Shown: positions 1 to 64,000 of the stretch, piece by piece
Numbering within the stretch: the stretch's first letter is position 1
Layout of the letters: each line of letters begins with the position of its first letter
Assembly (NCBI RefSeq): GCF_014526325.1
Contig: NZ_JACNMJ010000001.1
Coordinates: forward strand, 1,302,001 to 1,366,000
DNA length: 64,000 nt
Direction of reading: 5' to 3'
From: Psychroserpens algicola
GTDB taxonomy: Bacteria; Bacteroidota; Bacteroidia; Flavobacteriales; Flavobacteriaceae
Position numbers and translations under genes: made by a program
The notes under the pieces: generated by a model
Databases searched by the model: none
What the model saw: the letters and a program-made list of their open reading frames with translations, nothing else
What the model was told of the DNA's origin: nothing

Positions 1-1
1 T

Positions 2-2593
2 GTAAGACGACATAAATTAATTGTCATGGTTTTAGATCTAGAGGACATGGAGCAATACCCCTCAAATAAAGTCGATGGTTTTTATGAACGTCTTAAAACA
101 ATGTTCCCAGGAATGTATGAACATCGTTGCTCTGTGGGATCTCCAGGTGGTTTTTTTCAGCGTGTTGAAGAAGGCACTTGGATGGGACATATCATCGAGC
201 ATATTGCATTAGAAATCCAAACCTTAGCAGGAATGGATGTTGGCTTCGGAAGAACTAGAGGCTATGGTGAAGAAGGGGTTTATAATGTTGTTTTTGCTTA
301 CATGGAAGAATCTGTAGGTCGCTATGCAGCAAAAGCATCAGTTAGAATTTGTGAAGCTTTAATTTCAGGTGAGGACTATGATTTATCTGAAGATATTCAG
401 CAAATGCGCGAATTGCGTGAAGCCGATCGTTTAGGACCAAGTACAGGCTCTATAGTAGAAGAAGCTGAATCTAGAGGCATTCCTTGGATTCGATTAAATA
501 AATATTCACTGTGTCAATTGGGATATGGTGCTAATCAAAAGCGAATTCAGGCAACAGTTACAAGTGAAACGAGTAGTATTGGTGTAGAATTAGCTTGTGA
601 TAAAGAAGATACAAAATACTTACTGGAACAAGCCGAAGTTGAAGTGCCTAAAGGTGATATCATTCGTCGTGAACGTAGCTTAGAAGAAGCATGCCGCTAT
701 GTTGGCTATCCTTTGGTTATTAAGCCTATTGATGGCAATCATGGTCGTGGTATCACAGTTGATATTCAAAATTATGAAGACGCGCTTCAAGCCTTTCATC
801 ATGCTAAAGAAAGTTCTAAAAGCGGAGCGATTATCGTTGAAAAGTTTATTAAAGGTGAAGATTATAGATTATTAGTCATAAATAACAAATTAGTGGCTGG
901 AGCTATTCGTACGCCTGCTCATGTTATAGGTGACGGAACATCTACGGTACAAGAGCTTATAGATAAAGTCAATAGTGATCCCAGACGAGGTTTTGGGCAT
1001 GAAAATGTTCTGACGCAAATCTCTGTCAACGAACTGACCAAAACCATTATTAAAGATGCTGGTTATACTTTAGAATCTGTAATTGCTGAAGGCGAACGCC
1101 TGGTTTTAAAAGATACGGCTAATCTTAGTACAGGAGGAACAGCCGAAGATATCACAGATATTATTCATCCAGCAAACGTGAGTATGGCTGAGCGGATTTC
1201 CAAAATTATAGATTTGGATATTTGTGGTATTGATATCATGACTACCGACATCTCTAAACCACTATCTGAAACTGGTGGTGCTGTTTTAGAAGTTAATGCT
1301 GGTCCTGGATTTAGAATGCATTTAGCACCAACAACAGGTTTGCCTCGTAATGTAGCTGCTCCTGTAATTGATAAATTGTTTCCTCAAAAAGGAGATACAG
1401 GACGTATTCCTATCATCGCCACTTCTGGAACTAACGGAAAAACGACTACGACACGTCTTATTGCACATATCGCCAAAATGAAAGGCTATCGTGTTGGTTA
1501 CACGACAAGTGATGGTGTTTATATACAAAATAGATTACTCATGACTGGTGATTGTACTGGTCCATCGAGTGCCGAGTTCGTACTTAAAGATCCAACTGTG
1601 AATTTTGCCGTTTTAGAATGTGCACGAGGTGGTTTATTACGTGCCGGATTAGGGTTTAAAAAATGCGATGTAGCTGTTGTCACCAATGTAGCTGCCGATC
1701 ATCTAGGTTTAAAAGGAATTCATACCATAGAGCAGCTTGCTAAGGTTAAAGCGGTTATTCCAGAAACTGTTTTACCCGATGGCTATGCCATATTAAATGC
1801 CGATGATGATTTAGTATATGATATGCGACGTAATGTCGAATGTAATGTCGCTTTATTTTCTATGGATGAAAATAACCCAAGAATTAAAGCCTTACAACGT
1901 CTTAATGGTATCACTGCAGTGTATGAAAATGGTTATGTAACCATATGTAGAGGTGAATGGAAAATGCGTTTGATGAAGGCTGAAGATATCCCATTAACCT
2001 ATGGCGGAAAAGCGAAGTTCATGATTCAAAATGTACTAGGTGCTGTGCTTGCGGCTCATGTTCAGGGTATTAGTATCGAAGATATGAAAGCGGCTTTAGA
2101 AACCTTTATTCCTTCGGCTTCGCAAACACCAGGACGCTTAAATCTATTTAAGTTTAACGACTTTAGCATCTTATTAGATTATGCGCATAATCCTGCAGGA
2201 ATGAGAGCCCTTCAAAAGTTTACCGACGAATTAGATGCCACTGTAAAAGTGGGAATTATTGCAGGAATTGGCGACAGACGTGTTGAAGATAATAACGAAA
2301 TGGGATCGATTGCTGCCGAAATGTTTGACGAAATTATAATCCGTCAAGACAAACGTTTAAGAGGGAAAACAGAAGAAGAGTTGATTAAAATGCTCAATGA
2401 TGGCATTCAAATGAAAGATCCGAATAAGAAAACAACGATCATTCCTTCTGAAAAAGAAGCCATAACCTATGCTGTGAAAAATGCAGTTAAAGGCTCTCTG
2501 ATTATTTTGTGTAGTGATGTGATTCCTGATGCTCTAGATCTGGTAAAACAATTTAAAGAGCAAGAAGCTAATGGTACATTGACCTTTTCATAA
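2..2593 (+). CDS. cphA: Cyanophycin synthetase, 5'-truncated by window edge
   Basis: ATP-dependent ligase that polymerises Asp and Arg into cyanophycin in the cytoplasm. The reading frame is open to the left edge: codons before the ATG at 26 read VRRHKLIV and run straight into MVLDLEDMEQYPS, so the ATG at 26 is an internal Met and the true start lies outside the window. An ATP-grasp domain covers about residues 190-460 (VVIKPIDGNHGRGITV-like loop, ending EVNAGPGFRMH). It is followed by a Mur-ligase-type domain with the P-loop GTNGKTTTTR near residue 480 and a C-terminal Mur-ligase part (LLDYAHNPAGMRAL). The roughly 860 residues seen approach the family length of about 875, so little is missing. 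A strong hairpin terminator follows the stop. In Bacteroidota this gene often sits beside cyanophycinase, which would be upstream and out of view. Function is clear; what the organism makes with it is not. Confidence 0.93.
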   Translation, partial: VRRHKLIVMVLDLEDMEQYPSNKVDGFYERLKTMFPGMYEHRCSVGSPGGFFQRVEEGTWMGHIIEHIALEIQTLAGMDVGFGRTRGYGEEGVYNVVFAYMEESVGRYAAKASVRICEALISGEDYDLSEDIQQMRELREADRLGPSTGSIVEEAESRGIPWIRLNKYSLCQLGYGANQKRIQATVTSETSSIGVELACDKEDTKYLLEQAEVEVPKGDIIRRERSLEEACRYVGYPLVIKPIDGNHGRGITVDIQNYEDALQAFHHAKESSKSGAIIVEKFIKGEDYRLLVINNKLVAGAIRTPAHVIGDGTSTVQELIDKVNSDPRRGFGHENVLTQISVNELTKTIIKDAGYTLESVIAEGERLVLKDTANLSTGGTAEDITDIIHPANVSMAERISKIIDLDICGIDIMTTDISKPLSETGGAVLEVNAGPGFRMHLAPTTGLPRNVAAPVIDKLFPQKGDTGRIPIIATSGTNGKTTTTRLIAHIAKMKGYRVGYTTSDGVYIQNRLLMTGDCTGPSSAEFVLKDPTVNFAVLECARGGLLRAGLGFKKCDVAVVTNVAADHLGLKGIHTIEQLAKVKAVIPETVLPDGYAILNADDDLVYDMRRNVECNVALFSMDENNPRIKALQRLNGITAVYENGYVTICRGEWKMRLMKAEDIPLTYGGKAKFMIQNVLGAVLAAHVQGISIEDMKAALETFIPSASQTPGRLNLFKFNDFSILLDYAHNPAGMRALQKFTDELDATVKVGIIAGIGDRRVEDNNEMGSIAAEMFDEIIIRQDKRLRGKTEEELIKMLNDGIQMKDPNKKTTIIPSEKEAITYAVKNAVKGSLIILCSDVIPDALDLVKQFKEQEANGTLTFS

Positions 2594-2613
2594 ATGATAT
2601 GAACTCTAAACAA

Positions 2614-2645
2614 AAAAAATCCGAAACTCAAGTTTCGGATTTTTT
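2614..2645. terminator. Bidirectional intrinsic terminator
   Basis: A perfect 15-bp inverted repeat (2614-2628 pairs with 2631-2645, core ATCCGAAACT) with a 2-nt gap, A-rich on the left and T-rich on the right. It can therefore end transcription from cphA on the plus strand and from the small minus-strand gene at 2665-2937. Confidence 0.85.
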
Positions 2646-2664
2646 TATGATTTGTATGTTTTGA

Positions 2665-2937
2665 TTAGCAAAGCTTAATTGTTTTTACTTTAATCTGTAA
2701 ACTTTTTCTATACGCTTTAATGCTAATAATTTCAGATGTTTTCTTTCTGTTTATTTTTAATAGTTGCGCTTTAGCAGCAGAACTTGAAGTCGTCTCCTTT
2801 TTAATTTTTGGAGTTTCTACCTTATTTTCAATAACAGTTTCTACAGTATCGTTATTTTTGATATCTACATTAGTTTCCTGTCCCATTGAAAGTAAAGGTA
2901 ATAATGTAAAGGCTAATATGGTTAATACTTTTTTCAT
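2665..2937 (-). CDS. Small secreted protein of unknown function (90 aa)
   Basis: The frame is open up to 3093, but the start MKKVLTILAFTLLPLLSMGQ at 2937 gives a clean Sec signal peptide with cleavage after MGQ, so that start is chosen. The mature part is about 70 residues: an acidic Thr/Val-rich stretch (NNDTVETVIENKVETPK), then a Lys-rich basic half (KIKK, KINRKK, KAYRKS, KIKVKTIKLC-like end). I recognise no domain. Convergent with cphA, with the shared terminator between them. It is probably a periplasmic or surface protein. It could be a spurious prediction, but the signal peptide and its position next to a terminator argue that it is real. Confidence 0.55.
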   Translation of the reverse strand: MKKVLTILAFTLLPLLSMGQETNVDIKNNDTVETVIENKVETPKIKKETTSSSAAKAQLLKINRKKTSEIISIKAYRKSLQIKVKTIKLC

Positions 2938-3112
2938 AATTGTTATTGTGGTATTTTGTTTTAAACTCAGTTCAAAGAAACACAACATTCGAGGCGAAAA
3001 TGAATATATTAGATAAAGCGGGCGATTTTTAGTTAAGATGAAAACGACCGCAAAAAACATCGATGAAATGCACAAAAACGGCTTGCAGCCCAATAAAAAC
3101 GTTACGGATTAA

Positions 3113-4525
3113 ATGACAGATTATTCAGATAACAGGTATTTTAAACTATTTGAGAAGCAAAAATCTCATCAGTTTACTATAGGAAATACATCCTGTAAAA
3201 CACGAATTAAAAAATTAAAAAGCCTAAAGCATGCTTTAGAAGTAACTTATAAGGATTCAATTCGAGAGGCTTTGTATACCGATTTTAAGAAACCTTATCT
3301 TGAGACCGATCTCACTGAGATTTATCCGGTTATTGATGAAATTAATTTTGTAGCCTCTAATTTAAATACTTGGTTAGCTAAGCAAAAGGTTGATACACCT
3401 ATTGCTTTATTAGGAAGCTCTTCGTGGATTAAAAATGAGCCTAAAGGGGTTTGTCTTATCATATCTCCATGGAATTTTCCTGTAAATCTCACTTTCGGAC
3501 CATTAGTATCTGCTATTGCAGCAGGAAATACAGTTATTTTAAAACCAAGTGAGATGACACCTCATACGTCGAAAGTAATGAGTGATATAGTAAATGACAT
3601 TTTTAATGACCATGAAGTTGCTCTTGTAGAAGGAGAGGTTGAAGTCTCTCAAGAACTTTTAAAACTCCCTTTTAATCATATCTTTTTCACTGGGTCGCCA
3701 CAAGTGGGTAAAATTGTGATGAAAGCCGCTTCAGAGCATTTAACTTCGGTAACTTTGGAGCTAGGCGGAAAGTCGCCAGTCATAATTGATGATACTTCAA
3801 ATTTAGATAAAGCGGTTAAGAAAATTATCTTTGGAAAGTTTCTCAATGCAGGTCAAACTTGTATTGCTCCCGATTATGTGTTTATTAACGAGAGTATTAA
3901 AACTGAATTTATTCAGACTTTTAAAACAACACTTAAAACGTTTTATTCGGAAAAGCCTTCCGAATCTGATTCCTTCGGAAGAATTGTAAATCAGAAACAT
4001 TTTAAACGATTGAAATCCTACTTAGATGATGCATCCACAAGAAATGCAAGTATTGAAGTTGGAGGAGTTTCAGATGAAAAAGACAATTATATAGAACCCA
4101 CTTTAGTGTTTGATGTTTCCGAAGACAGTGAACTGATGCAAAATGAAATTTTCGGACCCATACTTCCTGTAAAAACCTATAAAGCGATTGATGAGGTCAT
4201 AGATTATATCAATTCAAAAGAAAAGCCTCTGGCACTTTATATTTTCAGTAAAAATAAAAAACGTACAACACAAATTATTAATAATACTAGAGCAGGAAGC
4301 ACATGTATTAATCATAATTTGTTGCAATTTCTCAACCACAATTTACCATTTGGAGGTTCTAATAATAGTGGTATTGGAAAATCGCATGGCTATTTTGGGT
4401 TTTTAGAATTTTCGAATCAGCGCTCGGTTTTAAAACAGCATACACTTGGCGCAGTGGATTTATTGATGCCGCCTTATAACAATTTCAAGCAAAAAATTGT
4501 CGATTTAACGATTAAGTGGTTTTAA
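3113..4525 (+). CDS. NAD(P)-dependent aldehyde dehydrogenase, ALDH3-like
   Basis: Oxidises an aldehyde to the carboxylic acid with NAD(P)+. Family features in order: ISPWNFPVNL (residues about 117-126, cofactor and substrate region), ILKPSEMTPHT (142-152), the nucleotide-loop motif FFTGSPQVGK (191-200), the general base Glu216 in LELGGKSP, the catalytic Cys250 in NAGQTC, and a late NEIFGPILPV motif. At 470 residues, with a compact N-terminus and a hydrophobic C-terminal tail ending TIKWF, it fits the short ALDH3/fatty-aldehyde class better than the roughly 500-residue ALDH1/2 class. It stands alone: divergent from the small secreted gene on its left and convergent with the collar protein on its right. 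The substrate cannot be read from the sequence. Confidence 0.9.
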   Translation: MTDYSDNRYFKLFEKQKSHQFTIGNTSCKTRIKKLKSLKHALEVTYKDSIREALYTDFKKPYLETDLTEIYPVIDEINFVASNLNTWLAKQKVDTPIALLGSSSWIKNEPKGVCLIISPWNFPVNLTFGPLVSAIAAGNTVILKPSEMTPHTSKVMSDIVNDIFNDHEVALVEGEVEVSQELLKLPFNHIFFTGSPQVGKIVMKAASEHLTSVTLELGGKSPVIIDDTSNLDKAVKKIIFGKFLNAGQTCIAPDYVFINESIKTEFIQTFKTTLKTFYSEKPSESDSFGRIVNQKHFKRLKSYLDDASTRNASIEVGGVSDEKDNYIEPTLVFDVSEDSELMQNEIFGPILPVKTYKAIDEVIDYINSKEKPLALYIFSKNKKRTTQIINNTRAGSTCINHNLLQFLNHNLPFGGSNNSGIGKSHGYFGFLEFSNQRSVLKQHTLGAVDLLMPPYNNFKQKIVDLTIKWF

Positions 4526-4613
4526 TAAAAAAAAGCCGCTCCCTACAAACGACTTTTTCTTCTCAAAATATAATTGAATTACATTTTCAATTAAAGATTA
4601 TGGATGTGGGTAT

Positions 4614-5684
4614 TCAATATTTTATACAATAAATGACAGTAATATTGACAGGTCTGTTTTCGGTTGATCCTGTGAGTTCTGAATTAAATGTTGGCATATT
4701 TAATTGATGATTATGATTTCCATTAGCATTAGTGTTAAGTGAGGGTATATTTATAGAATGATTATGATTTCCATTAGAATTAGTATTAGAAGCTGGAATG
4801 TTAACAGTGTGGTTATGTCCACCAGAACTTAATGTATTCATAGTTTCGGGTCCTGTATTATTTTCATCTATTAGAAATGCATCATCTGATCCAAAAGTTG
4901 ACGTATTTGCATTCACACGCTCTCCTCTGAGCATATGGGTATGAGATGAAATATAATTTGTGGTTGCCGAACTTCCTGGTATATTGTGATAATGATTACC
5001 AGAAGTATTTGTGTTTAAATTTGTAGTATAGGTATTATGCGAATGACTGCCATCGGTGGTTGATATCACACTAGGTGGAACATTTTCGTGAAAATGACTA
5101 GACATTTCATCATCTTGAGTGGTTCCAACATAATCACCAGTTGTTCCATCACCTCTATCTTGTCTGCTTGCAGCATCAGGATCATTTCCTGCACCATTGT
5201 CGTAGCCTCTTAAAAACTGACCTCTATAGTCTGGTAAGTTAAATGTGGTAGAGCCATTACCAGCGCCATAGGTAGTGCCTAAAACGGCAAACAAATCTGC
5301 ATAATTTGTTCGGCTTACAGCACTGCCATCACAAACTAAATAGCCTGTAGGTATGGTCGCCATTGGAAATGTAAATATCGACCCAGTTGGTATGGCATCT
5401 TTCGATTCTTTTAAAGCTCTATCCCAAGACCCAAGCGTCGAATCATAATAATAAAATCCTTTAACATCATCGGTTTGATAAACCATTAATCCATCAGCTA
5501 TTGGAGTTGCAATAGTTAAACGCTCCGAAGCTGTCATTCTTGGGATTAAAATACCTTTGTCTGTAGAGACAACATCTAAAATAGAGGAAACATCCGGATT
5601 TGTGGTACCAATACCAACTTGTGCGAATGAACCATAGTAGAGTGTCATCGCTAATAAACCTAAAAGAATTGACTTAGTTTTCAT
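4614..5684 (-). CDS. Secreted phage-tail-collar-domain protein with HNH-type repeats
   Basis: A 356-residue protein. The signal peptide MKTKSILLGLLAMTLYYGSFA is followed by QVGIGTTNPD, the opening typical of large flavobacterial surface/adhesin proteins. Residues about 100-185 form a tail-collar domain (GYLVCDGSAVSRTNYADLF, NLPDYRGQFLRGYDNG), the fold of phage tail fibre tips and of the microcystin-dependent-protein family. The C-terminal half is rich in Asn, His, Thr and Ser and carries 17-residue repeats starting HNHxxNIP, listed separately. No phage genes surround it, so it looks like a domesticated surface protein rather than part of a prophage. The role is unknown; surface adhesion or metal binding are possible. 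Confidence 0.75.
   Translation of the reverse strand: MKTKSILLGLLAMTLYYGSFAQVGIGTTNPDVSSILDVVSTDKGILIPRMTASERLTIATPIADGLMVYQTDDVKGFYYYDSTLGSWDRALKESKDAIPTGSIFTFPMATIPTGYLVCDGSAVSRTNYADLFAVLGTTYGAGNGSTTFNLPDYRGQFLRGYDNGAGNDPDAASRQDRGDGTTGDYVGTTQDDEMSSHFHENVPPSVISTTDGSHSHNTYTTNLNTNTSGNHYHNIPGSSATTNYISSHTHMLRGERVNANTSTFGSDDAFLIDENNTGPETMNTLSSGGHNHTVNIPASNTNSNGNHNHSINIPSLNTNANGNHNHQLNMPTFNSELTGSTENRPVNITVIYCIKY
4674..4817 (-). repeat. 51-bp coding tandem repeat in the collar protein
   Basis: Residues 290-337 are two full 17-residue units and a shorter third one: HNHTVNIPASNTNSNGN, HNHSINIPSLNTNANGN, HNHQLNMPTFNSEL. A more diverged His-rich stretch (SHSHN, HYHNIP) lies before them. The repeat is visible in the DNA as the recurring string gattatgatttccattag. 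Confidence 0.85.
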
Positions 5685-5773
5685 AACGTATATTTTGAGA
5701 GATACCAGTAAACTCTTAAAAGGTTGTGTAAGGAAACGAGATTACCAGTATTATAATTAATAGCTGTTATAAA

Positions 5774-5795
5774 ACTAATTTGCAATTAGTGTTTT
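5774..5795 (-). terminator. Possible terminator after the LytTR regulator
   Basis: A 7-bp perfect stem (ACTAATT / AATTAGT, 3-nt loop) 60 bases beyond the stop at 5852, followed on the minus strand by TTTTAT. The stem is AT-rich and short, so this is only a candidate. Confidence 0.4.
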
Positions 5796-5851
5796 ACGAA
5801 TATATTTTTAGTGAATACAAGCGTTTTTTTAGTAGAAACAGATAATCTTAA

Positions 5852-6541
5852 TTATCTGCCCTTTAATTTGCTTAGCATTAAACTTTTTTGTGAGGCACTT
5901 ATTGGAATGGATGTTGTTTTTATAATTAACGAATTACGATCTAAGGCATCTACATGGTTGATGTTAACCACATACGAACGATGACACTTCTTAAATATGT
6001 CCTGATTAAGTTTTTCACTTGTGTGTTTTAAGGTATGAGGTACCAAATATTGTTTGGTAGTTGTGTGAACATAACAGTAATTATCAAAGGCTTTGAGAAA
6101 AAGAATTTGATTTTGATTGATTTTATGTAGCCTGCCTTCAGACTTAATCTCTAATATATCAGAATGTTCAGTTTGATAGTTATGCCATGCCAATTCGATA
6201 TTCGTCTGAAGCCCATTTTCTGTAAATGGTTTTACAATATAACCCAATGGATTGGTTTGTTTTACTCTGTTTATAGTGCTGGAATCAGTTTGCGATGAAA
6301 TGAATAAGTAAGGTAATTCAATTTTATCAAGTTCTATGGCTAAATCGATACCAGTTAAATCACCTTCTAATTGAATGTCAATTAATACCAAGTCTGGTTC
6401 GGTAAGTAAAATTGAATTTTGAGCCGACATAACGTCTTCGGCATCTCCAACCACTTGATATCCTTTTTTACGCAAGGCAACTTCTATAGTTGAGGCTATT
6501 AGTGGTTCATCTTCTACTATAAAAATTTTTAAACTTTTCAA
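5852..6541 (-). CDS. LytTR-family response regulator
   Basis: A 229-residue two-component response regulator. The N-terminal receiver domain (about 1-120) has the acidic pair in FIVEDEP, the phospho-acceptor Asp55 in LVLIDIQLEG and the conserved Lys in YIVKPF. The C-terminal LytTR DNA-binding domain (about 130-229) has the typical KCHRSYVVNINHVD block. Translation appears to start at a TTG (6541), with no better in-frame start between it and the stop of the kinase gene 10 bases upstream. That spacing shows the two genes are co-transcribed as kinase then regulator. Target genes are not evident; LytTR proteins usually bind direct repeats upstream of their targets. Confidence 0.9.
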   Translation of the reverse strand: MKSLKIFIVEDEPLIASTIEVALRKKGYQVVGDAEDVMSAQNSILLTEPDLVLIDIQLEGDLTGIDLAIELDKIELPYLFISSQTDSSTINRVKQTNPLGYIVKPFTENGLQTNIELAWHNYQTEHSDILEIKSEGRLHKINQNQILFLKAFDNYCYVHTTTKQYLVPHTLKHTSEKLNQDIFKKCHRSYVVNINHVDALDRNSLIIKTTSIPISASQKSLMLSKLKGR

Positions 6542-6551
6542 TTGACTTTAA

Positions 6552-8348
6552 TTATAATTCGTTAAATTTTCTAATGGTTAAGGTTGCTGTAGTTCCGAGA
6601 TTTACAACAGAATCATAGTCTAAAGTCGCTTTTAATTTTTTTGAAAGCGCTTTCATTAAGACAATTCCAAAGGAATTACTATCGATTTCACCTTCAAAAC
6701 CTTTTCCGTTATCAGTGACTTTAAGAAGTAAAATGTTATTCTTTTTGTAAAAAGAAATTGTGATTTTATTTTCAGGTAAAGCCTCTGGAAATGCATGTTT
6801 CAACGTGTTAATTATAAGTTCGTTTAGAATTAATCCAATAGGAGTTATGGTTTCAATATCTAATACTATAGCATCAACATCTAAGTCGTATGGAACAGGT
6901 TCAGATTTAAACTGATGACTTTCAAAAAGATCTCGCACTAAATCATGAAAATAATCTGAAGTATTAATCCCAACTAATTCGTCTTTATTATAAAGCTTTT
7001 GATGAATCAATACCATAGAACGCACTCTGTTTTCAGCTTCTTTAATTGCTAATTTAGCTTCCTTATCTACTGCATTTTCAGATTGTAAGTACAACAAACT
7101 TGATACAATTTGAAAACTATTTTTAACACGATGGTGGACTTCTCTCAACAAGATGTTTTTTTCATCAACTGTTTTTTCAAGAAGAGACTTTTGTTTTGCT
7201 AAAACTAAATTTCTCTGTTTATTCTTGTAACCAAAAAAGCCTAAAAGTCCTGCAATACATAATCCAGCAATGGCCAAGATAATGTAGATACGATTTTGCT
7301 GTTCTTTTTTTTCGGTTTCAACTTTTAATAGTTTGAGTTCCGTGTCTTTTTTTTCAGCTTCATATTTTTGCAGTGCCTCAGAAAGGTTTTTATCTTTTTC
7401 ATCTGAAAATATAGAATCTGTTAGTTTTTGATATTGATTGGCAATTATTAACCCATTTTTGTATTGACCATTTAGTTCGTATGCTAAGATTAAATCAGGC
7501 ATGGTCGCTAATGCTTCGTCAAAAAAACCAGAGGATTTTAATTTTCTATATGCCTTCTCCATTTTTTTCAATCCTTCTGAATAATTGTCTCGTTCTAGTG
7601 CAACATTTCCCAGTCCCCTTAATGATGCTCCGTATATGTATATGTCATTAATGGTATCTACAGTTGTGAGAACTTCTTCAAATAGTAGTGTGGCATGGTC
7701 ATAATCTTTCAGTTCTACATATAGGTTAGCAAGATTTAATGTTAACGAGTGGATATATTGTAATCGATTAGTGGTCTTGATTTGTTCTACAGCTTGTTCC
7801 ATATGCAGTTTTGCATTAACAAGGTCGTTTCGGTATTTGTAAATGTTTCCTATGTTCGTTAGCGCTATGGCACTACGTCTTAAATCTCCTATTGAAAAAC
7901 TAATTTCCTGGGATTTTTTAAAATATTTCAACGAAAGAGAATCATTACCACTGTTTTCATAGGCAGCACCAATACCATTAAATACTGAACTGAGTCTCGC
8001 AGAATCTTTTGCCTTCTCAAAATAATTGGCAGATTTTAAATAATGATTTAAAGCAATTTCAAAGTTACTTGAAACAACATTGGCATTTCCTAGATAAAAA
8101 TTTCCTAACGCAATATTGAAGGAATCTTGAACTTTTTTGGCTGTTTCTAAATATTGCTCAGTATAGAGTTTAGATCGATTTGGATTAGAATAATACGTCG
8201 CTCTTCTTAAATTATTATAGGTTAGCATCTTGATTGAATCATTCTTGGTGGATTTTATTACTGCTAATAAACTATCCACTTCAGAACTATTCTGAGAAAA
8301 ACTTACAAACGAAATGAGAATAAAAAAGCTAAGTAATAGTGTTTTCAA
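6552..8348 (-). CDS. TPR-containing HisKA_2-type sensor histidine kinase
   Basis: A 598-residue membrane sensor kinase. Signal peptide MKTLLLSFFILISFVSFSQ, then about 300 residues of TPR-like helical repeats predicted outside the inner membrane (for example FYLGNANVVSSNFEIALNHY and TNIGNIYKYRNDLVNAK), a coiled coil, a single membrane helix near 352-374 and a cytoplasmic kinase. The H-box is EVHHRVKNSFQIV, the HisKA_2 form found in kinases paired with LytTR or single-domain regulators. The ATPase lobe shows NELIINTLKHAFPE and DNGKGF. The start is a TTG at 8348, which puts the signal peptide at the exact N-terminus; the next Met comes far too late. It partners the regulator 10 bases downstream. 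The ligand is unknown. The glycosylasparaginase gene ends only 39 bases upstream, so the pair could receive read-through from that operon. Confidence 0.9.
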   Translation of the reverse strand: MKTLLLSFFILISFVSFSQNSSEVDSLLAVIKSTKNDSIKMLTYNNLRRATYYSNPNRSKLYTEQYLETAKKVQDSFNIALGNFYLGNANVVSSNFEIALNHYLKSANYFEKAKDSARLSSVFNGIGAAYENSGNDSLSLKYFKKSQEISFSIGDLRRSAIALTNIGNIYKYRNDLVNAKLHMEQAVEQIKTTNRLQYIHSLTLNLANLYVELKDYDHATLLFEEVLTTVDTINDIYIYGASLRGLGNVALERDNYSEGLKKMEKAYRKLKSSGFFDEALATMPDLILAYELNGQYKNGLIIANQYQKLTDSIFSDEKDKNLSEALQKYEAEKKDTELKLLKVETEKKEQQNRIYIILAIAGLCIAGLLGFFGYKNKQRNLVLAKQKSLLEKTVDEKNILLREVHHRVKNSFQIVSSLLYLQSENAVDKEAKLAIKEAENRVRSMVLIHQKLYNKDELVGINTSDYFHDLVRDLFESHQFKSEPVPYDLDVDAIVLDIETITPIGLILNELIINTLKHAFPEALPENKITISFYKKNNILLLKVTDNGKGFEGEIDSNSFGIVLMKALSKKLKATLDYDSVVNLGTTATLTIRKFNEL

Positions 8349-8387
8349 GAGGCTATAACAAAATTTTCTTCGAACAAGATAAGTATT

Positions 8388-9386
8388 TTAAGATTTATGA
8401 TAGTAATTAGATTGTATCTGCTCATTAACACCATTTTGAAATTTAGTCATACTAAACCATTGGTGAATCGCGTAACTTCCTGTTTCTCCTTTTTTGTTGA
8501 CAGCAATGTATCCAACCTGAAAATTTTTATAGTCACTGTTAGGTTTGTTTACAATCCTACTAATTGCTTCCTCACAAGCTTCTTGAGGCGATTTGCCTTG
8601 CCTCATAAGCTCTACAACCAAAAAACTACCAACCGTTTTTACTACTTCTTCGCCTAAACCAGTAGCTACACAAGCACCAATTTCATTGTCGACAAATAAA
8701 CCTGAACCTATAATTGGCGAATCTCCAACACGACCACCTAATTTATAAGCTAGTCCGCTCGTTGTACAAGCGCCAGAAATATCACCATTTTTATCGATAG
8801 CAAGCATACCAATGGTATCATGATTTTCAATATTGATAATAGGTTTGTATTTGGCTTCTACTTTCCATTTCTCCCATGCTTCTTTTGAAGCCTCTGTTAA
8901 CAAGTCTTCAGGCTGAAATCCTTTTGACATTGCAAACTGTTTAGCTCCTTCTCCAGCGAGCATAACGTGAGGTGTGTCTTCCATCACTTTTCTAGCTACA
9001 GAAACTGCATGTGTAATATTCTGAAGATAAACCACCGAGCCACAATTTCCATGCTTATTCATAATACAAGCATCGAGTGTTACATTGCCATCACGATCGG
9101 GTAAACCGCCTTTGCCAACCGACTGGCCTTTTTCGTTTGCCTCTTCGACCATGCAACCTTGTTCTACTGCATCGAGGGCATTACCTCCGGATTGTAAAAC
9201 TTCCATGGCTTTAGCGGTTGCATCCATAACATGCCAGGTAGCGATAACCAATGGTAATGATGCAGGTGAAGCTGCGATAGATGTTTTGTCTTCGGAAGGT
9301 GTTTCAGCACAACCAACCAGAGCGCTTCCAACGGCCAGACCTACACCTGTGAGCGAAGCGTTTTTTATAAAATGCCTTCGTTTCAT
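8388..9386 (-). CDS. N4-(beta-N-acetylglucosaminyl)-L-asparaginase (glycosylasparaginase)
   Basis: Ntn-hydrolase that cleaves the GlcNAc-Asn bond left after N-glycan trimming, releasing aspartate and an amino sugar. A Tat-like N-terminus (MKRRHFIKNAS) runs into a lipobox-like LVGC, indicating an exported and probably lipidated periplasmic enzyme. The self-cleavage and nucleophile motif is NHDTIGM (about residue 190), where Thr becomes the N-terminal nucleophile after autoproteolysis. GGRVGDSPIIGSGLF and GAVATGLGE-type glycine-rich motifs follow. At 332 residues it matches family length. Its start overlaps the stop of the FucP-like importer by 4 bases (ATGA), and the GH92 gene lies just upstream, so all three form one operon for N-glycan catabolism. 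The plain isoaspartyl-peptidase alternative is less likely because of HDTIGM. Confidence 0.9.
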   Translation of the reverse strand: MKRRHFIKNASLTGVGLAVGSALVGCAETPSEDKTSIAASPASLPLVIATWHVMDATAKAMEVLQSGGNALDAVEQGCMVEEANEKGQSVGKGGLPDRDGNVTLDACIMNKHGNCGSVVYLQNITHAVSVARKVMEDTPHVMLAGEGAKQFAMSKGFQPEDLLTEASKEAWEKWKVEAKYKPIINIENHDTIGMLAIDKNGDISGACTTSGLAYKLGGRVGDSPIIGSGLFVDNEIGACVATGLGEEVVKTVGSFLVVELMRQGKSPQEACEEAISRIVNKPNSDYKNFQVGYIAVNKKGETGSYAIHQWFSMTKFQNGVNEQIQSNYYHKS

Positions 9387-10702
9387 ATTTCAACTTGTTT
9401 TTTAGAGTTTATAAATCCGTAATACAAAATATAACCATAACAGCCAGTGATAAATAAAAATGCCAGTTTAAATCCTAATACATCAATTAAATTTCCACAA
9501 ACGAGAGGAATAATTGCACCACCAACAATAGCCATACATAGCAAGCCAGAGCCCTTAGGTTTCAACTCACCAATACCATCAATAGCCAGAGTAAAAATGG
9601 TAGGAAACATAATTGAGTTGAATAATCCAACAGCAAGAATACTCCACATACTAATTAAACCAGTTGTACTGATAGAAATAACAATTAAAGCTATAGCAAT
9701 CGAGGCAAAAATACCTAAGACTTTTCCTGGTTTCATAATCTTAGTGAGATAAGAGCCTACAAAGCGACCTATCATTGCTCCAGACCAATAGAAAATTACA
9801 AAAATGCCTAATAGTGCCTTATCATCAGCACCATCTAAGGATTTAAAAAATAGTTTAGCTACAGTATCTGCTATATGCATTAATGTCGAATTTTCCCGTA
9901 TTAAAGGGACCATATTCATATCTTGAAAATAGTTGACTAAAAAGCTTCCTATGGAGACTTCTGCACCAACGTAAAAGAAAATTCCCAGTACACCTAACAT
10001 TAAGTTTTTTTGCTTAAATGCTTGTGAATAAGTACCAGTGTTGGTTTCACTAATTAGTTTAGGAAGTTTAGCGAAAAAGAAAATTCCAGCAATTAAAATT
10101 ATAAAAACAGCAAGCCCTAAAAAGGGTTTTTGCACAGCAGAAGCTTCACTGGCTAAATACAATTCACGAGCTTCACCTGAGAGACTTGTTATCTCTGTTT
10201 CCGTTTTAATAGTATCACTTAGTATAAATAGTGCACCAACTGCTGGTGCAATTGCTGTTCCTAAAGAGTTGAAGGCCTGTGATAAATTTAAACGACTCGA
10301 AGCACCTTCTTCGCTTCCCAAAACTGCAACAAAGGGATTGGCAGCAACTTGTAAAATTGTGATGCCTCCAGCTAAAATAAAATAAGCCAGAATAAAAATA
10401 CCAAAGACACGATACGAAGCTGCTGGATAGAATAATAAACAACCCAGAGCCATGGTAAGCAAACCTAAAATGATTCCTTTTTTATATCCGATTTTTGAAA
10501 GAATATAACTGGCAGGAACAGATAACACAAAATAAGCACCAAAAAACGCAAATTGAACCATGATGGCTTGTGCATAGCTAAGTGTAAATAGTTCGCGAAG
10601 TCTGGGAACTAATGAATCTACCAAAACGGTTATAAATCCCCAAAGGAAAAATAGCGTTGTAAGCAAAATAAAAGACGAGCGATACGATTTGTGTTGGTTC
10701 AT
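9383..10702 (-). CDS. FucP-family sugar:H+ symporter (MFS)
   Basis: A 439-residue inner-membrane transporter with 12 hydrophobic segments. The N-terminus FFLWGFITVLVDSLVPRLRE and the loop QVAANPFVAVLG are hallmarks of the FucP/NagP/GluP branch of the major facilitator superfamily, which imports fucose, GlcNAc or glucose by proton symport. The exact sugar cannot be read from sequence. In this operon, between a GH92 mannosidase and a glycosylasparaginase, mannose or GlcNAc are the reasonable candidates. It starts 14 bases after the GH92 stop and ends overlapping the next start. Confidence 0.88.
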   Translation of the reverse strand: MNQHKSYRSSFILLTTLFFLWGFITVLVDSLVPRLRELFTLSYAQAIMVQFAFFGAYFVLSVPASYILSKIGYKKGIILGLLTMALGCLLFYPAASYRVFGIFILAYFILAGGITILQVAANPFVAVLGSEEGASSRLNLSQAFNSLGTAIAPAVGALFILSDTIKTETEITSLSGEARELYLASEASAVQKPFLGLAVFIILIAGIFFFAKLPKLISETNTGTYSQAFKQKNLMLGVLGIFFYVGAEVSIGSFLVNYFQDMNMVPLIRENSTLMHIADTVAKLFFKSLDGADDKALLGIFVIFYWSGAMIGRFVGSYLTKIMKPGKVLGIFASIAIALIVISISTTGLISMWSILAVGLFNSIMFPTIFTLAIDGIGELKPKGSGLLCMAIVGGAIIPLVCGNLIDVLGFKLAFLFITGCYGYILYYGFINSKKQVEI

Positions 10703-10716
10703 TGTTTAGTGAGTAT

Positions 10717-13668
10717 TTATTGAATTGAAATTTCATCAGAAAAAATCCAGCTTCTTCCATCATGCGGATAACCTAAATGCCAGGTTGGGAGTTCCCCCAT
10801 TTTTTTGGCGACAATTTTGACATAGCGATAACTTTCTGAGTTGATATCGAACGCCATGTTTTTGATGAGGACGTCATCATTTTTGGTTGCTGTATCAATT
10901 GTGATGGTTTTCATACTTTTAAATTGTTTACCATCTTTCGAAACGAGACATTCAACTTCAGTTGGATAAAAAATCCAGGCACCTTGATCTTGTAAAAAGT
11001 TTATACTCACAGTTGAAATTACTTTCTGGCTACCTAAATCAACGGTTGCAATCAAGTCTTCATCATGATAACCTTGCCATGTGCCAGTTCTGAAATCTTG
11101 AGTTCCTAAAATACCGTCGATAAGCGCATCGTTTCCACCAGCATTATATTGGTTAGCATACTTGCTGTCTAATTGAATGGATAAATTTGGATCTATCTTA
11201 TAGAAATTAGTTTCTACAGCAGCACTTTTGATATCATTTTTTTCTGAATAAGTTGTCAGTGACATAGCTTTCTCAATGGTAAACGGAGTTTTATACTGTT
11301 TAAATTCGCCTTTATATCCCAATCTGTAGTAAATAGTAGCTTCTTCATCTATATTGTTGAGAGTAACCTGTGTTTCACCTTTAAAAGCCACATCACCTTC
11401 AGCAATAAATGGGACAGGAACAATGAGGTGTTCATTAATTTCGGTTTTAGGAAGTTGATGTTCGCGGCTTCCCCAAACGGCTGGATTATCATTCATGTAA
11501 AATTCTAAAACACCACCTTGAATAATGTCGTTATGCGTTATATAGCTTCTGTCTAATTTTTCGCCATTGAGATAAACATATTCGATATATTTGTTTGTGG
11601 TGCTTAAATCGTAAGCCTGAATGGTAAATTGGTTGCCACTTTCCAAATTAATGGTTGCTTTATCAAATAATGGAGTACCTATGATATATTGATTTGAACC
11701 AGGTGTTACAGGATAGAATCCCATAGACGAAAATACATACCAGGCACTCATTTGTCCGCAATCTTCATTTCCGGAGATACCGTCAGGTTCATTGGTATAG
11801 AGTTCGGTCAATATCTGATGCACCTTTTCCATAGTTTTATGCGGTTTTCCAGCAAAACTATACAGGTAAGCCATATGATGACTCGGTTCATTGCCGTGAG
11901 CATATTGTCCGATTAGTCCTGTAATATCCGCCTGGTTACGACCTGATGTTTCTGTTTCTGCTGTAAATAATTCATCGAGTTGCTCTTCTAGTTGATCTTT
12001 TCCACCTAAAAGATTAATAAAACCAGAAATGTCCTGTGGTACATAAAAACTGTATTGCCATGAATTAGCTTCGGTGTAGTTGAAATTCACTTCATAAGGA
12101 TCAAAAGGCGCAAACCAGGTATTTCTGAAACGACCACGCATAAATTTACTTTCTGGATCATAGATGTTTTTATAGTATTGTGCTCTTTCGGTATAGGTTT
12201 TAAAATCTTCATTCTTTCCCATGGCTTTTGCCATTTGAGCGATGGTCCAATCATCGTAAGCATACTCTAATGTTTTTGAAACCGATTCGCTTTCTTCTTC
12301 AACAGGAATAAAACCAAATGTTTTATAAGATTTAAGTCCGAGTTGATCTCTTGTTGCTGAATGCTTCATCGCTTCAAAAGCTTTTTCGGTATCGTAATTT
12401 CTAATCCCTTTTAAATACGCATCAGAAATTACCGGAACCGCATGATAACCAATCATACATCCCGTATAATTAGCACTCAAATCCCAAATTGGCATTATAC
12501 CACCTTCGTCATATTTAGCTAAAAAGGTGTTGATAAAATCATTGGTTTTTTCTTGTTCGATAATGGTATACAATGGGTGAGCAGCGCGATAAGTATCCCA
12601 AAGAGAAAAAACAGTATAATAGTCAAACTCTTGTGTTTCATGTATATCTAAATCCATACCACGATAGCGTCCGTCAACATCTTGATAGAGGTTAGGAGCA
12701 ATCATAGTGTGATATAAGGCGGTATAAAAATTTGTTTTGTAGTCATCGTTTTGAGATTCAACAACAATTTTTTCAAGTTGAGTTTCCCAGGTGTTTTGCG
12801 CTTCGGTTTTAACCTGTTCAAATGTTTTAGCTCCTATTTCTTGTTCTAAGTTGCGTTGTGCTCCAGCCACATCTACAGCTGAAATCCCAACCTTAACATA
12901 AATAGGGTCGTTTTTTGGGTTATTGAATTCTACAGCGGCTTGTTTGCTTTGGTATTTATAATTTTTTGAAATGGCTGTGCCATTTTCTTGATAGGTTACC
13001 GACTTAATAGGTTTGGAAAATTGTATGGTATAAAATAAACGTTGGTCTGTCGCCCAGGCTTTTGAATGTCTAAATCCTGAAATGGTTGAATCGTTTACTT
13101 TCTGAATTTTATAATCTAATAATTGATCACGATGATCTAAGTCTAAAATTACAACTTGTTCCTTTTCAGATGGGAATTGATATTTATGAATACCACTACG
13201 TTTTGAAACCGTTAGTTCTACTGTGATATTAGTGGAATCTAATAAGACTTTGTAATAGCCAGGTTGAGCTACCTCATTATCATGAGAGAAATGTGCACGA
13301 TAACCAGGCTGGTCATTACTACCATTATTAAAATTAATAGTATTGGTAGGCATTAAAAGAATATCTCCGTAATCGCTAACACCAGTTCCACTTAAATGCG
13401 TGTGAGAAAATCCATAGATATATTGATCGCTATAATGATAACCAGAGCAACCATCCCATCCATCGAGTCGGGTATCTGGGCTTAATTGCATCATGCCAAA
13501 TGGCATTGTGGCTCCTGGATATGTATGACCATGTCCGCCAGTACCAATGAAGGGGTTGACATAATTGATAAGTAGTTGGTCTTTTACGGCATTTTCTATT
13601 GGAGGAGATTCGGGCTTACAATTTGTAAATAATAAAGCGGTGATAACAATAGAAAAAAGATGTTTCAT
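10717..13668 (-). CDS. GH92 alpha-mannosidase lipoprotein
   Basis: A 983-residue exo-alpha-mannosidase expected to trim mannose from N-glycans. The lipoprotein signal MKHLFSIVITALLFTNC places it at a membrane facing the periplasm or outside. The GH92 N-terminal domain begins with VNPFIGTGGHGHTYPGATMP and LDGWDGCSGYHYSD. The catalytic (alpha/alpha)6 part holds FSLWDTYRAAHPL, QDISGFINLLGG and GNEDCGQMSAWYVFSSMGFY. Length exceeds a minimal GH92 (about 750) because a chitobiase-like beta domain (ATIYYRLGYKGEFKQY) and an F5/8 type C carbohydrate-binding domain (GILGTQDFRTGTWQGYH to the end) follow. First gene of the operon with the importer and glycosylasparaginase. An inverted repeat 38 bases upstream may be its operator. 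Confidence 0.93.
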   Translation of the reverse strand: MKHLFSIVITALLFTNCKPESPPIENAVKDQLLINYVNPFIGTGGHGHTYPGATMPFGMMQLSPDTRLDGWDGCSGYHYSDQYIYGFSHTHLSGTGVSDYGDILLMPTNTINFNNGSNDQPGYRAHFSHDNEVAQPGYYKVLLDSTNITVELTVSKRSGIHKYQFPSEKEQVVILDLDHRDQLLDYKIQKVNDSTISGFRHSKAWATDQRLFYTIQFSKPIKSVTYQENGTAISKNYKYQSKQAAVEFNNPKNDPIYVKVGISAVDVAGAQRNLEQEIGAKTFEQVKTEAQNTWETQLEKIVVESQNDDYKTNFYTALYHTMIAPNLYQDVDGRYRGMDLDIHETQEFDYYTVFSLWDTYRAAHPLYTIIEQEKTNDFINTFLAKYDEGGIMPIWDLSANYTGCMIGYHAVPVISDAYLKGIRNYDTEKAFEAMKHSATRDQLGLKSYKTFGFIPVEEESESVSKTLEYAYDDWTIAQMAKAMGKNEDFKTYTERAQYYKNIYDPESKFMRGRFRNTWFAPFDPYEVNFNYTEANSWQYSFYVPQDISGFINLLGGKDQLEEQLDELFTAETETSGRNQADITGLIGQYAHGNEPSHHMAYLYSFAGKPHKTMEKVHQILTELYTNEPDGISGNEDCGQMSAWYVFSSMGFYPVTPGSNQYIIGTPLFDKATINLESGNQFTIQAYDLSTTNKYIEYVYLNGEKLDRSYITHNDIIQGGVLEFYMNDNPAVWGSREHQLPKTEINEHLIVPVPFIAEGDVAFKGETQVTLNNIDEEATIYYRLGYKGEFKQYKTPFTIEKAMSLTTYSEKNDIKSAAVETNFYKIDPNLSIQLDSKYANQYNAGGNDALIDGILGTQDFRTGTWQGYHDEDLIATVDLGSQKVISTVSINFLQDQGAWIFYPTEVECLVSKDGKQFKSMKTITIDTATKNDDVLIKNMAFDINSESYRYVKIVAKKMGELPTWHLGYPHDGRSWIFSDEISIQ

Positions 13669-13705
13669 GTAAGGTTCTTTAAATCGATTGAAAAGATACT
13701 AAATC

Positions 13706-13720
13706 TTAACGTATCGTTAA
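13706..13720. promoter_or_regulatory. Palindromic candidate operator of the GH92 operon
   Basis: TTAACG-TAT-CGTTAA, a perfect 6-bp inverted repeat with a 3-bp centre, lies in the divergent intergenic region between the GH92 gene (start 13668, minus) and the phosphoesterase gene. It is just upstream of TATCTTTT (13698-13691, minus), which resembles a -7 element. No regulator gene is adjacent, so the binding protein is unknown. Confidence 0.45.
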
Positions 13721-13757
13721 ATATATTTTAACACCTTCGTTCCTTTTTAAAATGAGT

Positions 13758-13765
13758 TATCTTTG
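13758..13765 (+). promoter_or_regulatory. Bacteroidota -7 promoter element (TATCTTTG)
   Basis: An exact match to TAnnTTTG, the Bacteroidota housekeeping -7 element, 16 bases before the ATG at 13781. Its last three bases are the TTG that would otherwise be read as a start codon. Confidence 0.6.
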
Positions 13766-13780
13766 AAAAAACTTCATTAT

Positions 13781-15007
13781 ATGGTACGTTGGATTATATT
13801 TATTTTAATCTATAGTCTTTTATCAATTTACGGATTTCAAGCCATTAAAACAGTTACAAAGATTAACTGGTTACATTACCTGTTTATAGCTGTTGCTATT
13901 ATTATAGCTGGTAATTTTATTTATCAGTTTTCAATAGGTTCTGAAGGTCGTGTTCTCAACCCAGCAAAAAGTTATGCGTTTGGATTTTTGTTGGCATTTA
14001 TGTCATTAAATCTGGTTATTGTTCCTATTCTTTTGGGAGAAGATATTGTTAGAAGTGCATTAGGGTTGTATGATAAACTGGTAACAAAAGAATCATTTTA
14101 TATGCCTTCGAGACGAAAGTTTATAAGTCAGGTCGCACTTGGTCTGGCGGCTATTCCTTTCTCGTCACTACTCTACGGAATGTATAAAGGAAAATACCGT
14201 TTTAGGGTTTTAGACTATACGCTCCATTATGAAGATTTGCCAGAAGCCTTCGATGGATACCGTATTACTCAGATTAGTGACATTCATTCTGGAAGTTTTG
14301 ATAATCGAAAAAAGATTGAATATGGCATCAATCTCATCAATGAGCAAGCGTCGGATGCGATTTTTTTCACAGGAGATATGGTTAATAACAAGTCCTCTGA
14401 AATGTTGCCTTGGGCAGATATGTTTAGTCAATTAAAAGCAAAAGATGGTGTGTATTCTGTTTTAGGGAATCACGATTATGGTGATTATATCGATTGGCCA
14501 TCACCTGATGCTAAAGCGCAAAATTTAGCAGATTTGGTAGATTTACAACGAACGATGGGATATGATGTACTGCTTAATGAAAGCAGGTTTATAGAACGAG
14601 ACGGACAACGAATTGCCATTATGGGCGTTGAGAATTGGGGAAAGGGCGGATTTAAAAAAGCAGGTGATTTACAAAAGACGAAAGCCAATGTAAATCCTGA
14701 TGATTTTAAAATAGTACTGTCGCATGACCCAAGTCATTGGGAAGCAGAGATTCTTAAAGACGACTACCATTATCATCTCACTTTAAGTGGTCATACTCAC
14801 GGAATGCAGTTTGGTATTGAAATTCCTGGTTGGATTAAATGGAGTCCGGTTAAATGGCGTTATAAGCAATGGGCAGGTATTTATGAAGAATTAGGTCAGT
14901 ATATAAATGTCAATAGAGGATTTGGCTATTTAGGATATCCTGGACGTGTTGGCATTTGGCCAGAAGTTACAGTTATTACGCTTAAAAAAGGCTCAAATAA
15001 TGCGTAA
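13781..15007 (+). CDS. Membrane-anchored metallophosphoesterase
   Basis: Calcineurin-like phosphoesterase, 408 residues. Three to four hydrophobic segments occupy the N-terminal 110 residues. The catalytic domain follows on what is probably the outer face, with the five metal-binding blocks in order: DIHSGSFD, GDMVNN, GNHDYGDY, LSHDPSHW and SGHTHGMQFG. This architecture is that of YkuE/LpxG-like enzymes acting on lipid-linked phosphoesters, but the substrate is not readable. The frame is open to a TTG at 13763, but that TTG belongs to the -7 promoter element, so the ATG at 13781 is taken as the start and gives a very short 5' leader. A short Lys/Asn tail ends the protein. Confidence 0.85.
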   Translation: MVRWIIFILIYSLLSIYGFQAIKTVTKINWLHYLFIAVAIIIAGNFIYQFSIGSEGRVLNPAKSYAFGFLLAFMSLNLVIVPILLGEDIVRSALGLYDKLVTKESFYMPSRRKFISQVALGLAAIPFSSLLYGMYKGKYRFRVLDYTLHYEDLPEAFDGYRITQISDIHSGSFDNRKKIEYGINLINEQASDAIFFTGDMVNNKSSEMLPWADMFSQLKAKDGVYSVLGNHDYGDYIDWPSPDAKAQNLADLVDLQRTMGYDVLLNESRFIERDGQRIAIMGVENWGKGGFKKAGDLQKTKANVNPDDFKIVLSHDPSHWEAEILKDDYHYHLTLSGHTHGMQFGIEIPGWIKWSPVKWRYKQWAGIYEELGQYINVNRGFGYLGYPGRVGIWPEVTVITLKKGSNNA

Positions 15008-15111
15008 TATAGCGGAAATGTTATATTTACTTTGAAATTGCTTATTTTTATAAATAAGTCAGAGTGAACCTACTAGATATAGTAATTTAAAGTATTACCA
15101 AAAAAAATGTG

Positions 15112-15119
15112 TAGGTTTG
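15112..15119 (+). promoter_or_regulatory. Candidate -7 element (TAGGTTTG) of the thioredoxin-fold gene
   Basis: Matches TAnnTTTG and lies 31 bases before the ATG at 15151. No convincing TTTG at the -33 position is seen. Confidence 0.5.
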
Positions 15120-15150
15120 TATAACAATGTTTGATTAAAAGTTTAAACGT

Positions 15151-15447
15151 ATGTCAAAATTTGGGGAACTTATTGATGTTGATATTCCTGTTTTGTTAGA
15201 TTTTTTTACAGAATGGAATGAGCAATCTACTGCAATGCATCCTGTAATGAGAGATGTAGCTGCTGCTCTTGGTGATAAAGCTAAAATCATTAAAATAGAT
15301 GTCGATAAAAACAAAGAATTAGCCGAAGCTTTACGTGTTAAAGGTTTGCCTACACTCATCATTTATAAAAATGGTGAAATGAAATGGCGACATAGTGGAG
15401 AGCAAGATGCTAATACGTTAATAGCCATAGTACAAGAATACATCTAA
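15151..15447 (+). CDS. Thioredoxin-fold protein lacking all cysteines
   Basis: A 98-residue protein with the thioredoxin layout: LLDFFTEW beta strand, a first helix, IIKIDVDKN, then the cis-Pro motif KGLPTLIIYKNGE. The active-site position where WCGPC would stand reads WNEQS, and the protein has no cysteine anywhere, so it cannot do dithiol chemistry. It is cytosolic, with no signal. Such redox-dead thioredoxin folds can act as chaperone or binding modules; the partner here is unknown. Its stop codon overlaps the stop of the convergent deacetylase gene within the four bases CTAA. Confidence 0.8.
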   Translation: MSKFGELIDVDIPVLLDFFTEWNEQSTAMHPVMRDVAAALGDKAKIIKIDVDKNKELAEALRVKGLPTLIIYKNGEMKWRHSGEQDANTLIAIVQEYI

Positions 15448-16088
15448 AATTCCAGTGCTTTAAATTTATACCCTTCTAGGCTAAATTTCTCTAATACTTT
15501 TGGGAGTGCATACATCATGTTTTTTGATGCTTTTATACTATCGTGAAAAACGATAATGCTGCCTGATTTGCTTTTCGAAATGACATTCTCTAAACATTGT
15601 TCTTCGGAAATATCTTGGTCCCAGTCAAAAGACAATACGTCCCACATGACAATTTTATAACCTAACTCAATCAACTTTTTTCCTTGTTGTGGTTTTATCT
15701 GACCGTAAGGCGGCCTGAAGAGTTTAGTTTTTTTGGTATGTAACTTAGTACCTATCGAATGTTCTGCCAGAGCAACATTATCAATATAAGCATTCGTTTT
15801 TGTAGCCCAGCCTTTAATATGGTGCTGTGTGTGATTGCCAATGGAGTGACCAGCTTCTATAATGTTTTGATATATGTCGGGATGTTGATCTATATTTCCT
15901 CCAACACAAAAAAAAGTTGCTTTAGCATTATAATCATCTAGTGTCTTTAGAGTCCAGTTTGTAATATCGGGAGTAGGACCATCATCAAAAGTTAGAAACA
16001 ACTCCTTTGTTGTAGTAGCGATATCCCAAATATAATTTGGAAACATTTTCTTCGCTACTACAGGTGTTTTTACAGGTGTTAATTTCAA
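15444..16088 (-). CDS. NodB-type polysaccharide deacetylase
   Basis: A 214-residue carbohydrate esterase family 4 enzyme that removes acetyl groups from GlcNAc or related residues of a glycan. All NodB motifs are present: TFDDGPTP (catalytic base and metal Asp), SIGNHTQHH (metal His pair), FRPPYGQ, VMWDVLSFDW and IIVFHDS. No clear signal peptide is seen, as in several flavobacterial homologues, so the location is uncertain. It starts 3 bases after the stop of the DUF2723 membrane-protein gene, so the two are an operon and may act on the same cell-surface glycan. Peptidoglycan or exopolysaccharide are both possible substrates. Confidence 0.87.
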   Translation of the reverse strand: MKLTPVKTPVVAKKMFPNYIWDIATTTKELFLTFDDGPTPDITNWTLKTLDDYNAKATFFCVGGNIDQHPDIYQNIIEAGHSIGNHTQHHIKGWATKTNAYIDNVALAEHSIGTKLHTKKTKLFRPPYGQIKPQQGKKLIELGYKIVMWDVLSFDWDQDISEEQCLENVISKSKSGSIIVFHDSIKASKNMMYALPKVLEKFSLEGYKFKALEF

Positions 16089-16091
16089 AAT

Positions 16092-19000
16092 CTAAGGTTG
16101 TTGAATCCCTAAAATACTATCTATAGTATCACTTACCATATCTCTGTCTTCTCTTACAGGAGGTGCAGTGTCGTCAGTATCTCCCATAAAATGTTTAAAG
16201 AGTTGTAGATAGTTGTTGAATTTTTCAGTTTCTTCCAAAGCAAAATCCTGGTCGTTATAAATGACTAATAGGTCAACTAAATTTCGATACCATTCGATGT
16301 CTGTTACAATTTCATCAAGATAACGTGTTTGGTTCTTTTTAGAAAGGCTACTCCAGTAGGTAAGCTTTTCTTGATATTTTCTTGACACATCAATATACAA
16401 TTGTCTGGCTTTATCTTTTTTGTCCATTTCATAGTAACCACTAATGTAAGGCTCTAGAAGTGTGTAAAAGCCAAATTTATCAACAGGCATTTTTTCCATT
16501 GCAAGATCTGCGATGTTTTCGGCTTTGTCTAATTGGTCTTCATTGATGAGTTGCTCCATCAACCTTGCAAGATTCCCTCTGTAAGTAATACCATTTTTAC
16601 GGGTTTCCACATCGTGGTAAATGTTATCGCTACCACTATTTCCCCAATCCCAGGACATCACTTTGTCATACATTAATTCGGAATCAACTCGACCCATATC
16701 AAACGGATTTGCTCTGTCCACAGGTGTTTTTATAGGAACTAATTTGTAACACAAACCATCTAGCTGAAGGTAATCTTTCATCCAGATATAATCTTCATCA
16801 CTAAAGGCGCCTCCTGTAAAATAGATAGGACGATTCCAATCGTTATTTGCAATAATATCCAGCATTAATAAGCGATTTTTATACAAAGCACCACCAGTAA
16901 TTGTAATATCAATATGCGGTTCAATTTTATCGGCATCTTTAGCTTTAACAATGCCGCTTTTTAAGACGTTAGATTTGTCTACAGGAATTCGAACATTAGA
17001 GGTTGGCAGGTAATTTGAATTTTGTAATTGTATTGGGTATCCTGCAGGATCCTCGCCTCTACGTTGCATCCCATATTTAAGACTGTATTTTGGATCGTCA
17101 CTAGAGATGAAATCCATAAAGTCTTTAATCATCATCGTGTCTTTAGTGAGTTCATATTTCATGATATAATCACGAGTTCCAAACTTGTATTGATCGTGGG
17201 TCAATTGTGAAGGAATAGGATCACTTTCGTATGCCTTTCGTTTCATTTGATCAATATACCAGTCGGTTTGAAATAAGCTAGTGTTAACCACACGTACATC
17301 AGTTCGAACGCCTTCAATTTCCTGAAGATACCAAAGCGGAAAACTATCATTGTCTCCAATAGTAAACAGGATAGAGTTTTGAGCACAGGATTCGAGATAC
17401 TTACGAGCCATTGCTTTAGCTGTGTATTTTTCTGATCGGTCATGATCATCCCAGTTTTCAGCAGCTAAGATTCCTGGAACAAGGATTAAACAGACTAATG
17501 TTATCGCTGGTGCCAGAAATTTGGAGTTGGCATATTTCCGAAGCAAATCAAAAATGGCATAAACACCAAAACCAATCCAGATAGCAAATACATAAAATGA
17601 TCCTACTACCGAATAATCTCGCTCTCGAGGTTCAAAAGGTCTTACATTGGTATAAAATTGAATTGCTAAACCGGTCATTAAGAAAAACACCAGCATCACC
17701 CAAAAACGTTTAGGGTCTTTGGTTAATAGATATAAAAATCCGATGAGACCTAAGATAAGTGGCAACATATAATAGGTATTTCGGGCTTTATTATTAGCAA
17801 CATCACTTGGAAGATTGTCTTGCGACATTCCTAATCGCCATGAGCTCTCGTCAATAATATCAATACCGCTAATCCAATTCCCATGTAAATCATTATACTT
17901 TCCTTGAATATCATCTTGTCTTCCGGCAAAATTCCACATAAAGTAGCGCCAGTACATGTATCCAAACTGATATTCTAACATATAAAAGAGATTGTCACCA
18001 AATGATGGTTTTTCAACATCTAAGAGGTCTCTACCAAACTGCTTAAGAAAAGCATTATAGTCTTCGTAATCGATTTTTCCTTGAGCAACATCACTTCTAA
18101 ATTCATTAACTAACCTTCTAACATCATTATCCATTTGATATTCAGGTTTAATTTTAAATTCCAGTAAACCAGTAAACATCATGTAATTTTCGGCGTGTTC
18201 ACCACTCCACATTCTCGGTAAAACAGCAGCGTGATCAGAATTATAATTTTGTTTAGCATTTTTCCAATTATTGACAATCACATATTCCCCTTTTTCATAA
18301 TCTTTCTCATATTTAGGTTTATCGTCTAAATACGGGTTGTTTTCGTCAAGACCAGAATATTGATCTGTAAATAGCGGACCGTAAAACAAGTGTGTTTCAG
18401 GATATTGCTCTAAGTTGTAATAGGCTAGTAATTCTCTAGCACTAGATGGGTTATTTTCATTAATAATTACATTAGCGTTGGCACGAATTGGTAACATAAT
18501 CCATGAGGAGAAACCAATAAAAATAAATAACAAGCACAGCGTTAATGTATTGGCATATTTATGACCTTTTTGACGTGTGTATTTTAAGCCGAAATAGAAC
18601 GCGGCAATCACAAGTAATCCTGCGATGATAGATCCCGAATTAAATGGAAGTCCGATAGTATTTACAAAGAATATTTCCGACGCACTAAATAATCGAAGGG
18701 CATTAGGTAATAAAAGTTTGAATATAAATAATAAGATTGCTGCAGCAATAATATTAGCAAGAATGAAGTTTTTAACCGTAATTGTTTTGTAATTTTTAAA
18801 GAAATAAAGCAGGCCTAAAGCAGGAATGGTTAATAAGCCCATAAAGTGTACTCCAAACGATAGTCCGATTACAAATGCAATTAAAATTAACCATCTATGA
18901 CCTCTAGGTTCGTGCATGTCTTTTTCCCAGCGTAATCCCAGATAAAAAAGGATAGCCATAATCAAAGTTGCCATAGCATATACCTCAGTTTCTACTGCAT

Positions 19001-19424
19001 TAAACCAAAATGAATCAGTAAATGTAAAGGCTAAGCTACCCACTAAAGCGCTTCCTAAAATGGCTACAGAAGCATTTTTAGATATAGGTTTATCATCGGT
19101 TCTGACAAGTTTACGAAGTAATATCGTGATGGTCCAAAACATGAAAAGGATTGTAAACGCACTCGAAACAGAACTCATCATATTAAGCATAGCTCCAATT
19201 TGTGCAGGTTCTAGCGCAAACATAGAAAAAAATGCGCCAAGCATTTGAAACAATGGCGCTCCAGGCGGATGACCAACCTGTAATTTTGAAGATGTTAGAA
19301 TGTATTCTCCAGCATCCCAAAAACTAACTGTAGGCTCAATGGTTAGAGCATAGGTTATTAATGCTATGGTAAAAGCAAACCATCCTAAAATGGTATCCCA
19401 TTTCTTGAAGTTGAAATGTGTCAT
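16092..19424 (-). CDS. DUF2723 multi-pass membrane protein, putative GT-C glycosyltransferase
   Basis: An 1110-residue inner-membrane protein with about a dozen hydrophobic segments in the first 650 residues and a large soluble C-terminal half. The N-terminal signature FWDAGEYILTSSKLQVGHPP is the DUF2723 motif; its Asp-Ala-Gly-Glu loop resembles the catalytic acidic loop of GT-C transferases using lipid-linked sugars. Homologues are linked to protein O-mannosylation (human TMEM260), and Bacteroidota O-glycosylate exported proteins, so a role in extracytoplasmic protein or glycan glycosylation is an inference. The C-terminal region (about 900-1080) has TPR-like helices. It is followed 3 bases later by the deacetylase gene. 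Confidence 0.85.
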   Translation of the reverse strand: MTHFNFKKWDTILGWFAFTIALITYALTIEPTVSFWDAGEYILTSSKLQVGHPPGAPLFQMLGAFFSMFALEPAQIGAMLNMMSSVSSAFTILFMFWTITILLRKLVRTDDKPISKNASVAILGSALVGSLAFTFTDSFWFNAVETEVYAMATLIMAILFYLGLRWEKDMHEPRGHRWLILIAFVIGLSFGVHFMGLLTIPALGLLYFFKNYKTITVKNFILANIIAAAILLFIFKLLLPNALRLFSASEIFFVNTIGLPFNSGSIIAGLLVIAAFYFGLKYTRQKGHKYANTLTLCLLFIFIGFSSWIMLPIRANANVIINENNPSSARELLAYYNLEQYPETHLFYGPLFTDQYSGLDENNPYLDDKPKYEKDYEKGEYVIVNNWKNAKQNYNSDHAAVLPRMWSGEHAENYMMFTGLLEFKIKPEYQMDNDVRRLVNEFRSDVAQGKIDYEDYNAFLKQFGRDLLDVEKPSFGDNLFYMLEYQFGYMYWRYFMWNFAGRQDDIQGKYNDLHGNWISGIDIIDESSWRLGMSQDNLPSDVANNKARNTYYMLPLILGLIGFLYLLTKDPKRFWVMLVFFLMTGLAIQFYTNVRPFEPRERDYSVVGSFYVFAIWIGFGVYAIFDLLRKYANSKFLAPAITLVCLILVPGILAAENWDDHDRSEKYTAKAMARKYLESCAQNSILFTIGDNDSFPLWYLQEIEGVRTDVRVVNTSLFQTDWYIDQMKRKAYESDPIPSQLTHDQYKFGTRDYIMKYELTKDTMMIKDFMDFISSDDPKYSLKYGMQRRGEDPAGYPIQLQNSNYLPTSNVRIPVDKSNVLKSGIVKAKDADKIEPHIDITITGGALYKNRLLMLDIIANNDWNRPIYFTGGAFSDEDYIWMKDYLQLDGLCYKLVPIKTPVDRANPFDMGRVDSELMYDKVMSWDWGNSGSDNIYHDVETRKNGITYRGNLARLMEQLINEDQLDKAENIADLAMEKMPVDKFGFYTLLEPYISGYYEMDKKDKARQLYIDVSRKYQEKLTYWSSLSKKNQTRYLDEIVTDIEWYRNLVDLLVIYNDQDFALEETEKFNNYLQLFKHFMGDTDDTAPPVREDRDMVSDTIDSILGIQQP

Positions 19425-19526
19425 AAAAATAATCTATTTAATGCGAGCGAATTTAACAATAAATATGGTAAACGCTATGGATTTTAAGTAAACGTTACCA
19501 TTTTTTGATTATTTTATAAAAAATTA

Positions 19527-19557
19527 TTTGTACAAATAAAACTTTGTACTAAATTTG
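19527..19557 (+). promoter_or_regulatory. Promoter of tRNA-Gln
   Basis: A near-ideal Bacteroidota promoter: TTTG at 19527-19530, a 19-bp spacer, and TAAATTTG at 19550-19557, 17 bases before the tRNA. Confidence 0.8.
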
Positions 19558-19574
19558 CATCCTCTTTAAGAGAC

Positions 19575-19647
19575 TGGCCTATGGTGTAACTGGCAACACA
19601 TTGGTTTTTGGTACCAAAGAGTCTAGGTTCGATCCCTAGTGGGCCAA
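19575..19647 (+). tRNA. tRNA-Gln (anticodon TTG)
   Basis: A full cloverleaf can be drawn. Acceptor stem TGGCCTA pairs with TGGGCCA, with discriminator A. The anticodon stem TTGGT / ACCAA encloses the loop TTTTGGT with anticodon TTG. The T-arm contains GGTTCGATCC. The 3' CCA is not encoded. It stands as a single-gene unit with its own promoter and terminator. Confidence 0.96.
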
Positions 19648-19648
19648 C

Positions 19649-19681
19649 AAAAAAGCCTTCCTGAATAGGAAGGCTTTTTTT
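19649..19681 (+). terminator. Intrinsic terminator of tRNA-Gln
   Basis: GCCTTCCT (19655-19662), loop GAAT, AGGAAGGC (19667-19674), followed by seven T and flanked by A on the left, so it may also serve the minus-strand universal stress gene ending at 19701. Confidence 0.9.
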
Positions 19682-19700
19682 ATTTCTGCGATTTTTGTTT

Positions 19701-20525
19701 TTAAATCTTAAAAGTTATTACTGGTCTTTTGGCATGATTTACTAAGTCTTCACTAATACTTCCATTAAAGAAATGCGCAATACCTTGTCTGCCGTGTGTA
19801 CTAATTCCGATCAAATCAGCATCAATGTGTTTAGAAAAATTGAGAACACCTTTCTCAACTGATTCATCATTGTAGATGTTAATCGTATAGTTTTTAAAGC
19901 TATAATCTTGAATAAAATCATTAATTCTGTCATTAGCTTTCTTAGTTGTAGTAAAATTACTAGCTGTATTTACCATTAATAAATGTAACTGAGCTCCAAA
20001 AGCTGTTGCAAATTCTGTGGCTTGAAGATAAGTTTCTTTGTTGTCGTTTTTAAAATCAGAAGCAAAAACAATATCATCAACACTAAAATCATCATGATTA
20101 TTCTTGATAACCAGAACAGGCACGTCTGAATTTCTAACAGCCTTTTCAGCATTAGAACCTACAAACATTTCTTTAAAACCACTAGCACCATGTGAGCCCA
20201 TTGTAATCATTGTAATGCCATGTTCTTTGCAAATTTCTGAAATCCCATTAAAAGAACCATCAGCCTTTACAATTTCATGAACGGTAAGGTTGTTGAGGTA
20301 ATCACTATTCATAATGTCTTCAAACTTTTGGTGTGCCATCTTCATAAAAAACATCACCTCAGGAATCTCGGCATGCGAACTTACAGCGTCGGTTTCTTGC
20401 ATTGGAATTTCTAACATATGAAGTAAATAAATTTCACTACCATGCTTTTTTGCAATTTGAGCAGCAACTTTTAATGCATGCTCAGCTTCTTCAGAAAAAT
20501 CTGTTGGAACTAATATTTTTTTCAT
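19701..20525 (-). CDS. Tandem-domain universal stress protein
   Basis: A 274-residue cytosolic protein made of two UspA domains. The first starts KKILVPTDFSEEAEHALK and ends with the ATP-loop pattern MGSHGASGFKEMFVGSNAEK. The second (from about 150, DDIVFASDF) has the corresponding STHGRQGIAHFFNGSISED. The Gly spacing fits nucleotide-binding Usp members, though the second loop lacks the usual VGS and reads NGS. Two-domain Usp proteins are common in Flavobacteriaceae and tied to stress survival; no partner is encoded next to it. It is divergent from the rimP operon. Confidence 0.9.
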   Translation of the reverse strand: MKKILVPTDFSEEAEHALKVAAQIAKKHGSEIYLLHMLEIPMQETDAVSSHAEIPEVMFFMKMAHQKFEDIMNSDYLNNLTVHEIVKADGSFNGISEICKEHGITMITMGSHGASGFKEMFVGSNAEKAVRNSDVPVLVIKNNHDDFSVDDIVFASDFKNDNKETYLQATEFATAFGAQLHLLMVNTASNFTTTKKANDRINDFIQDYSFKNYTINIYNDESVEKGVLNFSKHIDADLIGISTHGRQGIAHFFNGSISEDLVNHAKRPVITFKI

Positions 20526-20583
20526 ACGGCTTGAATTGATTTTAGTCTTATAAATTTAATAATAAAAATCGAAACCACCACAC

Positions 20584-20615
20584 TTGTAGAAATCAATAAA
20601 AATGTTGTATATTTG
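20584..20615 (+). promoter_or_regulatory. Promoter of the rimP-nusA-infB operon
   Basis: TTG at 20584-20586, a 21-bp spacer and TATATTTG at 20608-20615. Transcription should begin near 20620, giving a leader of about 60 nt that contains the hairpin at 20644-20664. Confidence 0.75.
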
Positions 20616-20643
20616 CAGCGTTGTTTGAAGAAAAAAGAATAAT

Positions 20644-20669
20644 GAGCGGACGGAAAGTCCGCTCTTTTT
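20644..20669 (+). terminator. Terminator-like hairpin in the rimP leader (candidate attenuator)
   Basis: GAGCGGAC (20644-20651), loop GGAAA, GTCCGCTC (20657-20664), followed at once by TTTTTAT. This is a textbook intrinsic terminator shape, yet it lies between the promoter and the first gene, about 10 bases before the rimP ATG. See the finding on NusA autoregulation. Confidence 0.75.
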
Positions 20670-20678
20670 ATACTAAAA

Positions 20679-21143
20679 ATGTTCAGAGATACCGTAAAAA
20701 ATTTATTAGACGAAGGCCTAAAACAACGTGAAGACTTGTTTTTAATCGATTTTGATGTGTTAAGTGATAACAGCATTAAAATCATTATTGATGGCGATAA
20801 TGGTGTTTTGGTTGAAGACTGTATGTTTATTAGTCGTGCGATAGAACATAACTTAGACAGAGAAGAACAAGATTTTTCTTTAGAAGTGTTATCTGCTGGA
20901 GCAACGACACCTTTAACAAATAAAAGACAGTATTTAAAAAACGTCGGTAGAACACTTAGTGTAAAAACAACAGATAATCAAACTCTGGAAGGAAAATTGA
21001 CTCAGGCAGATGAGGATAAGATTCTTTTAGAATGGAAAACGAGAGAGCCTAAACCTGTTGGTAAGGGCAAAGTAACTGTAAAAAAGCAAGCTGAAATAAC
21101 GTACGATACGATTTCGCAAGCTCAAGTTGTAATAAAATTTTAA
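20679..21143 (+). CDS. rimP: Ribosome maturation factor RimP
   Basis: A 154-residue cytosolic factor needed for 30S subunit maturation. The N-terminal domain carries the family motif around SRAIEHNLDREEQDFSLEVL and SAGATTPL (the usual form is EVSSPG), and the C-terminal SH3-like barrel follows (GRTLSVKTTDNQTLEGKL). It is the first gene of the conserved rimP-nusA-infB operon, with nusA starting 12 bases after its stop. That gene order is itself strong evidence. Confidence 0.92.
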   Translation: MFRDTVKNLLDEGLKQREDLFLIDFDVLSDNSIKIIIDGDNGVLVEDCMFISRAIEHNLDREEQDFSLEVLSAGATTPLTNKRQYLKNVGRTLSVKTTDNQTLEGKLTQADEDKILLEWKTREPKPVGKGKVTVKKQAEITYDTISQAQVVIKF

Positions 21144-21155
21144 TTCATAGTAGTT

Positions 21156-22388
21156 ATGGAAAATATTGCGTTAATTGATTCTTTTTCAGAATTTAAAGAT
21201 GAAAAATTAATCGATCGTGTAACGTTAATGGCGATTTTAGAAGATGTATTGAGAAATGCACTGAAGAAAAAATATGGAGATGATGACAATTTTGATATCA
21301 TTATAAATCCCGATAAAGGAGATTTAGAGATTTGGAGAAACAGGATTGTCGTAGCCGATGATGAGGTTGAAGAGCCTAATCAGGAAATTGCATTGTCTGA
21401 AGCACAAAAAATTGAACCTGATTTTGAAGTAGGTGAAGATGTTGCAGAAGAAGTGAAATTAGTTGATTTAGGAAGACGTTCTATTTTAGCATTACGTCAA
21501 AATTTGATTTCTAAAATTCACGAGCACGACAACACTAATATCTACAAGCAATTTAAAGAATTAGAAGGCGAAATTTATTCGGCAGAAGTTCATCATATTC
21601 GTCACAGAGCTATTATTTTATTAGACGACGAAGGGAACGAAATCATCCTTCCGAAGGATAAACAAATACCATCAGATTTTTTCAGAAAAGGAGAAAATGT
21701 AAGAGGTATTATAGAAAGCGTAGAGTTAAAAGGAAACAAGCCAGCAATTATAATGTCTAGAACTGCACCAGCATTTTTAGAGAAGTTGTTTGAGCAAGAA
21801 ATCCCTGAAGTGTTTGATGGTTTGATTACCATTAAAAATGTTGTGAGAATACCAGGAGAGAAAGCCAAAGTTGCAGTAGATTCTTATGATGATAGAATTG
21901 ATCCTGTAGGTGCCTGTGTGGGAATGAAAGGGTCTAGAATTCACGGTATTGTTCGTGAATTAGGTAATGAAAATATTGATGTTATTAACTATACAAATAA
22001 CCTGCAATTATTTATTACCAGAGCATTAAGTCCTGCACGAGTGACTTCTATTAAATTAGACGAAGAAAATAAACGTGCTGAAGTGTTATTAAAGCCTGAA
22101 GAAGTATCTAAAGCTATTGGTAGAGGTGGTCACAATATCAGATTGGCAGGAAAATTAACAGGTTACGAAATTGATGTATTTAGAGAAGGTGCTGAAGAAG
22201 ATGTAGAGTTAACAGAGTTCTCTGATGAAATTGAAGGTTGGATTATTGATGAGTTCAGCAAAGCAGGATTAGATACTGCTAAGAGTGTATTAGAACAAGA
22301 TGTTGAAGATCTTGTAAAGCGTACAGATTTAGAAGAAGAAACAATATTAGATGTTATCAGAATTCTTAAAGAAGAGTTCGAAGAATAA
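21156..22388 (+). CDS. nusA: Transcription termination/antitermination factor NusA
   Basis: A 410-residue RNA polymerase-binding protein. N-terminal domain (1-125, opening ALIDSFSEFKDEKLIDRV), an S1 domain (about 130-200, GEIYSAEVHHIRHRAIIL), then tandem KH domains (VGACVGMKGSRIHGIV near 265 and SKAIGRGGHNIRLAGKLTG near 325). The C-terminal acidic repeats of enterobacterial NusA are absent, as is usual in this phylum; an acidic tail of about 60 residues remains. It modulates pausing, intrinsic termination and antitermination, and may act on the leader hairpin of its own operon. Confidence 0.95.
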   Translation: MENIALIDSFSEFKDEKLIDRVTLMAILEDVLRNALKKKYGDDDNFDIIINPDKGDLEIWRNRIVVADDEVEEPNQEIALSEAQKIEPDFEVGEDVAEEVKLVDLGRRSILALRQNLISKIHEHDNTNIYKQFKELEGEIYSAEVHHIRHRAIILLDDEGNEIILPKDKQIPSDFFRKGENVRGIIESVELKGNKPAIIMSRTAPAFLEKLFEQEIPEVFDGLITIKNVVRIPGEKAKVAVDSYDDRIDPVGACVGMKGSRIHGIVRELGNENIDVINYTNNLQLFITRALSPARVTSIKLDEENKRAEVLLKPEEVSKAIGRGGHNIRLAGKLTGYEIDVFREGAEEDVELTEFSDEIEGWIIDEFSKAGLDTAKSVLEQDVEDLVKRTDLEEETILDVIRILKEEFEE

Positions 22389-22452
22389 TACCAATTTACA
22401 CATTAATGTTAATTTGGTATAAAAGATTTTTAAGTTATATTACAAGCAATTT

Positions 22453-25173
22453 ATGGCTCAAACTAGATTAAATAAAGTATTAAGGGAACTTAACATCTCT
22501 ATAGATCGTGCCGTTGATTTTTTAGAATCAAAAGGTGTCGAAATAGAGAAGAGCCCTAATACGAAAATATCAGAAGAGGTTTACAAAATTCTTTCCGATG
22601 AGTTTCAAACGGATGCTAATAAAAAGGCAGAGTCCCAAGAAGTAAGTGAAGCAAAACTCAAAGAAAAGGAAGAGTTGCGTGAACAGCGTGAGCGTGAATT
22701 AGAAGAAAAAGCGCAAAAAGAAGCTAAAAGCCGAGAAGTTGTAAAAGCTAAAGCGGAGTTGTCTGGACCTAAGCAAGTCGGTAAAATCGACCTTAATAAA
22801 GATAAGGAAGCTCCTAAGTCTGACGCACCGAAAGAGGAAGCGCCAATAGAGGAATCTCCAAAAGAAGTGACTTCAAAAGCTGAAGCTCCAAAAGAAGCAA
22901 AAAAAGAGGCTCCGGTTAAAAAAGAGACTAAAGAGGTTAAAGCGCCTAAAGCAAAAGAAGAGGCTAAGAAAACAGAAGAAACCGCAAATGACGAACCTGT
23001 TGAGGAGACTTTAAAAACGCAATACAAAAAACTTTCCGGACCTAAAATTGCTGGCGATAAAATTGATCTTTCTAAGTTCAATAAGCCTAAAAAGAAAAAA
23101 GAGGAGAAAAAATCGGATTCCGATTCAGATAATAAAAAGAAAAGACGTCGTATTAGTAAAGGACCATCATCAGGAGGTGATAACCGATCTAATAACAGAG
23201 GCGGAAACCAAAGAGGTGGTTACAAAGGTAAAAATCAAGGTAAGCGAACTACTGTAAAAGAGGAGCCAAGTGCTGAAGAAGTACAAAAGCAAGTACGTGA
23301 AACTCTTGAAAAACTTCAAGGAAAGTCCTCTAAAGGAAAAGGTGCAAAATACCGTAGAGAAAAACGTGAACAGCATAGAGAGCAAACTGAAATCGATCAG
23401 CAAATCGAAGCAGCAGAAAGCAAAGTTCTTAAAGTAACTGAGTTTGTTACTGCAAACGAAGTAGCTACTATGATGAACGTTTCTGTAACCGAAATTATTT
23501 CAGCATGTATGTCGCTAGGAATGATGGTGACGATGAACCAGCGTTTAGATGCCGAAACATTATCTGTAGTTGCAGACGAATTTGGATATAAAGTAGATTT
23601 TGTTACTGCTGATATTGAAGAATCTATTGAGGTTGTAGAAGATAAACCTGAAGATTTAGTGTCGCGTGCTCCAATCGTTACTGTTATGGGACACGTCGAT
23701 CATGGTAAAACATCTTTACTGGATTATATACGTAAAGAAAATGTAATTGCTGGAGAATCTGGTGGAATTACACAGCATATTGGTGCTTATGGAGTTCAGT
23801 TAGATAACGGACAAAAAATTGCATTTCTTGATACACCTGGTCACGAGGCCTTTACAGCCATGCGTGCTCGTGGTGCTCAAGTTACCGATTTAGCTATTAT
23901 TGTAGTTGCGGCCGATGATTCCATTATGCCACAAACAAAAGAAGCCATTGCACATGCTCAAGCAGCTGAAGTGCCAATTGTTTTTGCAATTAACAAAATT
24001 GATAAGCCTGGCGCTAATCCTGAAAAAGTAAAAGAAGGTTTAGCACAAATGAACTTATTAGTTGAAGATTGGGGTGGAAAGATTCAATCGCATGATATTT
24101 CAGCTAAAAATGGAACAGGTATTAAAGAATTATTAGAAAAAGTATTGCTTGAAGCCGAATTATTAGAGCTTAAAGCCAATCCTAATAAAAATGCAACAGG
24201 AACAGTTGTTGAAGCATTCTTAGACAAAGGTCGAGGTTATGTGTCTACAATTTTAGTTCAGGCCGGAACATTACGTGTTGGTGATTATGTACTTGCAGGT
24301 AAAAACAGTGGAAAGGTTAAAGCGATGCATGACGAACGTGGAAACGAAGTTGAAGCAGCAGGTCCATCAACACCAGTCTCTATTTTAGGATTAGATGGTG
24401 CGCCACAAGCTGGTGATAAATTCAACGTTTTTGAAGATGAGCGTGAAGCGAAGCAAATCGCGGCTAAACGTACACAACTACAACGTGAACAGTCTGTTAG
24501 AACACAACGTCATATTACACTAGATGAAATCGGACGTCGAATTGCACTTGGTGACTTCCAGGAATTAAATATCATTCTTAAAGGTGATGTGGATGGTTCT
24601 GTGGAAGCTCTAACCGATTCGTTCCAGAAATTATCTACTGAAGAAATACAAGTAAACATCATACATAAAGGTGTTGGAGCGATTACTGAAAGTGATGTGC
24701 TTCTCGCTACAGCTTCAGATGCGATTATTATCGGATTTAATGTGCGACCAATGGGTAATGCACGTCAAATTGCTGATAAAGAAGAAATCGATATCAGAAT
24801 GTACTCTATTATTTACGATGCAATTAATGATCTTAAAGATGCCATGGAAGGGATGTTGTCTCCAGAATTAAAAGAGGAGATTACTGGTACAGCCGAAATT
24901 AGAGAGACCTTCAAGATTTCTAAAATCGGAACCATTGCTGGTTGTATGGTAACTAACGGAAAAATATACAGAAACTCAGGCATTCGTTTAATTAGAGATG
25001 GTGTTGTTATCCATACAGGAGAATTAACATCTCTAAAGCGATTTAAGGATGATGTTAAGGAAGTCGCTAAAGGTTACGATTGTGGTATGCAACTTAAAAA
25101 CTACAATGACATACAAGTCGATGATGTTTTAGAAGCATTCCAGGAAGTAGAAGTGAAAAAGAAACTGAAATAG
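22453..25173 (+). CDS. infB: Translation initiation factor IF-2
   Basis: A 906-residue GTPase that brings initiator tRNA to the ribosome. A short N-terminal IF2N module ([19 protein letters not shown]) is followed by a long, highly charged Lys/Glu/Pro-rich linker (about 60-300), ending in an RGG-like basic patch near residues 245-265. A second IF2N module ([17 protein letters not shown]) leads into the G domain: [20 protein letters not shown] and NKIDKPG. Domains II-IV follow to the end. Third gene of the operon, 64 bases after nusA, ended by a strong terminator. Confidence 0.96.
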
Positions 25174-25190
25174 TATTATATATACTTCAT

Positions 25191-25222
25191 AAAAAAAGCG
25201 ACTCATTGAGTCGCTTTTTTTT
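25191..25222. terminator. Intrinsic terminator after infB
   Basis: AGCGACTC (25197-25204), loop ATT, GAGTCGCT (25208-25215), with seven A before and at least nine T after. It is usable on both strands, and the minus-strand SPOR gene ends at 25242. Confidence 0.9.
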
Positions 25223-25241
25223 TTATAATAATCTTGAAGTT

Positions 25242-25622
25242 TTAATTATCCTTTTTAGGTTCAAAAACCATGGCTTTTGAAAATTTCTTCTTAATTTTTA
25301 AAAGTGCGATATCAGCTTCTAATCGCGTACTAAAATTGCCGACCCAAACTTTATAATTAGGGGTTTCATAAACCACATCAGTTGGCCATTGTGAAAATGT
25401 GTTTTTAAATTCACGTTCTAATGCCATAGCTTCAGAACGCGATCCAAAATCTAATTGAATTTTATATAAATCTAAAGTTTTTACATCTTTCTTGTATTCC
25501 AGAAGTTTTGAAATGTCACTATCCTGATCAATTGTAACAACACCTTCTTGCGCAAATGTTTGATTTGCAAATGCTAAGAACAGAAGGGTGAGTGCTAGTA
25601 TTTTTAGAGTTTTAGCTTTCAT
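25242..25622 (-). CDS. Secreted SPOR-domain protein
   Basis: A 126-residue exported protein. MKAKTLKILALTLLFLAFANQTFAQ is the signal peptide; that Met (25622) is preferred over one 21 bases upstream because it starts the signal directly. The rest is one SPOR domain (LYKIQLDFGSRSEAMAL, VYETPNYKVWVGNFSTRLEAD), a fold that binds denuded septal peptidoglycan glycan strands. Such small single-SPOR proteins are common in flavobacteria and may help at division or envelope maintenance. It is convergent with infB and divergent from the complex III operon. Confidence 0.85.
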   Translation of the reverse strand: MKAKTLKILALTLLFLAFANQTFAQEGVVTIDQDSDISKLLEYKKDVKTLDLYKIQLDFGSRSEAMALEREFKNTFSQWPTDVVYETPNYKVWVGNFSTRLEADIALLKIKKKFSKAMVFEPKKDN

Positions 25623-25754
25623 AATATTTGAAATTTTGTACAAAGAAAACGATTTTTTTTGACTGTTGTTTCCTGAGTTAAAATTATTAACTAAATTAGG
25701 CCTTAAATTATTATTTAGAATCCTTATAAATTATCAATTAACAGTTCTGTAACA

Positions 25755-25785
25755 TTTCTAAAATGGTCTATAAGTATTATTTTTG
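25755..25785 (+). promoter_or_regulatory. Promoter of the act-cox respiratory operon
   Basis: TATTTTTG at 25778-25785 fits TAnnTTTG; TTTC at 25755-25758, 19 bases upstream, is one base from the -33 consensus. Transcription should start near 25790, just before the first possible ATG at 25801. Confidence 0.6.
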
Positions 25786-25800
25786 CATGAGATTTTATAA

Positions 25801-27144
25801 ATGCTTTTTTCAATAGTAATAATGAAAAAACCATACCAAAGTTTAGAAGATAATTCAACTAACAATATGATACAGGTGATTTACCGACAACTAGCCTCAA
25901 AAATTCCTTATTTAGGATTGGTTATTTTACTTACGTTTTCTACTTCACTTACTGCTCAAGAAGGAGATCCTGTCAAAGGAAAAACTTTATTCAACACTAA
26001 CTGTGCTGCATGTCACAACTTAGACAGACCAATGACTGGTCCTGCACTTCGTTATGTTCAAGCTAGACTTGAGGAAGAGCAAGGTTTAGGAAGAGACTGG
26101 TTAGATAAGTGGATTAGAAACAGTGCTGGAATGGTGAAATCTGGTGATGCTTATGCAGTTCAGATTTTTAATGAGTATAACGGGACTGCAATGACTGCGT
26201 TTCCGCAATTGTCAGATCAAGATATATCTGATATTTTAGCCTATACGGCAACAGATCCACCGAAAAAAGAAGAAGTAGTAAAAGAAGATGGCGGAGGCGA
26301 TGATCAAGGTGGTGTGTCAAACAAACTTATTCTTGGTGCACTTGCAATTTTATTTGCGTTATTAGCGGTTGCTTTAGTTTTAGTGAGACAAACACTTAAT
26401 CGTTTTGCTCAGGAAAAAGGAATAGAAGTTGCGGCAAAAGACAAGAGTCTTCCAATATGGAAAGCCTTTGTTCAAAATCAATTTTTAGTATTGGTAACTG
26501 TTATATTCTTTTTATTAGCCAGTGCTTACTTTGTGTATGGCTATTTATCTCAAATTGGAGTAGATCAAGGGTATCAGCCAGTTCAACCAATTCATTTTTC
26601 ACATAAAATACATGCAGGTGATAATGGTATCGACTGTAAATATTGTCACTCATCTGCAAGAGTGAGTAAGCATTCAGGAATTCCTTCACTTAATATTTGT
26701 ATGAACTGTCATAAGTCAGTTTATGAATATAACGGCGAAACTACAGATAAGTACAATAAGGCATTTTACGATGCAGAAATCCAAAAATTATATGCTGCAA
26801 CGGGATGGGATGGACAAAATTACACAGGAGAGCCTAAGCCAGTGAAATGGGTGAGAATACATAATCTTCCAGACTTTGCTTACTTTAATCACTCGCAGCA
26901 CGTTGAAGTTGCAGGAGTGCAATGTCAAACTTGTCATGGCCCAGTTGAAGAAATGGAAGTTATGTATCAACATGCGCCTTTAACTATGGGATGGTGTATT
27001 AACTGTCACAGAGAAACAAATGTAAAAGTTGAAGACAATGCGTATTACACAAAAATACACGAAGAATTGTCTAAAAAATATGGTGTAGATAAACTTACAG
27101 CTGCTCAAATGGGTGGATTAGAATGTGGTAAGTGTCACTATTAA
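25801..27144 (+). CDS. actA: Alternative complex III subunit ActA (multihaem cytochrome c)
   Basis: Periplasmic multihaem electron-transfer subunit of the quinol:cytochrome c/oxidase oxidoreductase. Six haem-binding CXXCH motifs are visible: CAACH in an N-terminal monohaem cytochrome c domain (about residues 50-150), then after a membrane helix (about 175-200) and a second (about 225-250) CKYCH, CMNCH, CQTCH, CINCH and CGKCH in a pentahaem domain. The N-terminal monohaem domain is an addition to the pentahaem core described for the family. Start uncertain: ATG at 25801, 25822 or 25867; the last gives the neatest signal peptide (MIQVIYRQLASKIPYLGLV, cleaved after LTA). First gene of a tight eight-gene respiratory operon. 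Confidence 0.9.
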   Translation: MLFSIVIMKKPYQSLEDNSTNNMIQVIYRQLASKIPYLGLVILLTFSTSLTAQEGDPVKGKTLFNTNCAACHNLDRPMTGPALRYVQARLEEEQGLGRDWLDKWIRNSAGMVKSGDAYAVQIFNEYNGTAMTAFPQLSDQDISDILAYTATDPPKKEEVVKEDGGGDDQGGVSNKLILGALAILFALLAVALVLVRQTLNRFAQEKGIEVAAKDKSLPIWKAFVQNQFLVLVTVIFFLLASAYFVYGYLSQIGVDQGYQPVQPIHFSHKIHAGDNGIDCKYCHSSARVSKHSGIPSLNICMNCHKSVYEYNGETTDKYNKAFYDAEIQKLYAATGWDGQNYTGEPKPVKWVRIHNLPDFAYFNHSQHVEVAGVQCQTCHGPVEEMEVMYQHAPLTMGWCINCHRETNVKVEDNAYYTKIHEELSKKYGVDKLTAAQMGGLECGKCHY

Positions 27145-27178
27145 TAAAATTTAATAAGAAGTAATTCAATTATATAAT

Positions 27179-30100
27179 ATGTCATCAAACAAGAAATACT
27201 GGAAAAGTGTTGAAGAGCTAAACGAAAATAGCTCTATTGTTGAGACGCTAAAAGAAAATGAATTCGTAAACGAAATACCTACGGATGAATTTTTAGGAGA
27301 TAAAGACACTTTAGGTGCTTCTTCTACTACGCGTCGTGACTTTTTGAAGTATGTTGGTTTCAGTACTGCTGCTGCATCATTAGCAGCTTGTGAAGGACCA
27401 GTGATTAAATCAATTCCTTACGTTGTACAGCCAGAGTCAATTGTGCCTGGTGTAGCTAATTATTATGCGACAACGATTGCTGATGGATTTGATTTTGCAA
27501 GTGTTTTAGTTAAAACACGTGAAGGTCGTCCTATCAAAATTGAGAACAACAACTTAGCAAAAACACATAATAGTGCCAATGCAAGAGTTAACGCTTCTGT
27601 ATTAGGTTTATATGACAGTTTGAGAGTAAAAGGTCCAATGAAAGGCGAAGCTGCTATTTCATGGGATACTTTTGACGCTGAAACCAATCAGAAATTAACT
27701 GACCTGAAAAATGCTGGTAAAGAGATTGTGTTATTAACACAAACTTATGCGAGCCCTTCAACATCTAAGTTAATTGCTGAATTCAAAGAAAAATACGGAA
27801 ATGTGCGTCACGTCATATATGATGCAATTTCAGAATCTGCAGCTTTAGATGCTTTTGAAGCTAAGTATGGTACTCGAGGAATGGCTAGCTATGATTTTTC
27901 TAAAGCTACGACTATTGTTTCTGTAGGTGCAGATTTCTTAGGAGATTGGCAAGGAGGTGGATTTGATTCTGGGTATGCTCAAGGACGTGTTCCAAAAAAT
28001 GGAAAAATGTCACGCCACATCCAGTTTGAATCAAATATGTCATTATCTGGTGCTAACGCAGATAAGCGTGTACCATTAACGCCAAGCCAACAAAAACAAG
28101 TTTTAGCTAAACTTTATAGTTTAGTGGTAGGTGGATCTGCTGCAACAGATTTACCAGAACATATAAATACAGCAGTACAAAATGCTGCTTCAGAATTAAA
28201 AAGAGCCGGAAGTAATGGTGTTTTAGTAACTGGTATTCAGGATGTCAATGCTCAAACTGTAGCATTAGCTATCAACGAATCACTAACAAGTAAGGCATTT
28301 GATACAACGTCTCCTATATTAACGAGACAAGGTAACAACGAAGCTGTCGCAACGCTGGTAGCTGACATGAAGGCTGGACGTGTTGGAGGTATCATCATGA
28401 GTGGTGTTAACCCAATGTATACCTTACCTAATGCTGCCGATTTTGCTGAAGGTTTAGGAAAAACAGAATTGTCTATTGCTTTCTCAATGAAAGCAGATGA
28501 AACTTCTACTGTAGCACAATATATTGCAGCTGCTCCTCACTACTTAGAATCTTGGGGTGATGTAGAGTTTAAAAAAGGACATTACAGTTTAATGCAACCA
28601 ACTATTCGTCCGTTGTTTGATACACGTCAATTCCAACAAGCATTATTATTATGGACTGGAAGTGATGCAAATTATCGTGACTATATTAAAGATACATGGG
28701 GAACTAGCATCTTAACTGGTTCATCATTCAACAAAGCATTACAAGATGGTGTTTATGTAGGACGTATTGCTACTGAAACAATTGATACTACTTCAAGTTC
28801 TGAAGGTTCTACAATTGATGATTTACTAGGAGCTAGTACAAGTACTGCAACAGCAGTATCTGGAGGAAGCGCTGCAAGAGCATTAGCATCTTCAGCTAAG
28901 TCTAATGGTATGGAATTGTCATTATATACTAAAGTAGGCATGGGAGATGGTCAGCAGGCTAACAATCCATGGTTACAAGAATTTCCAGATCCTATTACAA
29001 GAACATCTTGGGATAACTATTTAACAATTTCTGCAGCAGATGCAGCATCATTAAATTTAGTTAATGAGCATGTTGCTACTGGAGCATTAAACGGAAGTTA
29101 TGCTGATTTAACTGTAAATGGTAATACACTTAAAAATGTGCCTGTTATCATTCAACCAGGACAAGCTAAAGGTTCTATTGGTTTATCTTTTGGTTATGGT
29201 AGAACAGCAGGTTTAAAGTCAGACATGATGACTGGTGTCAATGCATATGCGTTATATCAGGATTTTAATACAACACAAAATGTATCTATAAGTAAAGCAT
29301 CAGGAATGCATGAGTTTGCATGTGTTCAGTTGCAAAATACGTTAATGGGTCGTGGTGATATTATTAAGGAAACTACTCTTGAGGTTTTCAATACGAAGAA
29401 TAAAGAGTATTGGAATCCTATTCCAAAGGTGTCATTAAACCATGAAGAAACACCAGTAACGTCTCCTGATGTAGATTTATGGGATGAGTTTGATCGTTCA
29501 ATTGGACATCACTTTAACTTATCTATAGATTTAAATGCCTGTACAGGTTGTGGTGCATGTGTTATTGCATGTCATGCTGAAAACAACGTACCAGTTGTTG
29601 GAAAAGAAGAAATTAGACGTAGCCGTGATATGCACTGGTTACGAATAGATAGGTATTATTCTTCAGAAGATACATTTGCTGAAGATGATACGAAAAAAGA
29701 AGAGTTTTCTGGACTTTCTGGAGATAAAGGATCTTTAGGTGGATTTGCGGAGTTAGAAAACCCAGCTGATAACCCTCAGGTTGCTTTCCAGCCAGTAATG
29801 TGTCAGCATTGTAACCATGCTCCTTGTGAAACTGTATGCCCAGTGGCAGCTACATCACATGGACGCCAAGGTCAAAACCATATGGCTTATAACCGTTGTG
29901 TAGGCACACGTTATTGCGCAAATAACTGTCCGTATAAAGTACGTCGTTTTAACTGGTTCTTATACGCACAAAATGATGAGTTTGATTATCATATGAATGA
30001 TGATTTAGGTCGCATGGTATTAAATCCAGATGTAACTGTACGTTCTCGTGGTGTGATGGAAAAATGTTCTATGTGTATTCAAATGACACAAAAAACAATT

Positions 30101-30325
30101 CTTGATGCAAAACGTGATGGAAGAGAAGTTAAAGATGGTGAGTTCCAAACAGCATGTTCTGCAGCTTGTAGCAGTGGCGCGATGGTATTTGGAGATATCA
30201 ATGACAAAGACAGTAAAGTTGCAAAACTTAAAGAAGATGATCGTATGTATCACTTATTAGAAAGTGTTGGTACTAAACCTAATGTTCAGTATCATACGAA
30301 AGTGAGAAATACAACAGAAGCATAA
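27179..30325 (+). CDS. actB: Alternative complex III subunit ActB (iron-sulfur subunit)
   Basis: A 1048-residue exported subunit. A Tat motif (TTRRDFLKYVGFSTAAAS) with lipobox-like LAAC lies near residues 50-70. Residues about 70-720 form a molybdopterin-oxidoreductase-like domain that in this complex carries no molybdenum. The C-terminal domain has four ferredoxin-type cysteine clusters, starting CTGCGACVIACH, CQHCNHAPCETVC, CVGTRYCANNC and CSMC...CSAAC. These wire electrons between the quinol site in ActC and the haems. It follows actA by 34 bases and precedes actC by 30. Confidence 0.94.
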   Translation: MSSNKKYWKSVEELNENSSIVETLKENEFVNEIPTDEFLGDKDTLGASSTTRRDFLKYVGFSTAAASLAACEGPVIKSIPYVVQPESIVPGVANYYATTIADGFDFASVLVKTREGRPIKIENNNLAKTHNSANARVNASVLGLYDSLRVKGPMKGEAAISWDTFDAETNQKLTDLKNAGKEIVLLTQTYASPSTSKLIAEFKEKYGNVRHVIYDAISESAALDAFEAKYGTRGMASYDFSKATTIVSVGADFLGDWQGGGFDSGYAQGRVPKNGKMSRHIQFESNMSLSGANADKRVPLTPSQQKQVLAKLYSLVVGGSAATDLPEHINTAVQNAASELKRAGSNGVLVTGIQDVNAQTVALAINESLTSKAFDTTSPILTRQGNNEAVATLVADMKAGRVGGIIMSGVNPMYTLPNAADFAEGLGKTELSIAFSMKADETSTVAQYIAAAPHYLESWGDVEFKKGHYSLMQPTIRPLFDTRQFQQALLLWTGSDANYRDYIKDTWGTSILTGSSFNKALQDGVYVGRIATETIDTTSSSEGSTIDDLLGASTSTATAVSGGSAARALASSAKSNGMELSLYTKVGMGDGQQANNPWLQEFPDPITRTSWDNYLTISAADAASLNLVNEHVATGALNGSYADLTVNGNTLKNVPVIIQPGQAKGSIGLSFGYGRTAGLKSDMMTGVNAYALYQDFNTTQNVSISKASGMHEFACVQLQNTLMGRGDIIKETTLEVFNTKNKEYWNPIPKVSLNHEETPVTSPDVDLWDEFDRSIGHHFNLSIDLNACTGCGACVIACHAENNVPVVGKEEIRRSRDMHWLRIDRYYSSEDTFAEDDTKKEEFSGLSGDKGSLGGFAELENPADNPQVAFQPVMCQHCNHAPCETVCPVAATSHGRQGQNHMAYNRCVGTRYCANNCPYKVRRFNWFLYAQNDEFDYHMNDDLGRMVLNPDVTVRSRGVMEKCSMCIQMTQKTILDAKRDGREVKDGEFQTACSAACSSGAMVFGDINDKDSKVAKLKEDDRMYHLLESVGTKPNVQYHTKVRNTTEA

Positions 30326-30355
30326 AAATTAATTAAGAAACAATTATAATAGATT

Positions 30356-32086
30356 ATGGCGTCTCATTACGAAGCACCTATTAGAAGACCCTTAGTTACA
30401 GGAGAAAAATCATATCACGATGTATCGGTAGATGTGGCAGCACCTGTTGAAGGAAAAGCAAACAAAGCTTGGTGGATAGTTTTTGGAATTTCACTGGTAG
30501 CCTTTCTTTGGGGAATTGGGTGTATTATCTATACGATTTCTACAGGTATCGGAACTTGGGGTTTAAACAAAACCGTTGGTTGGGCTTGGGATATTACTAA
30601 CTTCGTTTGGTGGGTTGGTATCGGTCACGCAGGAACATTAATTTCTGCAGTACTTTTACTTTTCCGTCAAAAATGGAGAATGGCAATTAACCGTTCTGCG
30701 GAAGCGATGACAATCTTCTCGGTTGTTCAGGCTGGTTTATTCCCAATCATACACATGGGTCGTCCTTGGTTAGGATATTGGGTATTACCAATACCAAATC
30801 AGTTTGGTTCATTATGGGTTAACTTTAATTCACCTCTACTTTGGGATGTATTTGCGATTTCTACATATTTATCGGTATCATTAGTATTCTGGTGGACTGG
30901 TTTATTACCTGATTTTGCAATGATTCGTGATAGAGCAGTGAAGCCTTTCCAAAAGAAAATATACTCTTTATTGAGCTTTGGTTGGTCTGGTCGTGCAAAA
31001 GATTGGCAACGTTTTGAAGAAGTGTCATTGGTTCTTGCAGGTTTAGCAACACCACTTGTACTTTCGGTACATACTATTGTATCCTTTGATTTTGCTACCT
31101 CTGTAATTCCAGGTTGGCATACGACGATTTTCCCACCATACTTCGTTGCTGGTGCGATTTTCTCAGGATTTGCCATGGTAAATACGCTTCTTATAATTAT
31201 GAGAAAAGTATGTAGCCTAGAAGATTATATTACTGTACAACACATCGAATTAATGAACATTGTCATTATGATTACAGGTTCTATCGTTGGTGTGGCTTAT
31301 ATCACAGAGTTATTTATTGCTTGGTACTCAGGAGTTGAATACGAACAATATGCATTCTTAAACAGGGCGACAGGTCCTTATGCATGGGCATATTGGATGA
31401 TGATGTCTTGTAATGTATTTTCACCGCAGTTCATGTGGTTTAAGAAACTAAGAACAAGTATCATGTTCTCATTCTTTATATCTATTGTAGTAAATGTAGG
31501 AATGTGGTTTGAACGTTTCGTAATTATCGTAACATCATTACACAGAGATTATTTACCATCATCTTGGACGATGTTCCAACCAACGTTTGTTGATATTGGA
31601 ATTTTCATCGGAACTATTGGATTCTTCTTTGTATTATTCTTATTGTATGCAAGAACATTCCCTGTAATTGCTCAAGCAGAAGTTAAGACGATTTTAAAAT
31701 CTTCAGGAGAACGTTATAAGAAAATTAGAGAACGTGGTGATAGTTTAGTAGGAACTGGAGCTGATGAAAGAACTTCTAATTTAAAAATTGAAGAGAAGAC
31801 AACTTCAAAACAACCAACTCAGGATAAATCGGAAAAATTAGAAAATCTGCTTAAAGGTGTTGGTACTTTTGATGCCAATTTACAAACAGCTGATGACTTA
31901 AAAGTTATCAACGGTATTGGTCCAAAAATGGAAGAAGTCCTTAACAGTATAGGTATATTTACTTACGCTCAGGTAAGTAAAATGACAAAGAGAGAATACG
32001 ACTTGTTAGATGATATCACAGGTTCTTTCCCTGGAAGAGCAGAGCGTGATGATTGGTCTGGACAAGCTAAAAAATTAATAAACTAA
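30356..32086 (+). CDS. actC: Alternative complex III subunit ActC (NrfD-like) with C-terminal HhH domain
   Basis: Integral membrane quinol-binding subunit. About ten hydrophobic segments of the NrfD/PsrC fold span residues 40-450 (for example WAWDITNFVWWVGIGHAGT, with the conserved GIGHAGT). Unlike the plain family length of about 460-480, the protein continues to 576: a charged linker (about 455-510, many Lys/Glu/Thr) and then LKVINGIGPKMEEVLNSIGI, a helix-hairpin-helix motif ending at the C-terminus (WSGQAKKLIN). The fused HhH unit resembles those at the end of other flavobacterial proteins and has no obvious respiratory role. It lies on the side of the last membrane helix, presumably cytoplasmic. 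Confidence 0.92.
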   Translation: MASHYEAPIRRPLVTGEKSYHDVSVDVAAPVEGKANKAWWIVFGISLVAFLWGIGCIIYTISTGIGTWGLNKTVGWAWDITNFVWWVGIGHAGTLISAVLLLFRQKWRMAINRSAEAMTIFSVVQAGLFPIIHMGRPWLGYWVLPIPNQFGSLWVNFNSPLLWDVFAISTYLSVSLVFWWTGLLPDFAMIRDRAVKPFQKKIYSLLSFGWSGRAKDWQRFEEVSLVLAGLATPLVLSVHTIVSFDFATSVIPGWHTTIFPPYFVAGAIFSGFAMVNTLLIIMRKVCSLEDYITVQHIELMNIVIMITGSIVGVAYITELFIAWYSGVEYEQYAFLNRATGPYAWAYWMMMSCNVFSPQFMWFKKLRTSIMFSFFISIVVNVGMWFERFVIIVTSLHRDYLPSSWTMFQPTFVDIGIFIGTIGFFFVLFLLYARTFPVIAQAEVKTILKSSGERYKKIRERGDSLVGTGADERTSNLKIEEKTTSKQPTQDKSEKLENLLKGVGTFDANLQTADDLKVINGIGPKMEEVLNSIGIFTYAQVSKMTKREYDLLDDITGSFPGRAERDDWSGQAKKLIN

Positions 32087-32094
32087 AATAGTAC

Positions 32095-32625
32095 ATGGAA
32101 GCTTCAAAAGTAATTCACGCTATTTATACAGATGATGACGTTTTAATGGCAGCCGTTAAAAAGGTAAAGTCTGCACATCATCATATCGAAGAAATATATA
32201 CGCCTTTTCCAGTTCACGGACTAGATAAAGCTATGGGATTAGCTCCAACAAGAATAGCCATTGCATCATTTATGTATGGTTGTGTTGGTTTAACAGTTGC
32301 GATTGTAATGATGAATTTCATCATGATTCAAGATTGGCCTCAAAATATTGGTGGAAAACCAAGTTTTAGCTATATCGAAAATATGCCAGCTTTTGTACCA
32401 ATTATGTTTGAGTTAACTGTGTTTTTTGCTGCACACTTAATGGTAATTACATTTTATTTAAGAAGTAGAATGTGGCCATTTAAGAAAGCTGAAAACCCTG
32501 ATCCAAGAACAACAGATGATCATTTTTTAATGGAAATCGCTGTTCATGGAAATGAAACTGAACTTTCAGATTTACTTAAAGAAACTGGAGCAGTAGAAAT
32601 TAATTTAATTGATAAAGCGCATTAA
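32095..32625 (+). CDS. actD: Alternative complex III subunit ActD (DUF3341)
   Basis: A 176-residue membrane subunit of the DUF3341 family. A short soluble N-terminus (IHAIYTDDDVLMAAVKKVKS) with the family motif YTPFPVHGLDKAMG is followed by two transmembrane helices (about 60-85 and 100-125) and a cytoplasmic tail. It is structural in the complex, with no cofactor motif. Starts 8 bases after actC and ends 9 before actE. Confidence 0.92.
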   Translation: MEASKVIHAIYTDDDVLMAAVKKVKSAHHHIEEIYTPFPVHGLDKAMGLAPTRIAIASFMYGCVGLTVAIVMMNFIMIQDWPQNIGGKPSFSYIENMPAFVPIMFELTVFFAAHLMVITFYLRSRMWPFKKAENPDPRTTDDHFLMEIAVHGNETELSDLLKETGAVEINLIDKAH

Positions 32626-32634
32626 TTTATACAG

Positions 32635-33195
32635 ATGAAAAGTGTTTTTAAAATAGTAGTAGTATTAATGGTATTTGCAACTGTTGTTGCCTGTAAAAAG
32701 GACACAAGACCCAATTACCAGTTTATGCCAAATATGTATGAACCTGTAGGCTATGAGGCTTACCAAGAAGCCGATGTATTTAATGGTGATATGGAAGCAC
32801 AATTACCAGCAGAAGGATCTATCCCTAGAGGAGGACATATGCCTTTTGAGATTGAAAATACAACTGAAGGGTATGATTTCGCTAAAGCAACATTAACGAG
32901 CCCTTTAGATTCTACACAAATAGATAGTCAGAGAGCTGGTCAATTATATGATATTTATTGTGGTATTTGCCATGGTAAAAAAGGAGATGGTAAAGGGAAA
33001 CTGGTTACAAGAGAAAAAATACTAGGTGTTCCTAGTTATGATGATGCTGGAAGAGCCATTACAGCAGGTAGTATTTATCATACCATATACTACGGAAAAA
33101 ATGCCATGGGTTCTTATGCGAATCAGTTGAATGAAGAAGAGCGCTGGCAAGTTGTTGATTATGTTCTGAACTTAAAAGCAGACTTAGAAAAATAA
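32635..33195 (+). CDS. actE: Alternative complex III subunit ActE (monohaem lipoprotein cytochrome c)
   Basis: A 186-residue periplasmic monohaem cytochrome c. The lipoprotein signal (VFATVVACKKD) anchors it. The haem site is CGICHGKKGDGKGK near residue 110, and a Met in YGKNAMGSYA is a probable axial ligand. It passes electrons from the ActA/ActB core toward the oxidase. Confidence 0.92.
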   Translation: MKSVFKIVVVLMVFATVVACKKDTRPNYQFMPNMYEPVGYEAYQEADVFNGDMEAQLPAEGSIPRGGHMPFEIENTTEGYDFAKATLTSPLDSTQIDSQRAGQLYDIYCGICHGKKGDGKGKLVTREKILGVPSYDDAGRAITAGSIYHTIYYGKNAMGSYANQLNEEERWQVVDYVLNLKADLEK

Positions 33196-33219
33196 GATAG
33201 ATAAAGATTATATATAGAT

Positions 33220-34590
33220 ATGTATACATTTTCAAGTAAATTAAAATCAGTTGCAATTGGCCTAATGATATTAGGAACAATAGGTGTTGCTTATGGTTTT
33301 ATGACATCTCACAAAGATTTTTCAGAAGTAGAGACGATGTTAGCTAGCGAATCTCATCATGGAGATGGTCATGGCGAAGCCGCAAGTCATCATGAAACAA
33401 GTCAGGATGATGCTCATGCAGCTGAAGATACTCATGCAGTAACTGGAGGTCATGACGGACATGCAGAAGTTGATGAACACACAAAACATGTTAATCACGT
33501 TATGCACGCGATGCACAAAAGACCTTGGGCTGCTTTATATGTTGCAGCATTTTTCTTCTTTATGATTGCACTTGGTGTATTGGCATTTTATGCTGTTCAA
33601 TATGCTGCTCAAGCAGGTTGGTCTCCTTTATTACTTAGAGTAATGGAAGGTATCACAGCTTACATGTTACCTGGAGCTCTAATTGTTCTTGGAATTGCTA
33701 TAGCATCAGGCGTTATTGGACATTATGGGTTATTTGTTTGGATGGATCCAGACGTCGTTGCCCACGATAAACTAATCCAAGGTAAAGCTGGATGGTTAAA
33801 CATCACATGGTTTGGAGTAAGAGGATTAATCTTTATCGCAGGATGGTATTTATACAGACACTTCTCACGTAAGTTTTCTATCGCTCAAGATAATGCAGAT
33901 GACAATAAAAACTTCAAAAAGAATTTCCGTATCTCTGCAGCATTTTTAGTATTCTTTTTATATACTGAATCTATGATGTCTTGGGATTGGATAATGAGTG
34001 TTGATCCTCACTGGTTCTCTACATTATTTGGATGGTATGTACTAGCCGGAATGATGGTATGTGGTATCACAGTAATTGCAATGATTACTATATACCTTAA
34101 ATCTAAAGACCTTTTACCAAAAGTAAACGATAGTCATATTCACGATTTAGCTAAATTTATGTTCGGATTTAGTATTTTCTGGACGTACCTATGGTTCTCT
34201 CAATTTATGTTGATCTGGTATTCTAATATTCCAGAAGAGGTTACTTACTTTGTCACGAGATTCCAAGATTATCAGTTGCCGTTTTTAGGGATGGTTGCTA
34301 TGAACTTTGTATTCCCACTATTAGTATTAATGAATAGTGATTACAAACGTATTCCTTGGTTTGTTATCATGGCAGGTATCGTTATTCTTTGTGGTCACTA
34401 TATCGACATATTTAATATGATTATGCCAGCTACTGTTGGAGATCAGTGGTATATAGGTATTCCTGAAATCAGTTCAATATTGCTATTTGCTGGGTTGTTT
34501 ATATTTATTGTATTTACAGCATTAACAAAAGCGCCTTTAGAACCTAAACGTAACCCTTTCATAAAAGAAAGTGAACATTTCCATTATTAA
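33220..34590 (+). CDS. actF: Alternative complex III subunit ActF with His-rich N-terminal loop
   Basis: A 456-residue NrfD-like membrane subunit paralogous to ActC, with about ten transmembrane helices. After the first helix (about 10-28) lies an unusual loop of about 60 residues (40-100) containing 14 His together with many Asp, Glu and Ala (examples: ESHHGDGHGEAASHHE, HVMHAMHKRPW). The loop could bind metals, for example copper for the neighbouring oxidase; that is inference. The remaining helices (for example SMMSWDWIMSVDPHWFSTL) match the family. Ends 27 bases before coxB. Confidence 0.92.
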   Translation: MYTFSSKLKSVAIGLMILGTIGVAYGFMTSHKDFSEVETMLASESHHGDGHGEAASHHETSQDDAHAAEDTHAVTGGHDGHAEVDEHTKHVNHVMHAMHKRPWAALYVAAFFFFMIALGVLAFYAVQYAAQAGWSPLLLRVMEGITAYMLPGALIVLGIAIASGVIGHYGLFVWMDPDVVAHDKLIQGKAGWLNITWFGVRGLIFIAGWYLYRHFSRKFSIAQDNADDNKNFKKNFRISAAFLVFFLYTESMMSWDWIMSVDPHWFSTLFGWYVLAGMMVCGITVIAMITIYLKSKDLLPKVNDSHIHDLAKFMFGFSIFWTYLWFSQFMLIWYSNIPEEVTYFVTRFQDYQLPFLGMVAMNFVFPLLVLMNSDYKRIPWFVIMAGIVILCGHYIDIFNMIMPATVGDQWYIGIPEISSILLFAGLFIFIVFTALTKAPLEPKRNPFIKESEHFHY

Positions 34591-34617
34591 TAAATTATAT
34601 AAAGAACAGAAACGACA

Positions 34618-35682
34618 ATGACTGCTTTTTTAACACTTATAATAGTACTTTTCATAGCTGTTGCTATCTGGCAAATGGTTAAGATTTTTGATTTGGCTCA
34701 AGTAGGCACTTCAAATGACCAAGTAGCTACTGATAAAGACAATAAAATTAATGGCTATTTAATGATGGGGTTTTTAGTCTTCATTTATGCCATTACTATT
34801 GCTAGTTTTTGGTACTTAGGAGATTTACCATTAATGTCTAATTCAGCTTCTGCACACGGACCAGGTTTAGATAATCTTATGATTATCTCTATGGTTCTTA
34901 TCTTCATAGTACAAACGTTTACTCAATTTTTATTACACTATTTTGCTTATAAATATAAAGGTGAAAAAGGACGTAAAGCTTTATTCTATGCTGATAACAA
35001 TACACTTGAAGCTATCTGGACATTCATTCCTGTAGTTGTACTGGCAGGTTTAATTATCTACGGATTGTTTACTTGGACAAGTATCATGAACATTGATGAA
35101 AGCGAAGACCCATTAGTTGTTGAGTTATATGCGCAACAGTTTAACTGGAAAGCTCGATATGCTGGAGAAGACAATACCTTAGGTATGGCCAATGTAAGAT
35201 TAATTGATATTGATCGTGCTAATATTTTAGGTCTTGATGAATCTGACCCTTACGCACAAGACGATATCATTACAACGGAATTGCATTTACCAGTTGGAAG
35301 ACCAGTATTATTTAAAATGAGATCTCAGGATGTTCTGCACTCTGCATATATGCCACACTTTAGAGCACAAATGAATTGTGTTCCTGGTATGATTACTCAG
35401 TTTGGATTTACACCAACTGTAACGACAGCAGATATGCGTCAAAATCCTGATATCGAAGAAAAAGTAGCAAATATTAATGCTATTAGATTAGAAAATAAAG
35501 ACCAAATAGAAGCAAAAGGTCAAGAGTTAACTTACGAGTTTGATTACCTGTTGTTATGTAATAAGATTTGTGGAAAATCACATTACAACATGCAAATGAA
35601 AATTATTGTAGAAACTCAAGAGGAATATGATGCTTGGATTAAAGAGCAAACCACATTCAAAAATTCTTTACCAACTAAATAA
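34618..35682 (+). CDS. coxB: Cytochrome c oxidase subunit II
   Basis: A 354-residue subunit with three hydrophobic segments in the first 160 residues, then the cupredoxin domain that holds the binuclear CuA centre on the periplasmic side. CuA ligands are seen: His in VLHSAYMPHFR, and C, C, H, M in LLCNKICGKSHYNMQM. The residue between the two Cys that is Glu in the classic CSEIC motif is Lys here; that position binds copper by its backbone, so the site can still form. It lies between actF and coxA and belongs to the same transcription unit. Confidence 0.94.
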   Translation: MTAFLTLIIVLFIAVAIWQMVKIFDLAQVGTSNDQVATDKDNKINGYLMMGFLVFIYAITIASFWYLGDLPLMSNSASAHGPGLDNLMIISMVLIFIVQTFTQFLLHYFAYKYKGEKGRKALFYADNNTLEAIWTFIPVVVLAGLIIYGLFTWTSIMNIDESEDPLVVELYAQQFNWKARYAGEDNTLGMANVRLIDIDRANILGLDESDPYAQDDIITTELHLPVGRPVLFKMRSQDVLHSAYMPHFRAQMNCVPGMITQFGFTPTVTTADMRQNPDIEEKVANINAIRLENKDQIEAKGQELTYEFDYLLLCNKICGKSHYNMQMKIIVETQEEYDAWIKEQTTFKNSLPTK

Positions 35683-35707
35683 AAGATTTAAAAAAAGATA
35701 ATAGATT

Positions 35708-37498
35708 ATGTCAGCACACGCAGATACTCACGCACACGACGATCACGGGCATCATCATAAAGAGACTTTTGTAACTAAATACATTTTTAGTCAAGATCAT
35801 AAAATGATTGCTAAGCAGTACCTAATAACTGGTACTATTATGGGAGTCATTGGTGTTTTGATGTCAATTATGTTTCGTATGCAAATTGCATGGCCAGAGC
35901 AACCTAATGTCTTATTTGAAGCATTGCTTGGAAAATGGGCTCCAGAAGGTGTTATGGATGCAGATATTTATTTAGCACTTGTGACCATACATGGTACCAT
36001 TATGGTATTCTTTGTATTAACAGCAGGTTTGAGTGGTACATTTAGTAACCTTTTAATTCCATTGCAAATTGGAGCTCGAGATATGGCTTCAGGATTCTTA
36101 AACATGGTGTCTTACTGGTTATTTTTCTTGTCTAGTGTCGTTATGATTATTTCCCTATTTGTTGAAGCTGGACCAGCAGCAGCAGGTTGGACAATATACC
36201 CACCACTAAGTGCCTTACCTATGGCACAAGGAGGTTCAGGAGCAGGTATGACGTTATGGTTAGTCTCAATGGCTATATTTATTGCATCTTCTTTATTAGG
36301 ATCACTTAACTATATCGTAACGGTTATTAACTTACGTACTAAAGGGATGTCTATGACAAGATTACCATTAACAATTTGGGCATTCTTTGTTACAGCTATT
36401 ATTGGTGTAGTTTCATTCCCGGTATTATTATCAGCTGCATTATTATTAATTATGGATAGAAGTTTCGGAACGTCATTCTTCTTATCTGATATATTTATTC
36501 AAGGTGAAGTATTACACTATCAAGGTGGATCACCAGTATTATTTGAACACCTGTTTTGGTTCTTAGGACACCCTGAAGTATATATCGTATTATTACCAGC
36601 ATTAGGAATCACTTCCGAAATTATAGCAACCAACTCACGTAAACCTATTTTTGGTTATCGCGCCATGGTGATGTCAATTCTTGCAATTGCATTCTTATCA
36701 ACTATTGTTTGGGGTCACCATATGTTTATTTCAGGAATGAATCCATTCTTAGGGTCTGTATTTACATTTACAACTTTATTGATTGCTATCCCTTCTGCAG
36801 TAAAAGCGTTTAACTATATCACCACACTGTGGAAAGGTAACCTCCAGATGAATCCAGCAATGCTATTCTCAATCGGATTAGTTTCTACATTTATCACTGG
36901 TGGTTTAACAGGAATTATCTTAGGAGACAGTGCTTTAGATATTAATGTTCATGATACTTATTTCGTTGTTGCGCATTTCCACTTGGTAATGGGGATTTCT
37001 GCACTTTACGGAATGTTCGCAGGGATTTACCATTGGTTTCCAAAAATGTTCGGACGTATGTTAAATAAAAACTTAGGGTACTTACACTTCTGGGTCACTG
37101 CAATTTGTGCTTATGGCGTATTTTTCCCAATGCACTTTATCGGTATGGCAGGTTTACCAAGACGTTATTATACGAATTCTAATTTCCCATTATTTGACGA
37201 TACAGCTAATGCCAATGTTGTTATTACTGTTTTCGCTATTGTTGGTGGTATTTTCCAATTGGTATTTTTATGGAACTTCTTCTCTTCGATGTTCTTCGGA
37301 AAGAAAACTGTTCAAAACCCTTGGCGTTCAAATACATTAGAATGGACGGCTCCAGTTAAGCATATTCATGGAAACTGGGAAGGTGAGATTCCTCATGTAC
37401 ACCGTTGGGCATACGATTACAGTAAGCCAGGACATGATGATGATTATGTACCTCAAAACATACCTCTCAAAGATGGAGAGGAAGAATTACAACATTAA
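35708..37498 (+). CDS. coxA: Cytochrome c oxidase subunit I (aa3-type)
   Basis: A 596-residue haem-copper oxidase core with 12 or more transmembrane helices. Haem and CuB ligands and the cross-linked Tyr are in HPEVYIVLLPALG, WGHHMFISGM and VVAHFHLVMG. The N-terminus is His-rich (HADTHAHDDHGHHHKE) before the first helix. It completes the quinol-to-O2 chain with the Act proteins; a physical complex III-oxidase supercomplex is known in Flavobacterium johnsoniae. The operon ends 20-50 bases downstream at a strong terminator. No subunit III or IV gene follows directly. Confidence 0.95.
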   Translation: MSAHADTHAHDDHGHHHKETFVTKYIFSQDHKMIAKQYLITGTIMGVIGVLMSIMFRMQIAWPEQPNVLFEALLGKWAPEGVMDADIYLALVTIHGTIMVFFVLTAGLSGTFSNLLIPLQIGARDMASGFLNMVSYWLFFLSSVVMIISLFVEAGPAAAGWTIYPPLSALPMAQGGSGAGMTLWLVSMAIFIASSLLGSLNYIVTVINLRTKGMSMTRLPLTIWAFFVTAIIGVVSFPVLLSAALLLIMDRSFGTSFFLSDIFIQGEVLHYQGGSPVLFEHLFWFLGHPEVYIVLLPALGITSEIIATNSRKPIFGYRAMVMSILAIAFLSTIVWGHHMFISGMNPFLGSVFTFTTLLIAIPSAVKAFNYITTLWKGNLQMNPAMLFSIGLVSTFITGGLTGIILGDSALDINVHDTYFVVAHFHLVMGISALYGMFAGIYHWFPKMFGRMLNKNLGYLHFWVTAICAYGVFFPMHFIGMAGLPRRYYTNSNFPLFDDTANANVVITVFAIVGGIFQLVFLWNFFSSMFFGKKTVQNPWRSNTLEWTAPVKHIHGNWEGEIPHVHRWAYDYSKPGHDDDYVPQNIPLKDGEEELQH

Positions 37499-37517
37499 AT
37501 TCTTAACAATAATATTG

Positions 37518-37549
37518 AAAAGCCTTTCGTAACTATCGAAAGGCTTTTT
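37518..37549 (+). terminator. Intrinsic terminator of the act-cox operon
   Basis: AAAAGCCTTTCG / CGAAAGGCTTTT (12-bp stem, 7-nt loop TAACTAT) followed by T residues. The ruvB promoter element begins 4 bases beyond it. Confidence 0.9.
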
Positions 37550-37552
37550 GTT

Positions 37553-37560
37553 TATATTTG
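37553..37560 (+). promoter_or_regulatory. Candidate -7 element (TATATTTG) of ruvB
   Basis: An exact TAnnTTTG match ending 6 bases before the ruvB ATG at 37567. Transcription from it would give a leaderless or nearly leaderless mRNA. No good -33 TTTG is seen because the terminator stem fills that space. Confidence 0.55.
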
Positions 37561-37566
37561 TGTTAT

Positions 37567-38589
37567 ATGAACGAGAATTTAGATCCTACAAACGATAATT
37601 TTTCACCAGAAGAACTGGACGTAGAAAAAAAGTTGAGACCCCTATCCTTTGACGATTTCACAGGTCAGGATCAAGTGTTAGAAAATCTACAAATATTTGT
37701 TCAAGCTGCTAATGGTCGAAGTGAAGCTTTAGACCATACCCTTTTTCATGGTCCTCCAGGATTAGGTAAAACGACATTAGCTCATATTTTAGCGAGTGAA
37801 CTGAACGTTGGTATCAAAGTGACCTCAGGTCCGGTTTTAGATAAACCAGGTGATTTAGCAGGTTTACTCACCAATCTTGATGAGCGTGATGTTTTATTTA
37901 TTGATGAAATCCATCGTTTAAGTCCGATCGTAGAAGAATATTTATACTCTGCTATGGAAGACTATAAAATAGATATCATGATTGAGTCTGGACCCAACGC
38001 CAGAACCGTTCAAATCAATTTAAACCCATTTACCTTAGTTGGTGCTACAACCCGTTCGGGATTATTAACCTCGCCTATGCGAGCTCGTTTCGGAATTCAA
38101 AGCCGACTTCAATATTATAACACCGAATTATTAACCACAATCGTACAACGAAGTGCTTCAATTTTAGATGTGCCTATTTCTATGGAAGCTGCTGTTGAAA
38201 TCGCAGGTCGTAGTCGTGGAACACCAAGAATAGCTAATGCCTTATTGCGTCGTGTTCGCGATTTTGCGCAAATAAAAGGTAATGGTAGCATTGATATCAA
38301 GATTGCTAAGTTTGCTTTAGAAGCACTCAATGTAGATGCGCATGGTCTTGATGAGATGGATAACAAAATACTGGAAACCATTATCGAAAAGTTTAAAGGC
38401 GGTCCTGTAGGAATTACAACTTTAGCCACTGCTGTAAGTGAAAGCGCCGAAACTATTGAAGAGGTTTATGAGCCTTTTTTAATACAGCAAGGCTTTATCA
38501 TGAGAACACCTCGTGGACGAGAAGTGACCGAGCTAGCCTATAAGCATTTAGGAAAAATTAAAGGTCCGATACAAGGCGGTTTGTTTTAA
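37567..38589 (+). CDS. ruvB: Holliday junction branch migration helicase RuvB
   Basis: A 340-residue AAA+ motor that drives branch migration of Holliday junctions with RuvA. Walker [13 protein letters not shown], Walker [12 protein letters not shown], sensor [18 protein letters not shown] with the arginine finger, and a C-terminal winged helix ([14 protein letters not shown]) are all present. The frame can be extended to a TTG at 37558, but that TTG is part of the promoter element, so the ATG at 37567 ([10 protein letters not shown]) is used. Confidence 0.95.
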
Positions 38590-38650
38590 ATCAACCGTCA
38601 TTCTGAACTTGTTTCAGAATCTCATCACAACATATAATGCAATAATTTAG

Positions 38651-39985
38651 ATGCGCACAAACAATGACAATATACCAACAGTTCCTTTAAACCGATTTAT
38701 AAAACACTCACTAGAGATCCTTAAAAACCCTTTACCTTTTCATCATAAAAATTTTACAGAACAAGGTGATGTTTTTAAACTAAAAATTGGATGGAATACG
38801 AGTGTGTTTTTTTGTAGAGATGCAGCTTTTGCTGAATATGTACTTCAGAAAAATCAAAAAAACTATGTAAAATCCAAAATTCAAACCGAAGATTTGGTTA
38901 AATATGTTGGTAAAGGTTTATTAACTTCAGAAGGCGACCATTGGAAAAAACAACGAAAACTCATTCAGCCAGCATTTCATAAAAAACAACTTCAGAACTT
39001 ATTAGAATCTATCCAAAGTGCTATTCTTTCAGAATATAATCGCATCGAGGAAAATACTGTTATTGATATATTTCCTATTCTAAATGATTTGGCGTTTCAA
39101 ACCGTTGTAAAATCATTATTCAGTAGTGCTGCTAATCAAAATGATATAAATAGGCTTCAATATATTACCGAAGCGGCTCAAAAAATGATGGTTAAAGAAC
39201 TGCGCCAACCCTATTTAGGCTGGTGGTTTAAAGCAAGTGGTAAGATTGAAAAGCATATTGCTTTAACACGGGAAGCACGTGATATTTTAAAGCGTATAGT
39301 TAATGAAAGACGACTGTCAAAGGCTAGAGAAAATGATTTATTAGATATGCTCTTAGATGCACGATATGATGATGGTAACCCGATGGATGAAGAGCAACTT
39401 ATTGATGAGATTCTCATTTTATTTACGGCTGGACATGAAACTACGTCAAACTCTCTGACGTTTACTTGTCAACTTTTAGCATTGCATCCCCAATGGCAGG
39501 AGCAGATTTTTAAAGAATTTTCAGATGTAAAAAAGGAAACAACCGATTTAATGGCTGTTGTAATGGCTTCTAAAGTTTGTCAGCAGGTCATTGAAGAATC
39601 AATGCGTTTATATCCACCAGCATATTTTATTGACCGTGTGAATATTTCAGATGATAATTTTAATGGGATGCATTTTGATGCCGGATCAAACTTGTTGTTT
39701 TCGGTATATGAAATACACCGACACCCAGAGTTATGGAAGCAACCTAACACTTTTTTACCTGAGCGTTTTGCCGAAGGAGGCCGGAAATTTTCATCTCAGT
39801 ATTTTCCTTTTGGAGCAGGTCCGAGAAAATGTATTGGAAATAACTTCGCTATGTTTGAGATGATTATTGCTGTAACAGAGTTAGTGTCTAAATTTAAAAT
39901 CTATCCAGATTTTGAAGTGATCGATATCACTCCCTTAATTACATTAAAACCTAAAAATGCGTTTCTGAAGTTTGTAAAGCGATAA
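38651..39985 (+). CDS. Cytochrome P450
   Basis: A 444-residue haem-thiolate monooxygenase. I-helix motif FTAGHETTSN, K-helix EESMRLYPP (the ExxR pair) and the Cys-ligand loop FPFGAGPRKCIG are intact. There is no membrane anchor, so it is soluble and would need separate ferredoxin or reductase partners, none of which is encoded nearby. Its length and the TAGHETT motif put it with the fatty-acid or terpenoid hydroxylase-like bacterial P450s; the substrate cannot be told. It starts 61 bases after ruvB. Confidence 0.93.
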   Translation: MRTNNDNIPTVPLNRFIKHSLEILKNPLPFHHKNFTEQGDVFKLKIGWNTSVFFCRDAAFAEYVLQKNQKNYVKSKIQTEDLVKYVGKGLLTSEGDHWKKQRKLIQPAFHKKQLQNLLESIQSAILSEYNRIEENTVIDIFPILNDLAFQTVVKSLFSSAANQNDINRLQYITEAAQKMMVKELRQPYLGWWFKASGKIEKHIALTREARDILKRIVNERRLSKARENDLLDMLLDARYDDGNPMDEEQLIDEILILFTAGHETTSNSLTFTCQLLALHPQWQEQIFKEFSDVKKETTDLMAVVMASKVCQQVIEESMRLYPPAYFIDRVNISDDNFNGMHFDAGSNLLFSVYEIHRHPELWKQPNTFLPERFAEGGRKFSSQYFPFGAGPRKCIGNNFAMFEMIIAVTELVSKFKIYPDFEVIDITPLITLKPKNAFLKFVKR

Positions 39986-40127
39986 CACTTATAAATCGCT
40001 GAACTTCAAAAACTAACACTTCATCTGAATAATTATTATCTAAACTAAAAAAAAGAGTATTTGGTCTATTTTTTTTATTGTGATATAAAATTTTGCCTAC
40101 TTTTCAACCACCAATTAACCAATCATT

Positions 40128-41468
40128 ATGAAAACCTTCCATTATTCAGCATACGTTGTCGGATTTATGACTTTATTCATGTCATGTGCTTCAGACGATG
40201 ATAATTATGTGCCACTTCCATCCCAAAATATTTTAGAAAATAGAATTATAGAGCTTTATGGATCTAAAGACGCTTTAATTCAACCATTAGCAACTGATTT
40301 TAATTTGATACCTAATGATGCAAATAATCCAATTACAGCAGCTAAAGTTGAACTAGGTAAGTTTCTGTTTCACGAAACAGGCTTAGCAACCAATCCGAGT
40401 ATGGACGAAGGTATGCATACTTATTCGTGTGCAAGTTGTCATCATGCCCAGGCTGGTTTTCAGAGTGGAATCTTACAAGGAATTGGAGAAGGAGGAATGG
40501 GTTTTGGTATTAATGGAGAAGGACGATTTAAAAACGGAATGTATTTAGAAACCGATTTAGACGTACAACCAATAAGAACACCAAGTGCTCTCAATGTGGC
40601 TTATCAAGATGTCATGCTTTGGAATGGTCAATTTGGTGGTACAGGAACCAATCAAGGAACCGAAGCTAATTGGACTGTTGGTACACCTAAAGAAGTCAAC
40701 AATTTAGGTTTTGAAGGCGTAGAAATTCAAGCAATAGCTGGATTGGATGTGCATAGGTTGGTGATTGATGAGGCATTTATTTTGAGCTCAGATTATAAAG
40801 ATATGTTTGATGAAGCGTTTCCAGATGTGGATGTTTCAGAGCGTTATACAAAAGTAAATGCAGGACTAGCTATCGCAGCTTATGAGCGTACCTTATTACC
40901 AAATCAAGCGCCTTTTCAGCAATGGTTAAATGGAAATACATCAGCTTTAAACGAACAAGAAACAGAAGGCGCCTTATTATTTTTTGACGAAGCAAAATGT
41001 TATTCTTGCCATTCAGGACCAGCTTTAAACGGCATGGATTTTTATGCTTTAGGTCTGAATGATTTGGCTGGTGAAAATGTGCTTACACCTATTGATGATG
41101 CCACACGACGTGGACGTGGAGGGTTTACAGGAAATTCAGAAGATGATTTTAAATTTAAAACACCTCAGTTATACAATTTAAAAGATGTTGCATTTTTCGG
41201 ACATGGTGGTAGCCTCCACTCTATAGAAGAGGTGGTTCGTTATAAAAATAATGCGGTTGCTGAAAATCAAGATGTACCAGCAACTCAATTATCACCATTA
41301 TTTGAGCCCTTAAACCTTTCAGATGACGAGATTGATGCTATTACTGCCTTTTTAGAGAACGCTTTATACGATAGTAATTTGCAACGTTATGTTCCTGATG
41401 CTCTACCAACAGGGTATTGCTTCCCTAATGCAGATACGATGTCATCTCAAGATATGGGATGTGACTAA
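40128..41468 (+). CDS. Dihaem cytochrome c peroxidase-family lipoprotein
   Basis: A 446-residue periplasmic dihaem protein of the CcpA/MauG superfamily. The lipoprotein signal MKTFHYSAYVVGFMTLFMSC is followed by two haem sites: SCASCHHAQAGFQ (about residue 100) and KCYSCHSGPALNG (about 290). It would reduce H2O2 with electrons from cytochrome c, or oxidise an organic substrate in a MauG-like way. Length is above the classic peroxidase (about 340) because of an N-terminal extension and loops. It stands alone between the P450 gene and queG. Confidence 0.9.
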   Translation: MKTFHYSAYVVGFMTLFMSCASDDDNYVPLPSQNILENRIIELYGSKDALIQPLATDFNLIPNDANNPITAAKVELGKFLFHETGLATNPSMDEGMHTYSCASCHHAQAGFQSGILQGIGEGGMGFGINGEGRFKNGMYLETDLDVQPIRTPSALNVAYQDVMLWNGQFGGTGTNQGTEANWTVGTPKEVNNLGFEGVEIQAIAGLDVHRLVIDEAFILSSDYKDMFDEAFPDVDVSERYTKVNAGLAIAAYERTLLPNQAPFQQWLNGNTSALNEQETEGALLFFDEAKCYSCHSGPALNGMDFYALGLNDLAGENVLTPIDDATRRGRGGFTGNSEDDFKFKTPQLYNLKDVAFFGHGGSLHSIEEVVRYKNNAVAENQDVPATQLSPLFEPLNLSDDEIDAITAFLENALYDSNLQRYVPDALPTGYCFPNADTMSSQDMGCD

Positions 41469-41519
41469 TGAATTCTATTTTAGATGTGTAGAAAACGCTT
41501 TATTCTACTTCAGATGTTT

Positions 41520-41527
41520 TAAATTTG
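41520..41527 (+). promoter_or_regulatory. Candidate -7 element (TAAATTTG) of queG
   Basis: An exact TAnnTTTG match ending 3 bases before the GTG at 41531. It contains the TTG that could be mistaken for the start. No clear -33 element. Confidence 0.5.
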
Positions 41528-41530
41528 AGG

Positions 41531-42451
41531 GTGAATAAAACGCAAAAATCTCAATTTATTAAATCTGAAGCCAAACGCCTCGGGTTTCTGTCTTGTGGTA
41601 TTAGTAAAGCTCAGTTTTTAGAAGAGGAAGCACCTCGCCTCGAAAAATGGCTGAAGAATAATGCTCATGGTGAGATGCGTTATATGGAAAATCATTTTGA
41701 TAAACGCCTTGATCCCACAAAACTTGTAGAAGGTTCTAAAAGTGTCGTGTCATTATTACTAAATTATTATCCTTCGGAAATTCAAAACCCTGAATCCTAT
41801 AAGCTTTCTAAATATGCTTATGGAACCGACTATCACTTTGTCATTAAAGATAAATTGAAATCCTTATTACAGGTTATCCAGGATGAAATTGGAGATGTGC
41901 ATGGTCGTGCCTTTGTGGATTCGGCTCCCGTTTTGGATAAAGCATGGGCTGCAAAATCAGGATTGGGTTGGATTGGTAAACACAGCAATCTACTGACGCA
42001 GCAAATAGGATCGTTCTATTTTATTGCCGAATTAATTATTGATCTCGAATTGGAATACGACCACGCTACGACTGACCACTGCGGAACCTGTACGGCTTGT
42101 ATAGATGCTTGTCCTACACAAGCTATTACAGAACCTTATGTCGTTGATGGTAGCAAATGCATCTCGTATTTTACTATAGAACTCAAAGAAAATATTCCTT
42201 CAGAGTTTAAAGGTCAGTTTGATGACTGGATGTTTGGTTGTGATGTGTGTCAGGATGTTTGTCCGTGGAATCGTTTTTCAAAAGCGCATAGCGAGCCTTT
42301 ATTTAATCCACATCCCGATTTATTATCGATGACCAAGAAAGACTGGGATGAAATTACAGAAGATACTTTTAGAAAGGTGTTTAAAAAATCGGCAGTAAAA
42401 CGCACAAAATTTGAAGGTTTACAACGTAATATTACTTTTTTAAAACACTAA
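41531..42451 (+). CDS. queG: Epoxyqueuosine reductase QueG
   Basis: A 306-residue cobalamin- and iron-sulfur-dependent enzyme that reduces epoxyqueuosine to queuosine in tRNA. The catalytic/B12 region [20 protein letters not shown] is followed by two [4Fe-4S] motifs, [16 protein letters not shown] and [15 protein letters not shown] at 41531 ([15 protein letters not shown]) is preferred to the TTG at 41525, which sits in the promoter element. The 3' end overlaps the convergent subtilase gene by 20 bases. Confidence 0.93.
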
Positions 42452-44084
42452 TTTGATTAGTAATACTATCGGCCATTATAAAGGCATTATATGCATTAAT
42501 TATTTTTCCAGATTTTGATAATTCATAAAAAGGAGTGTCTATTTCCTTTTCATTTTCTGATAGAATTTTAATTCGATAGGGAAACTCAACACCTGAATCC
42601 ATAATAATATGTTTGACTTGTGAAGCCGTTAAATCGGGATAATAGGCAAAAAGTAATGCTGCTACTTTTGATGCTACAGCCGAAGCCAAAGATGTACCAC
42701 TATCGAAACTATAATTATTTCTAGGATAAGTGGTATATACGCTATCTCCAGGAGAGAAAATATCAACATTAATTTTACCGTAATTACTAAATGTTGATAG
42801 TTTTGAATTTAAGTGGTGAGAACTAGCACCAACATACAAGAAATTATCACAAAACTCATTGGTTTCATGATAACTGTCATTAGGATAAATATGTGAATTT
42901 ATATCAATATTCACAGCGTCATTTCCTGATGCTGATACGATTAAAACGTTGTGTTTTTCTGCATATAAAAAGGCGTCTTTAAGCCATTCCGAATGTAAGG
43001 AGAATGCTTTTCCAAAACTCATGTTAATTACTTTCGCTCCTTGATTAACAGCATATTTAATTCCTAGGGCTATATCTTTATCATGAGTGCTGCCACCATT
43101 CGGTAAAATAGAGACGGGAAGGATTTTAATTAAGTTTTTATCTGAGCTTGATTCACTTGAATTGGTTATCATTCCGACAACTCTTGTTCCGTGAGTAAAT
43201 GTGTCTAGATGGTCGTATGTTTTATTATTTCCGTAGATAGTATCGTTAAGGTTATTAGGATCATCACCAACTATAGTTCTAGGAAAATAGGATAGGTTTA
43301 ATTTTTTATGATAGGTGTCCTTTTGGTCTTGGTTATACCTGGTCATATTTTTATCAGAATCGTTGTATTGAATGATAAGTTTTATTTCTTCGACATATTT
43401 CGATAATCCATTACCAACCGTATCTATAGAATTTAGGATATCTAATGAGTAATTATATTCTGGGAAATAAGATTTTAATGCGTCACGAGCTTCTAAATAG
43501 AAATTGAAAATTTTATTAGATTGTTCTAATGAAGCCTTCGAAGAGATTAGGCTCGTTCTTAATTTTTCCTTAGCTCTTTTATATTCAGGATTATTGAAAA
43601 TGGTATCACTTACAACTCCGTTTAAAACTTGTGTTTCAAAGGTTCTAATGATTCTAACATATTCAAAATTTTCGATAATTACAGTTTCACCTTTTGTATT
43701 TCCTAAGAAGTTCCAACCATGAACATCATCGATATAACCATTAGCATCGTCATCGATATGATTATCTGGAATTTCATTTGGGTTAGTCCAGATTTGTGTT
43801 TTGAAGGCCTCATGATGAATGTCAACTTTAGTATCAAGTACGGCAACAATAACTGTTTCTCCTGTTGTATTTTTTAAGATAGTATTATAGGCTTTTTCTA
43901 AACTTATTCCAGGAATCGTATCTGCAATAATATCTTTTAAATGCCAATCTTTGATTGTAGTAATTTTCGAATGTATTGAAATACTATCTTGATAGGGATT
44001 TTCGATTTTTAATAATGGCAAATTTTCATTTGAGTTACAGCTCAAGAAAAAAAAGAATATAATAAGGCTAGATAGCTGTCGCAT
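42432..44084 (-). CDS. Subtilisin-like (S8) serine protease lipoprotein next to the RiPP precursor
   Basis: A 550-residue exported protease. Start at 44084 ([16 protein letters not shown]) gives a lipoprotein signal. Catalytic residues: Asp84 in [11 protein letters not shown], His298 in [10 protein letters not shown], Ser465 in [11 protein letters not shown], with the oxyanion Asn in SASGN. The Asp-to-His distance is about 214 residues because of a long insertion, far above the usual 30-60, and the Asp motif reads DTK rather than DTG. The gene is 76 bases downstream of the GG-leader precursor and on the same strand, with a terminator between. A role as a LanP-like leader peptidase or in self-protection is inference; a general secreted protease is the alternative. 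Confidence 0.85.
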
Positions 44085-44106
44085 GATTATGATACAATAA
44101 GTTATT

Positions 44107-44144
44107 ATAAACAAAAAGGTCCTTTACAAGACCTTTTTGTTTAT
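44107..44144 (-). terminator. Terminator between RiPP precursor and subtilase
   Basis: A perfect 15-bp stem (ATAAACAAAAAGGTC, 44107-44121, with 44130-44144) and 8-nt loop. On the minus strand the stem runs into the T-rich arm after GACC. It would end most precursor transcripts while letting some reach the protease gene. Confidence 0.8.
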
Positions 44145-44160
44145 TTCTATCATTGATAGA

Positions 44161-44334
44161 TTAATTATTGTCGTTACTTATTGCACATGTTGCACTTGGA
44201 GGAATGCATGCTCTTGTAGATAAGGTTATTGTTCTATGGTCATCATCTGCATTACCACCAATAACGTTTGATAAATTGTTTAATTTAGAAATTTTGAATT
44301 TTTCGATTAATAGTTTTTTGTTGGCATTTTTCAT
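44161..44334 (-). CDS. GG-leader RiPP precursor, putative class I lanthipeptide (57 aa)
   Basis: Start at 44334 (MKNANKKLLIEKFKISKLNN) chosen by homology to other Bacteroidota precursors; the open frame reaches 44370. The leader is 27 residues ending NVIGG, a double-glycine site for a C39 peptidase. The 30-residue core starts NADDDHRTITLSTRAC and ends with two Cys, each preceded by Ser/Thr at ring-forming distance (Thr13 or Ser12 to Cys16; Ser20 to Cys23), flanked by Thr8 and Thr10. This fits a lanthipeptide substrate for the split dehydratase encoded upstream on the same strand. No cyclase gene is seen. The product is unknown. Confidence 0.75.
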   Translation of the reverse strand: MKNANKKLLIEKFKISKLNNLSNVIGGNADDDHRTITLSTRACIPPSATCAISNDNN

Positions 44335-44444
44335 AATAGTATTGATTTTGTTAAAATTGATTTGATTCAAATAAATAACAATATGAGTTGTAATACAAGT
44401 AAAACAAGGGCCTTTCAGTCGGAATTCATGAATCTAGAGACAAT

Positions 44445-46130
44445 TTACTTGTTTAATTGTCTTAAAAAGAAGGATGGCTTAAGTCCGGTTGATTTATGAA
44501 AAGCCTTTGAGAAGGATTCTGCAGAATTAAAGCCGACCTCATTTCCTATAGCTTTAATGGTATAATTTCTAAAGACATTTTCGTGCTGTAATTTATGAAC
44601 AGCATAGTCAATTCGTAAATCATTCAAATAATTTGAGAAATTTTTGTTTTTATAATGATTTACAATTTTCGAAAGGTATTTTGAATTGGTTTCAAAATCT
44701 TTTGCTAATGAGTTTAAGGTTAAATTAGAATTTATGAAGTCATTATTTTTTTCAAAGGTTTCTAATTTCAAAAGTATATCGTCAATAACATCTGAGTTGA
44801 TATTCAAATTAATAGTATCATCAGATTTGATTTGTATTGGAGTATTCTCAATGTCTTTGTTTTTATTGAATAATGACTCAAACTTTCTTTTATTTTTTTT
44901 ATTCTCGTTAAAGTAATAGATAACAACAATGACTAGTATAATAAGAACTATAGCTGCAGTTGAAAGGTATTTTTTTGATATCTGATTTTTATCATTTATC
45001 GTATTGATAATCCTTTCTTTCTCTACAAGTAATTTTGGTGTATCATATTCCTTGAACATGGTTTTAGATAACCGTTTATAGTTTTTTGTCAATACACTGT
45101 CAATACCTAGTAATCGATTTACATAAACAAGTTCATTAGTTTCATCTTTATTCTTTTTATGATAATTAATTAGCAATTCATAACCTTTTCTAGTATTTGG
45201 ATGGACATCATTAATTTTAATGAACATACTATCCATCTTTTTTAGATTGTTAATAGCGGCTTCTTCATTATTTAAATATGAATAATTTGCACCTAAATAA
45301 TAGTAACAAAACTGAAGGTTATGATAGTCTTCAATGGTGTTTAAATAAGGAATCGCTTTGTTGATATTATGTATACTGCTGATGTATTCTTTTTTCTGTA
45401 AATCAATAGCACCTTCATTAAGGAGGTAGTAAGAAAATAAATCTTTATTAGCAACTGTGTCTATTTTCTTAATTAATAAGTTGTTGTAATGGGATGAAGA
45501 ATCTGTTTTTTTTAAATTGATATAAGCGTCTACTATCGATGGAAGTATATTCAACGCATAAACAGCATCTTCCTCTTGAACATAATAATTGTAAGCTTTT
45601 TTAAATAATTTTACAGAAGCCTCATATTCACCTATTCGGTTTTTAATAATTCCAATATTATAATCAGCTTGAAGGTCTAACTCGTAATCAAAATCTTGAT
45701 TGCTATTTAATTTTTTGACTTTTAAGAAATCTTCTAGAGCTTTATCATAACTATTCATATTATAATAGGCGATTCCTCTTAAGTAATAAGCGTTAATAAA
45801 ATTACTTCTATAAGCGGGTTTATTTGAAATGCTGATAATGCTATCTGCAAATTTTATTTTATGTTCTTCTAATTTTGAATAGAAAATAGCAAAGCTGTAA
45901 GATCTGATGAGTTGTAAAGTGTCATTTTCTTTTTTTGCTTTTTTAGTGAAAGCATTGATATATTTAAAAAGCAATTGCGGATTATCTTGATGTTTTGAAA
46001 TATTGTCAACAATAGCTTCATAATCTAATTTTGAAAAAGGCGTATTTGTAGAACCCGATGATGATTTTTGAGCATAAAGTTCCATGCTTAATACCATACA
46101 TATGATAATTGGAACTATAAACCTACGCAT
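44445..46130 (-). CDS. Membrane-anchored TPR-AraC transcriptional regulator
   Basis: A 561-residue one-component regulator. Signal peptide MRRFIVPIIICMVLSMELYAQ, about 330 residues of TPR-like helices on the periplasmic side, a transmembrane helix (about 390-410, STAAIVLIILVIVVIYYF), and a cytoplasmic C-terminal AraC-type HTH domain (SLAKDFETNSKYLSKIVN and IGNEVGFNSAESFSKAFHKS). This is a known Bacteroidota design that can read an external or periplasmic signal directly. Its start overlaps the LanB-C stop by 8 bases, so it is co-translated with the dehydratase and is the likely local regulator of the RiPP locus; the ligand is unknown. Confidence 0.88.
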   Translation of the reverse strand: MRRFIVPIIICMVLSMELYAQKSSSGSTNTPFSKLDYEAIVDNISKHQDNPQLLFKYINAFTKKAKKENDTLQLIRSYSFAIFYSKLEEHKIKFADSIISISNKPAYRSNFINAYYLRGIAYYNMNSYDKALEDFLKVKKLNSNQDFDYELDLQADYNIGIIKNRIGEYEASVKLFKKAYNYYVQEEDAVYALNILPSIVDAYINLKKTDSSSHYNNLLIKKIDTVANKDLFSYYLLNEGAIDLQKKEYISSIHNINKAIPYLNTIEDYHNLQFCYYYLGANYSYLNNEEAAINNLKKMDSMFIKINDVHPNTRKGYELLINYHKKNKDETNELVYVNRLLGIDSVLTKNYKRLSKTMFKEYDTPKLLVEKERIINTINDKNQISKKYLSTAAIVLIILVIVVIYYFNENKKNKRKFESLFNKNKDIENTPIQIKSDDTINLNINSDVIDDILLKLETFEKNNDFINSNLTLNSLAKDFETNSKYLSKIVNHYKNKNFSNYLNDLRIDYAVHKLQHENVFRNYTIKAIGNEVGFNSAESFSKAFHKSTGLKPSFFLRQLNK

Positions 46131-47001
46131 TGCTCTTTGCTATTTTAGTTTTTAAAATCTTACTCAAAAAATCATAAACAACCATTTCGTGTTGTCTTTG
46201 TTTTGATCTGAAAGCTCTGTTAACAGACATATGAATGACACTAGATAATAAATTTGTTAGTGACAATTGGAGCGTATCATTATCTTGATGATCTAAAATT
46301 TTACGGATAACACGATCTGCTTTACGATGTCTTTCTTTGATTAGGACATCCAAAGATACTAATTCAGTATTTAAATGTGTAGTATAGAAAAAGGCATTAA
46401 TGCTTTTAATTAAATCTCTATACTTTGTAGCAAGTTGTTTGCTTGTAATCTTATTTGCATTGAACTCGTTTCTAAAAGCAATTTTTATTGAGTCTACAAA
46501 CGTTAATTTTTGTGAATCATCAAAATGAAAGGCATCTAATAATGTATAAACAGACTTTAATACAAATATGAGGCGCTCTTCATCAGTTTTGATATTACCT
46601 ATGGCTTTTACTATCATATTACTATCGTGATAGAAAAACGTTTCAATGTCTTCAATCGTATGATTTCCATAACGATCAAGCTCTCTGATATAGGTATCTG
46701 TATTCATACACCATATTAATTTATCATTAATTAATGGATTGAAAACTTTAAAAACTTCAGAAATAACAGTCCCAATATGAGTTGTTGAAGTCACGTGTAA
46801 CCTAAGCCGAATATGAAATTCAGGATCATTATAACGAATAAAAAACCACTTATCGATGAGTTTAGATTCTAAAAGCTTAGTTGTAATCTGATAAATCGTA
46901 TCAGCTAAAATAATATCAGCAGTATTAACTCCAGAATATATTTTATAGTATAACCATTCACTACCAATAATGAATGATTGCTGAGGTTTTAATTCATTCA
47001 T
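46123..47001 (-). CDS. Lanthipeptide dehydratase elimination domain protein (split LanB-C)
   Basis: A 292-residue stand-alone SpaB_C / thiopeptide-type bacteriocin domain, the half of a class I dehydratase that removes glutamate from glutamylated Ser/Thr to leave Dha/Dhb. Conserved blocks are SEWLYYKIYSG, WFFIRYNDPEFHIRLRL and, near the C-terminus, VIHMSVNRAFRSKQRQHE, which holds residues used in elimination. In most LanB enzymes this is fused to the N-terminal part; here it is separate, as in pinensin clusters. Overlaps both neighbours by 8 bases. Confidence 0.88.
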   Translation of the reverse strand: MNELKPQQSFIIGSEWLYYKIYSGVNTADIILADTIYQITTKLLESKLIDKWFFIRYNDPEFHIRLRLHVTSTTHIGTVISEVFKVFNPLINDKLIWCMNTDTYIRELDRYGNHTIEDIETFFYHDSNMIVKAIGNIKTDEERLIFVLKSVYTLLDAFHFDDSQKLTFVDSIKIAFRNEFNANKITSKQLATKYRDLIKSINAFFYTTHLNTELVSLDVLIKERHRKADRVIRKILDHQDNDTLQLSLTNLLSSVIHMSVNRAFRSKQRQHEMVVYDFLSKILKTKIAKSNA

Positions 47002-49225
47002 TAGTGGTCTGTTTTAATGTTGATTCATTATAAAAAGAAATTACGAATTCATTACACAATGGTTCTTCATTTTGTTTAACTATGCCATTACCAGTAAATA
47101 AAAATTCTTGTAATACAAATGTTTTTTTCTTCTTAATAGTTTGTAATAGCATCTCAACAGCCCTTAGATTTTCTAAGTCAATCAATAAGGTATTATCTCC
47201 TTCAACCAATTCAACATATTTGGGAAGATTCATATTTTGTTGCCATTGGTTAATGTCTTGATGTTTGATGCCTGCTATATCATTAGTGAAGCGAGAAATA
47301 TCCTCGGTTTTTATTAACCATCGTGCTTTTGATAAAATGATATTCTTATATTCTACACGAGGCAAGAACGCATACTTTTGAAAAATAGGATTCCAGGAAA
47401 AATAAATACTAGCCCTTTGGTTTTGTGATTGTAGATCACATAAGAAATGATATATAGGTAAAGCGTCTACGGAAAAATTATGAGCATTGGTTAATCGTGG
47501 AATAACATATTTATTATGTGTTTTAGATCGTAAATAAATTCCATCGGGTTGTACTGAAACCATAAGGTCGTTGATGGATATTTGTTGTTTTTGAGGTAAA
47601 GTAGAATTGCCTAAATAAGGTATTTCATACTTTCTAAATGGTAATCTTTGTAATATATTACCCGTTCGATCTTGAGGTAAATGTACAATTTCAGCAATAA
47701 TAGAGCCTGTTTCTATGCGTTCTTCAACACTAATGATTTTGTCAATACAAGCTGCTATTTCAGGACTACCATTGCTAAAGCGGGCGAGTAAACTAGCAGC
47801 ACTAGAGCCACTTATAGCATTGATGACAATTTTGGTATCGCTGTTATCATTTATTAGTTCAATAATTGAAGACATAGTAGACGGCAAGTCATCCCATTGT
47901 TCTGGTAAATGTTTTAAGTCTTCATCTGTAAGTTGAATCGACTTTGATCCAATTGAAATGGACTTATTTATTCGTTGTAAGAGTAAATCGTCAAATTTAG
48001 ACCATTCTATATTTTGGAACTGAGGCTTTTGTTTCGGCAGAAAAAGGTCATCAATGAGCGTATTCGAATCTCCTCTTTCGGTATTATAACCTAGGCCAGA
48101 CTCTACATCTAAAGCAAGCGTTAATGGAACTTCATTATTTTCATAACGTTTTAAAAATGCTGATTTAAAACGGCTTAAATTTTGATTGTTATGAGATCGG
48201 GATATTTTATTTAAAACACCCATTGCCTCTTTGAGTTCTTTTTTTAATTTGAATTCTAAGGTGTTTGTTTTAGCATTAGAAAATAAATCGGTTTGAAACA
48301 AGTATTTTGAGTCAAAACTGAGGTTGAAACCTTCTATGTCTTGAGTTAAATTGTGATATAACTGAACAGAATAATCTGTATTGGTGTCAATTGTATTCAA
48401 AGAAGAATTGAGATGATATAGTTTTTTTAGTACATGGTTTATACCAGCCATGGGTTTCAATATTTCGATGGTATGTTCCAATGCGCCTTTACCAGTAACT
48501 GGAGTGTCTAAGTTTGAGACTAGAATTTGTAATTCTATAAGTTGATGTATAAAACCGCTAGCTTCCTCAATAGTAATATCCTTACTAACTAAACTTTTAC
48601 TTAATTCTATAATGCTTTTTCCAGAAACAGCATGTTTCAAAACAGCTTCTATAGCTTCAGAATGAGTAATACCTTCAAGACTATATTCTCTGTGCTTACC
48701 ATCAGTTTTATATTCAACATACCTGTACTGAGATCCAATTTTATACAACGAATTATTGGGGTAAAAAATAAGTTGTTGCTTAATCTTTGGGTCGTTAGAA
48801 AGCAATTTTGAGAGTGCCGATAAAAACGTCATGTCAAATCGTGTTACACGACTGAAATGATCAATTGTATTCATTTCAATGTCAGTTTCATGAGAGAACT
48901 CACCAACACTACAGGCAGCGAAAAGTCCGAAAGGTGTACATCTGGCAGTTAATCTCGAGGTATACTTTAAGAATGAATCTTGTAAGCGTCTTGTTTTAAA
49001 AGCATCATCCAAGTCATCATTATACCACTTTTCTAACTGATTATGAAGTTCAGGAGAAGCCAGATATAATGCTTCATTTACAATTGGTATTTCAAAAACA
49101 GCTTTAAAATCAGCATTAGTAATAGGGTCATTTTGGTGTAATTTCTTATAAAACTGATAGCTAAGTAAAGGAGTTCTTAAGATGTAATTATTGAAAATTT
49201 GATATGGATTTTTCTGTTTTTTCAC
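46994..49225 (-). CDS. Lanthipeptide dehydratase glutamylation domain protein (split LanB-N)
   Basis: A 743-residue lantibiotic dehydratase N-terminal domain. It activates Ser/Thr of the precursor by transfer of glutamate from Glu-tRNA. Family blocks: YQIFNNYILRTPLLSYQFY at the start, SRLTARCTPFGLFAACSVG (the TPFGLF motif), and a long middle region with ALDVESGLGYN. It starts at a GTG (49225), supported by the TATTTTTG element upstream, and is the first gene of the leftward operon LanB-N, LanB-C, AraC regulator. An alternative use as a peptide aminoacyl-tRNA ligase is less likely because the elimination partner follows directly. Confidence 0.88.
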   Translation of the reverse strand: MKKQKNPYQIFNNYILRTPLLSYQFYKKLHQNDPITNADFKAVFEIPIVNEALYLASPELHNQLEKWYNDDLDDAFKTRRLQDSFLKYTSRLTARCTPFGLFAACSVGEFSHETDIEMNTIDHFSRVTRFDMTFLSALSKLLSNDPKIKQQLIFYPNNSLYKIGSQYRYVEYKTDGKHREYSLEGITHSEAIEAVLKHAVSGKSIIELSKSLVSKDITIEEASGFIHQLIELQILVSNLDTPVTGKGALEHTIEILKPMAGINHVLKKLYHLNSSLNTIDTNTDYSVQLYHNLTQDIEGFNLSFDSKYLFQTDLFSNAKTNTLEFKLKKELKEAMGVLNKISRSHNNQNLSRFKSAFLKRYENNEVPLTLALDVESGLGYNTERGDSNTLIDDLFLPKQKPQFQNIEWSKFDDLLLQRINKSISIGSKSIQLTDEDLKHLPEQWDDLPSTMSSIIELINDNSDTKIVINAISGSSAASLLARFSNGSPEIAACIDKIISVEERIETGSIIAEIVHLPQDRTGNILQRLPFRKYEIPYLGNSTLPQKQQISINDLMVSVQPDGIYLRSKTHNKYVIPRLTNAHNFSVDALPIYHFLCDLQSQNQRASIYFSWNPIFQKYAFLPRVEYKNIILSKARWLIKTEDISRFTNDIAGIKHQDINQWQQNMNLPKYVELVEGDNTLLIDLENLRAVEMLLQTIKKKKTFVLQEFLFTGNGIVKQNEEPLCNEFVISFYNESTLKQTTNE

Positions 49226-49245
49226 GAAAAGGGCTTGAGTTAGTT

Positions 49246-49253
49246 CAAAAATA
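49246..49253 (-). promoter_or_regulatory. -7 element (TATTTTTG) of the LanB operon
   Basis: A TAnnTTTG match on the minus strand 20 bases before the GTG start of LanB-N; no clear -33 partner is visible. Confidence 0.5.
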
Positions 49254-49480
49254 GCTGTTTTTATTAAGAATCACTCAGATTAAATTTAAAATACAGATAG
49301 TCAGTAAGTTATGATTTTATTTTGGAATAGACATTCATAAATCCCTTGTCGAAATTCAAGAATACAGACTTATTTGGTTTGCTTTCCAACTAAAATCGGT
49401 GCTACATTCACAACAGCGAAACAGGAGATTTATAACCTCATTTTATGTTTTACTAAAAGTTGTACAACACTTAGCGTAAA

Positions 49481-49505
49481 CCGAAAAGCTATAATAGAGT
49501 AGGTA
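49481..49505 (+). promoter_or_regulatory. Shared upstream element, copy 1
   Basis: CCGAAAAGCTATAATAGAGT continuing AGGTA. It ends 21 bases before the precursor ATG at 49527. Compare copies at 50017 and 50294: common parts are GAAAA and AGAGTAG[GA]T. Confidence 0.55.
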
Positions 49506-49526
49506 AAATTTTTTAAACATTTTATT

Positions 49527-49730
49527 ATGAAAACTAATTTCAGTTCAAAATTATTTGATAAGAAAATTGACCTTGAATCTTGTAACTCAGTTATGGGAGG
49601 AAGAATGGCATCTGGATGTCAAACAATCACTTTTTCAGGTCCTACAGGAGCTACTAACGCAACCGATAGTACAACTACGGATTATGATGATAATGGAAAC
49701 ATTACCACAATTAAGCATTGTGAATACTAA
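49527..49730 (+). CDS. Graspetide-type precursor peptide 1 (67 aa)
   Basis: Leader of 25 residues (MKTNFSSKLFDKKIDLESCN then SVMGG), a double-glycine export site. The core is 42 residues rich in Thr, Asp and Gly with two Cys; its C-terminal 21 residues begin DSTTTDYDDNGNITTIKHC. Three paralogues follow at 49804, 50066 and 50346, all sharing the SKLFxKxIxL leader and the C-terminal block. Thr/Ser beside Asp/Glu is what an ATP-grasp ligase needs to form ester or amide macrocycles, and such a ligase is encoded downstream. A terminator follows immediately. Confidence 0.78.
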   Translation: MKTNFSSKLFDKKIDLESCNSVMGGRMASGCQTITFSGPTGATNATDSTTTDYDDNGNITTIKHCEY

Positions 49731-49743
49731 GAGATGCTAACTC

Positions 49744-49779
49744 AAAAATGTAAACTATTGCCCAATAGTTTACATTTTT
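49744..49779 (+). terminator. Terminator between precursors 1 and 2
   Basis: A 16-bp perfect stem (AAAAATGTAAACTATT with AATAGTTTACATTTTT), 4-nt loop GCCC, and a T-rich right arm. It should make precursor 1 the most abundant transcript, with precursor 2 dependent on read-through because no shared element precedes it. Confidence 0.85.
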
Positions 49780-49803
49780 TACCACTTTTTAAATCAATTA
49801 ATT

Positions 49804-50001
49804 ATGAAAACTAAAATCAATTCAAAATTATTTCAAAAAGAAATAAGCTTGAAAGCACTCAGTGCAGTATTTGGAAGTAGAGGCGGATCTCATAGCACTT
49901 TTGTAACTGTTACCAATAACGGTGGAGGTACTCAAGACGAATCTACTAGTGTATATAATGACAATGGAGAATTAATTAGTGTAAAGCATACTGCGCTATA
50001 A
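49804..50001 (+). CDS. Graspetide-type precursor peptide 2 (65 aa)
   Basis: Paralogue of precursor 1: MKTKINSKLFQKEISLKALS leader, but the processing site reads FGS rather than GG. The core has no Cys (SRGGSHSTF then VTVTNNGGG) and ends with DESTSVYNDNGELISVKH. The absence of Cys in this copy shows that Cys is not essential to the family, which favours ester/amide cyclisation over thioether rings. The most diverged of the four; may be a poor substrate. Confidence 0.72.
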   Translation: MKTKINSKLFQKEISLKALSAVFGSRGGSHSTFVTVTNNGGGTQDESTSVYNDNGELISVKHTAL

Positions 50002-50016
50002 TCTAATTGTTATGTA

Positions 50017-50047
50017 GGGGAAGCTGAAAACCTTTTTAGAGTAGGTG
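50017..50047 (+). promoter_or_regulatory. Shared upstream element, copy 2
   Basis: GGGGAAGCTGAAAACCTTTT then TAGAGTAGGTG; ends about 19 bases before the ATG at 50066. Confidence 0.55.
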
Positions 50048-50065
50048 TAAACATAAAATATAAGA

Positions 50066-50263
50066 ATGATGAAAAGTATCAATTCAAAATTATTCGAAAA
50101 GAAAATTAACCTAGAGGCATCAAATGTTGTTTTTGGTGGAAGACGATCGTCTACAGCATCTTCAGAAACAACTCATACAGGGCCAAATGGTAATCAAGAC
50201 GAGCAAACTACTCATTACGATGAGGATTGTAATATCACTATGATAGAGATTTGCTGGAATTAA
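50066..50263 (+). CDS. Graspetide-type precursor peptide 3 (65 aa)
   Basis: MMKSINSKLFEKKINLEASN leader ending VVFGG. Starting at the first of two adjacent Met gives the same 25-residue leader as the paralogues, so it is preferred, though the second (50069) is possible. The core is Ser/Thr-rich at its start (RRSSTASSETTHTG) and ends with DEQTTHYDEDCNITMIE plus a Cys near the end; here Cys replaces the Gly of the other copies inside the conserved block. Confidence 0.74.
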   Translation: MMKSINSKLFEKKINLEASNVVFGGRRSSTASSETTHTGPNGNQDEQTTHYDEDCNITMIEICWN

Positions 50264-50293
50264 GAAATAACCTCATTTGAAGATTATTTTAAC

Positions 50294-50327
50294 GGGGGAA
50301 ATCGAAAACCCATAACAGAGTAGATAC
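50294..50327 (+). promoter_or_regulatory. Shared upstream element, copy 3
   Basis: GGGGGAAATCGAAAACCCAT then AACAGAGTAGATAC; ends 18 bases before the ATG at 50346. Confidence 0.55.
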
Positions 50328-50345
50328 AACTTTAATTATAATAGT

Positions 50346-50543
50346 ATGAAAACGAATTTTAATTCAAAATTATTTGAAAAGAAAATTGATCTTGAGTCTT
50401 CTAACTCAATTCTAGGAGGAGCAAGAGGTACCGGATGTACAATTACGAATTACTCTTACGAGAACGGTAGCCAATCAGATCAAACAACTAATCATTACAA
50501 CGAGGAAGGTCATTTGACAAAAATCGAACATTGCTACGAGTAA
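50346..50543 (+). CDS. Graspetide-type precursor peptide 4 (65 aa)
   Basis: MKTNFNSKLFEKKIDLESSN leader ending SILGG, the closest leader to precursor 1. The core ARGTGCTITNYSYENGSQS is followed by the conserved block DQTTNHYNEEGHLTKIEHC. It has two Cys. Last precursor before a long hairpin and the maturation genes. Invariant across all four copies in the 21-residue block are Asp1, Thr4, Tyr7 and an acidic residue at position 9. Confidence 0.76.
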   Translation: MKTNFNSKLFEKKIDLESSNSILGGARGTGCTITNYSYENGSQSDQTTNHYNEEGHLTKIEHCYE

Positions 50544-50556
50544 TGAGATTGTTTTT

Positions 50557-50591
50557 AAGAAACTATAAACTGTCGCGGTTTATAGTTTCTT
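50557..50591 (+). terminator. Hairpin terminator between precursors and maturation genes
   Basis: A 14-bp perfect stem (AAGAAACTATAAAC with GTTTATAGTTTCTT), loop TGTCGCG. The T tract after the stem is short (TTAATC), so partial read-through into the maturation genes is expected. Confidence 0.65.
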
Positions 50592-50632
50592 TAATCTAGC
50601 GTGTAAGATAGCACAGAAAATAACATAACATT

Positions 50633-50655
50633 ATTGCTTCATTTTTCGAAGCAAT
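50633..50655 (+). other. Short hairpin in the leader of the unknown lipoprotein gene
   Basis: A perfect 8-bp stem ATTGCTTC / GAAGCAAT with 7-nt loop ATTTTTC, 16 bases before the ATG at 50672 and without a T tail. It could affect translation or mRNA processing; no known riboswitch is recognised. Confidence 0.4.
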
Positions 50656-50671
50656 CAAAAAACTTAAAATT

Positions 50672-51745
50672 ATGGGATATTATAAAGGAATCGTAATCAC
50701 AGGAGGTATGTTTTTAATACTTATTAGTATGGCTTGTAACTCAAATAAGAAAGACATAACGATACAAAATTGGTTGAAGGACTATGATAGATATCAGGAT
50801 TATATCTCAAATGAATTAGGTGATTGCAACTTGACACGTGATGTCTTTAATCAACTTAAGCTTGAAGAATTTAAGGAAAAACTTTATGGTGATCTAGCAT
50901 ACTGTTCAAAAGATGATAAAGTTTTATTAAAAAAATACCTTCTTAAAAACGTATCCTCAGGACTGCATCCAAGTAGAGTTGATAGCATAGCGTATGCATC
51001 TGTTTATAACGATATTAAAAACGACTTAAATATCGAACATCATAAGTTCTGGAAAGAACAAGACACATCATATTTTTCAGAGGTTGAAGCGCGGGTGTTT
51101 TTAGATCAACAATTGTACAGACAAGGGCAATCCGACACTACAAACTATTCTAGAGAAAAGAGGATTTCTGTTTTCAAAGAAAACACAAAATATTTATTAG
51201 AATATTGCAAGCAAAATGGGTTTCCTTTTAAACCAGGTCCTAGGAATTTCGATTCATTTAGAGTAGGTATAAATCCAACTGTAATTGCTATTCATGCAGA
51301 GCATAAGGATAAAGTGGAATTGTTGAATTATGCTGTAGAGGCCGCTAAACAAGGAAAGATTAGTTGGCATGACCCCATATCCATCTGTATAACATTTCAT
51401 ACAAATTCTATAAAACGAAACGCAGTTAAACCTATACATTTCCTTCACTTTAATGAAGACCATACTTTAGATGTTTCAAAGTCGTATTTACAACTTTACA
51501 GTATTGCCAAGTTATACAGTCAAGATATGACAGTACCTATTAAGATACAGCCTTCGAAGTTTAATCAAGACGCATCAGACATCGTGTCTCAACAGCTTGA
51601 AGACATCAAAAACATACTCGTTAATGAGTTTTCATATAAGGCCAACGAGATTCAAATATCTAAGGTTCCAAATGAAAACGAAAAAGAACGAGAAGGACTT
51701 ACAGATTACAAATTTACTTTAACAGAAATACTTAAAAATCAATAA
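50672..51745 (+). CDS. Lipoprotein of unknown function in the graspetide operon
   Basis: A 357-residue protein. The lipoprotein signal MGYYKGIVITGGMFLILISM ends at the lipid-modified Cys of ACNSN. The rest is hydrophilic with mixed helix and strand character and shows no domain I recognise; conserved-looking stretches include NGFPFKPGPRNFDSFRVG and AIHAEHKDKVELL in the middle, and LEDIKNILVNEFSYKANEI near the end. It lies between the precursors and the ATP-grasp gene, 5 bases before the latter, so it is part of the maturation unit. It may be an immunity protein, a surface partner of the exporter or a receptor; none of these is shown by sequence. Confidence 0.7.
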   Translation: MGYYKGIVITGGMFLILISMACNSNKKDITIQNWLKDYDRYQDYISNELGDCNLTRDVFNQLKLEEFKEKLYGDLAYCSKDDKVLLKKYLLKNVSSGLHPSRVDSIAYASVYNDIKNDLNIEHHKFWKEQDTSYFSEVEARVFLDQQLYRQGQSDTTNYSREKRISVFKENTKYLLEYCKQNGFPFKPGPRNFDSFRVGINPTVIAIHAEHKDKVELLNYAVEAAKQGKISWHDPISICITFHTNSIKRNAVKPIHFLHFNEDHTLDVSKSYLQLYSIAKLYSQDMTVPIKIQPSKFNQDASDIVSQQLEDIKNILVNEFSYKANEIQISKVPNENEKEREGLTDYKFTLTEILKNQ

Positions 51746-51750
51746 GAGCT

Positions 51751-52704
51751 ATGATTTTAATATTATCCTTAACAAATGATTATTCTACCGGAGAGGTCAT
51801 CAAATGGTTAAATTTCTTAAATAAACCTTTCGTTCGAATAAATGAAGATGACGAAATCACTCTCGAATATCTAGATCATCAAGATTTAAGATTTGATTTT
51901 AAAGGTGAAAAAATCAATTTATCCGATATAACCGCTATCTGGTACAGAAGAGGTAACTTTAATATAAATGCATTACCATTTAAATTAAAAGATAAAAAAC
52001 CACTATTGCAAGCTTATGTAGGATCTGAAATAACTGAGCTTACTCACTATATCCATAATTTATTTAAGACCAAGAAAAATCTAAATAATTATAACACCCA
52101 TCATGTTAATAAATTGGAGGTATTACGTTTTTGTAAAGACAATGACATTAACCATACGCCATTTATTGTAACACAGTCTAAATCAGATCTTCAGAGTTTT
52201 TATGAAAAAGAAAAGAATATAATTTCAAAGGCTATTAAAAGCCCTTTTATTGTGCTTACAAAGGAGCTGCATTATGGCAGTTACACATACAAGGTGAAGA
52301 GTGAAGATATTGATAATCTTCCTGAAAATTTTACACCAACGTTCTTTCAAAAGCAAATAGATAAGAAATACGAAATAAGAACCTTTTACATTGATGGTGA
52401 TTTTTATAGTATGGCAATATTTTCACAAGGTAATGACCAAACAAAGTTAGACTTTAGACACTACGATGAAAAGCATCCCAATAGAACCTTGCCTTTTAAA
52501 CTTCCTAAAGAATATGAGGCGAAATTAGATAAAATGCTAAGACATTTCGATGTTAATTGTGCATCTATGGATACCATAATTTCACCCGATAATGAATACA
52601 GTATGATTGACATCAATCCTATTGGTCAGTTTGGGATGACGTCTATGCCATGTAATTATAATTTAGAAAAAACAATAGCAGAATATTTAACAGATGAAAG
52701 ATAA
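51751..52704 (+). CDS. ATP-grasp peptide maturase (grasp-with-spasm system ligase)
   Basis: A 317-residue ATP-grasp ligase of the MvdC/MvdD-like type that forms ester or amide links between Thr/Ser or Lys and Asp/Glu of a precursor. The N-terminus MILILSLTNDYSTGEVIKWL is typical, followed by the family's WYRRGNF. The ATP-binding core has QKQIDKKYEIRTFYIDGDFY, and the metal-binding end is MIDINPIGQFGM. The adjacent SPASM-domain gene identifies the Bacteroidota 'grasp-with-spasm' arrangement. Its stop overlaps the next ORF's start by 11 bases. Substrates are presumably the four upstream precursors. Confidence 0.86.
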   Translation: MILILSLTNDYSTGEVIKWLNFLNKPFVRINEDDEITLEYLDHQDLRFDFKGEKINLSDITAIWYRRGNFNINALPFKLKDKKPLLQAYVGSEITELTHYIHNLFKTKKNLNNYNTHHVNKLEVLRFCKDNDINHTPFIVTQSKSDLQSFYEKEKNIISKAIKSPFIVLTKELHYGSYTYKVKSEDIDNLPENFTPTFFQKQIDKKYEIRTFYIDGDFYSMAIFSQGNDQTKLDFRHYDEKHPNRTLPFKLPKEYEAKLDKMLRHFDVNCASMDTIISPDNEYSMIDINPIGQFGMTSMPCNYNLEKTIAEYLTDER

Positions 52705-52894
52705 AATCAACATGGAAGATAAAATCAAAAACGAATTTTTAAAGGGAAATTGCCCAGCACATCTACTTTCTCTCAAAAATTTTAACGCAACAAAAAAAAC
52801 TGTTGATAATAGTAGCATTAAAAAAGCACGACAATCTAAAGCATTAAAGACGAATTACTTTATAATCGAAAGATTTTTTAAATCACCACTATGA
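52694..52894 (+). CDS. Small coupled ORF of unknown function (66 aa)
   Basis: It begins inside the end of the ATP-grasp gene (ATG at 52694; another at 52712 gives MEDKIKNEFLKGNCPAHLLS) and its stop TGA overlaps the ATG of the SPASM gene (ATGA at 52891-52894). That double coupling argues that it is translated. The product is basic, with one Cys in GNCPAHLLSLKNFN and a Lys-rich C-terminal half. No leader-type GG site is seen, so it is not an obvious precursor. It might be an accessory factor that carries the precursor or a partner for the SPASM protein. Confidence 0.6.
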   Translation: MKDKINMEDKIKNEFLKGNCPAHLLSLKNFNATKKTVDNSSIKKARQSKALKTNYFIIERFFKSPL

Positions 52895-53982
52895 AACGAT
52901 ATTATTTAAGAAATAGATTGTGTTTCCCAATTAAGGGAATGAACAGAAGTATTATATATGACCTTAACCGTCAGGACTATTACTTTATTCCGCTTAGTTT
53001 ATACGATAAACTATCTAAAAATGAAGTCATCACTTTCGACGATGATGCATCATATAAAGAGTGGGAAGCATTGCTCCTAGAAAAAGAAATTATTTTCTCG
53101 GTTGACAATGATAAGGAAGATCAATATTTTCCTCCAATTTCAGAAGCGTATGACATGCCGTGCCTTTTAAGTACTTTAATTATACATGATAATTTTGATA
53201 TTGAAAAACTCGGGTTTATTGAATCTGCATACGTTTTAAACGTTTCGATTATTGTCAATGACTATGAAAGTGTAAAAAAGCAAGAATTTGTTGATTTAAT
53301 GAGTAAATTGTCAACATTCGAGATCGACTCCATATATCTTTATGTTACCGATAACAAAAAGTCATTTAATAGAGAAGATTTTAGACCTTTAGATGGCATT
53401 AATCAATTATTTAATATTTATATTTTTGAGCATCTATTTGAAAAAGATGATTCATTTGATATTCTGAATTTTGTTTTCAGAGATACTTCTTTCGGAGAAT
53501 TTTCTCAACGAATGACAAAAGAAAAACTTCAGGTTAATTATCCTCATTTTTTAGAAGCATTGAACAGCAATAATTATTTCAATGAAAAAGTATATGTGGA
53601 TGACATAGGAAATATTAGAAATGGAATCAATAGTGCTAAATCATTTGGTAATATAAATGCAATGAAAAATGATAAGGAATTGATCGATTTGATTCAATCA
53701 GATTCGTTTAAAACCTTATGGAATGTCAAAAAAGATGATACCCTTATATGTAAAGACTGTGAGTTTAGATACATGTGTGTAGATTCTCGTAATGTTGAAC
53801 AAAATGCTGAAGGTGAGTGGTTTCACAAAACAGAATGTAATTACAACCCTTATTTATCCAAATGGACACATGAAGAAGATTTTAAAAGTCTTGAAGAATG
53901 TGGTATTATACTCAATAGTGAAGGACAGTTTAAGATTAACGAAAAACAGCTAGAAACAGTATTCAATTCTGTTTGGGATTAA
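52891..53982 (+). CDS. SPASM-domain peptide maturase of the grasp-with-spasm system
   Basis: A 363-residue protein. The C-terminus has the SPASM cysteine pattern (ICKDCEFRYMCVDSR and a later ECNYNPYLSKW), expected to hold an iron-sulfur cluster. The N-terminal 260 residues, which in radical-SAM maturases would contain CxxxCxxC, have only two widely spaced Cys and no such motif, so it is probably not a radical-SAM enzyme. It starts MKRYYLRNRLCFPIKGMNRS. It acts with the ATP-grasp ligase encoded just before it. A scaffold or precursor-recognition role is inference. Confidence 0.85.
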   Translation: MKRYYLRNRLCFPIKGMNRSIIYDLNRQDYYFIPLSLYDKLSKNEVITFDDDASYKEWEALLLEKEIIFSVDNDKEDQYFPPISEAYDMPCLLSTLIIHDNFDIEKLGFIESAYVLNVSIIVNDYESVKKQEFVDLMSKLSTFEIDSIYLYVTDNKKSFNREDFRPLDGINQLFNIYIFEHLFEKDDSFDILNFVFRDTSFGEFSQRMTKEKLQVNYPHFLEALNSNNYFNEKVYVDDIGNIRNGINSAKSFGNINAMKNDKELIDLIQSDSFKTLWNVKKDDTLICKDCEFRYMCVDSRNVEQNAEGEWFHKTECNYNPYLSKWTHEEDFKSLEECGIILNSEGQFKINEKQLETVFNSVWD

Positions 53983-54003
53983 CAGGTTAACCAAAACAAA
54001 CTA

Positions 54004-56199
54004 ATGAAATTAAAGAAATTCCCTAATTATAAACAGCACGATAGTAAAGATTGTGGACCAACATGTCTTAAAATAATAATTAAGCATTACGGAAAAACAA
54101 GCTCTCTTGAGCATATTCGCAAAATATCTGAAACCACAAGAATAGGAAGTAGTTTATCTACTTTGAGTAATGCTGCTGAAGAATTAGGATTTCGATCATT
54201 AGGTGTAAAAATTGGAATCAAAGACCTAGAAGAGTGTCCTCTGCCAGCCATTTTGCATTGGAATCAAAACCACTACGTTGTATTATTTAAAATTAAAAAT
54301 GGCGTATACCATATCTCAGATCCTGCCCATGGTATTATTAAATATGGCAAAACAGAATTTCTTAAGCATTGGATGGGTAATAATTCTGATGACTCTACCG
54401 AAGATGGGATTGTTTTATTACTCGAACCTACTCCTAAATTTTACGATTCTGAATTTGAAAAAGATAGTTCTAGCCTAGGATTCACATTTCTTTCGCGATA
54501 TCTTTTTAAATATAAACGCTTTCTTTGGCAATTGGTTTTTGGATTAATTGCTGCAAGTATTTTGCAGTTAATCTTTCCGTTTCTTACACAGAGTATCGTC
54601 GATGTGGGAATTAAAAACCAAGACTTACACTTTATATATTTAATACTATTTGCTCAATTAGCCTTGTTCTTAGGTAGAACTGCAATTGAAATAATTAGAA
54701 GCTGGATTTTACTACATCTCAGTACTCGAATCAATATATCATTAGTAGCCGATTTTTTTGTAAAACTCATGAATTTACCAATTGGGTTTTTCGATTCCAG
54801 AATGACAGGAGATATCATGCAACGTATAAATGATCATAAAAGAATAGAACGCATTTTAACTACATCGTCCTTAAATGTGCTATTCTCAATGGTGAATTTA
54901 ATCATATTTAGTGCCGTTTTAGCCTACTATAACCTTATGATTTTTGCAATTTTCTTATTGGGTAGTCTGCTCTATTTTTTCTGGATAGTCATATTCCTAA
55001 AAAAGCGAAAAGATTTAGATTACAAACAATTCTCACAAGTTAGTCAAGAGCAAAGTAAAGTCATCGAGCTTATTAATGGTATGCAAGAAATTAAGCTTCA
55101 CAATGCTGAAAGACAGAAGCGATGGGGTTGGGAGTTTTTACAGGCAAGATTGTTTAAAATATCTATTGATGGTCTGGCATTAGAGCAATACCAAAGTGTT
55201 GGGTCAGGGTTTATTAATGAGTTAAAGAATATTTTAATTACTGTTCTATCTGCTAAGTTAGTTATTGATGGGAATATCACTTTGGGGATGATGCTGGCAA
55301 TTAGTTACATTGTTGGTCAATTAAACTCGCCAATATCGCAACTTATAAACTTTATTAGAGAAGTACAAGATGCCAGAATATCTCTTGACAGATTAACAGA
55401 AATACATAACAAGCCTAATGAAGAGGATCCTGAGCAACAAAAGATTACTGAAATTCCAACCGATGCAGATATTGAGCTTAAAAATGTGTCTTACAGGTAT
55501 ATAGGTTCAGAACAATTAGTACTCAAAGACTTAAGTTTAAAAATACCTGCAAATAAAATTACAGCCATTGTTGGAACAAGTGGAAGTGGGAAAACAACAC
55601 TCATGAAGCTGCTCTTAAAATTCTATGAGCCAAACGAAGGTCAAATCAATATTGGGAACTTTAACTTAAATAATATTTCTCAAAGAAGCTGGAGAGAAGA
55701 GTGTGGAGTTGTAATGCAAGAAGGATATATATTTAGTGATACTATTGCTAATAATATTGCTGTTGGTGATAATTACATCGATAAAGAAAGACTTGCACAT
55801 GCCGTAAATGTTGCTAACATTAGTGAATACATAGAATCATTACCATTATCTTATAATACCAAAATTGGAATGGAAGGGGTTGGTTTAAGTACAGGTCAAA
55901 AACAACGATTGTTAATTGCTAGAGCAGTCTATAAAAATCCTAATGTGTTGTTCTTTGATGAAGCTACAAGTGCTCTTGACGCCAATAACGAAAAAATTAT
56001 CATGGAAAAACTTGATCGCTTTTTTGAAAATAAGACAGTCCTAGTCGTAGCTCACCGTCTAAGTACTGTTAAAAATGCAGATCAAATTGTTGTACTCGAA
56101 AAAGGAAAAATTGTTGAAGTCGGTAATCATAAAGAATTGGTTAAGAAAAAAGGCAATTATTACAACTTAGTTAAAAATCAATTAGAACTCGGAAATTAA
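54004..56199 (+). CDS. C39-peptidase ABC exporter (bacteriocin/RiPP type)
   Basis: A 731-residue fused protease-permease-ATPase that cleaves GG leaders and exports the peptide. The C39 peptidase domain (1-145) has its catalytic Cys in DSKDCGPTCLKIII, His in NQNHYVVLFKI and Asp in HISDPAHG. Six transmembrane helices (about 170-440) follow, then the ATPase: Walker A GTSGSGKTTLMKL, signature LSTGQKQRLLIARA (LSTGQ in place of LSGGQ) and Walker B VLFFDEATSALD with H-loop VAHRLS. It is the only exporter in the whole RiPP region, so it may serve both the lanthipeptide-type and graspetide-type precursors. The HlyD gene starts 2 bases after its stop. Confidence 0.93.
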   Translation: MKLKKFPNYKQHDSKDCGPTCLKIIIKHYGKTSSLEHIRKISETTRIGSSLSTLSNAAEELGFRSLGVKIGIKDLEECPLPAILHWNQNHYVVLFKIKNGVYHISDPAHGIIKYGKTEFLKHWMGNNSDDSTEDGIVLLLEPTPKFYDSEFEKDSSSLGFTFLSRYLFKYKRFLWQLVFGLIAASILQLIFPFLTQSIVDVGIKNQDLHFIYLILFAQLALFLGRTAIEIIRSWILLHLSTRINISLVADFFVKLMNLPIGFFDSRMTGDIMQRINDHKRIERILTTSSLNVLFSMVNLIIFSAVLAYYNLMIFAIFLLGSLLYFFWIVIFLKKRKDLDYKQFSQVSQEQSKVIELINGMQEIKLHNAERQKRWGWEFLQARLFKISIDGLALEQYQSVGSGFINELKNILITVLSAKLVIDGNITLGMMLAISYIVGQLNSPISQLINFIREVQDARISLDRLTEIHNKPNEEDPEQQKITEIPTDADIELKNVSYRYIGSEQLVLKDLSLKIPANKITAIVGTSGSGKTTLMKLLLKFYEPNEGQINIGNFNLNNISQRSWREECGVVMQEGYIFSDTIANNIAVGDNYIDKERLAHAVNVANISEYIESLPLSYNTKIGMEGVGLSTGQKQRLLIARAVYKNPNVLFFDEATSALDANNEKIIMEKLDRFFENKTVLVVAHRLSTVKNADQIVVLEKGKIVEVGNHKELVKKKGNYYNLVKNQLELGN

Positions 56200-56200
56200 G

Positions 56201-57493
56201 ATGTCAGAAAAATTACAAGACATAGAATTAAGAAGCGAAGAAGTACAAGAGATACTAACCAAGGTGCCACATTGGATGATACGCTGGGGAAATCTGTTAT
56301 TTCTTGGATTGCTCATGCTAATAATATTTCTTTCATGGTTTATAAAATATCCAGATATTATTCAATCTGAAACTTATGTAACTACGATAATTCCACCTCA
56401 AAAGGAATTTGCTAATACAACAGGGAAGTTCGAAGTAATTTTAGTAAAAGATGATGAGCAGGTTAGTGTCAATCAACCACTGGCTGTTATCGAGAATTCA
56501 GCAAGTTACAAGGATGTTTTTAAATTAAAACAAATCATAGATACTCTAAAAATTAATAATAAAGACTTCATATTTCCTCTAGATAGTTTGCCAATTTTAT
56601 TTCTTGGTGATTTAGAAGTTCAATATGCTTTATTTGAAAACAGTTACATACAATATAAATTAAACAAAGAACTTAAACCATTTGCTAATGAAACTATTGC
56701 AAATAGGTATTCAATTTCCGAATTAAATAGACGCCTTAAGAGTTTAAAATCTCAGGAAAGTATTGGGAGAAAAGAATTAGAGTTTAAGCATAATGATCTC
56801 ATGCGTAACAAATCATTATATGAAAAGGGTGTGATCTCAGCTCAAGCTTATGAAAATATTCAATTAGAATATGCGCAGGCTGAACGTAACTATAAAAACT
56901 TTGAAGCCTCAATATCTCAAGTTAGAGAAGGAATTAGTAATGCCAATAAAGTGTCTAAAGGCGCAGAAATCAATAAAGTTACAGAGGAAATGTTGATGCT
57001 AAAAAATGTGATTCAATCCTTTAATAAACTGAAAAAAGCATTGCGAGATTGGGAATTACAATATGTGCTAAAATCGAATATAGAAGGCAAAGTGTCTTTT
57101 TTAAATTATTATGATGAAAACCAAACGGTTCAATTGGGCGATTTAGTATTCTCTATAATCCCTAAGGAAAACTCTTCATATATAGCAAAACTCAAAACAC
57201 CTTCTCAGAATTTTGGTAAGGTCAAACTAGGTCAAAAAGTAAATGTTAAACTAGAAAATTATCCAGATACTGAATTTGGATTACTTAGCGGAACAGTAAG
57301 TCACATTTCGGTTTTACCTGATGATGAAGGCAATTATATGGTTGATGTTTTACTTCCAGAAAAATTAATCACATCTTATAACAAGGAAATAGACTTTAAA
57401 CAGGAAATGCGTGGTTCGGCAGAAATTATTACTGAAGACCTCAGACTTATAGAGCGCTTTTTTTATCAGTTTAAAGAAGTCTTAAAGCGTTAA
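56201..57493 (+). CDS. HlyD-family periplasmic adaptor of the RiPP exporter
   Basis: A 430-residue membrane-fusion protein linking the ABC exporter to an outer-membrane channel. An N-terminal cytoplasmic stub is followed by one membrane helix (about 30-50, LLFLGLLMLIIFLSWFIKYP), a lipoyl-like strand region (SETYVTTIIPPQKEF), a long coiled-coil hairpin (about 170-270) and a C-terminal beta-barrel region (KVSFLNYYDENQTVQLGD, then QNFGKVKLGQKVNVKLENYP). Last gene of the right arm; the LacI-type gene converges 16 bases on. No TolC gene is present here. Confidence 0.9.
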   Translation: MSEKLQDIELRSEEVQEILTKVPHWMIRWGNLLFLGLLMLIIFLSWFIKYPDIIQSETYVTTIIPPQKEFANTTGKFEVILVKDDEQVSVNQPLAVIENSASYKDVFKLKQIIDTLKINNKDFIFPLDSLPILFLGDLEVQYALFENSYIQYKLNKELKPFANETIANRYSISELNRRLKSLKSQESIGRKELEFKHNDLMRNKSLYEKGVISAQAYENIQLEYAQAERNYKNFEASISQVREGISNANKVSKGAEINKVTEEMLMLKNVIQSFNKLKKALRDWELQYVLKSNIEGKVSFLNYYDENQTVQLGDLVFSIIPKENSSYIAKLKTPSQNFGKVKLGQKVNVKLENYPDTEFGLLSGTVSHISVLPDDEGNYMVDVLLPEKLITSYNKEIDFKQEMRGSAEIITEDLRLIERFFYQFKEVLKR

Positions 57494-57509
57494 TGTAGCC
57501 CTGTAGATA

Positions 57510-58544
57510 TTAAATCAGAGTTTTTGTTGAATCTCTTTTAACTAATGATGTTTCTAATTCAATGATTTTTGGATGAACCTCTTTTTGCTGTTTTAGAGCT
57601 TTCAATTCTTTATATAATTGCTTAAATGCCATTTTGCCCATTTGATAACCTGGTTGGTCTATAGTAGATAGAGTTGGTGTTATTGCTGAAGACATAAACC
57701 AGTTACTAAAACCCACAATAGAAATGTCTTCTGGGATCTTAATACCTCGTTTGTTAAATTCAGTTATAGCTCCAATAGCAACCATATCTGTATTGATGAA
57801 AATTCCGTCTACATCACTATGATCTTTTAATAATTGAGCGGCATTATTTTTACCTTCTTCAAAACTCTTATCGCTACAATCACAAATGTAAACAAGAGAA
57901 GAATCATAAGGCAAATCATTATCTAGTAATGCTTTTTTATATCCTAAAAACCGATCTATCGAATTTTGAGGTAATAGAGGACCTCTAAAATGAGCGATTC
58001 TTTTACAGCCTGTATCAATTAAATGTTGAGTTGCCATGTAAGCAGCTTTCCTATCATCAATAATAACTTTAGAGCAATTAACGATTTTGGCGATCTTATC
58101 AAACATCACTATTGGTTTGTCCTGATCCATTACATCGGTTATATGTTTAAAGTCAGAAGTTTCGTTTGCTAATGATATGAGGATACCATCAACATGCTTA
58201 CTCATGAGTAAATCAATTTGCTTTTTTTCAAGTTCATAAGACTCATTAGACTGAAGTATAATAACGAAATATCCTTTTTTTTCAGCTTGTGCTATTATCC
58301 CTTTAATGACAGTAGAAAAGAAATGATGAACTACTTCAGGAATAATTAAACCTATAGTTTTAGATTCCTTGGTTCTTAAATTAACAGCAAATGAATTTGG
58401 TCTGTAATTTAATTGAGCTGCTGTTTCTCTAACTAATTTTCTTGTTTTCTTACTGACATCAGGATAATCTTTTAATGCTTTGGAAACTGTTGTAACAGAA
58501 ATATTTAAAGTTTCTGCTATTTCTTTAAGAGTTACTGGTTTCAT
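57510..58544 (-). CDS. LacI-family transcriptional regulator
   Basis: A 344-residue sugar-responsive regulator. N-terminal HTH and hinge (TLKEIAETLNISVTTVSKAL, then NYRPNSFAVNLRTKESKTIG) and a periplasmic-binding-protein-like sensor domain (LIIPEVVHHFFSTVIKG, VGFSNWFMSSAITPTLST). It faces away from a TonB receptor gene, and two identical CG-centred palindromes typical of LacI operators lie between them, so it very probably controls both itself and the sugar genes at 58729-64000. Confidence 0.92.
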   Translation of the reverse strand: MKPVTLKEIAETLNISVTTVSKALKDYPDVSKKTRKLVRETAAQLNYRPNSFAVNLRTKESKTIGLIIPEVVHHFFSTVIKGIIAQAEKKGYFVIILQSNESYELEKKQIDLLMSKHVDGILISLANETSDFKHITDVMDQDKPIVMFDKIAKIVNCSKVIIDDRKAAYMATQHLIDTGCKRIAHFRGPLLPQNSIDRFLGYKKALLDNDLPYDSSLVYICDCSDKSFEEGKNNAAQLLKDHSDVDGIFINTDMVAIGAITEFNKRGIKIPEDISIVGFSNWFMSSAITPTLSTIDQPGYQMGKMAFKQLYKELKALKQQKEVHPKIIELETSLVKRDSTKTLI

Positions 58545-58566
58545 AAAAAATCATCAATTTAAAACA

Positions 58567-58597
58567 TAAAGTTAGCCTATAAAAAGCATTATTACAA
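58567..58597 (-). promoter_or_regulatory. Promoter of the LacI-family gene
   Basis: On the minus strand TTG (58597-58595), a 20-bp spacer and TAACTTTA (58574-58567), one base from TAnnTTTG, 23 bases before the ATG at 58544. The tandem operator begins 4 bases upstream of the -33 TTG. Confidence 0.5.
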
Positions 58598-58600
58598 GAA

Positions 58601-58640
58601 AATCGAAAACGTTTTCGCGAAATCGAAAACGTTTTCGATT
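58601..58640. promoter_or_regulatory. Tandem LacI-type operator
   Basis: Two consecutive 20-bp units, AATCGAAAACGTTTTCGCGA and AATCGAAAACGTTTTCGATT, each containing the perfect 14-bp palindrome CGAAAACGTTTTCG with the central CG usual for LacI-family operators. The 20-bp centre-to-centre spacing (about two helical turns) puts both sites on the same face of DNA. Confidence 0.85.
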
Positions 58641-58728
58641 TGTTAAATTCATTTTTTATTGAACTATAAATATATATTCGGCAATAATTAACCTAAATAA
58701 TTGTCAAATTATTAAAAAACAAACTAAA

Positions 58729-61362
58729 ATGATCACAACAAAAAAATGTTACAGCTTATTGCTTATGCTAGTAATGTCTGTGTCGAGTGTTATAGCACAG
58801 TCGAGTATTTCTGGAAAGGTATCTGACACATCTGGTATGCCTTTAGGAGGAGTAAATGTAATTCTTGAAGGAACTACTCAAGGAGCAGTTTCAGATTTTG
58901 ATGGAAATTATACCATTAGCAATGTTGAGAATGGTTCTTACACGTTAAATGCTACATATTTAGGGTATTCAAAATTTACTCAAAATGTAACTATTGACGG
59001 AGAAAGTATCACAATTAATTTTACGATGAGTGAAGATGCAGAATCACTAGATCAAATTATTGTGACAGGAGTTACTAATCCGAAATCTAGAATAGAATCT
59101 AGTGTTTCCGTAACAACAATGCGACCAAAAATTATTCAGCAATCTGCACCGAGAACTACAGCTGAAATTTTTAGAACTATACCTGGTATTCGATCTGAAT
59201 CTTCGGGTGGTGAAGGTAATTCAAATATAGCTGTGCGTGGTGTTCCAGTATCTTCAGGAGGATCAAAATATGTACAACTACAAGAAGACGGTTTACCTGT
59301 TTTGTTATTTGGAGATATCGCATTTGCAACGTCTGATATTTTTACACGATATGATTCAAATATTGGTAGAATAGAAGCAATTAGAGGTGGTTCGGCTTCG
59401 ACATTATCCTCAAATTCTCCTGGTGCAATTATTAACTTGATTAGTAAAACTGGTAAAACTGAGGGTGGTTCAATTGGAACATCTTTTGGATTGGATTATG
59501 GCAATTTCAGAACAGATTTTGACTATGGAGCTCCAATTGCTGATGGTCTATATTTTCACATGGGAGGTTTTTACAGAGTAGGAGAAGGTATTAGAGATGC
59601 AGGATATACCGCTAATAATGGTGGTCAATTCAAATTCAATATAACCAAAGAATTTGACAAAGGTTATATAAGATTATATACCAAATATTTGAATGATAGA
59701 GCAATAGCATACTTGCCTAATCCTATTAAAGTAACTGGGACTAACGATGATCCAAATTTTTCTGATATACCAAATTTTGATGCTAACAACCAAACGCTGC
59801 ATACACCTTACTTATCTCAAAATGTTGGTCTTGGTGAGAGTGGCGAATTACGTCGATCTAATGTGAGTGATGGAATGAATCCTATATCGACATCTGTTGG
59901 TATGGAAGCATCTTTTGATCTAGGAGATGGATTTAAAATTAAAAATAACGGAAGGTTCTCATTTAATAAAGGTGGGTTTAATTCACCTTTTCCAGCAAGT
60001 GTATCTACAGTATCCGATTTCCTAGCTGGCGATTTTGCTGTCGATAATGGTTATGATTCTTTAGCTTATGCTAATGGTGATGGTGCTGTAAATGGAAGTT
60101 CTTTAATAGCTCCAGTTGTACTTTTTGATACACAGTTAAATAATTTTAACAACTTTATGAATGATATTCGTTTAACCAAATCCTTTGATAAATTAGACCT
60201 AACTCTTGGGTATTTTAAAGGAATACAAAACTTGTCTATGTCATGGTTATGGAATTCATATCTATTAGAAGCTTCGGGTGATGATGCAAGACTTATTGAT
60301 GCCTTAGACTCTAATGGTGACCCACTATCAGTAAATGGTTTAGTAGGTTATGGTGCTGCTTTTTTTGGAAACTGTTGCCAACGTAGTTACGATACAAGAT
60401 ATAATACCTCTGCTCCATACTTGGCATTAGCTTTTGAAGCTTCTGAAAATTTAAATTTAGATGCAAGTATTCGTTTTGATAAAGGACAAGTAGATGGTTC
60501 ATTTGCTGGACCTTCAACATCTGTAAATGATATTAACAATGACGGTGTAATTTCTCAGCCAGAACAAACGGTTCAATCTATAGATTTGTCAAATCCAACA
60601 ACCGTTAATTACGATTATGATTATGTGTCTTTTTCTTTAGGTGCTAACTATAAATTAAAAGATAACGAAGCTGTATTTGCACGATATAGTAGAGGTGGTG
60701 CAGCAAAAGCTGATCGTATTTTATTTGCTGGTTTAGAGTATACAAATAGCGATAGAATTAATGCGTTAGATTTTATCAATCAAGCAGAAATTGGATATAA
60801 AAGAGGTTTCGAAAGAGGAGCAGTATATGCAACCTTGTTTTTTGCTAAAACTATTGAAGAAGGAGGTTTTGAAGCTACCTCTAATAGTATCATAGAGAAT
60901 GACTACAAGTCTTTGGGAATCGAAATAGAAGGTTCGTATAGATTTAGTGATAATTTCAATGTACGTGGTGGATTAACATTTACCGATGCGGAAATTGATT
61001 CTGGAGACAATAAAGGTAATACACCTAGAAGACAACCTGATTTTATTTACAACCTTATACCAACGTTTGACTTTGGAAGTAAAAATCAAAACTCATTTGG
61101 CTTAAGTTTTATCGGTCAAACTAAAGCTTATGCTCAAGATTCAAATGAATTGGTACTACCAGGCTTTGTGATAGTTAATAGCTTTGTTAATATTGGAATT
61201 ACTGAAAAATTAAATGCAAGTTTATCTGCAAACAATGTCTTTGATACATTAGGAATTACAGAATCTGAAGAAGGAAGTATTGTTGAAGGTCAAACAAATT
61301 ATTTAAGAGTAAGACCTGTACCAGGCCGTTCAATCTCTTTAGGTCTTAATTATAGTTTCTAA
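58729..61362 (+). CDS. TonB-dependent outer-membrane receptor (sugar uptake, no SusD partner)
   Basis: An 877-residue outer-membrane transporter. The signal peptide (to VIAQ) is followed by a carboxypeptidase-regulatory-like domain (ISGKVSDTSGMPLGGVNVIL, residues about 25-110), then LDQIIVTG, a plug domain (AEIFRTIPGIRSES, NSNIAVRGVPVSSGGS, IEAIRGGSASTLSSNSPGAI) and a C-terminal beta barrel ending in an aromatic GLNYSF. No susD-like gene follows; the next gene is an inner-membrane sugar transporter. This resembles the sux locus of Xanthomonas, where a lone TonB receptor imports sucrose. Regulation by the adjacent LacI-type protein is likely through the tandem operator about 90 bases upstream. 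Confidence 0.9.
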   Translation: MITTKKCYSLLLMLVMSVSSVIAQSSISGKVSDTSGMPLGGVNVILEGTTQGAVSDFDGNYTISNVENGSYTLNATYLGYSKFTQNVTIDGESITINFTMSEDAESLDQIIVTGVTNPKSRIESSVSVTTMRPKIIQQSAPRTTAEIFRTIPGIRSESSGGEGNSNIAVRGVPVSSGGSKYVQLQEDGLPVLLFGDIAFATSDIFTRYDSNIGRIEAIRGGSASTLSSNSPGAIINLISKTGKTEGGSIGTSFGLDYGNFRTDFDYGAPIADGLYFHMGGFYRVGEGIRDAGYTANNGGQFKFNITKEFDKGYIRLYTKYLNDRAIAYLPNPIKVTGTNDDPNFSDIPNFDANNQTLHTPYLSQNVGLGESGELRRSNVSDGMNPISTSVGMEASFDLGDGFKIKNNGRFSFNKGGFNSPFPASVSTVSDFLAGDFAVDNGYDSLAYANGDGAVNGSSLIAPVVLFDTQLNNFNNFMNDIRLTKSFDKLDLTLGYFKGIQNLSMSWLWNSYLLEASGDDARLIDALDSNGDPLSVNGLVGYGAAFFGNCCQRSYDTRYNTSAPYLALAFEASENLNLDASIRFDKGQVDGSFAGPSTSVNDINNDGVISQPEQTVQSIDLSNPTTVNYDYDYVSFSLGANYKLKDNEAVFARYSRGGAAKADRILFAGLEYTNSDRINALDFINQAEIGYKRGFERGAVYATLFFAKTIEEGGFEATSNSIIENDYKSLGIEIEGSYRFSDNFNVRGGLTFTDAEIDSGDNKGNTPRRQPDFIYNLIPTFDFGSKNQNSFGLSFIGQTKAYAQDSNELVLPGFVIVNSFVNIGITEKLNASLSANNVFDTLGITESEEGSIVEGQTNYLRVRPVPGRSISLGLNYSF

Positions 61363-61423
61363 ATTTTTATTTATAAGTGTTAATAAAAATTATTTGAGTT
61401 TTTTAAATTGATTTGAATAAAAA

Positions 61424-61455
61424 GGGTCAATGTTTTGAAGCATTGGCTCTTTTTT
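61424..61455 (+). terminator. Terminator between receptor and transporter genes
   Basis: GGGTCAATG pairs with CATTGGCTC (two G-T pairs, 8-nt loop) followed by TCTTTTTT. It may limit read-through from the receptor gene to the transporter gene. Confidence 0.65.
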
Positions 61456-61510
61456 CACAAAGTAATCATTACATTTAATCAAATAGGTGTTCATTTAAAA
61501 ATAAGATGAT

Positions 61511-62968
61511 ATGTTCAAAAAACCAAAATTAAGTTTCTGGCAAATTTGGAATATGAATGTTGGGTTCTTTGGCATTCAATTTAGCTTTGGCTTACAACAA
61601 ACCGCTGTAAACCCTATTTTTTCTTTTTTAGGTGCTCATCACGAAGACCTACCATTACTCAATTTAGCTGGTCCGGTTACAGGGTTATTAATTCAACCAA
61701 TAATTGGAGCGATTTCAGATAAAACATGGTCACCTCGATTTGGTAGAAGAAAACCATTTTTCTTAATAGGAGCAATAATCGCAAGTATGTGTTTATTTAT
61801 GTTCCCATTCAGTTCAGAACTTTGGTTTGCTGTTGGGTTATTATGGATTCTTGATGCAGCTAATAATACGGCAATGGAACCATATAGGGCATTTGTAGGT
61901 GATAAATTGCCAGATGAACAATTAACTTATGGGTTTCAAATGCAGAGTTTATTTGTTGGAGCTGGAATTACATTAGCTAATTTTTCATTGTTTCTTTTCC
62001 AAGACTGGTTTAGTGTTCCAGTAGTTGAAGGAGCATCTTTGTGCAGTTCAGGTACAGAAGTCGTTACAGCCATTCCAAAGTGGGTATATTACTCATTCTT
62101 TTTAGGTGCAATTGCATCTATAGGGACTATTTTATGGTCTGTTTTGAAAACGCCTGAGATTCCACCCTCAGAAGAAGAACTTAAATATATAAAAGAGCGA
62201 AATAAAAACTCATCTTTTATTCATCGGGTTATCGAACCTTTTATTGAAATCTATCAAGCAATTGGCGAAATGCCAAAACTAATGAAAAAACTAGCGATAG
62301 TTTATTTGTTTCAATGGTATGCTTTATTTATTTATTGGCAATTTATAACACCAATGTTAAGGTCGAGCATGTTTGGTATCAGTAATGAAGATACATCAAA
62401 GTTTGATGCTATCATGGCTTCGTGTAAGGCAGGTGAAGTTGTTAGTGCAGCTGATACTTCTTTTGCTCAAAACATACAGTCATTATCTGAACAAGCGCTA
62501 GCGCAAACAGGACTAATGAACGGAACTTATAATTTCGTAACCATGATTGTTGCACTGTTATTAGTGCCAGTAGCTTTAAGATTTAGTAATAAATTGGTTT
62601 ATGTAGGTAGTTTGTTTTTAACTGGTATAGCAATGTTAAGTATGCCATTTATAAGCAATCAATATGCATTGTTATTGCCAATGGTTTTATTAGGGATTGG
62701 TTGGGCTGCCATGATGGGAATACCATATGCAATGGTTTCTAAGGTAATTCCTGAAGAACGTCGAGGTGTTTATATGGGGATAGTTAACATGATGATTGTG
62801 ATTCCTATGGGAATTCAAACTATTACATTTGGACCAATCGTCAAAAATTTGTTAAATAATGATGCAGTAAATGCCATTCTACTGGCAGGACTGTTTTTTA
62901 TTATCGCTGGAATATTAGCTTTTCGATTAAAAGGAAAACCAAGTGATAATTTAGAATTTGATAAATAA
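61511..62968 (+). CDS. MFS sugar transporter, SLC45/GPH-like (sucrose type)
   Basis: A 485-residue inner-membrane transporter with 12 hydrophobic segments. The signature SDKTWSPRFGRRKPFF between helices 2 and 3 and NAGPVTG-like LNLAGPVTGLLIQPIIGAIS match sucrose and maltose proton symporters of the SLC45 and plant SUT group. Together with a lone TonB receptor, a LacI-type regulator and a following GH68/GH32-like gene this points to sucrose or a fructoside as the substrate; that is inference. Starts 56 bases after the terminator; the glycosidase follows 45 bases on. Confidence 0.85.
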   Translation: MFKKPKLSFWQIWNMNVGFFGIQFSFGLQQTAVNPIFSFLGAHHEDLPLLNLAGPVTGLLIQPIIGAISDKTWSPRFGRRKPFFLIGAIIASMCLFMFPFSSELWFAVGLLWILDAANNTAMEPYRAFVGDKLPDEQLTYGFQMQSLFVGAGITLANFSLFLFQDWFSVPVVEGASLCSSGTEVVTAIPKWVYYSFFLGAIASIGTILWSVLKTPEIPPSEEELKYIKERNKNSSFIHRVIEPFIEIYQAIGEMPKLMKKLAIVYLFQWYALFIYWQFITPMLRSSMFGISNEDTSKFDAIMASCKAGEVVSAADTSFAQNIQSLSEQALAQTGLMNGTYNFVTMIVALLLVPVALRFSNKLVYVGSLFLTGIAMLSMPFISNQYALLLPMVLLGIGWAAMMGIPYAMVSKVIPEERRGVYMGIVNMMIVIPMGIQTITFGPIVKNLLNNDAVNAILLAGLFFIIAGILAFRLKGKPSDNLEFDK

Positions 62969-63013
62969 TTATCGGAAAATAAGTAATAAAATTTAAAAAA
63001 AGTAACATTATCT

Positions 63014-64000
63014 ATGATGAATCAGATTCCTGATGCCTACGATAAAAAATTTATAAATGGTATTCGACATCCATATCTATATTTATGGGATTCATGGTCT
63101 TATGTTGATAATAATACATTCCATTTATACTGTTTAGCGCTATCACGATTTAAACCAGATGGAAGTAAAATTGAGCCTGATGAGCGAAACAACTTTCCTT
63201 TTCATATACGACATTTCACCTCAGTTGATGCTGGTGTCAGTTGGACAGATAGAGGCTGTTTTTTTAAACCAAAAGATAACTCTAAATCTAATTTTAATAC
63301 AATTTGGAGTGGTAGTGTGAAACCATTAACCAATGGAAAAAAACTTGTTGCATATACAGGTTTAGAACATAGAGATCAAGATCATCAATACCTGCAAAAC
63401 ATAGCAATTGCTATTTCAGAAGATGGTTACTCTGTCAAAGACTTTGATGAAAATATTTTGTCCGATCCTCTTAGGGACTGGAAAGAAATTACTGAAAAAG
63501 GATATTTCCTTGATGCTTCAGAACGCTTAGGTAGCAATATGGGTGAAATTAATGGACCTATTATGTCATGGCGTGATCCATTTATTTTTTATGATAAGAA
63601 AAAGGAATTAAATTTATTTTGGGCAGCAAAAGTTGGTCCTCGATTTGGGGCAATGGCACGAGCAACATTGAAAAAAAATGGAGACTTTTTCAAAATTGAC
63701 ACATTGCATCCACCAGTTACAGTACCAGATGCTGATGAATTTACTCAACTTGAAGTTCCTAAAGTATTATTTGATGAAGTACACAAGACATACTATCTAA
63801 TTATTGCCAGTTGCAATAGATTGTATGAAAGTCAACCAGATTCAGAAATTAGTAAAGAAGTTAGAGTGTATGCTTCTGAGAACATTGATGGACCTTGGGA
63901 ATCTTTAGGAGATAAAATTTTAGGTTCAGAACATTTGTTTGGAATTACAGTGTTGCAAACAGATTTCGAAAACAATAGGTTGTTGTGCATGGCGCCTTAT
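63014..64000 (+). CDS. GH68/GH32-like (clan J) glycosidase, 3' end outside window
   Basis: The frame is open from ATG 63014 (a second ATG follows at 63017) through 329 codons to the window edge with no stop. The N-terminal motif YLYLWDSWSYVDNNTFHLY is like the nucleophile region WDSW of GH68 levansucrases, and MSWRDPFIFYD carries the RDP triad of clan GH-J. A later FTQLEVPKVLFD could hold the acid/base Glu. No signal peptide is seen, so the enzyme should be cytoplasmic and act on the sugar brought in by the preceding transporter, for example cleaving sucrose. GH43-type enzymes share the beta-propeller fold and remain an alternative. Confidence 0.75.
   Translation, partial: MMNQIPDAYDKKFINGIRHPYLYLWDSWSYVDNNTFHLYCLALSRFKPDGSKIEPDERNNFPFHIRHFTSVDAGVSWTDRGCFFKPKDNSKSNFNTIWSGSVKPLTNGKKLVAYTGLEHRDQDHQYLQNIAIAISEDGYSVKDFDENILSDPLRDWKEITEKGYFLDASERLGSNMGEINGPIMSWRDPFIFYDKKKELNLFWAAKVGPRFGAMARATLKKNGDFFKIDTLHPPVTVPDADEFTQLEVPKVLFDEVHKTYYLIIASCNRLYESQPDSEISKEVRVYASENIDGPWESLGDKILGSEHLFGITVLQTDFENNRLLCMAPY

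Follow-up and report, generated by a model that had tools for sequence, protein, structure and literature searches.

The 64,000-nucleotide stretch of Psychroserpens algicola DNA analyzed here (the window) carries two RiPP arms back to back, with a split LanB arm running leftward and a grasp-with-spasm arm running rightward, as had been described from the sequence. The left arm resembles a modified signal encoded beside its own sensor more than it does an antibiotic pathway. We place at about even odds (roughly 0.5) the reading in which it is an autoinduction module that works through a modified peptide and is coupled to a graspetide factory, two pathways being served by one exporter; this function is what we infer from the anatomy of the arm. 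What is new is that most TPR-AraC genes have a precursor beside them, and that the cores diverge together with the TPR half of the protein and not with LanB or the DNA-binding half.

A preliminary description had given the gene content and positions from motifs, and these held: every ORF lies where it was placed and the domains are backed by profile searches, including those for LanBN (PF04738, 490.6 bits) and the ATP-grasp ligase (TIGR04192, 305 bits). The left-arm genes, all on the minus strand, encode a secreted, lipoprotein-like S8 peptidase (a subtilase; 42432-44114; PF00082, 137.2 bits), a precursor with an LxLxK-type leader ending in GG and the core NADDDHRTITLSTRACIPPSATCAISNDNN (44161-44334; 25.6 bits with a leader HMM built from grasp-free loci), a TPR-AraC membrane regulator and putative receptor (44445-46130; TPR and AraC HTH above cut-off), and the two halves of a split LanB, one for glutamate elimination (LanBC, 46123-47001; PF14028, 218.3 bits; TIGR03891, 215.1 bits) and one for glutamylation (LanBN, 46994-49225). 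When aligned to NisB, LanBN residues R91, R95, T97, D131, D313 and R482 are invariant in 11 sequences and LanBC residues R65/R67, E107, R110 and H257 in 18; their catalytic roles are presumed to be those in NisB. The LanB of G350:C5 is a single 688-aa frame, though the profile listing gave two matches. A lipobox was found by crude scan in 19 of 22 S8 homologues, and in other loci the S8 slot is filled by S9 or S15 peptidases (both other-slot proteins scanned were S15). G267, a genome of the same genus, has none of the block that lies between QueG and LacI, and an unrelated 3.6-kb insert occupies its QueG 3' site.

The right arm, on the plus strand, is assigned by homology to the grasp-with-spasm graspetide pathways. 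Its four precursors (49527-49730, 49804-50001, 50066-50263 and 50346-50543) are paralogues at the DNA level, e.g. 81% over 124 bp, and all share by eye a TT/TS-x2-Y-D/N-D/E-like motif, which supplies the Thr/Ser and Asp/Glu looked for in such a pathway. The ligase, or graspetide synthetase (51751-52704), scores well above the TIGR04192 cut-off of 230 bits. The SPASM protein (52891-53982) adjoins it and has four conserved Cys (C287/C290/C296/C316, invariant), with a TIGR04193 score of 140 bits (E 1e-40) that is below the cut-off of 175. A catalytic SPASM step had been implied, which is difficult to maintain as the CxxxCxxC radical-SAM motif is present in 0 of 30 SPASM rows, window included (29 distinct strings, one truncated copy); for a structure model of the protein, fold matches were weak, SuiB being the best at E 1.3e-3. 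Two ORFs were absent from the preliminary description. One encodes a 66-aa protein (52694-52894) between grasp and SPASM, a slot that is occupied by a small ORF in most grasp loci and corresponds to the position of the LPL family described in PMC8939145. The other (50672-51745) encodes a 357-aa protein without a Pfam or NCBIfam match; G287, at a grasp-only locus (HMM match in L221), encodes a homologue, and the protein is lipoprotein-like by eye though a crude scan found a lipobox in 0 of 2. SPASM proteins lacking the radical-SAM motif suggest a partner role, and the SPASM and LPL-position proteins probably act without catalysis, as partners of the leader or the ligase. The arm is completed by a C39-peptidase ABC exporter (54004-56199; PF03412, 118.5 bits; ABC domains passing Pfam cut-offs) and an HlyD-family adaptor (56201-57493; PF13437 passed, TIGR01843 below cut-off).

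The case for signaling lies in the TPR-AraC protein, which consists of a TPR solenoid, one TM segment (aa 383-411) and a C-terminal AraC HTH. By hydropathy, all 78 homologues scored have a single central TM, with AraC output; an N-terminal signal was flagged by crude scan in only 48 of the 78 and not in the window protein, so that a periplasmic location of the TPR half is presumed. A leader-type ORF is found within 450 bp of 71 of 87 TPR-AraC genes against 6 of 866 other ORFs, a figure with some circularity in it, since closeness to a TPR-AraC or peptidase gene was how the training precursors of the leader HMM had been chosen; none was detected beside 16 of the 87. Of 11 loci with more than one TPR-AraC gene, 7 have a separate precursor for every such gene and 4 have one gene that lacks it. 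Core distances follow TPR distances with LanB and HTH controlled (partial r 0.36, P 0.001). The residual for HTH is not positive and that for LanB does not reach significance; the correlation with TPR is strengthened by near pairs, falling to 0.20-0.23 once these are removed, and co-inheritance of linked gene pairs can itself give co-divergence. The receptor tree is split exactly by core type (5 vs 9, SH-aLRT 99), the two types being named after the cores were seen and covering 14 of 63 pairs. The TPR profile matches Rap receptors and the TPR model resembles TPR-peptide complexes, with LGN-type matches ranking above Rap. TPR folds bind many ligands. Taken on sequence, the left-arm peptide and the TPR-AraC protein form a putative signal-receptor pair, with a signaling step that may equally well hold or fail.

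In the proposed mechanism, the right-arm ligase would form ester or amide rings on the four precursors. On the left, the precursor would be bound through its LxLxK leader, after which LanBN would glutamylate Ser/Thr and LanBC would eliminate to give Dha/Dhb, with no dedicated cyclase. The C39 exporter would cleave after GG and export the core, which a surface or periplasmic peptidase (S8 here) would trim; the cognate one-pass TPR-AraC protein would then sense the trimmed peptide with its TPR domain and, through its AraC domain in the cytoplasm, adjust how the locus is transcribed, the divergent graspetide operon being plausibly among its targets. Repeat searches revealed no operator common to both arms, and scans for sigma-70-like and terminator-like elements gave nothing above shuffles. 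Control of the graspetide arm by the left-arm circuit is a rather doubtful proposal.

The strongest competing explanation is that two independent bioactive peptides lie in a RiPP hot spot and share the exporter, with the TPR-AraC protein an ordinary regulator answering an unrelated cue. The occurrence of each arm alone would fit this, as would the unrelated insert at the QueG site of G267; however, it leaves unexplained why each TPR-AraC gene has its own precursor in most multi-gene loci and why the cores diverge in step with the TPR domain in particular, and it is considered the less probable account, though one with a real share of the odds.

The pairing itself is found again in relatives, far above chance. 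At least 15 distinct paired loci come from a family sample, an order sample and Polaribacter IC073, the last contributing one. In the family sample both families are present in 12 of 397 genomes (Fisher 9e-7), and 6 pairs lie within 15 kb where 0.17 are expected, assuming uniform placement and rounded genome sizes. Some matches in that sample's 30 grasp genomes are below the TIGR04192 cut-off, including the paired loci G085 and G370, as is G515 among the pairs of the order sample; L120, L122 and L179 repeat G085, G224 and G490, and each was counted once among the 15. The order sample adds at least eight pairs, a lower bound because PF04738 was sought in 53 of the 59 grasp genomes among the grasp matches listed. 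Four of the 15 loci are not divergent (L070, L190, L191, L194). A search for relatives of the locus with the single LanBN protein found none; the LanBN alignment as query supplied the best 80 of 545 loci, which are not a random sample because they are biased toward the closest LanBN sequences. The prospect that the arms are always apart in relatives was borne out in part: each is frequently found by itself, in some cases alongside an exporter of its own, which makes the arms modular, yet they are paired more than chance allows. Co-occurrence of graspetide synthetases with lanthipeptide dehydratases is already in print, as one sentence in PMC13097080 (Figure S21), whose main text contains neither 'LanB' nor 'Bacteroid'.

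That one exporter serves two chemistries in the window agrees with its C39 domain being the only one in the genome (G000), which supports a shared exporter here. A single C39 was found in 4 of 14 paired genomes examined (G000, G085, G224, G370); the other 10 have 2-5 matches, and exporter sharing is not forced there. In a 44-row exporter tree with groups assigned by hand, 27 of 29 paired, grasp-only and LanB-TPR-only rows fall in one clade, together with 1 of 15 LanC-locus exporters (L086); outside it are the paired L187 and the second exporter of L221, and L151 and L152 are labeled 'lanOnly' despite a LanC in the same stretch. It is quite likely that the two arms share one C39 exporter.

The thioether chemistry first assigned to the left arm is doubtful. 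The window genome has no PF05147 (LanC) match at E 0.001, in a search that returned LanC in 19 of 34 LanB genomes. Where no LanC lies nearby, 20 of 50 cores have no Cys, against 0 of 27 where one does; nearness was judged by LanC HMM matches within the retrieved stretch, roughly 20 kb long, and not genome-wide, and the 50 include one core from the LanB-less locus L103. LanC adjacency requires 9 changes on a 133-row LanBN tree, against 42 when shuffled, and occupies one branch of a 36-row family tree. These nine changes indicate that LanC was gained or lost and that the two kinds of locus are not cleanly apart; L088 lies in the LanC clade without an adjacent LanC, which is elsewhere in its genome. 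A single LanBN group for loci without LanC was considered and is not upheld by the larger tree. Dehydration without LanC rings is the somewhat favored description of the left arm, and thioethers may form in the window peptide, in which two Cys have lanthipeptide-like spacing. A classical class I lanthipeptide, with rings formed spontaneously or by a cyclase that PF05147 missed, would agree with the LanB dehydratase and its catalytic residues, with a window core holding Cys and several Ser/Thr, with a leader that fits the LxLxKx5L GG type described for class I precursors in Bacteroidetes (PMC7268733) and with the nine adjacency changes; it is improbable in view of the missing LanC match, the strong clustering of LanC adjacency and the Cys-free cores.

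A hybrid peptide, in which LanB would also dehydrate the four right-arm precursors or the ligase would act on the left one, had been offered as an alternative to two products. The left and right leaders were compared and belong to separate families: in 14 of 15 paired loci the left-leader HMM matches the left precursors (two weakly, E 0.03 and 0.16), and none of the 33 right-arm candidates (26 + 2 + 5, duplicates and doubtful ORFs included) is matched even at E 10, the four in the window among them. In this sequence test, no leader recognized by both enzyme sets was found. The precursors of each arm also recur without the other arm. Left precursors are shared by loci with and without adjacent grasp (L118 vs L108, 43/50; L187 and L197, identical over 55 aa), and a right precursor by paired G370 and LanB-less G045 (32/50); right precursor families are present in G045 and G287, which have no PF04738 match though the same model matches G000. 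The recurrent adjacency, the Ser/Thr-rich right cores and G554, where LanC, LanBN, LanBC, three precursors, grasp and SPASM are all on one strand, would suit a hybrid, but leader families and independently recurring precursors rule it out as the main reading and leave it a slim chance. Two separate peptide products are very likely.

The left arm resembles the pinensin-type class I lanthipeptide clusters of Bacteroidetes in its split LanB halves, LxLxK GG leaders and C39 processing (PMC7268733); it differs in having no LanC match, in cores that do not require Cys, and in the TPR-AraC gene beside most precursors and the secreted S8/S9/S15 peptidase in the module. The right arm shares with branch 5 grasp-with-spasm graspetides (PMC8939145; chryseoviridin relatives) the TIGR04192 ligase, SPASM, LPL-position protein, several precursors, C39 exporter and HlyD, but is divergently joined to a split-LanB module; the main text of that paper contains 'LanB' 0 times and 'lanthi' once. 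A third comparison is with the RNPP systems (Rap and kin). These have a cytosolic TPR receptor with its peptide gene next door. The left arm has the TPR ligand domain, the peptide gene beside the putative receptor gene and the profile and fold match, but not a cytosolic receptor with RNPP-type output; a single TM helix links the TPR to AraC and the peptide is predicted to be GG-processed and LanB-modified, and membership is not claimed.

For the Flavobacteriales as a whole, it is tentatively proposed, at somewhat less than even odds, that there is a family of LanB-dehydrated, GG-exported, protease-trimmed pheromones with co-evolving TPR-AraC receptors, and that in paired loci this circuit would drive the graspetide operon through the shared exporter. 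If the ligand-receptor pairs are real, they would represent a testable peptide-signaling language in Bacteroidota. They would also account for dehydratases being kept without cyclases or Cys, and would provide cognate pairs for comparing specificity.

All domains named in the preliminary description of the locus are backed by profile matches, with that of the SPASM protein falling below its curated cut-off. The minus-strand arm on the left comprises the two halves of a split LanB, LanBN for glutamylation (PF04738) and LanBC for elimination (PF14028), then a TPR-AraC protein, a precursor with a GG leader and a peptidase of the S8 family. On the plus strand, the right arm opens with four precursors that are paralogues of one another, continues with a 357-aa protein assigned to no family and the TIGR04192 ligase, and after a 66-aa ORF ends with the genes for the SPASM protein, the C39 ABC exporter and HlyD. 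That description did not mention two features of the whole genome (3.80 Mb, rated 100% complete): a profile search returned no LanC matches, and the C39 domain is present in a single copy. Near-perfect inverted repeats are also seen 3′ of precursors 1 and 4 (49744-49779 and 50554-50594), which may be terminators or attenuators.

The genes and their pairing are real and non-random. In the family sample, counted at E 0.001 and thus including matches below curated cut-off, PF04738 is found in 35 of 397 genomes and TIGR04192 in 30; 12 genomes have both (Fisher 9e-7), and 6 of the 12 carry the two no more than 15 kb apart, versus 0.17 expected. In the order sample, the ligase is present among the matches listed in 59 of 395 genomes, LanB in 38 of the 53 ligase genomes searched, and at least 8 loci place the two within 15 kb. 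With a further locus from Polaribacter sp. IC073, 15 distinct paired loci were found, 11 of which have divergent arms as in the window. The pairing requires at least 4 changes on a 36-row LanBN tree and 13 on a 133-row tree, indicating its repeated gain or loss. In G267, a genome of the same genus, a QueG 3′ copy joins the LacI side directly, so the block at 42462-57522 is absent there as one unit, and in another sampled genome, G045, other genes follow QueG. At this site in G267 (L230, 10754-15493) the QueG 3′ end is duplicated, the two copies lying about 3.6 kb apart with genes for one TPR and one secreted protein between them. The 15-kb block in the window and this duplicated end suggest that the QueG 3′ site is an insertion hot spot. 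The region just upstream of QueG encodes two proteins, one resembling cytochrome P450 (38651-39985) and the other a di-heme protein of MauG/MbnH type (40128-41468), each matching NCBIfam models only below cut-off.

It had been proposed that the LanB pair might also act on the right-arm precursors to give a hybrid peptide. Applied to the 15 paired loci, a left-leader model trained on 54 left leaders, all from loci without the ligase, detects the left precursor in every locus but L188 (14 loci, two of them with weak scores) and matches none of 33 right-arm candidates. The precursors of each arm also recur without the other arm. The left precursors of paired Polaribacter IC073 and of Polaribacter Z022 are identical at 43 of 50 positions, the ligase being absent from the 22-kb Z022 stretch; those of paired G490 and of L197 in G523 are identical, the ligase being absent from the 20-kb L197 stretch, with ligases elsewhere in G523. 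On the right, one of the precursors of paired G370 matches one in G045 at 32 of 50 positions, those of the window are similar to those of G287, and PF04738 has no match in the G045 or G287 genomes. The hybrid is disfavoured on these grounds, and the sequences point to two separate products. The nearest approach to a true hybrid pathway, and the best candidate for one, is a locus of G554 (L191, 5810-14406), where LanC, LanBN, LanBC, a Porph_ging-type 300-aa protein, three precursors, the grasp ligase and SPASM lie on one strand.

Use of one exporter by both arms, also proposed previously, is strongly suggested for the window locus, because the locus C39 is the sole copy in 4 of 14 paired genomes examined (the window genome, G085, G224 and G370; the remaining 10 have 2-5 matches each) and because 27 of 29 exporters from paired, grasp-only and LanB-TPR-only loci fall in one clade, which takes in 1 of 15 from LanC loci.

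As LanBN retains R91, R95, T97, D131, D313 and R482, which align with the glutamylation residues of NisB, and LanBC retains R65/R67, E107, R110 and H257, which align with its elimination site, dehydration is expected. The "thioether" chemistry first ascribed to the left arm is not assured, as Cys is missing from 20 of the 50 cores taken from loci with no LanC nearby, versus 0 of 27 with LanC (Fisher 6e-5). LanC adjacency forms one branch among the family rows; on the 133-row LanBN tree it is clustered (9 changes versus 42 shuffled) yet is not a single split. In G320, the gene for a JmjC/cupin-type oxygenase (L081, 7462-8739) lies divergently from a left-arm module that has no grasp ligase next to it, and this oxygenase may be another kind of tailoring partner. 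For the right arm, CxxxCxxC is absent from all 30 SPASM rows examined, including that of the window (52891-53982), four C-terminal Cys being kept. The structure predicted for the protein (pLDDT 89) has a small domain rich in strands at its start and resembles SuiB only weakly. On this basis we consider the protein more probably a scaffold that binds the leader than a radical-SAM enzyme.

For 71 of 87 TPR-AraC genes, a precursor of the leader type is encoded no more than 450 bp away, downstream or divergent; the same holds for 6 of 866 other ORFs with a length of 180 aa or more. This comparison is partly circular, since training precursors were chosen near TPR-AraC or peptidase genes. Of 11 loci with two or three TPR-AraC genes, 7 have a separate precursor for every such gene; in the other 4, one gene lacks a precursor. 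A secreted peptidase (S8, S9 and S15 types were identified) is often next in the module. In the window, a short inverted repeat noted by eye (GACAATT/AATTGTC, 44440-44461) between the TPR-AraC gene and the precursor may be an operator or chance. One central TM segment is found in 78 of 78 homologues scored, and the model (pLDDT 87) consists of a TPR solenoid, a long helix and an HTH domain; its closest folds are LGN TPR-peptide complexes, Rap-pheromone complexes rank further down, and the profile matches RapF. Over 63 pairs, the TPR region is the most variable (mean p-distance 0.755; HTH 0.533, LanB 0.558). With LanB and HTH removed, core distance correlates with TPR distance (r 0.36, P 0.001), with no residual correlation for HTH (-0.08) or LanB (0.03); r falls to 0.20-0.23 without near pairs and with the leader added as a covariate, and is 0.34 for the 40 pairs without nearby LanC (0.195 without near pairs). 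For two core types, named after the cores had been inspected, receptors cluster by type, both between genomes and among those encoded in one locus (5 versus 9, SH-aLRT 99). Such co-divergence is what a ligand and its receptor would show, and linkage and joint inheritance could explain part of it.

Published accounts cover parts of this arrangement: LanC-anchored class I clusters of Bacteroidetes with split LanB and LxLxKx5L GG leaders (PMC7268733), grasp-with-spasm loci with the LPL protein and with TPR proteins whose role is unclear (PMC8939145, whose main text does not contain "LanB"), graspetide clusters some of which are said to contain lanthipeptide dehydratases (PMC13097080), and pheromone binding as a possible mode for TPR proteins of Bacteroidales RiPP clusters (PMC10352776). 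No description of TPR-AraC/precursor pairs was recognised in a literature search of titles and abstract openings, mostly outside subscription journals. From the anatomy, the pairing and the co-divergence, we infer that the left arm, joined to a graspetide operon, would encode a LanB-modified signal together with a putative cognate receptor in the membrane, the more interesting reading of the locus.
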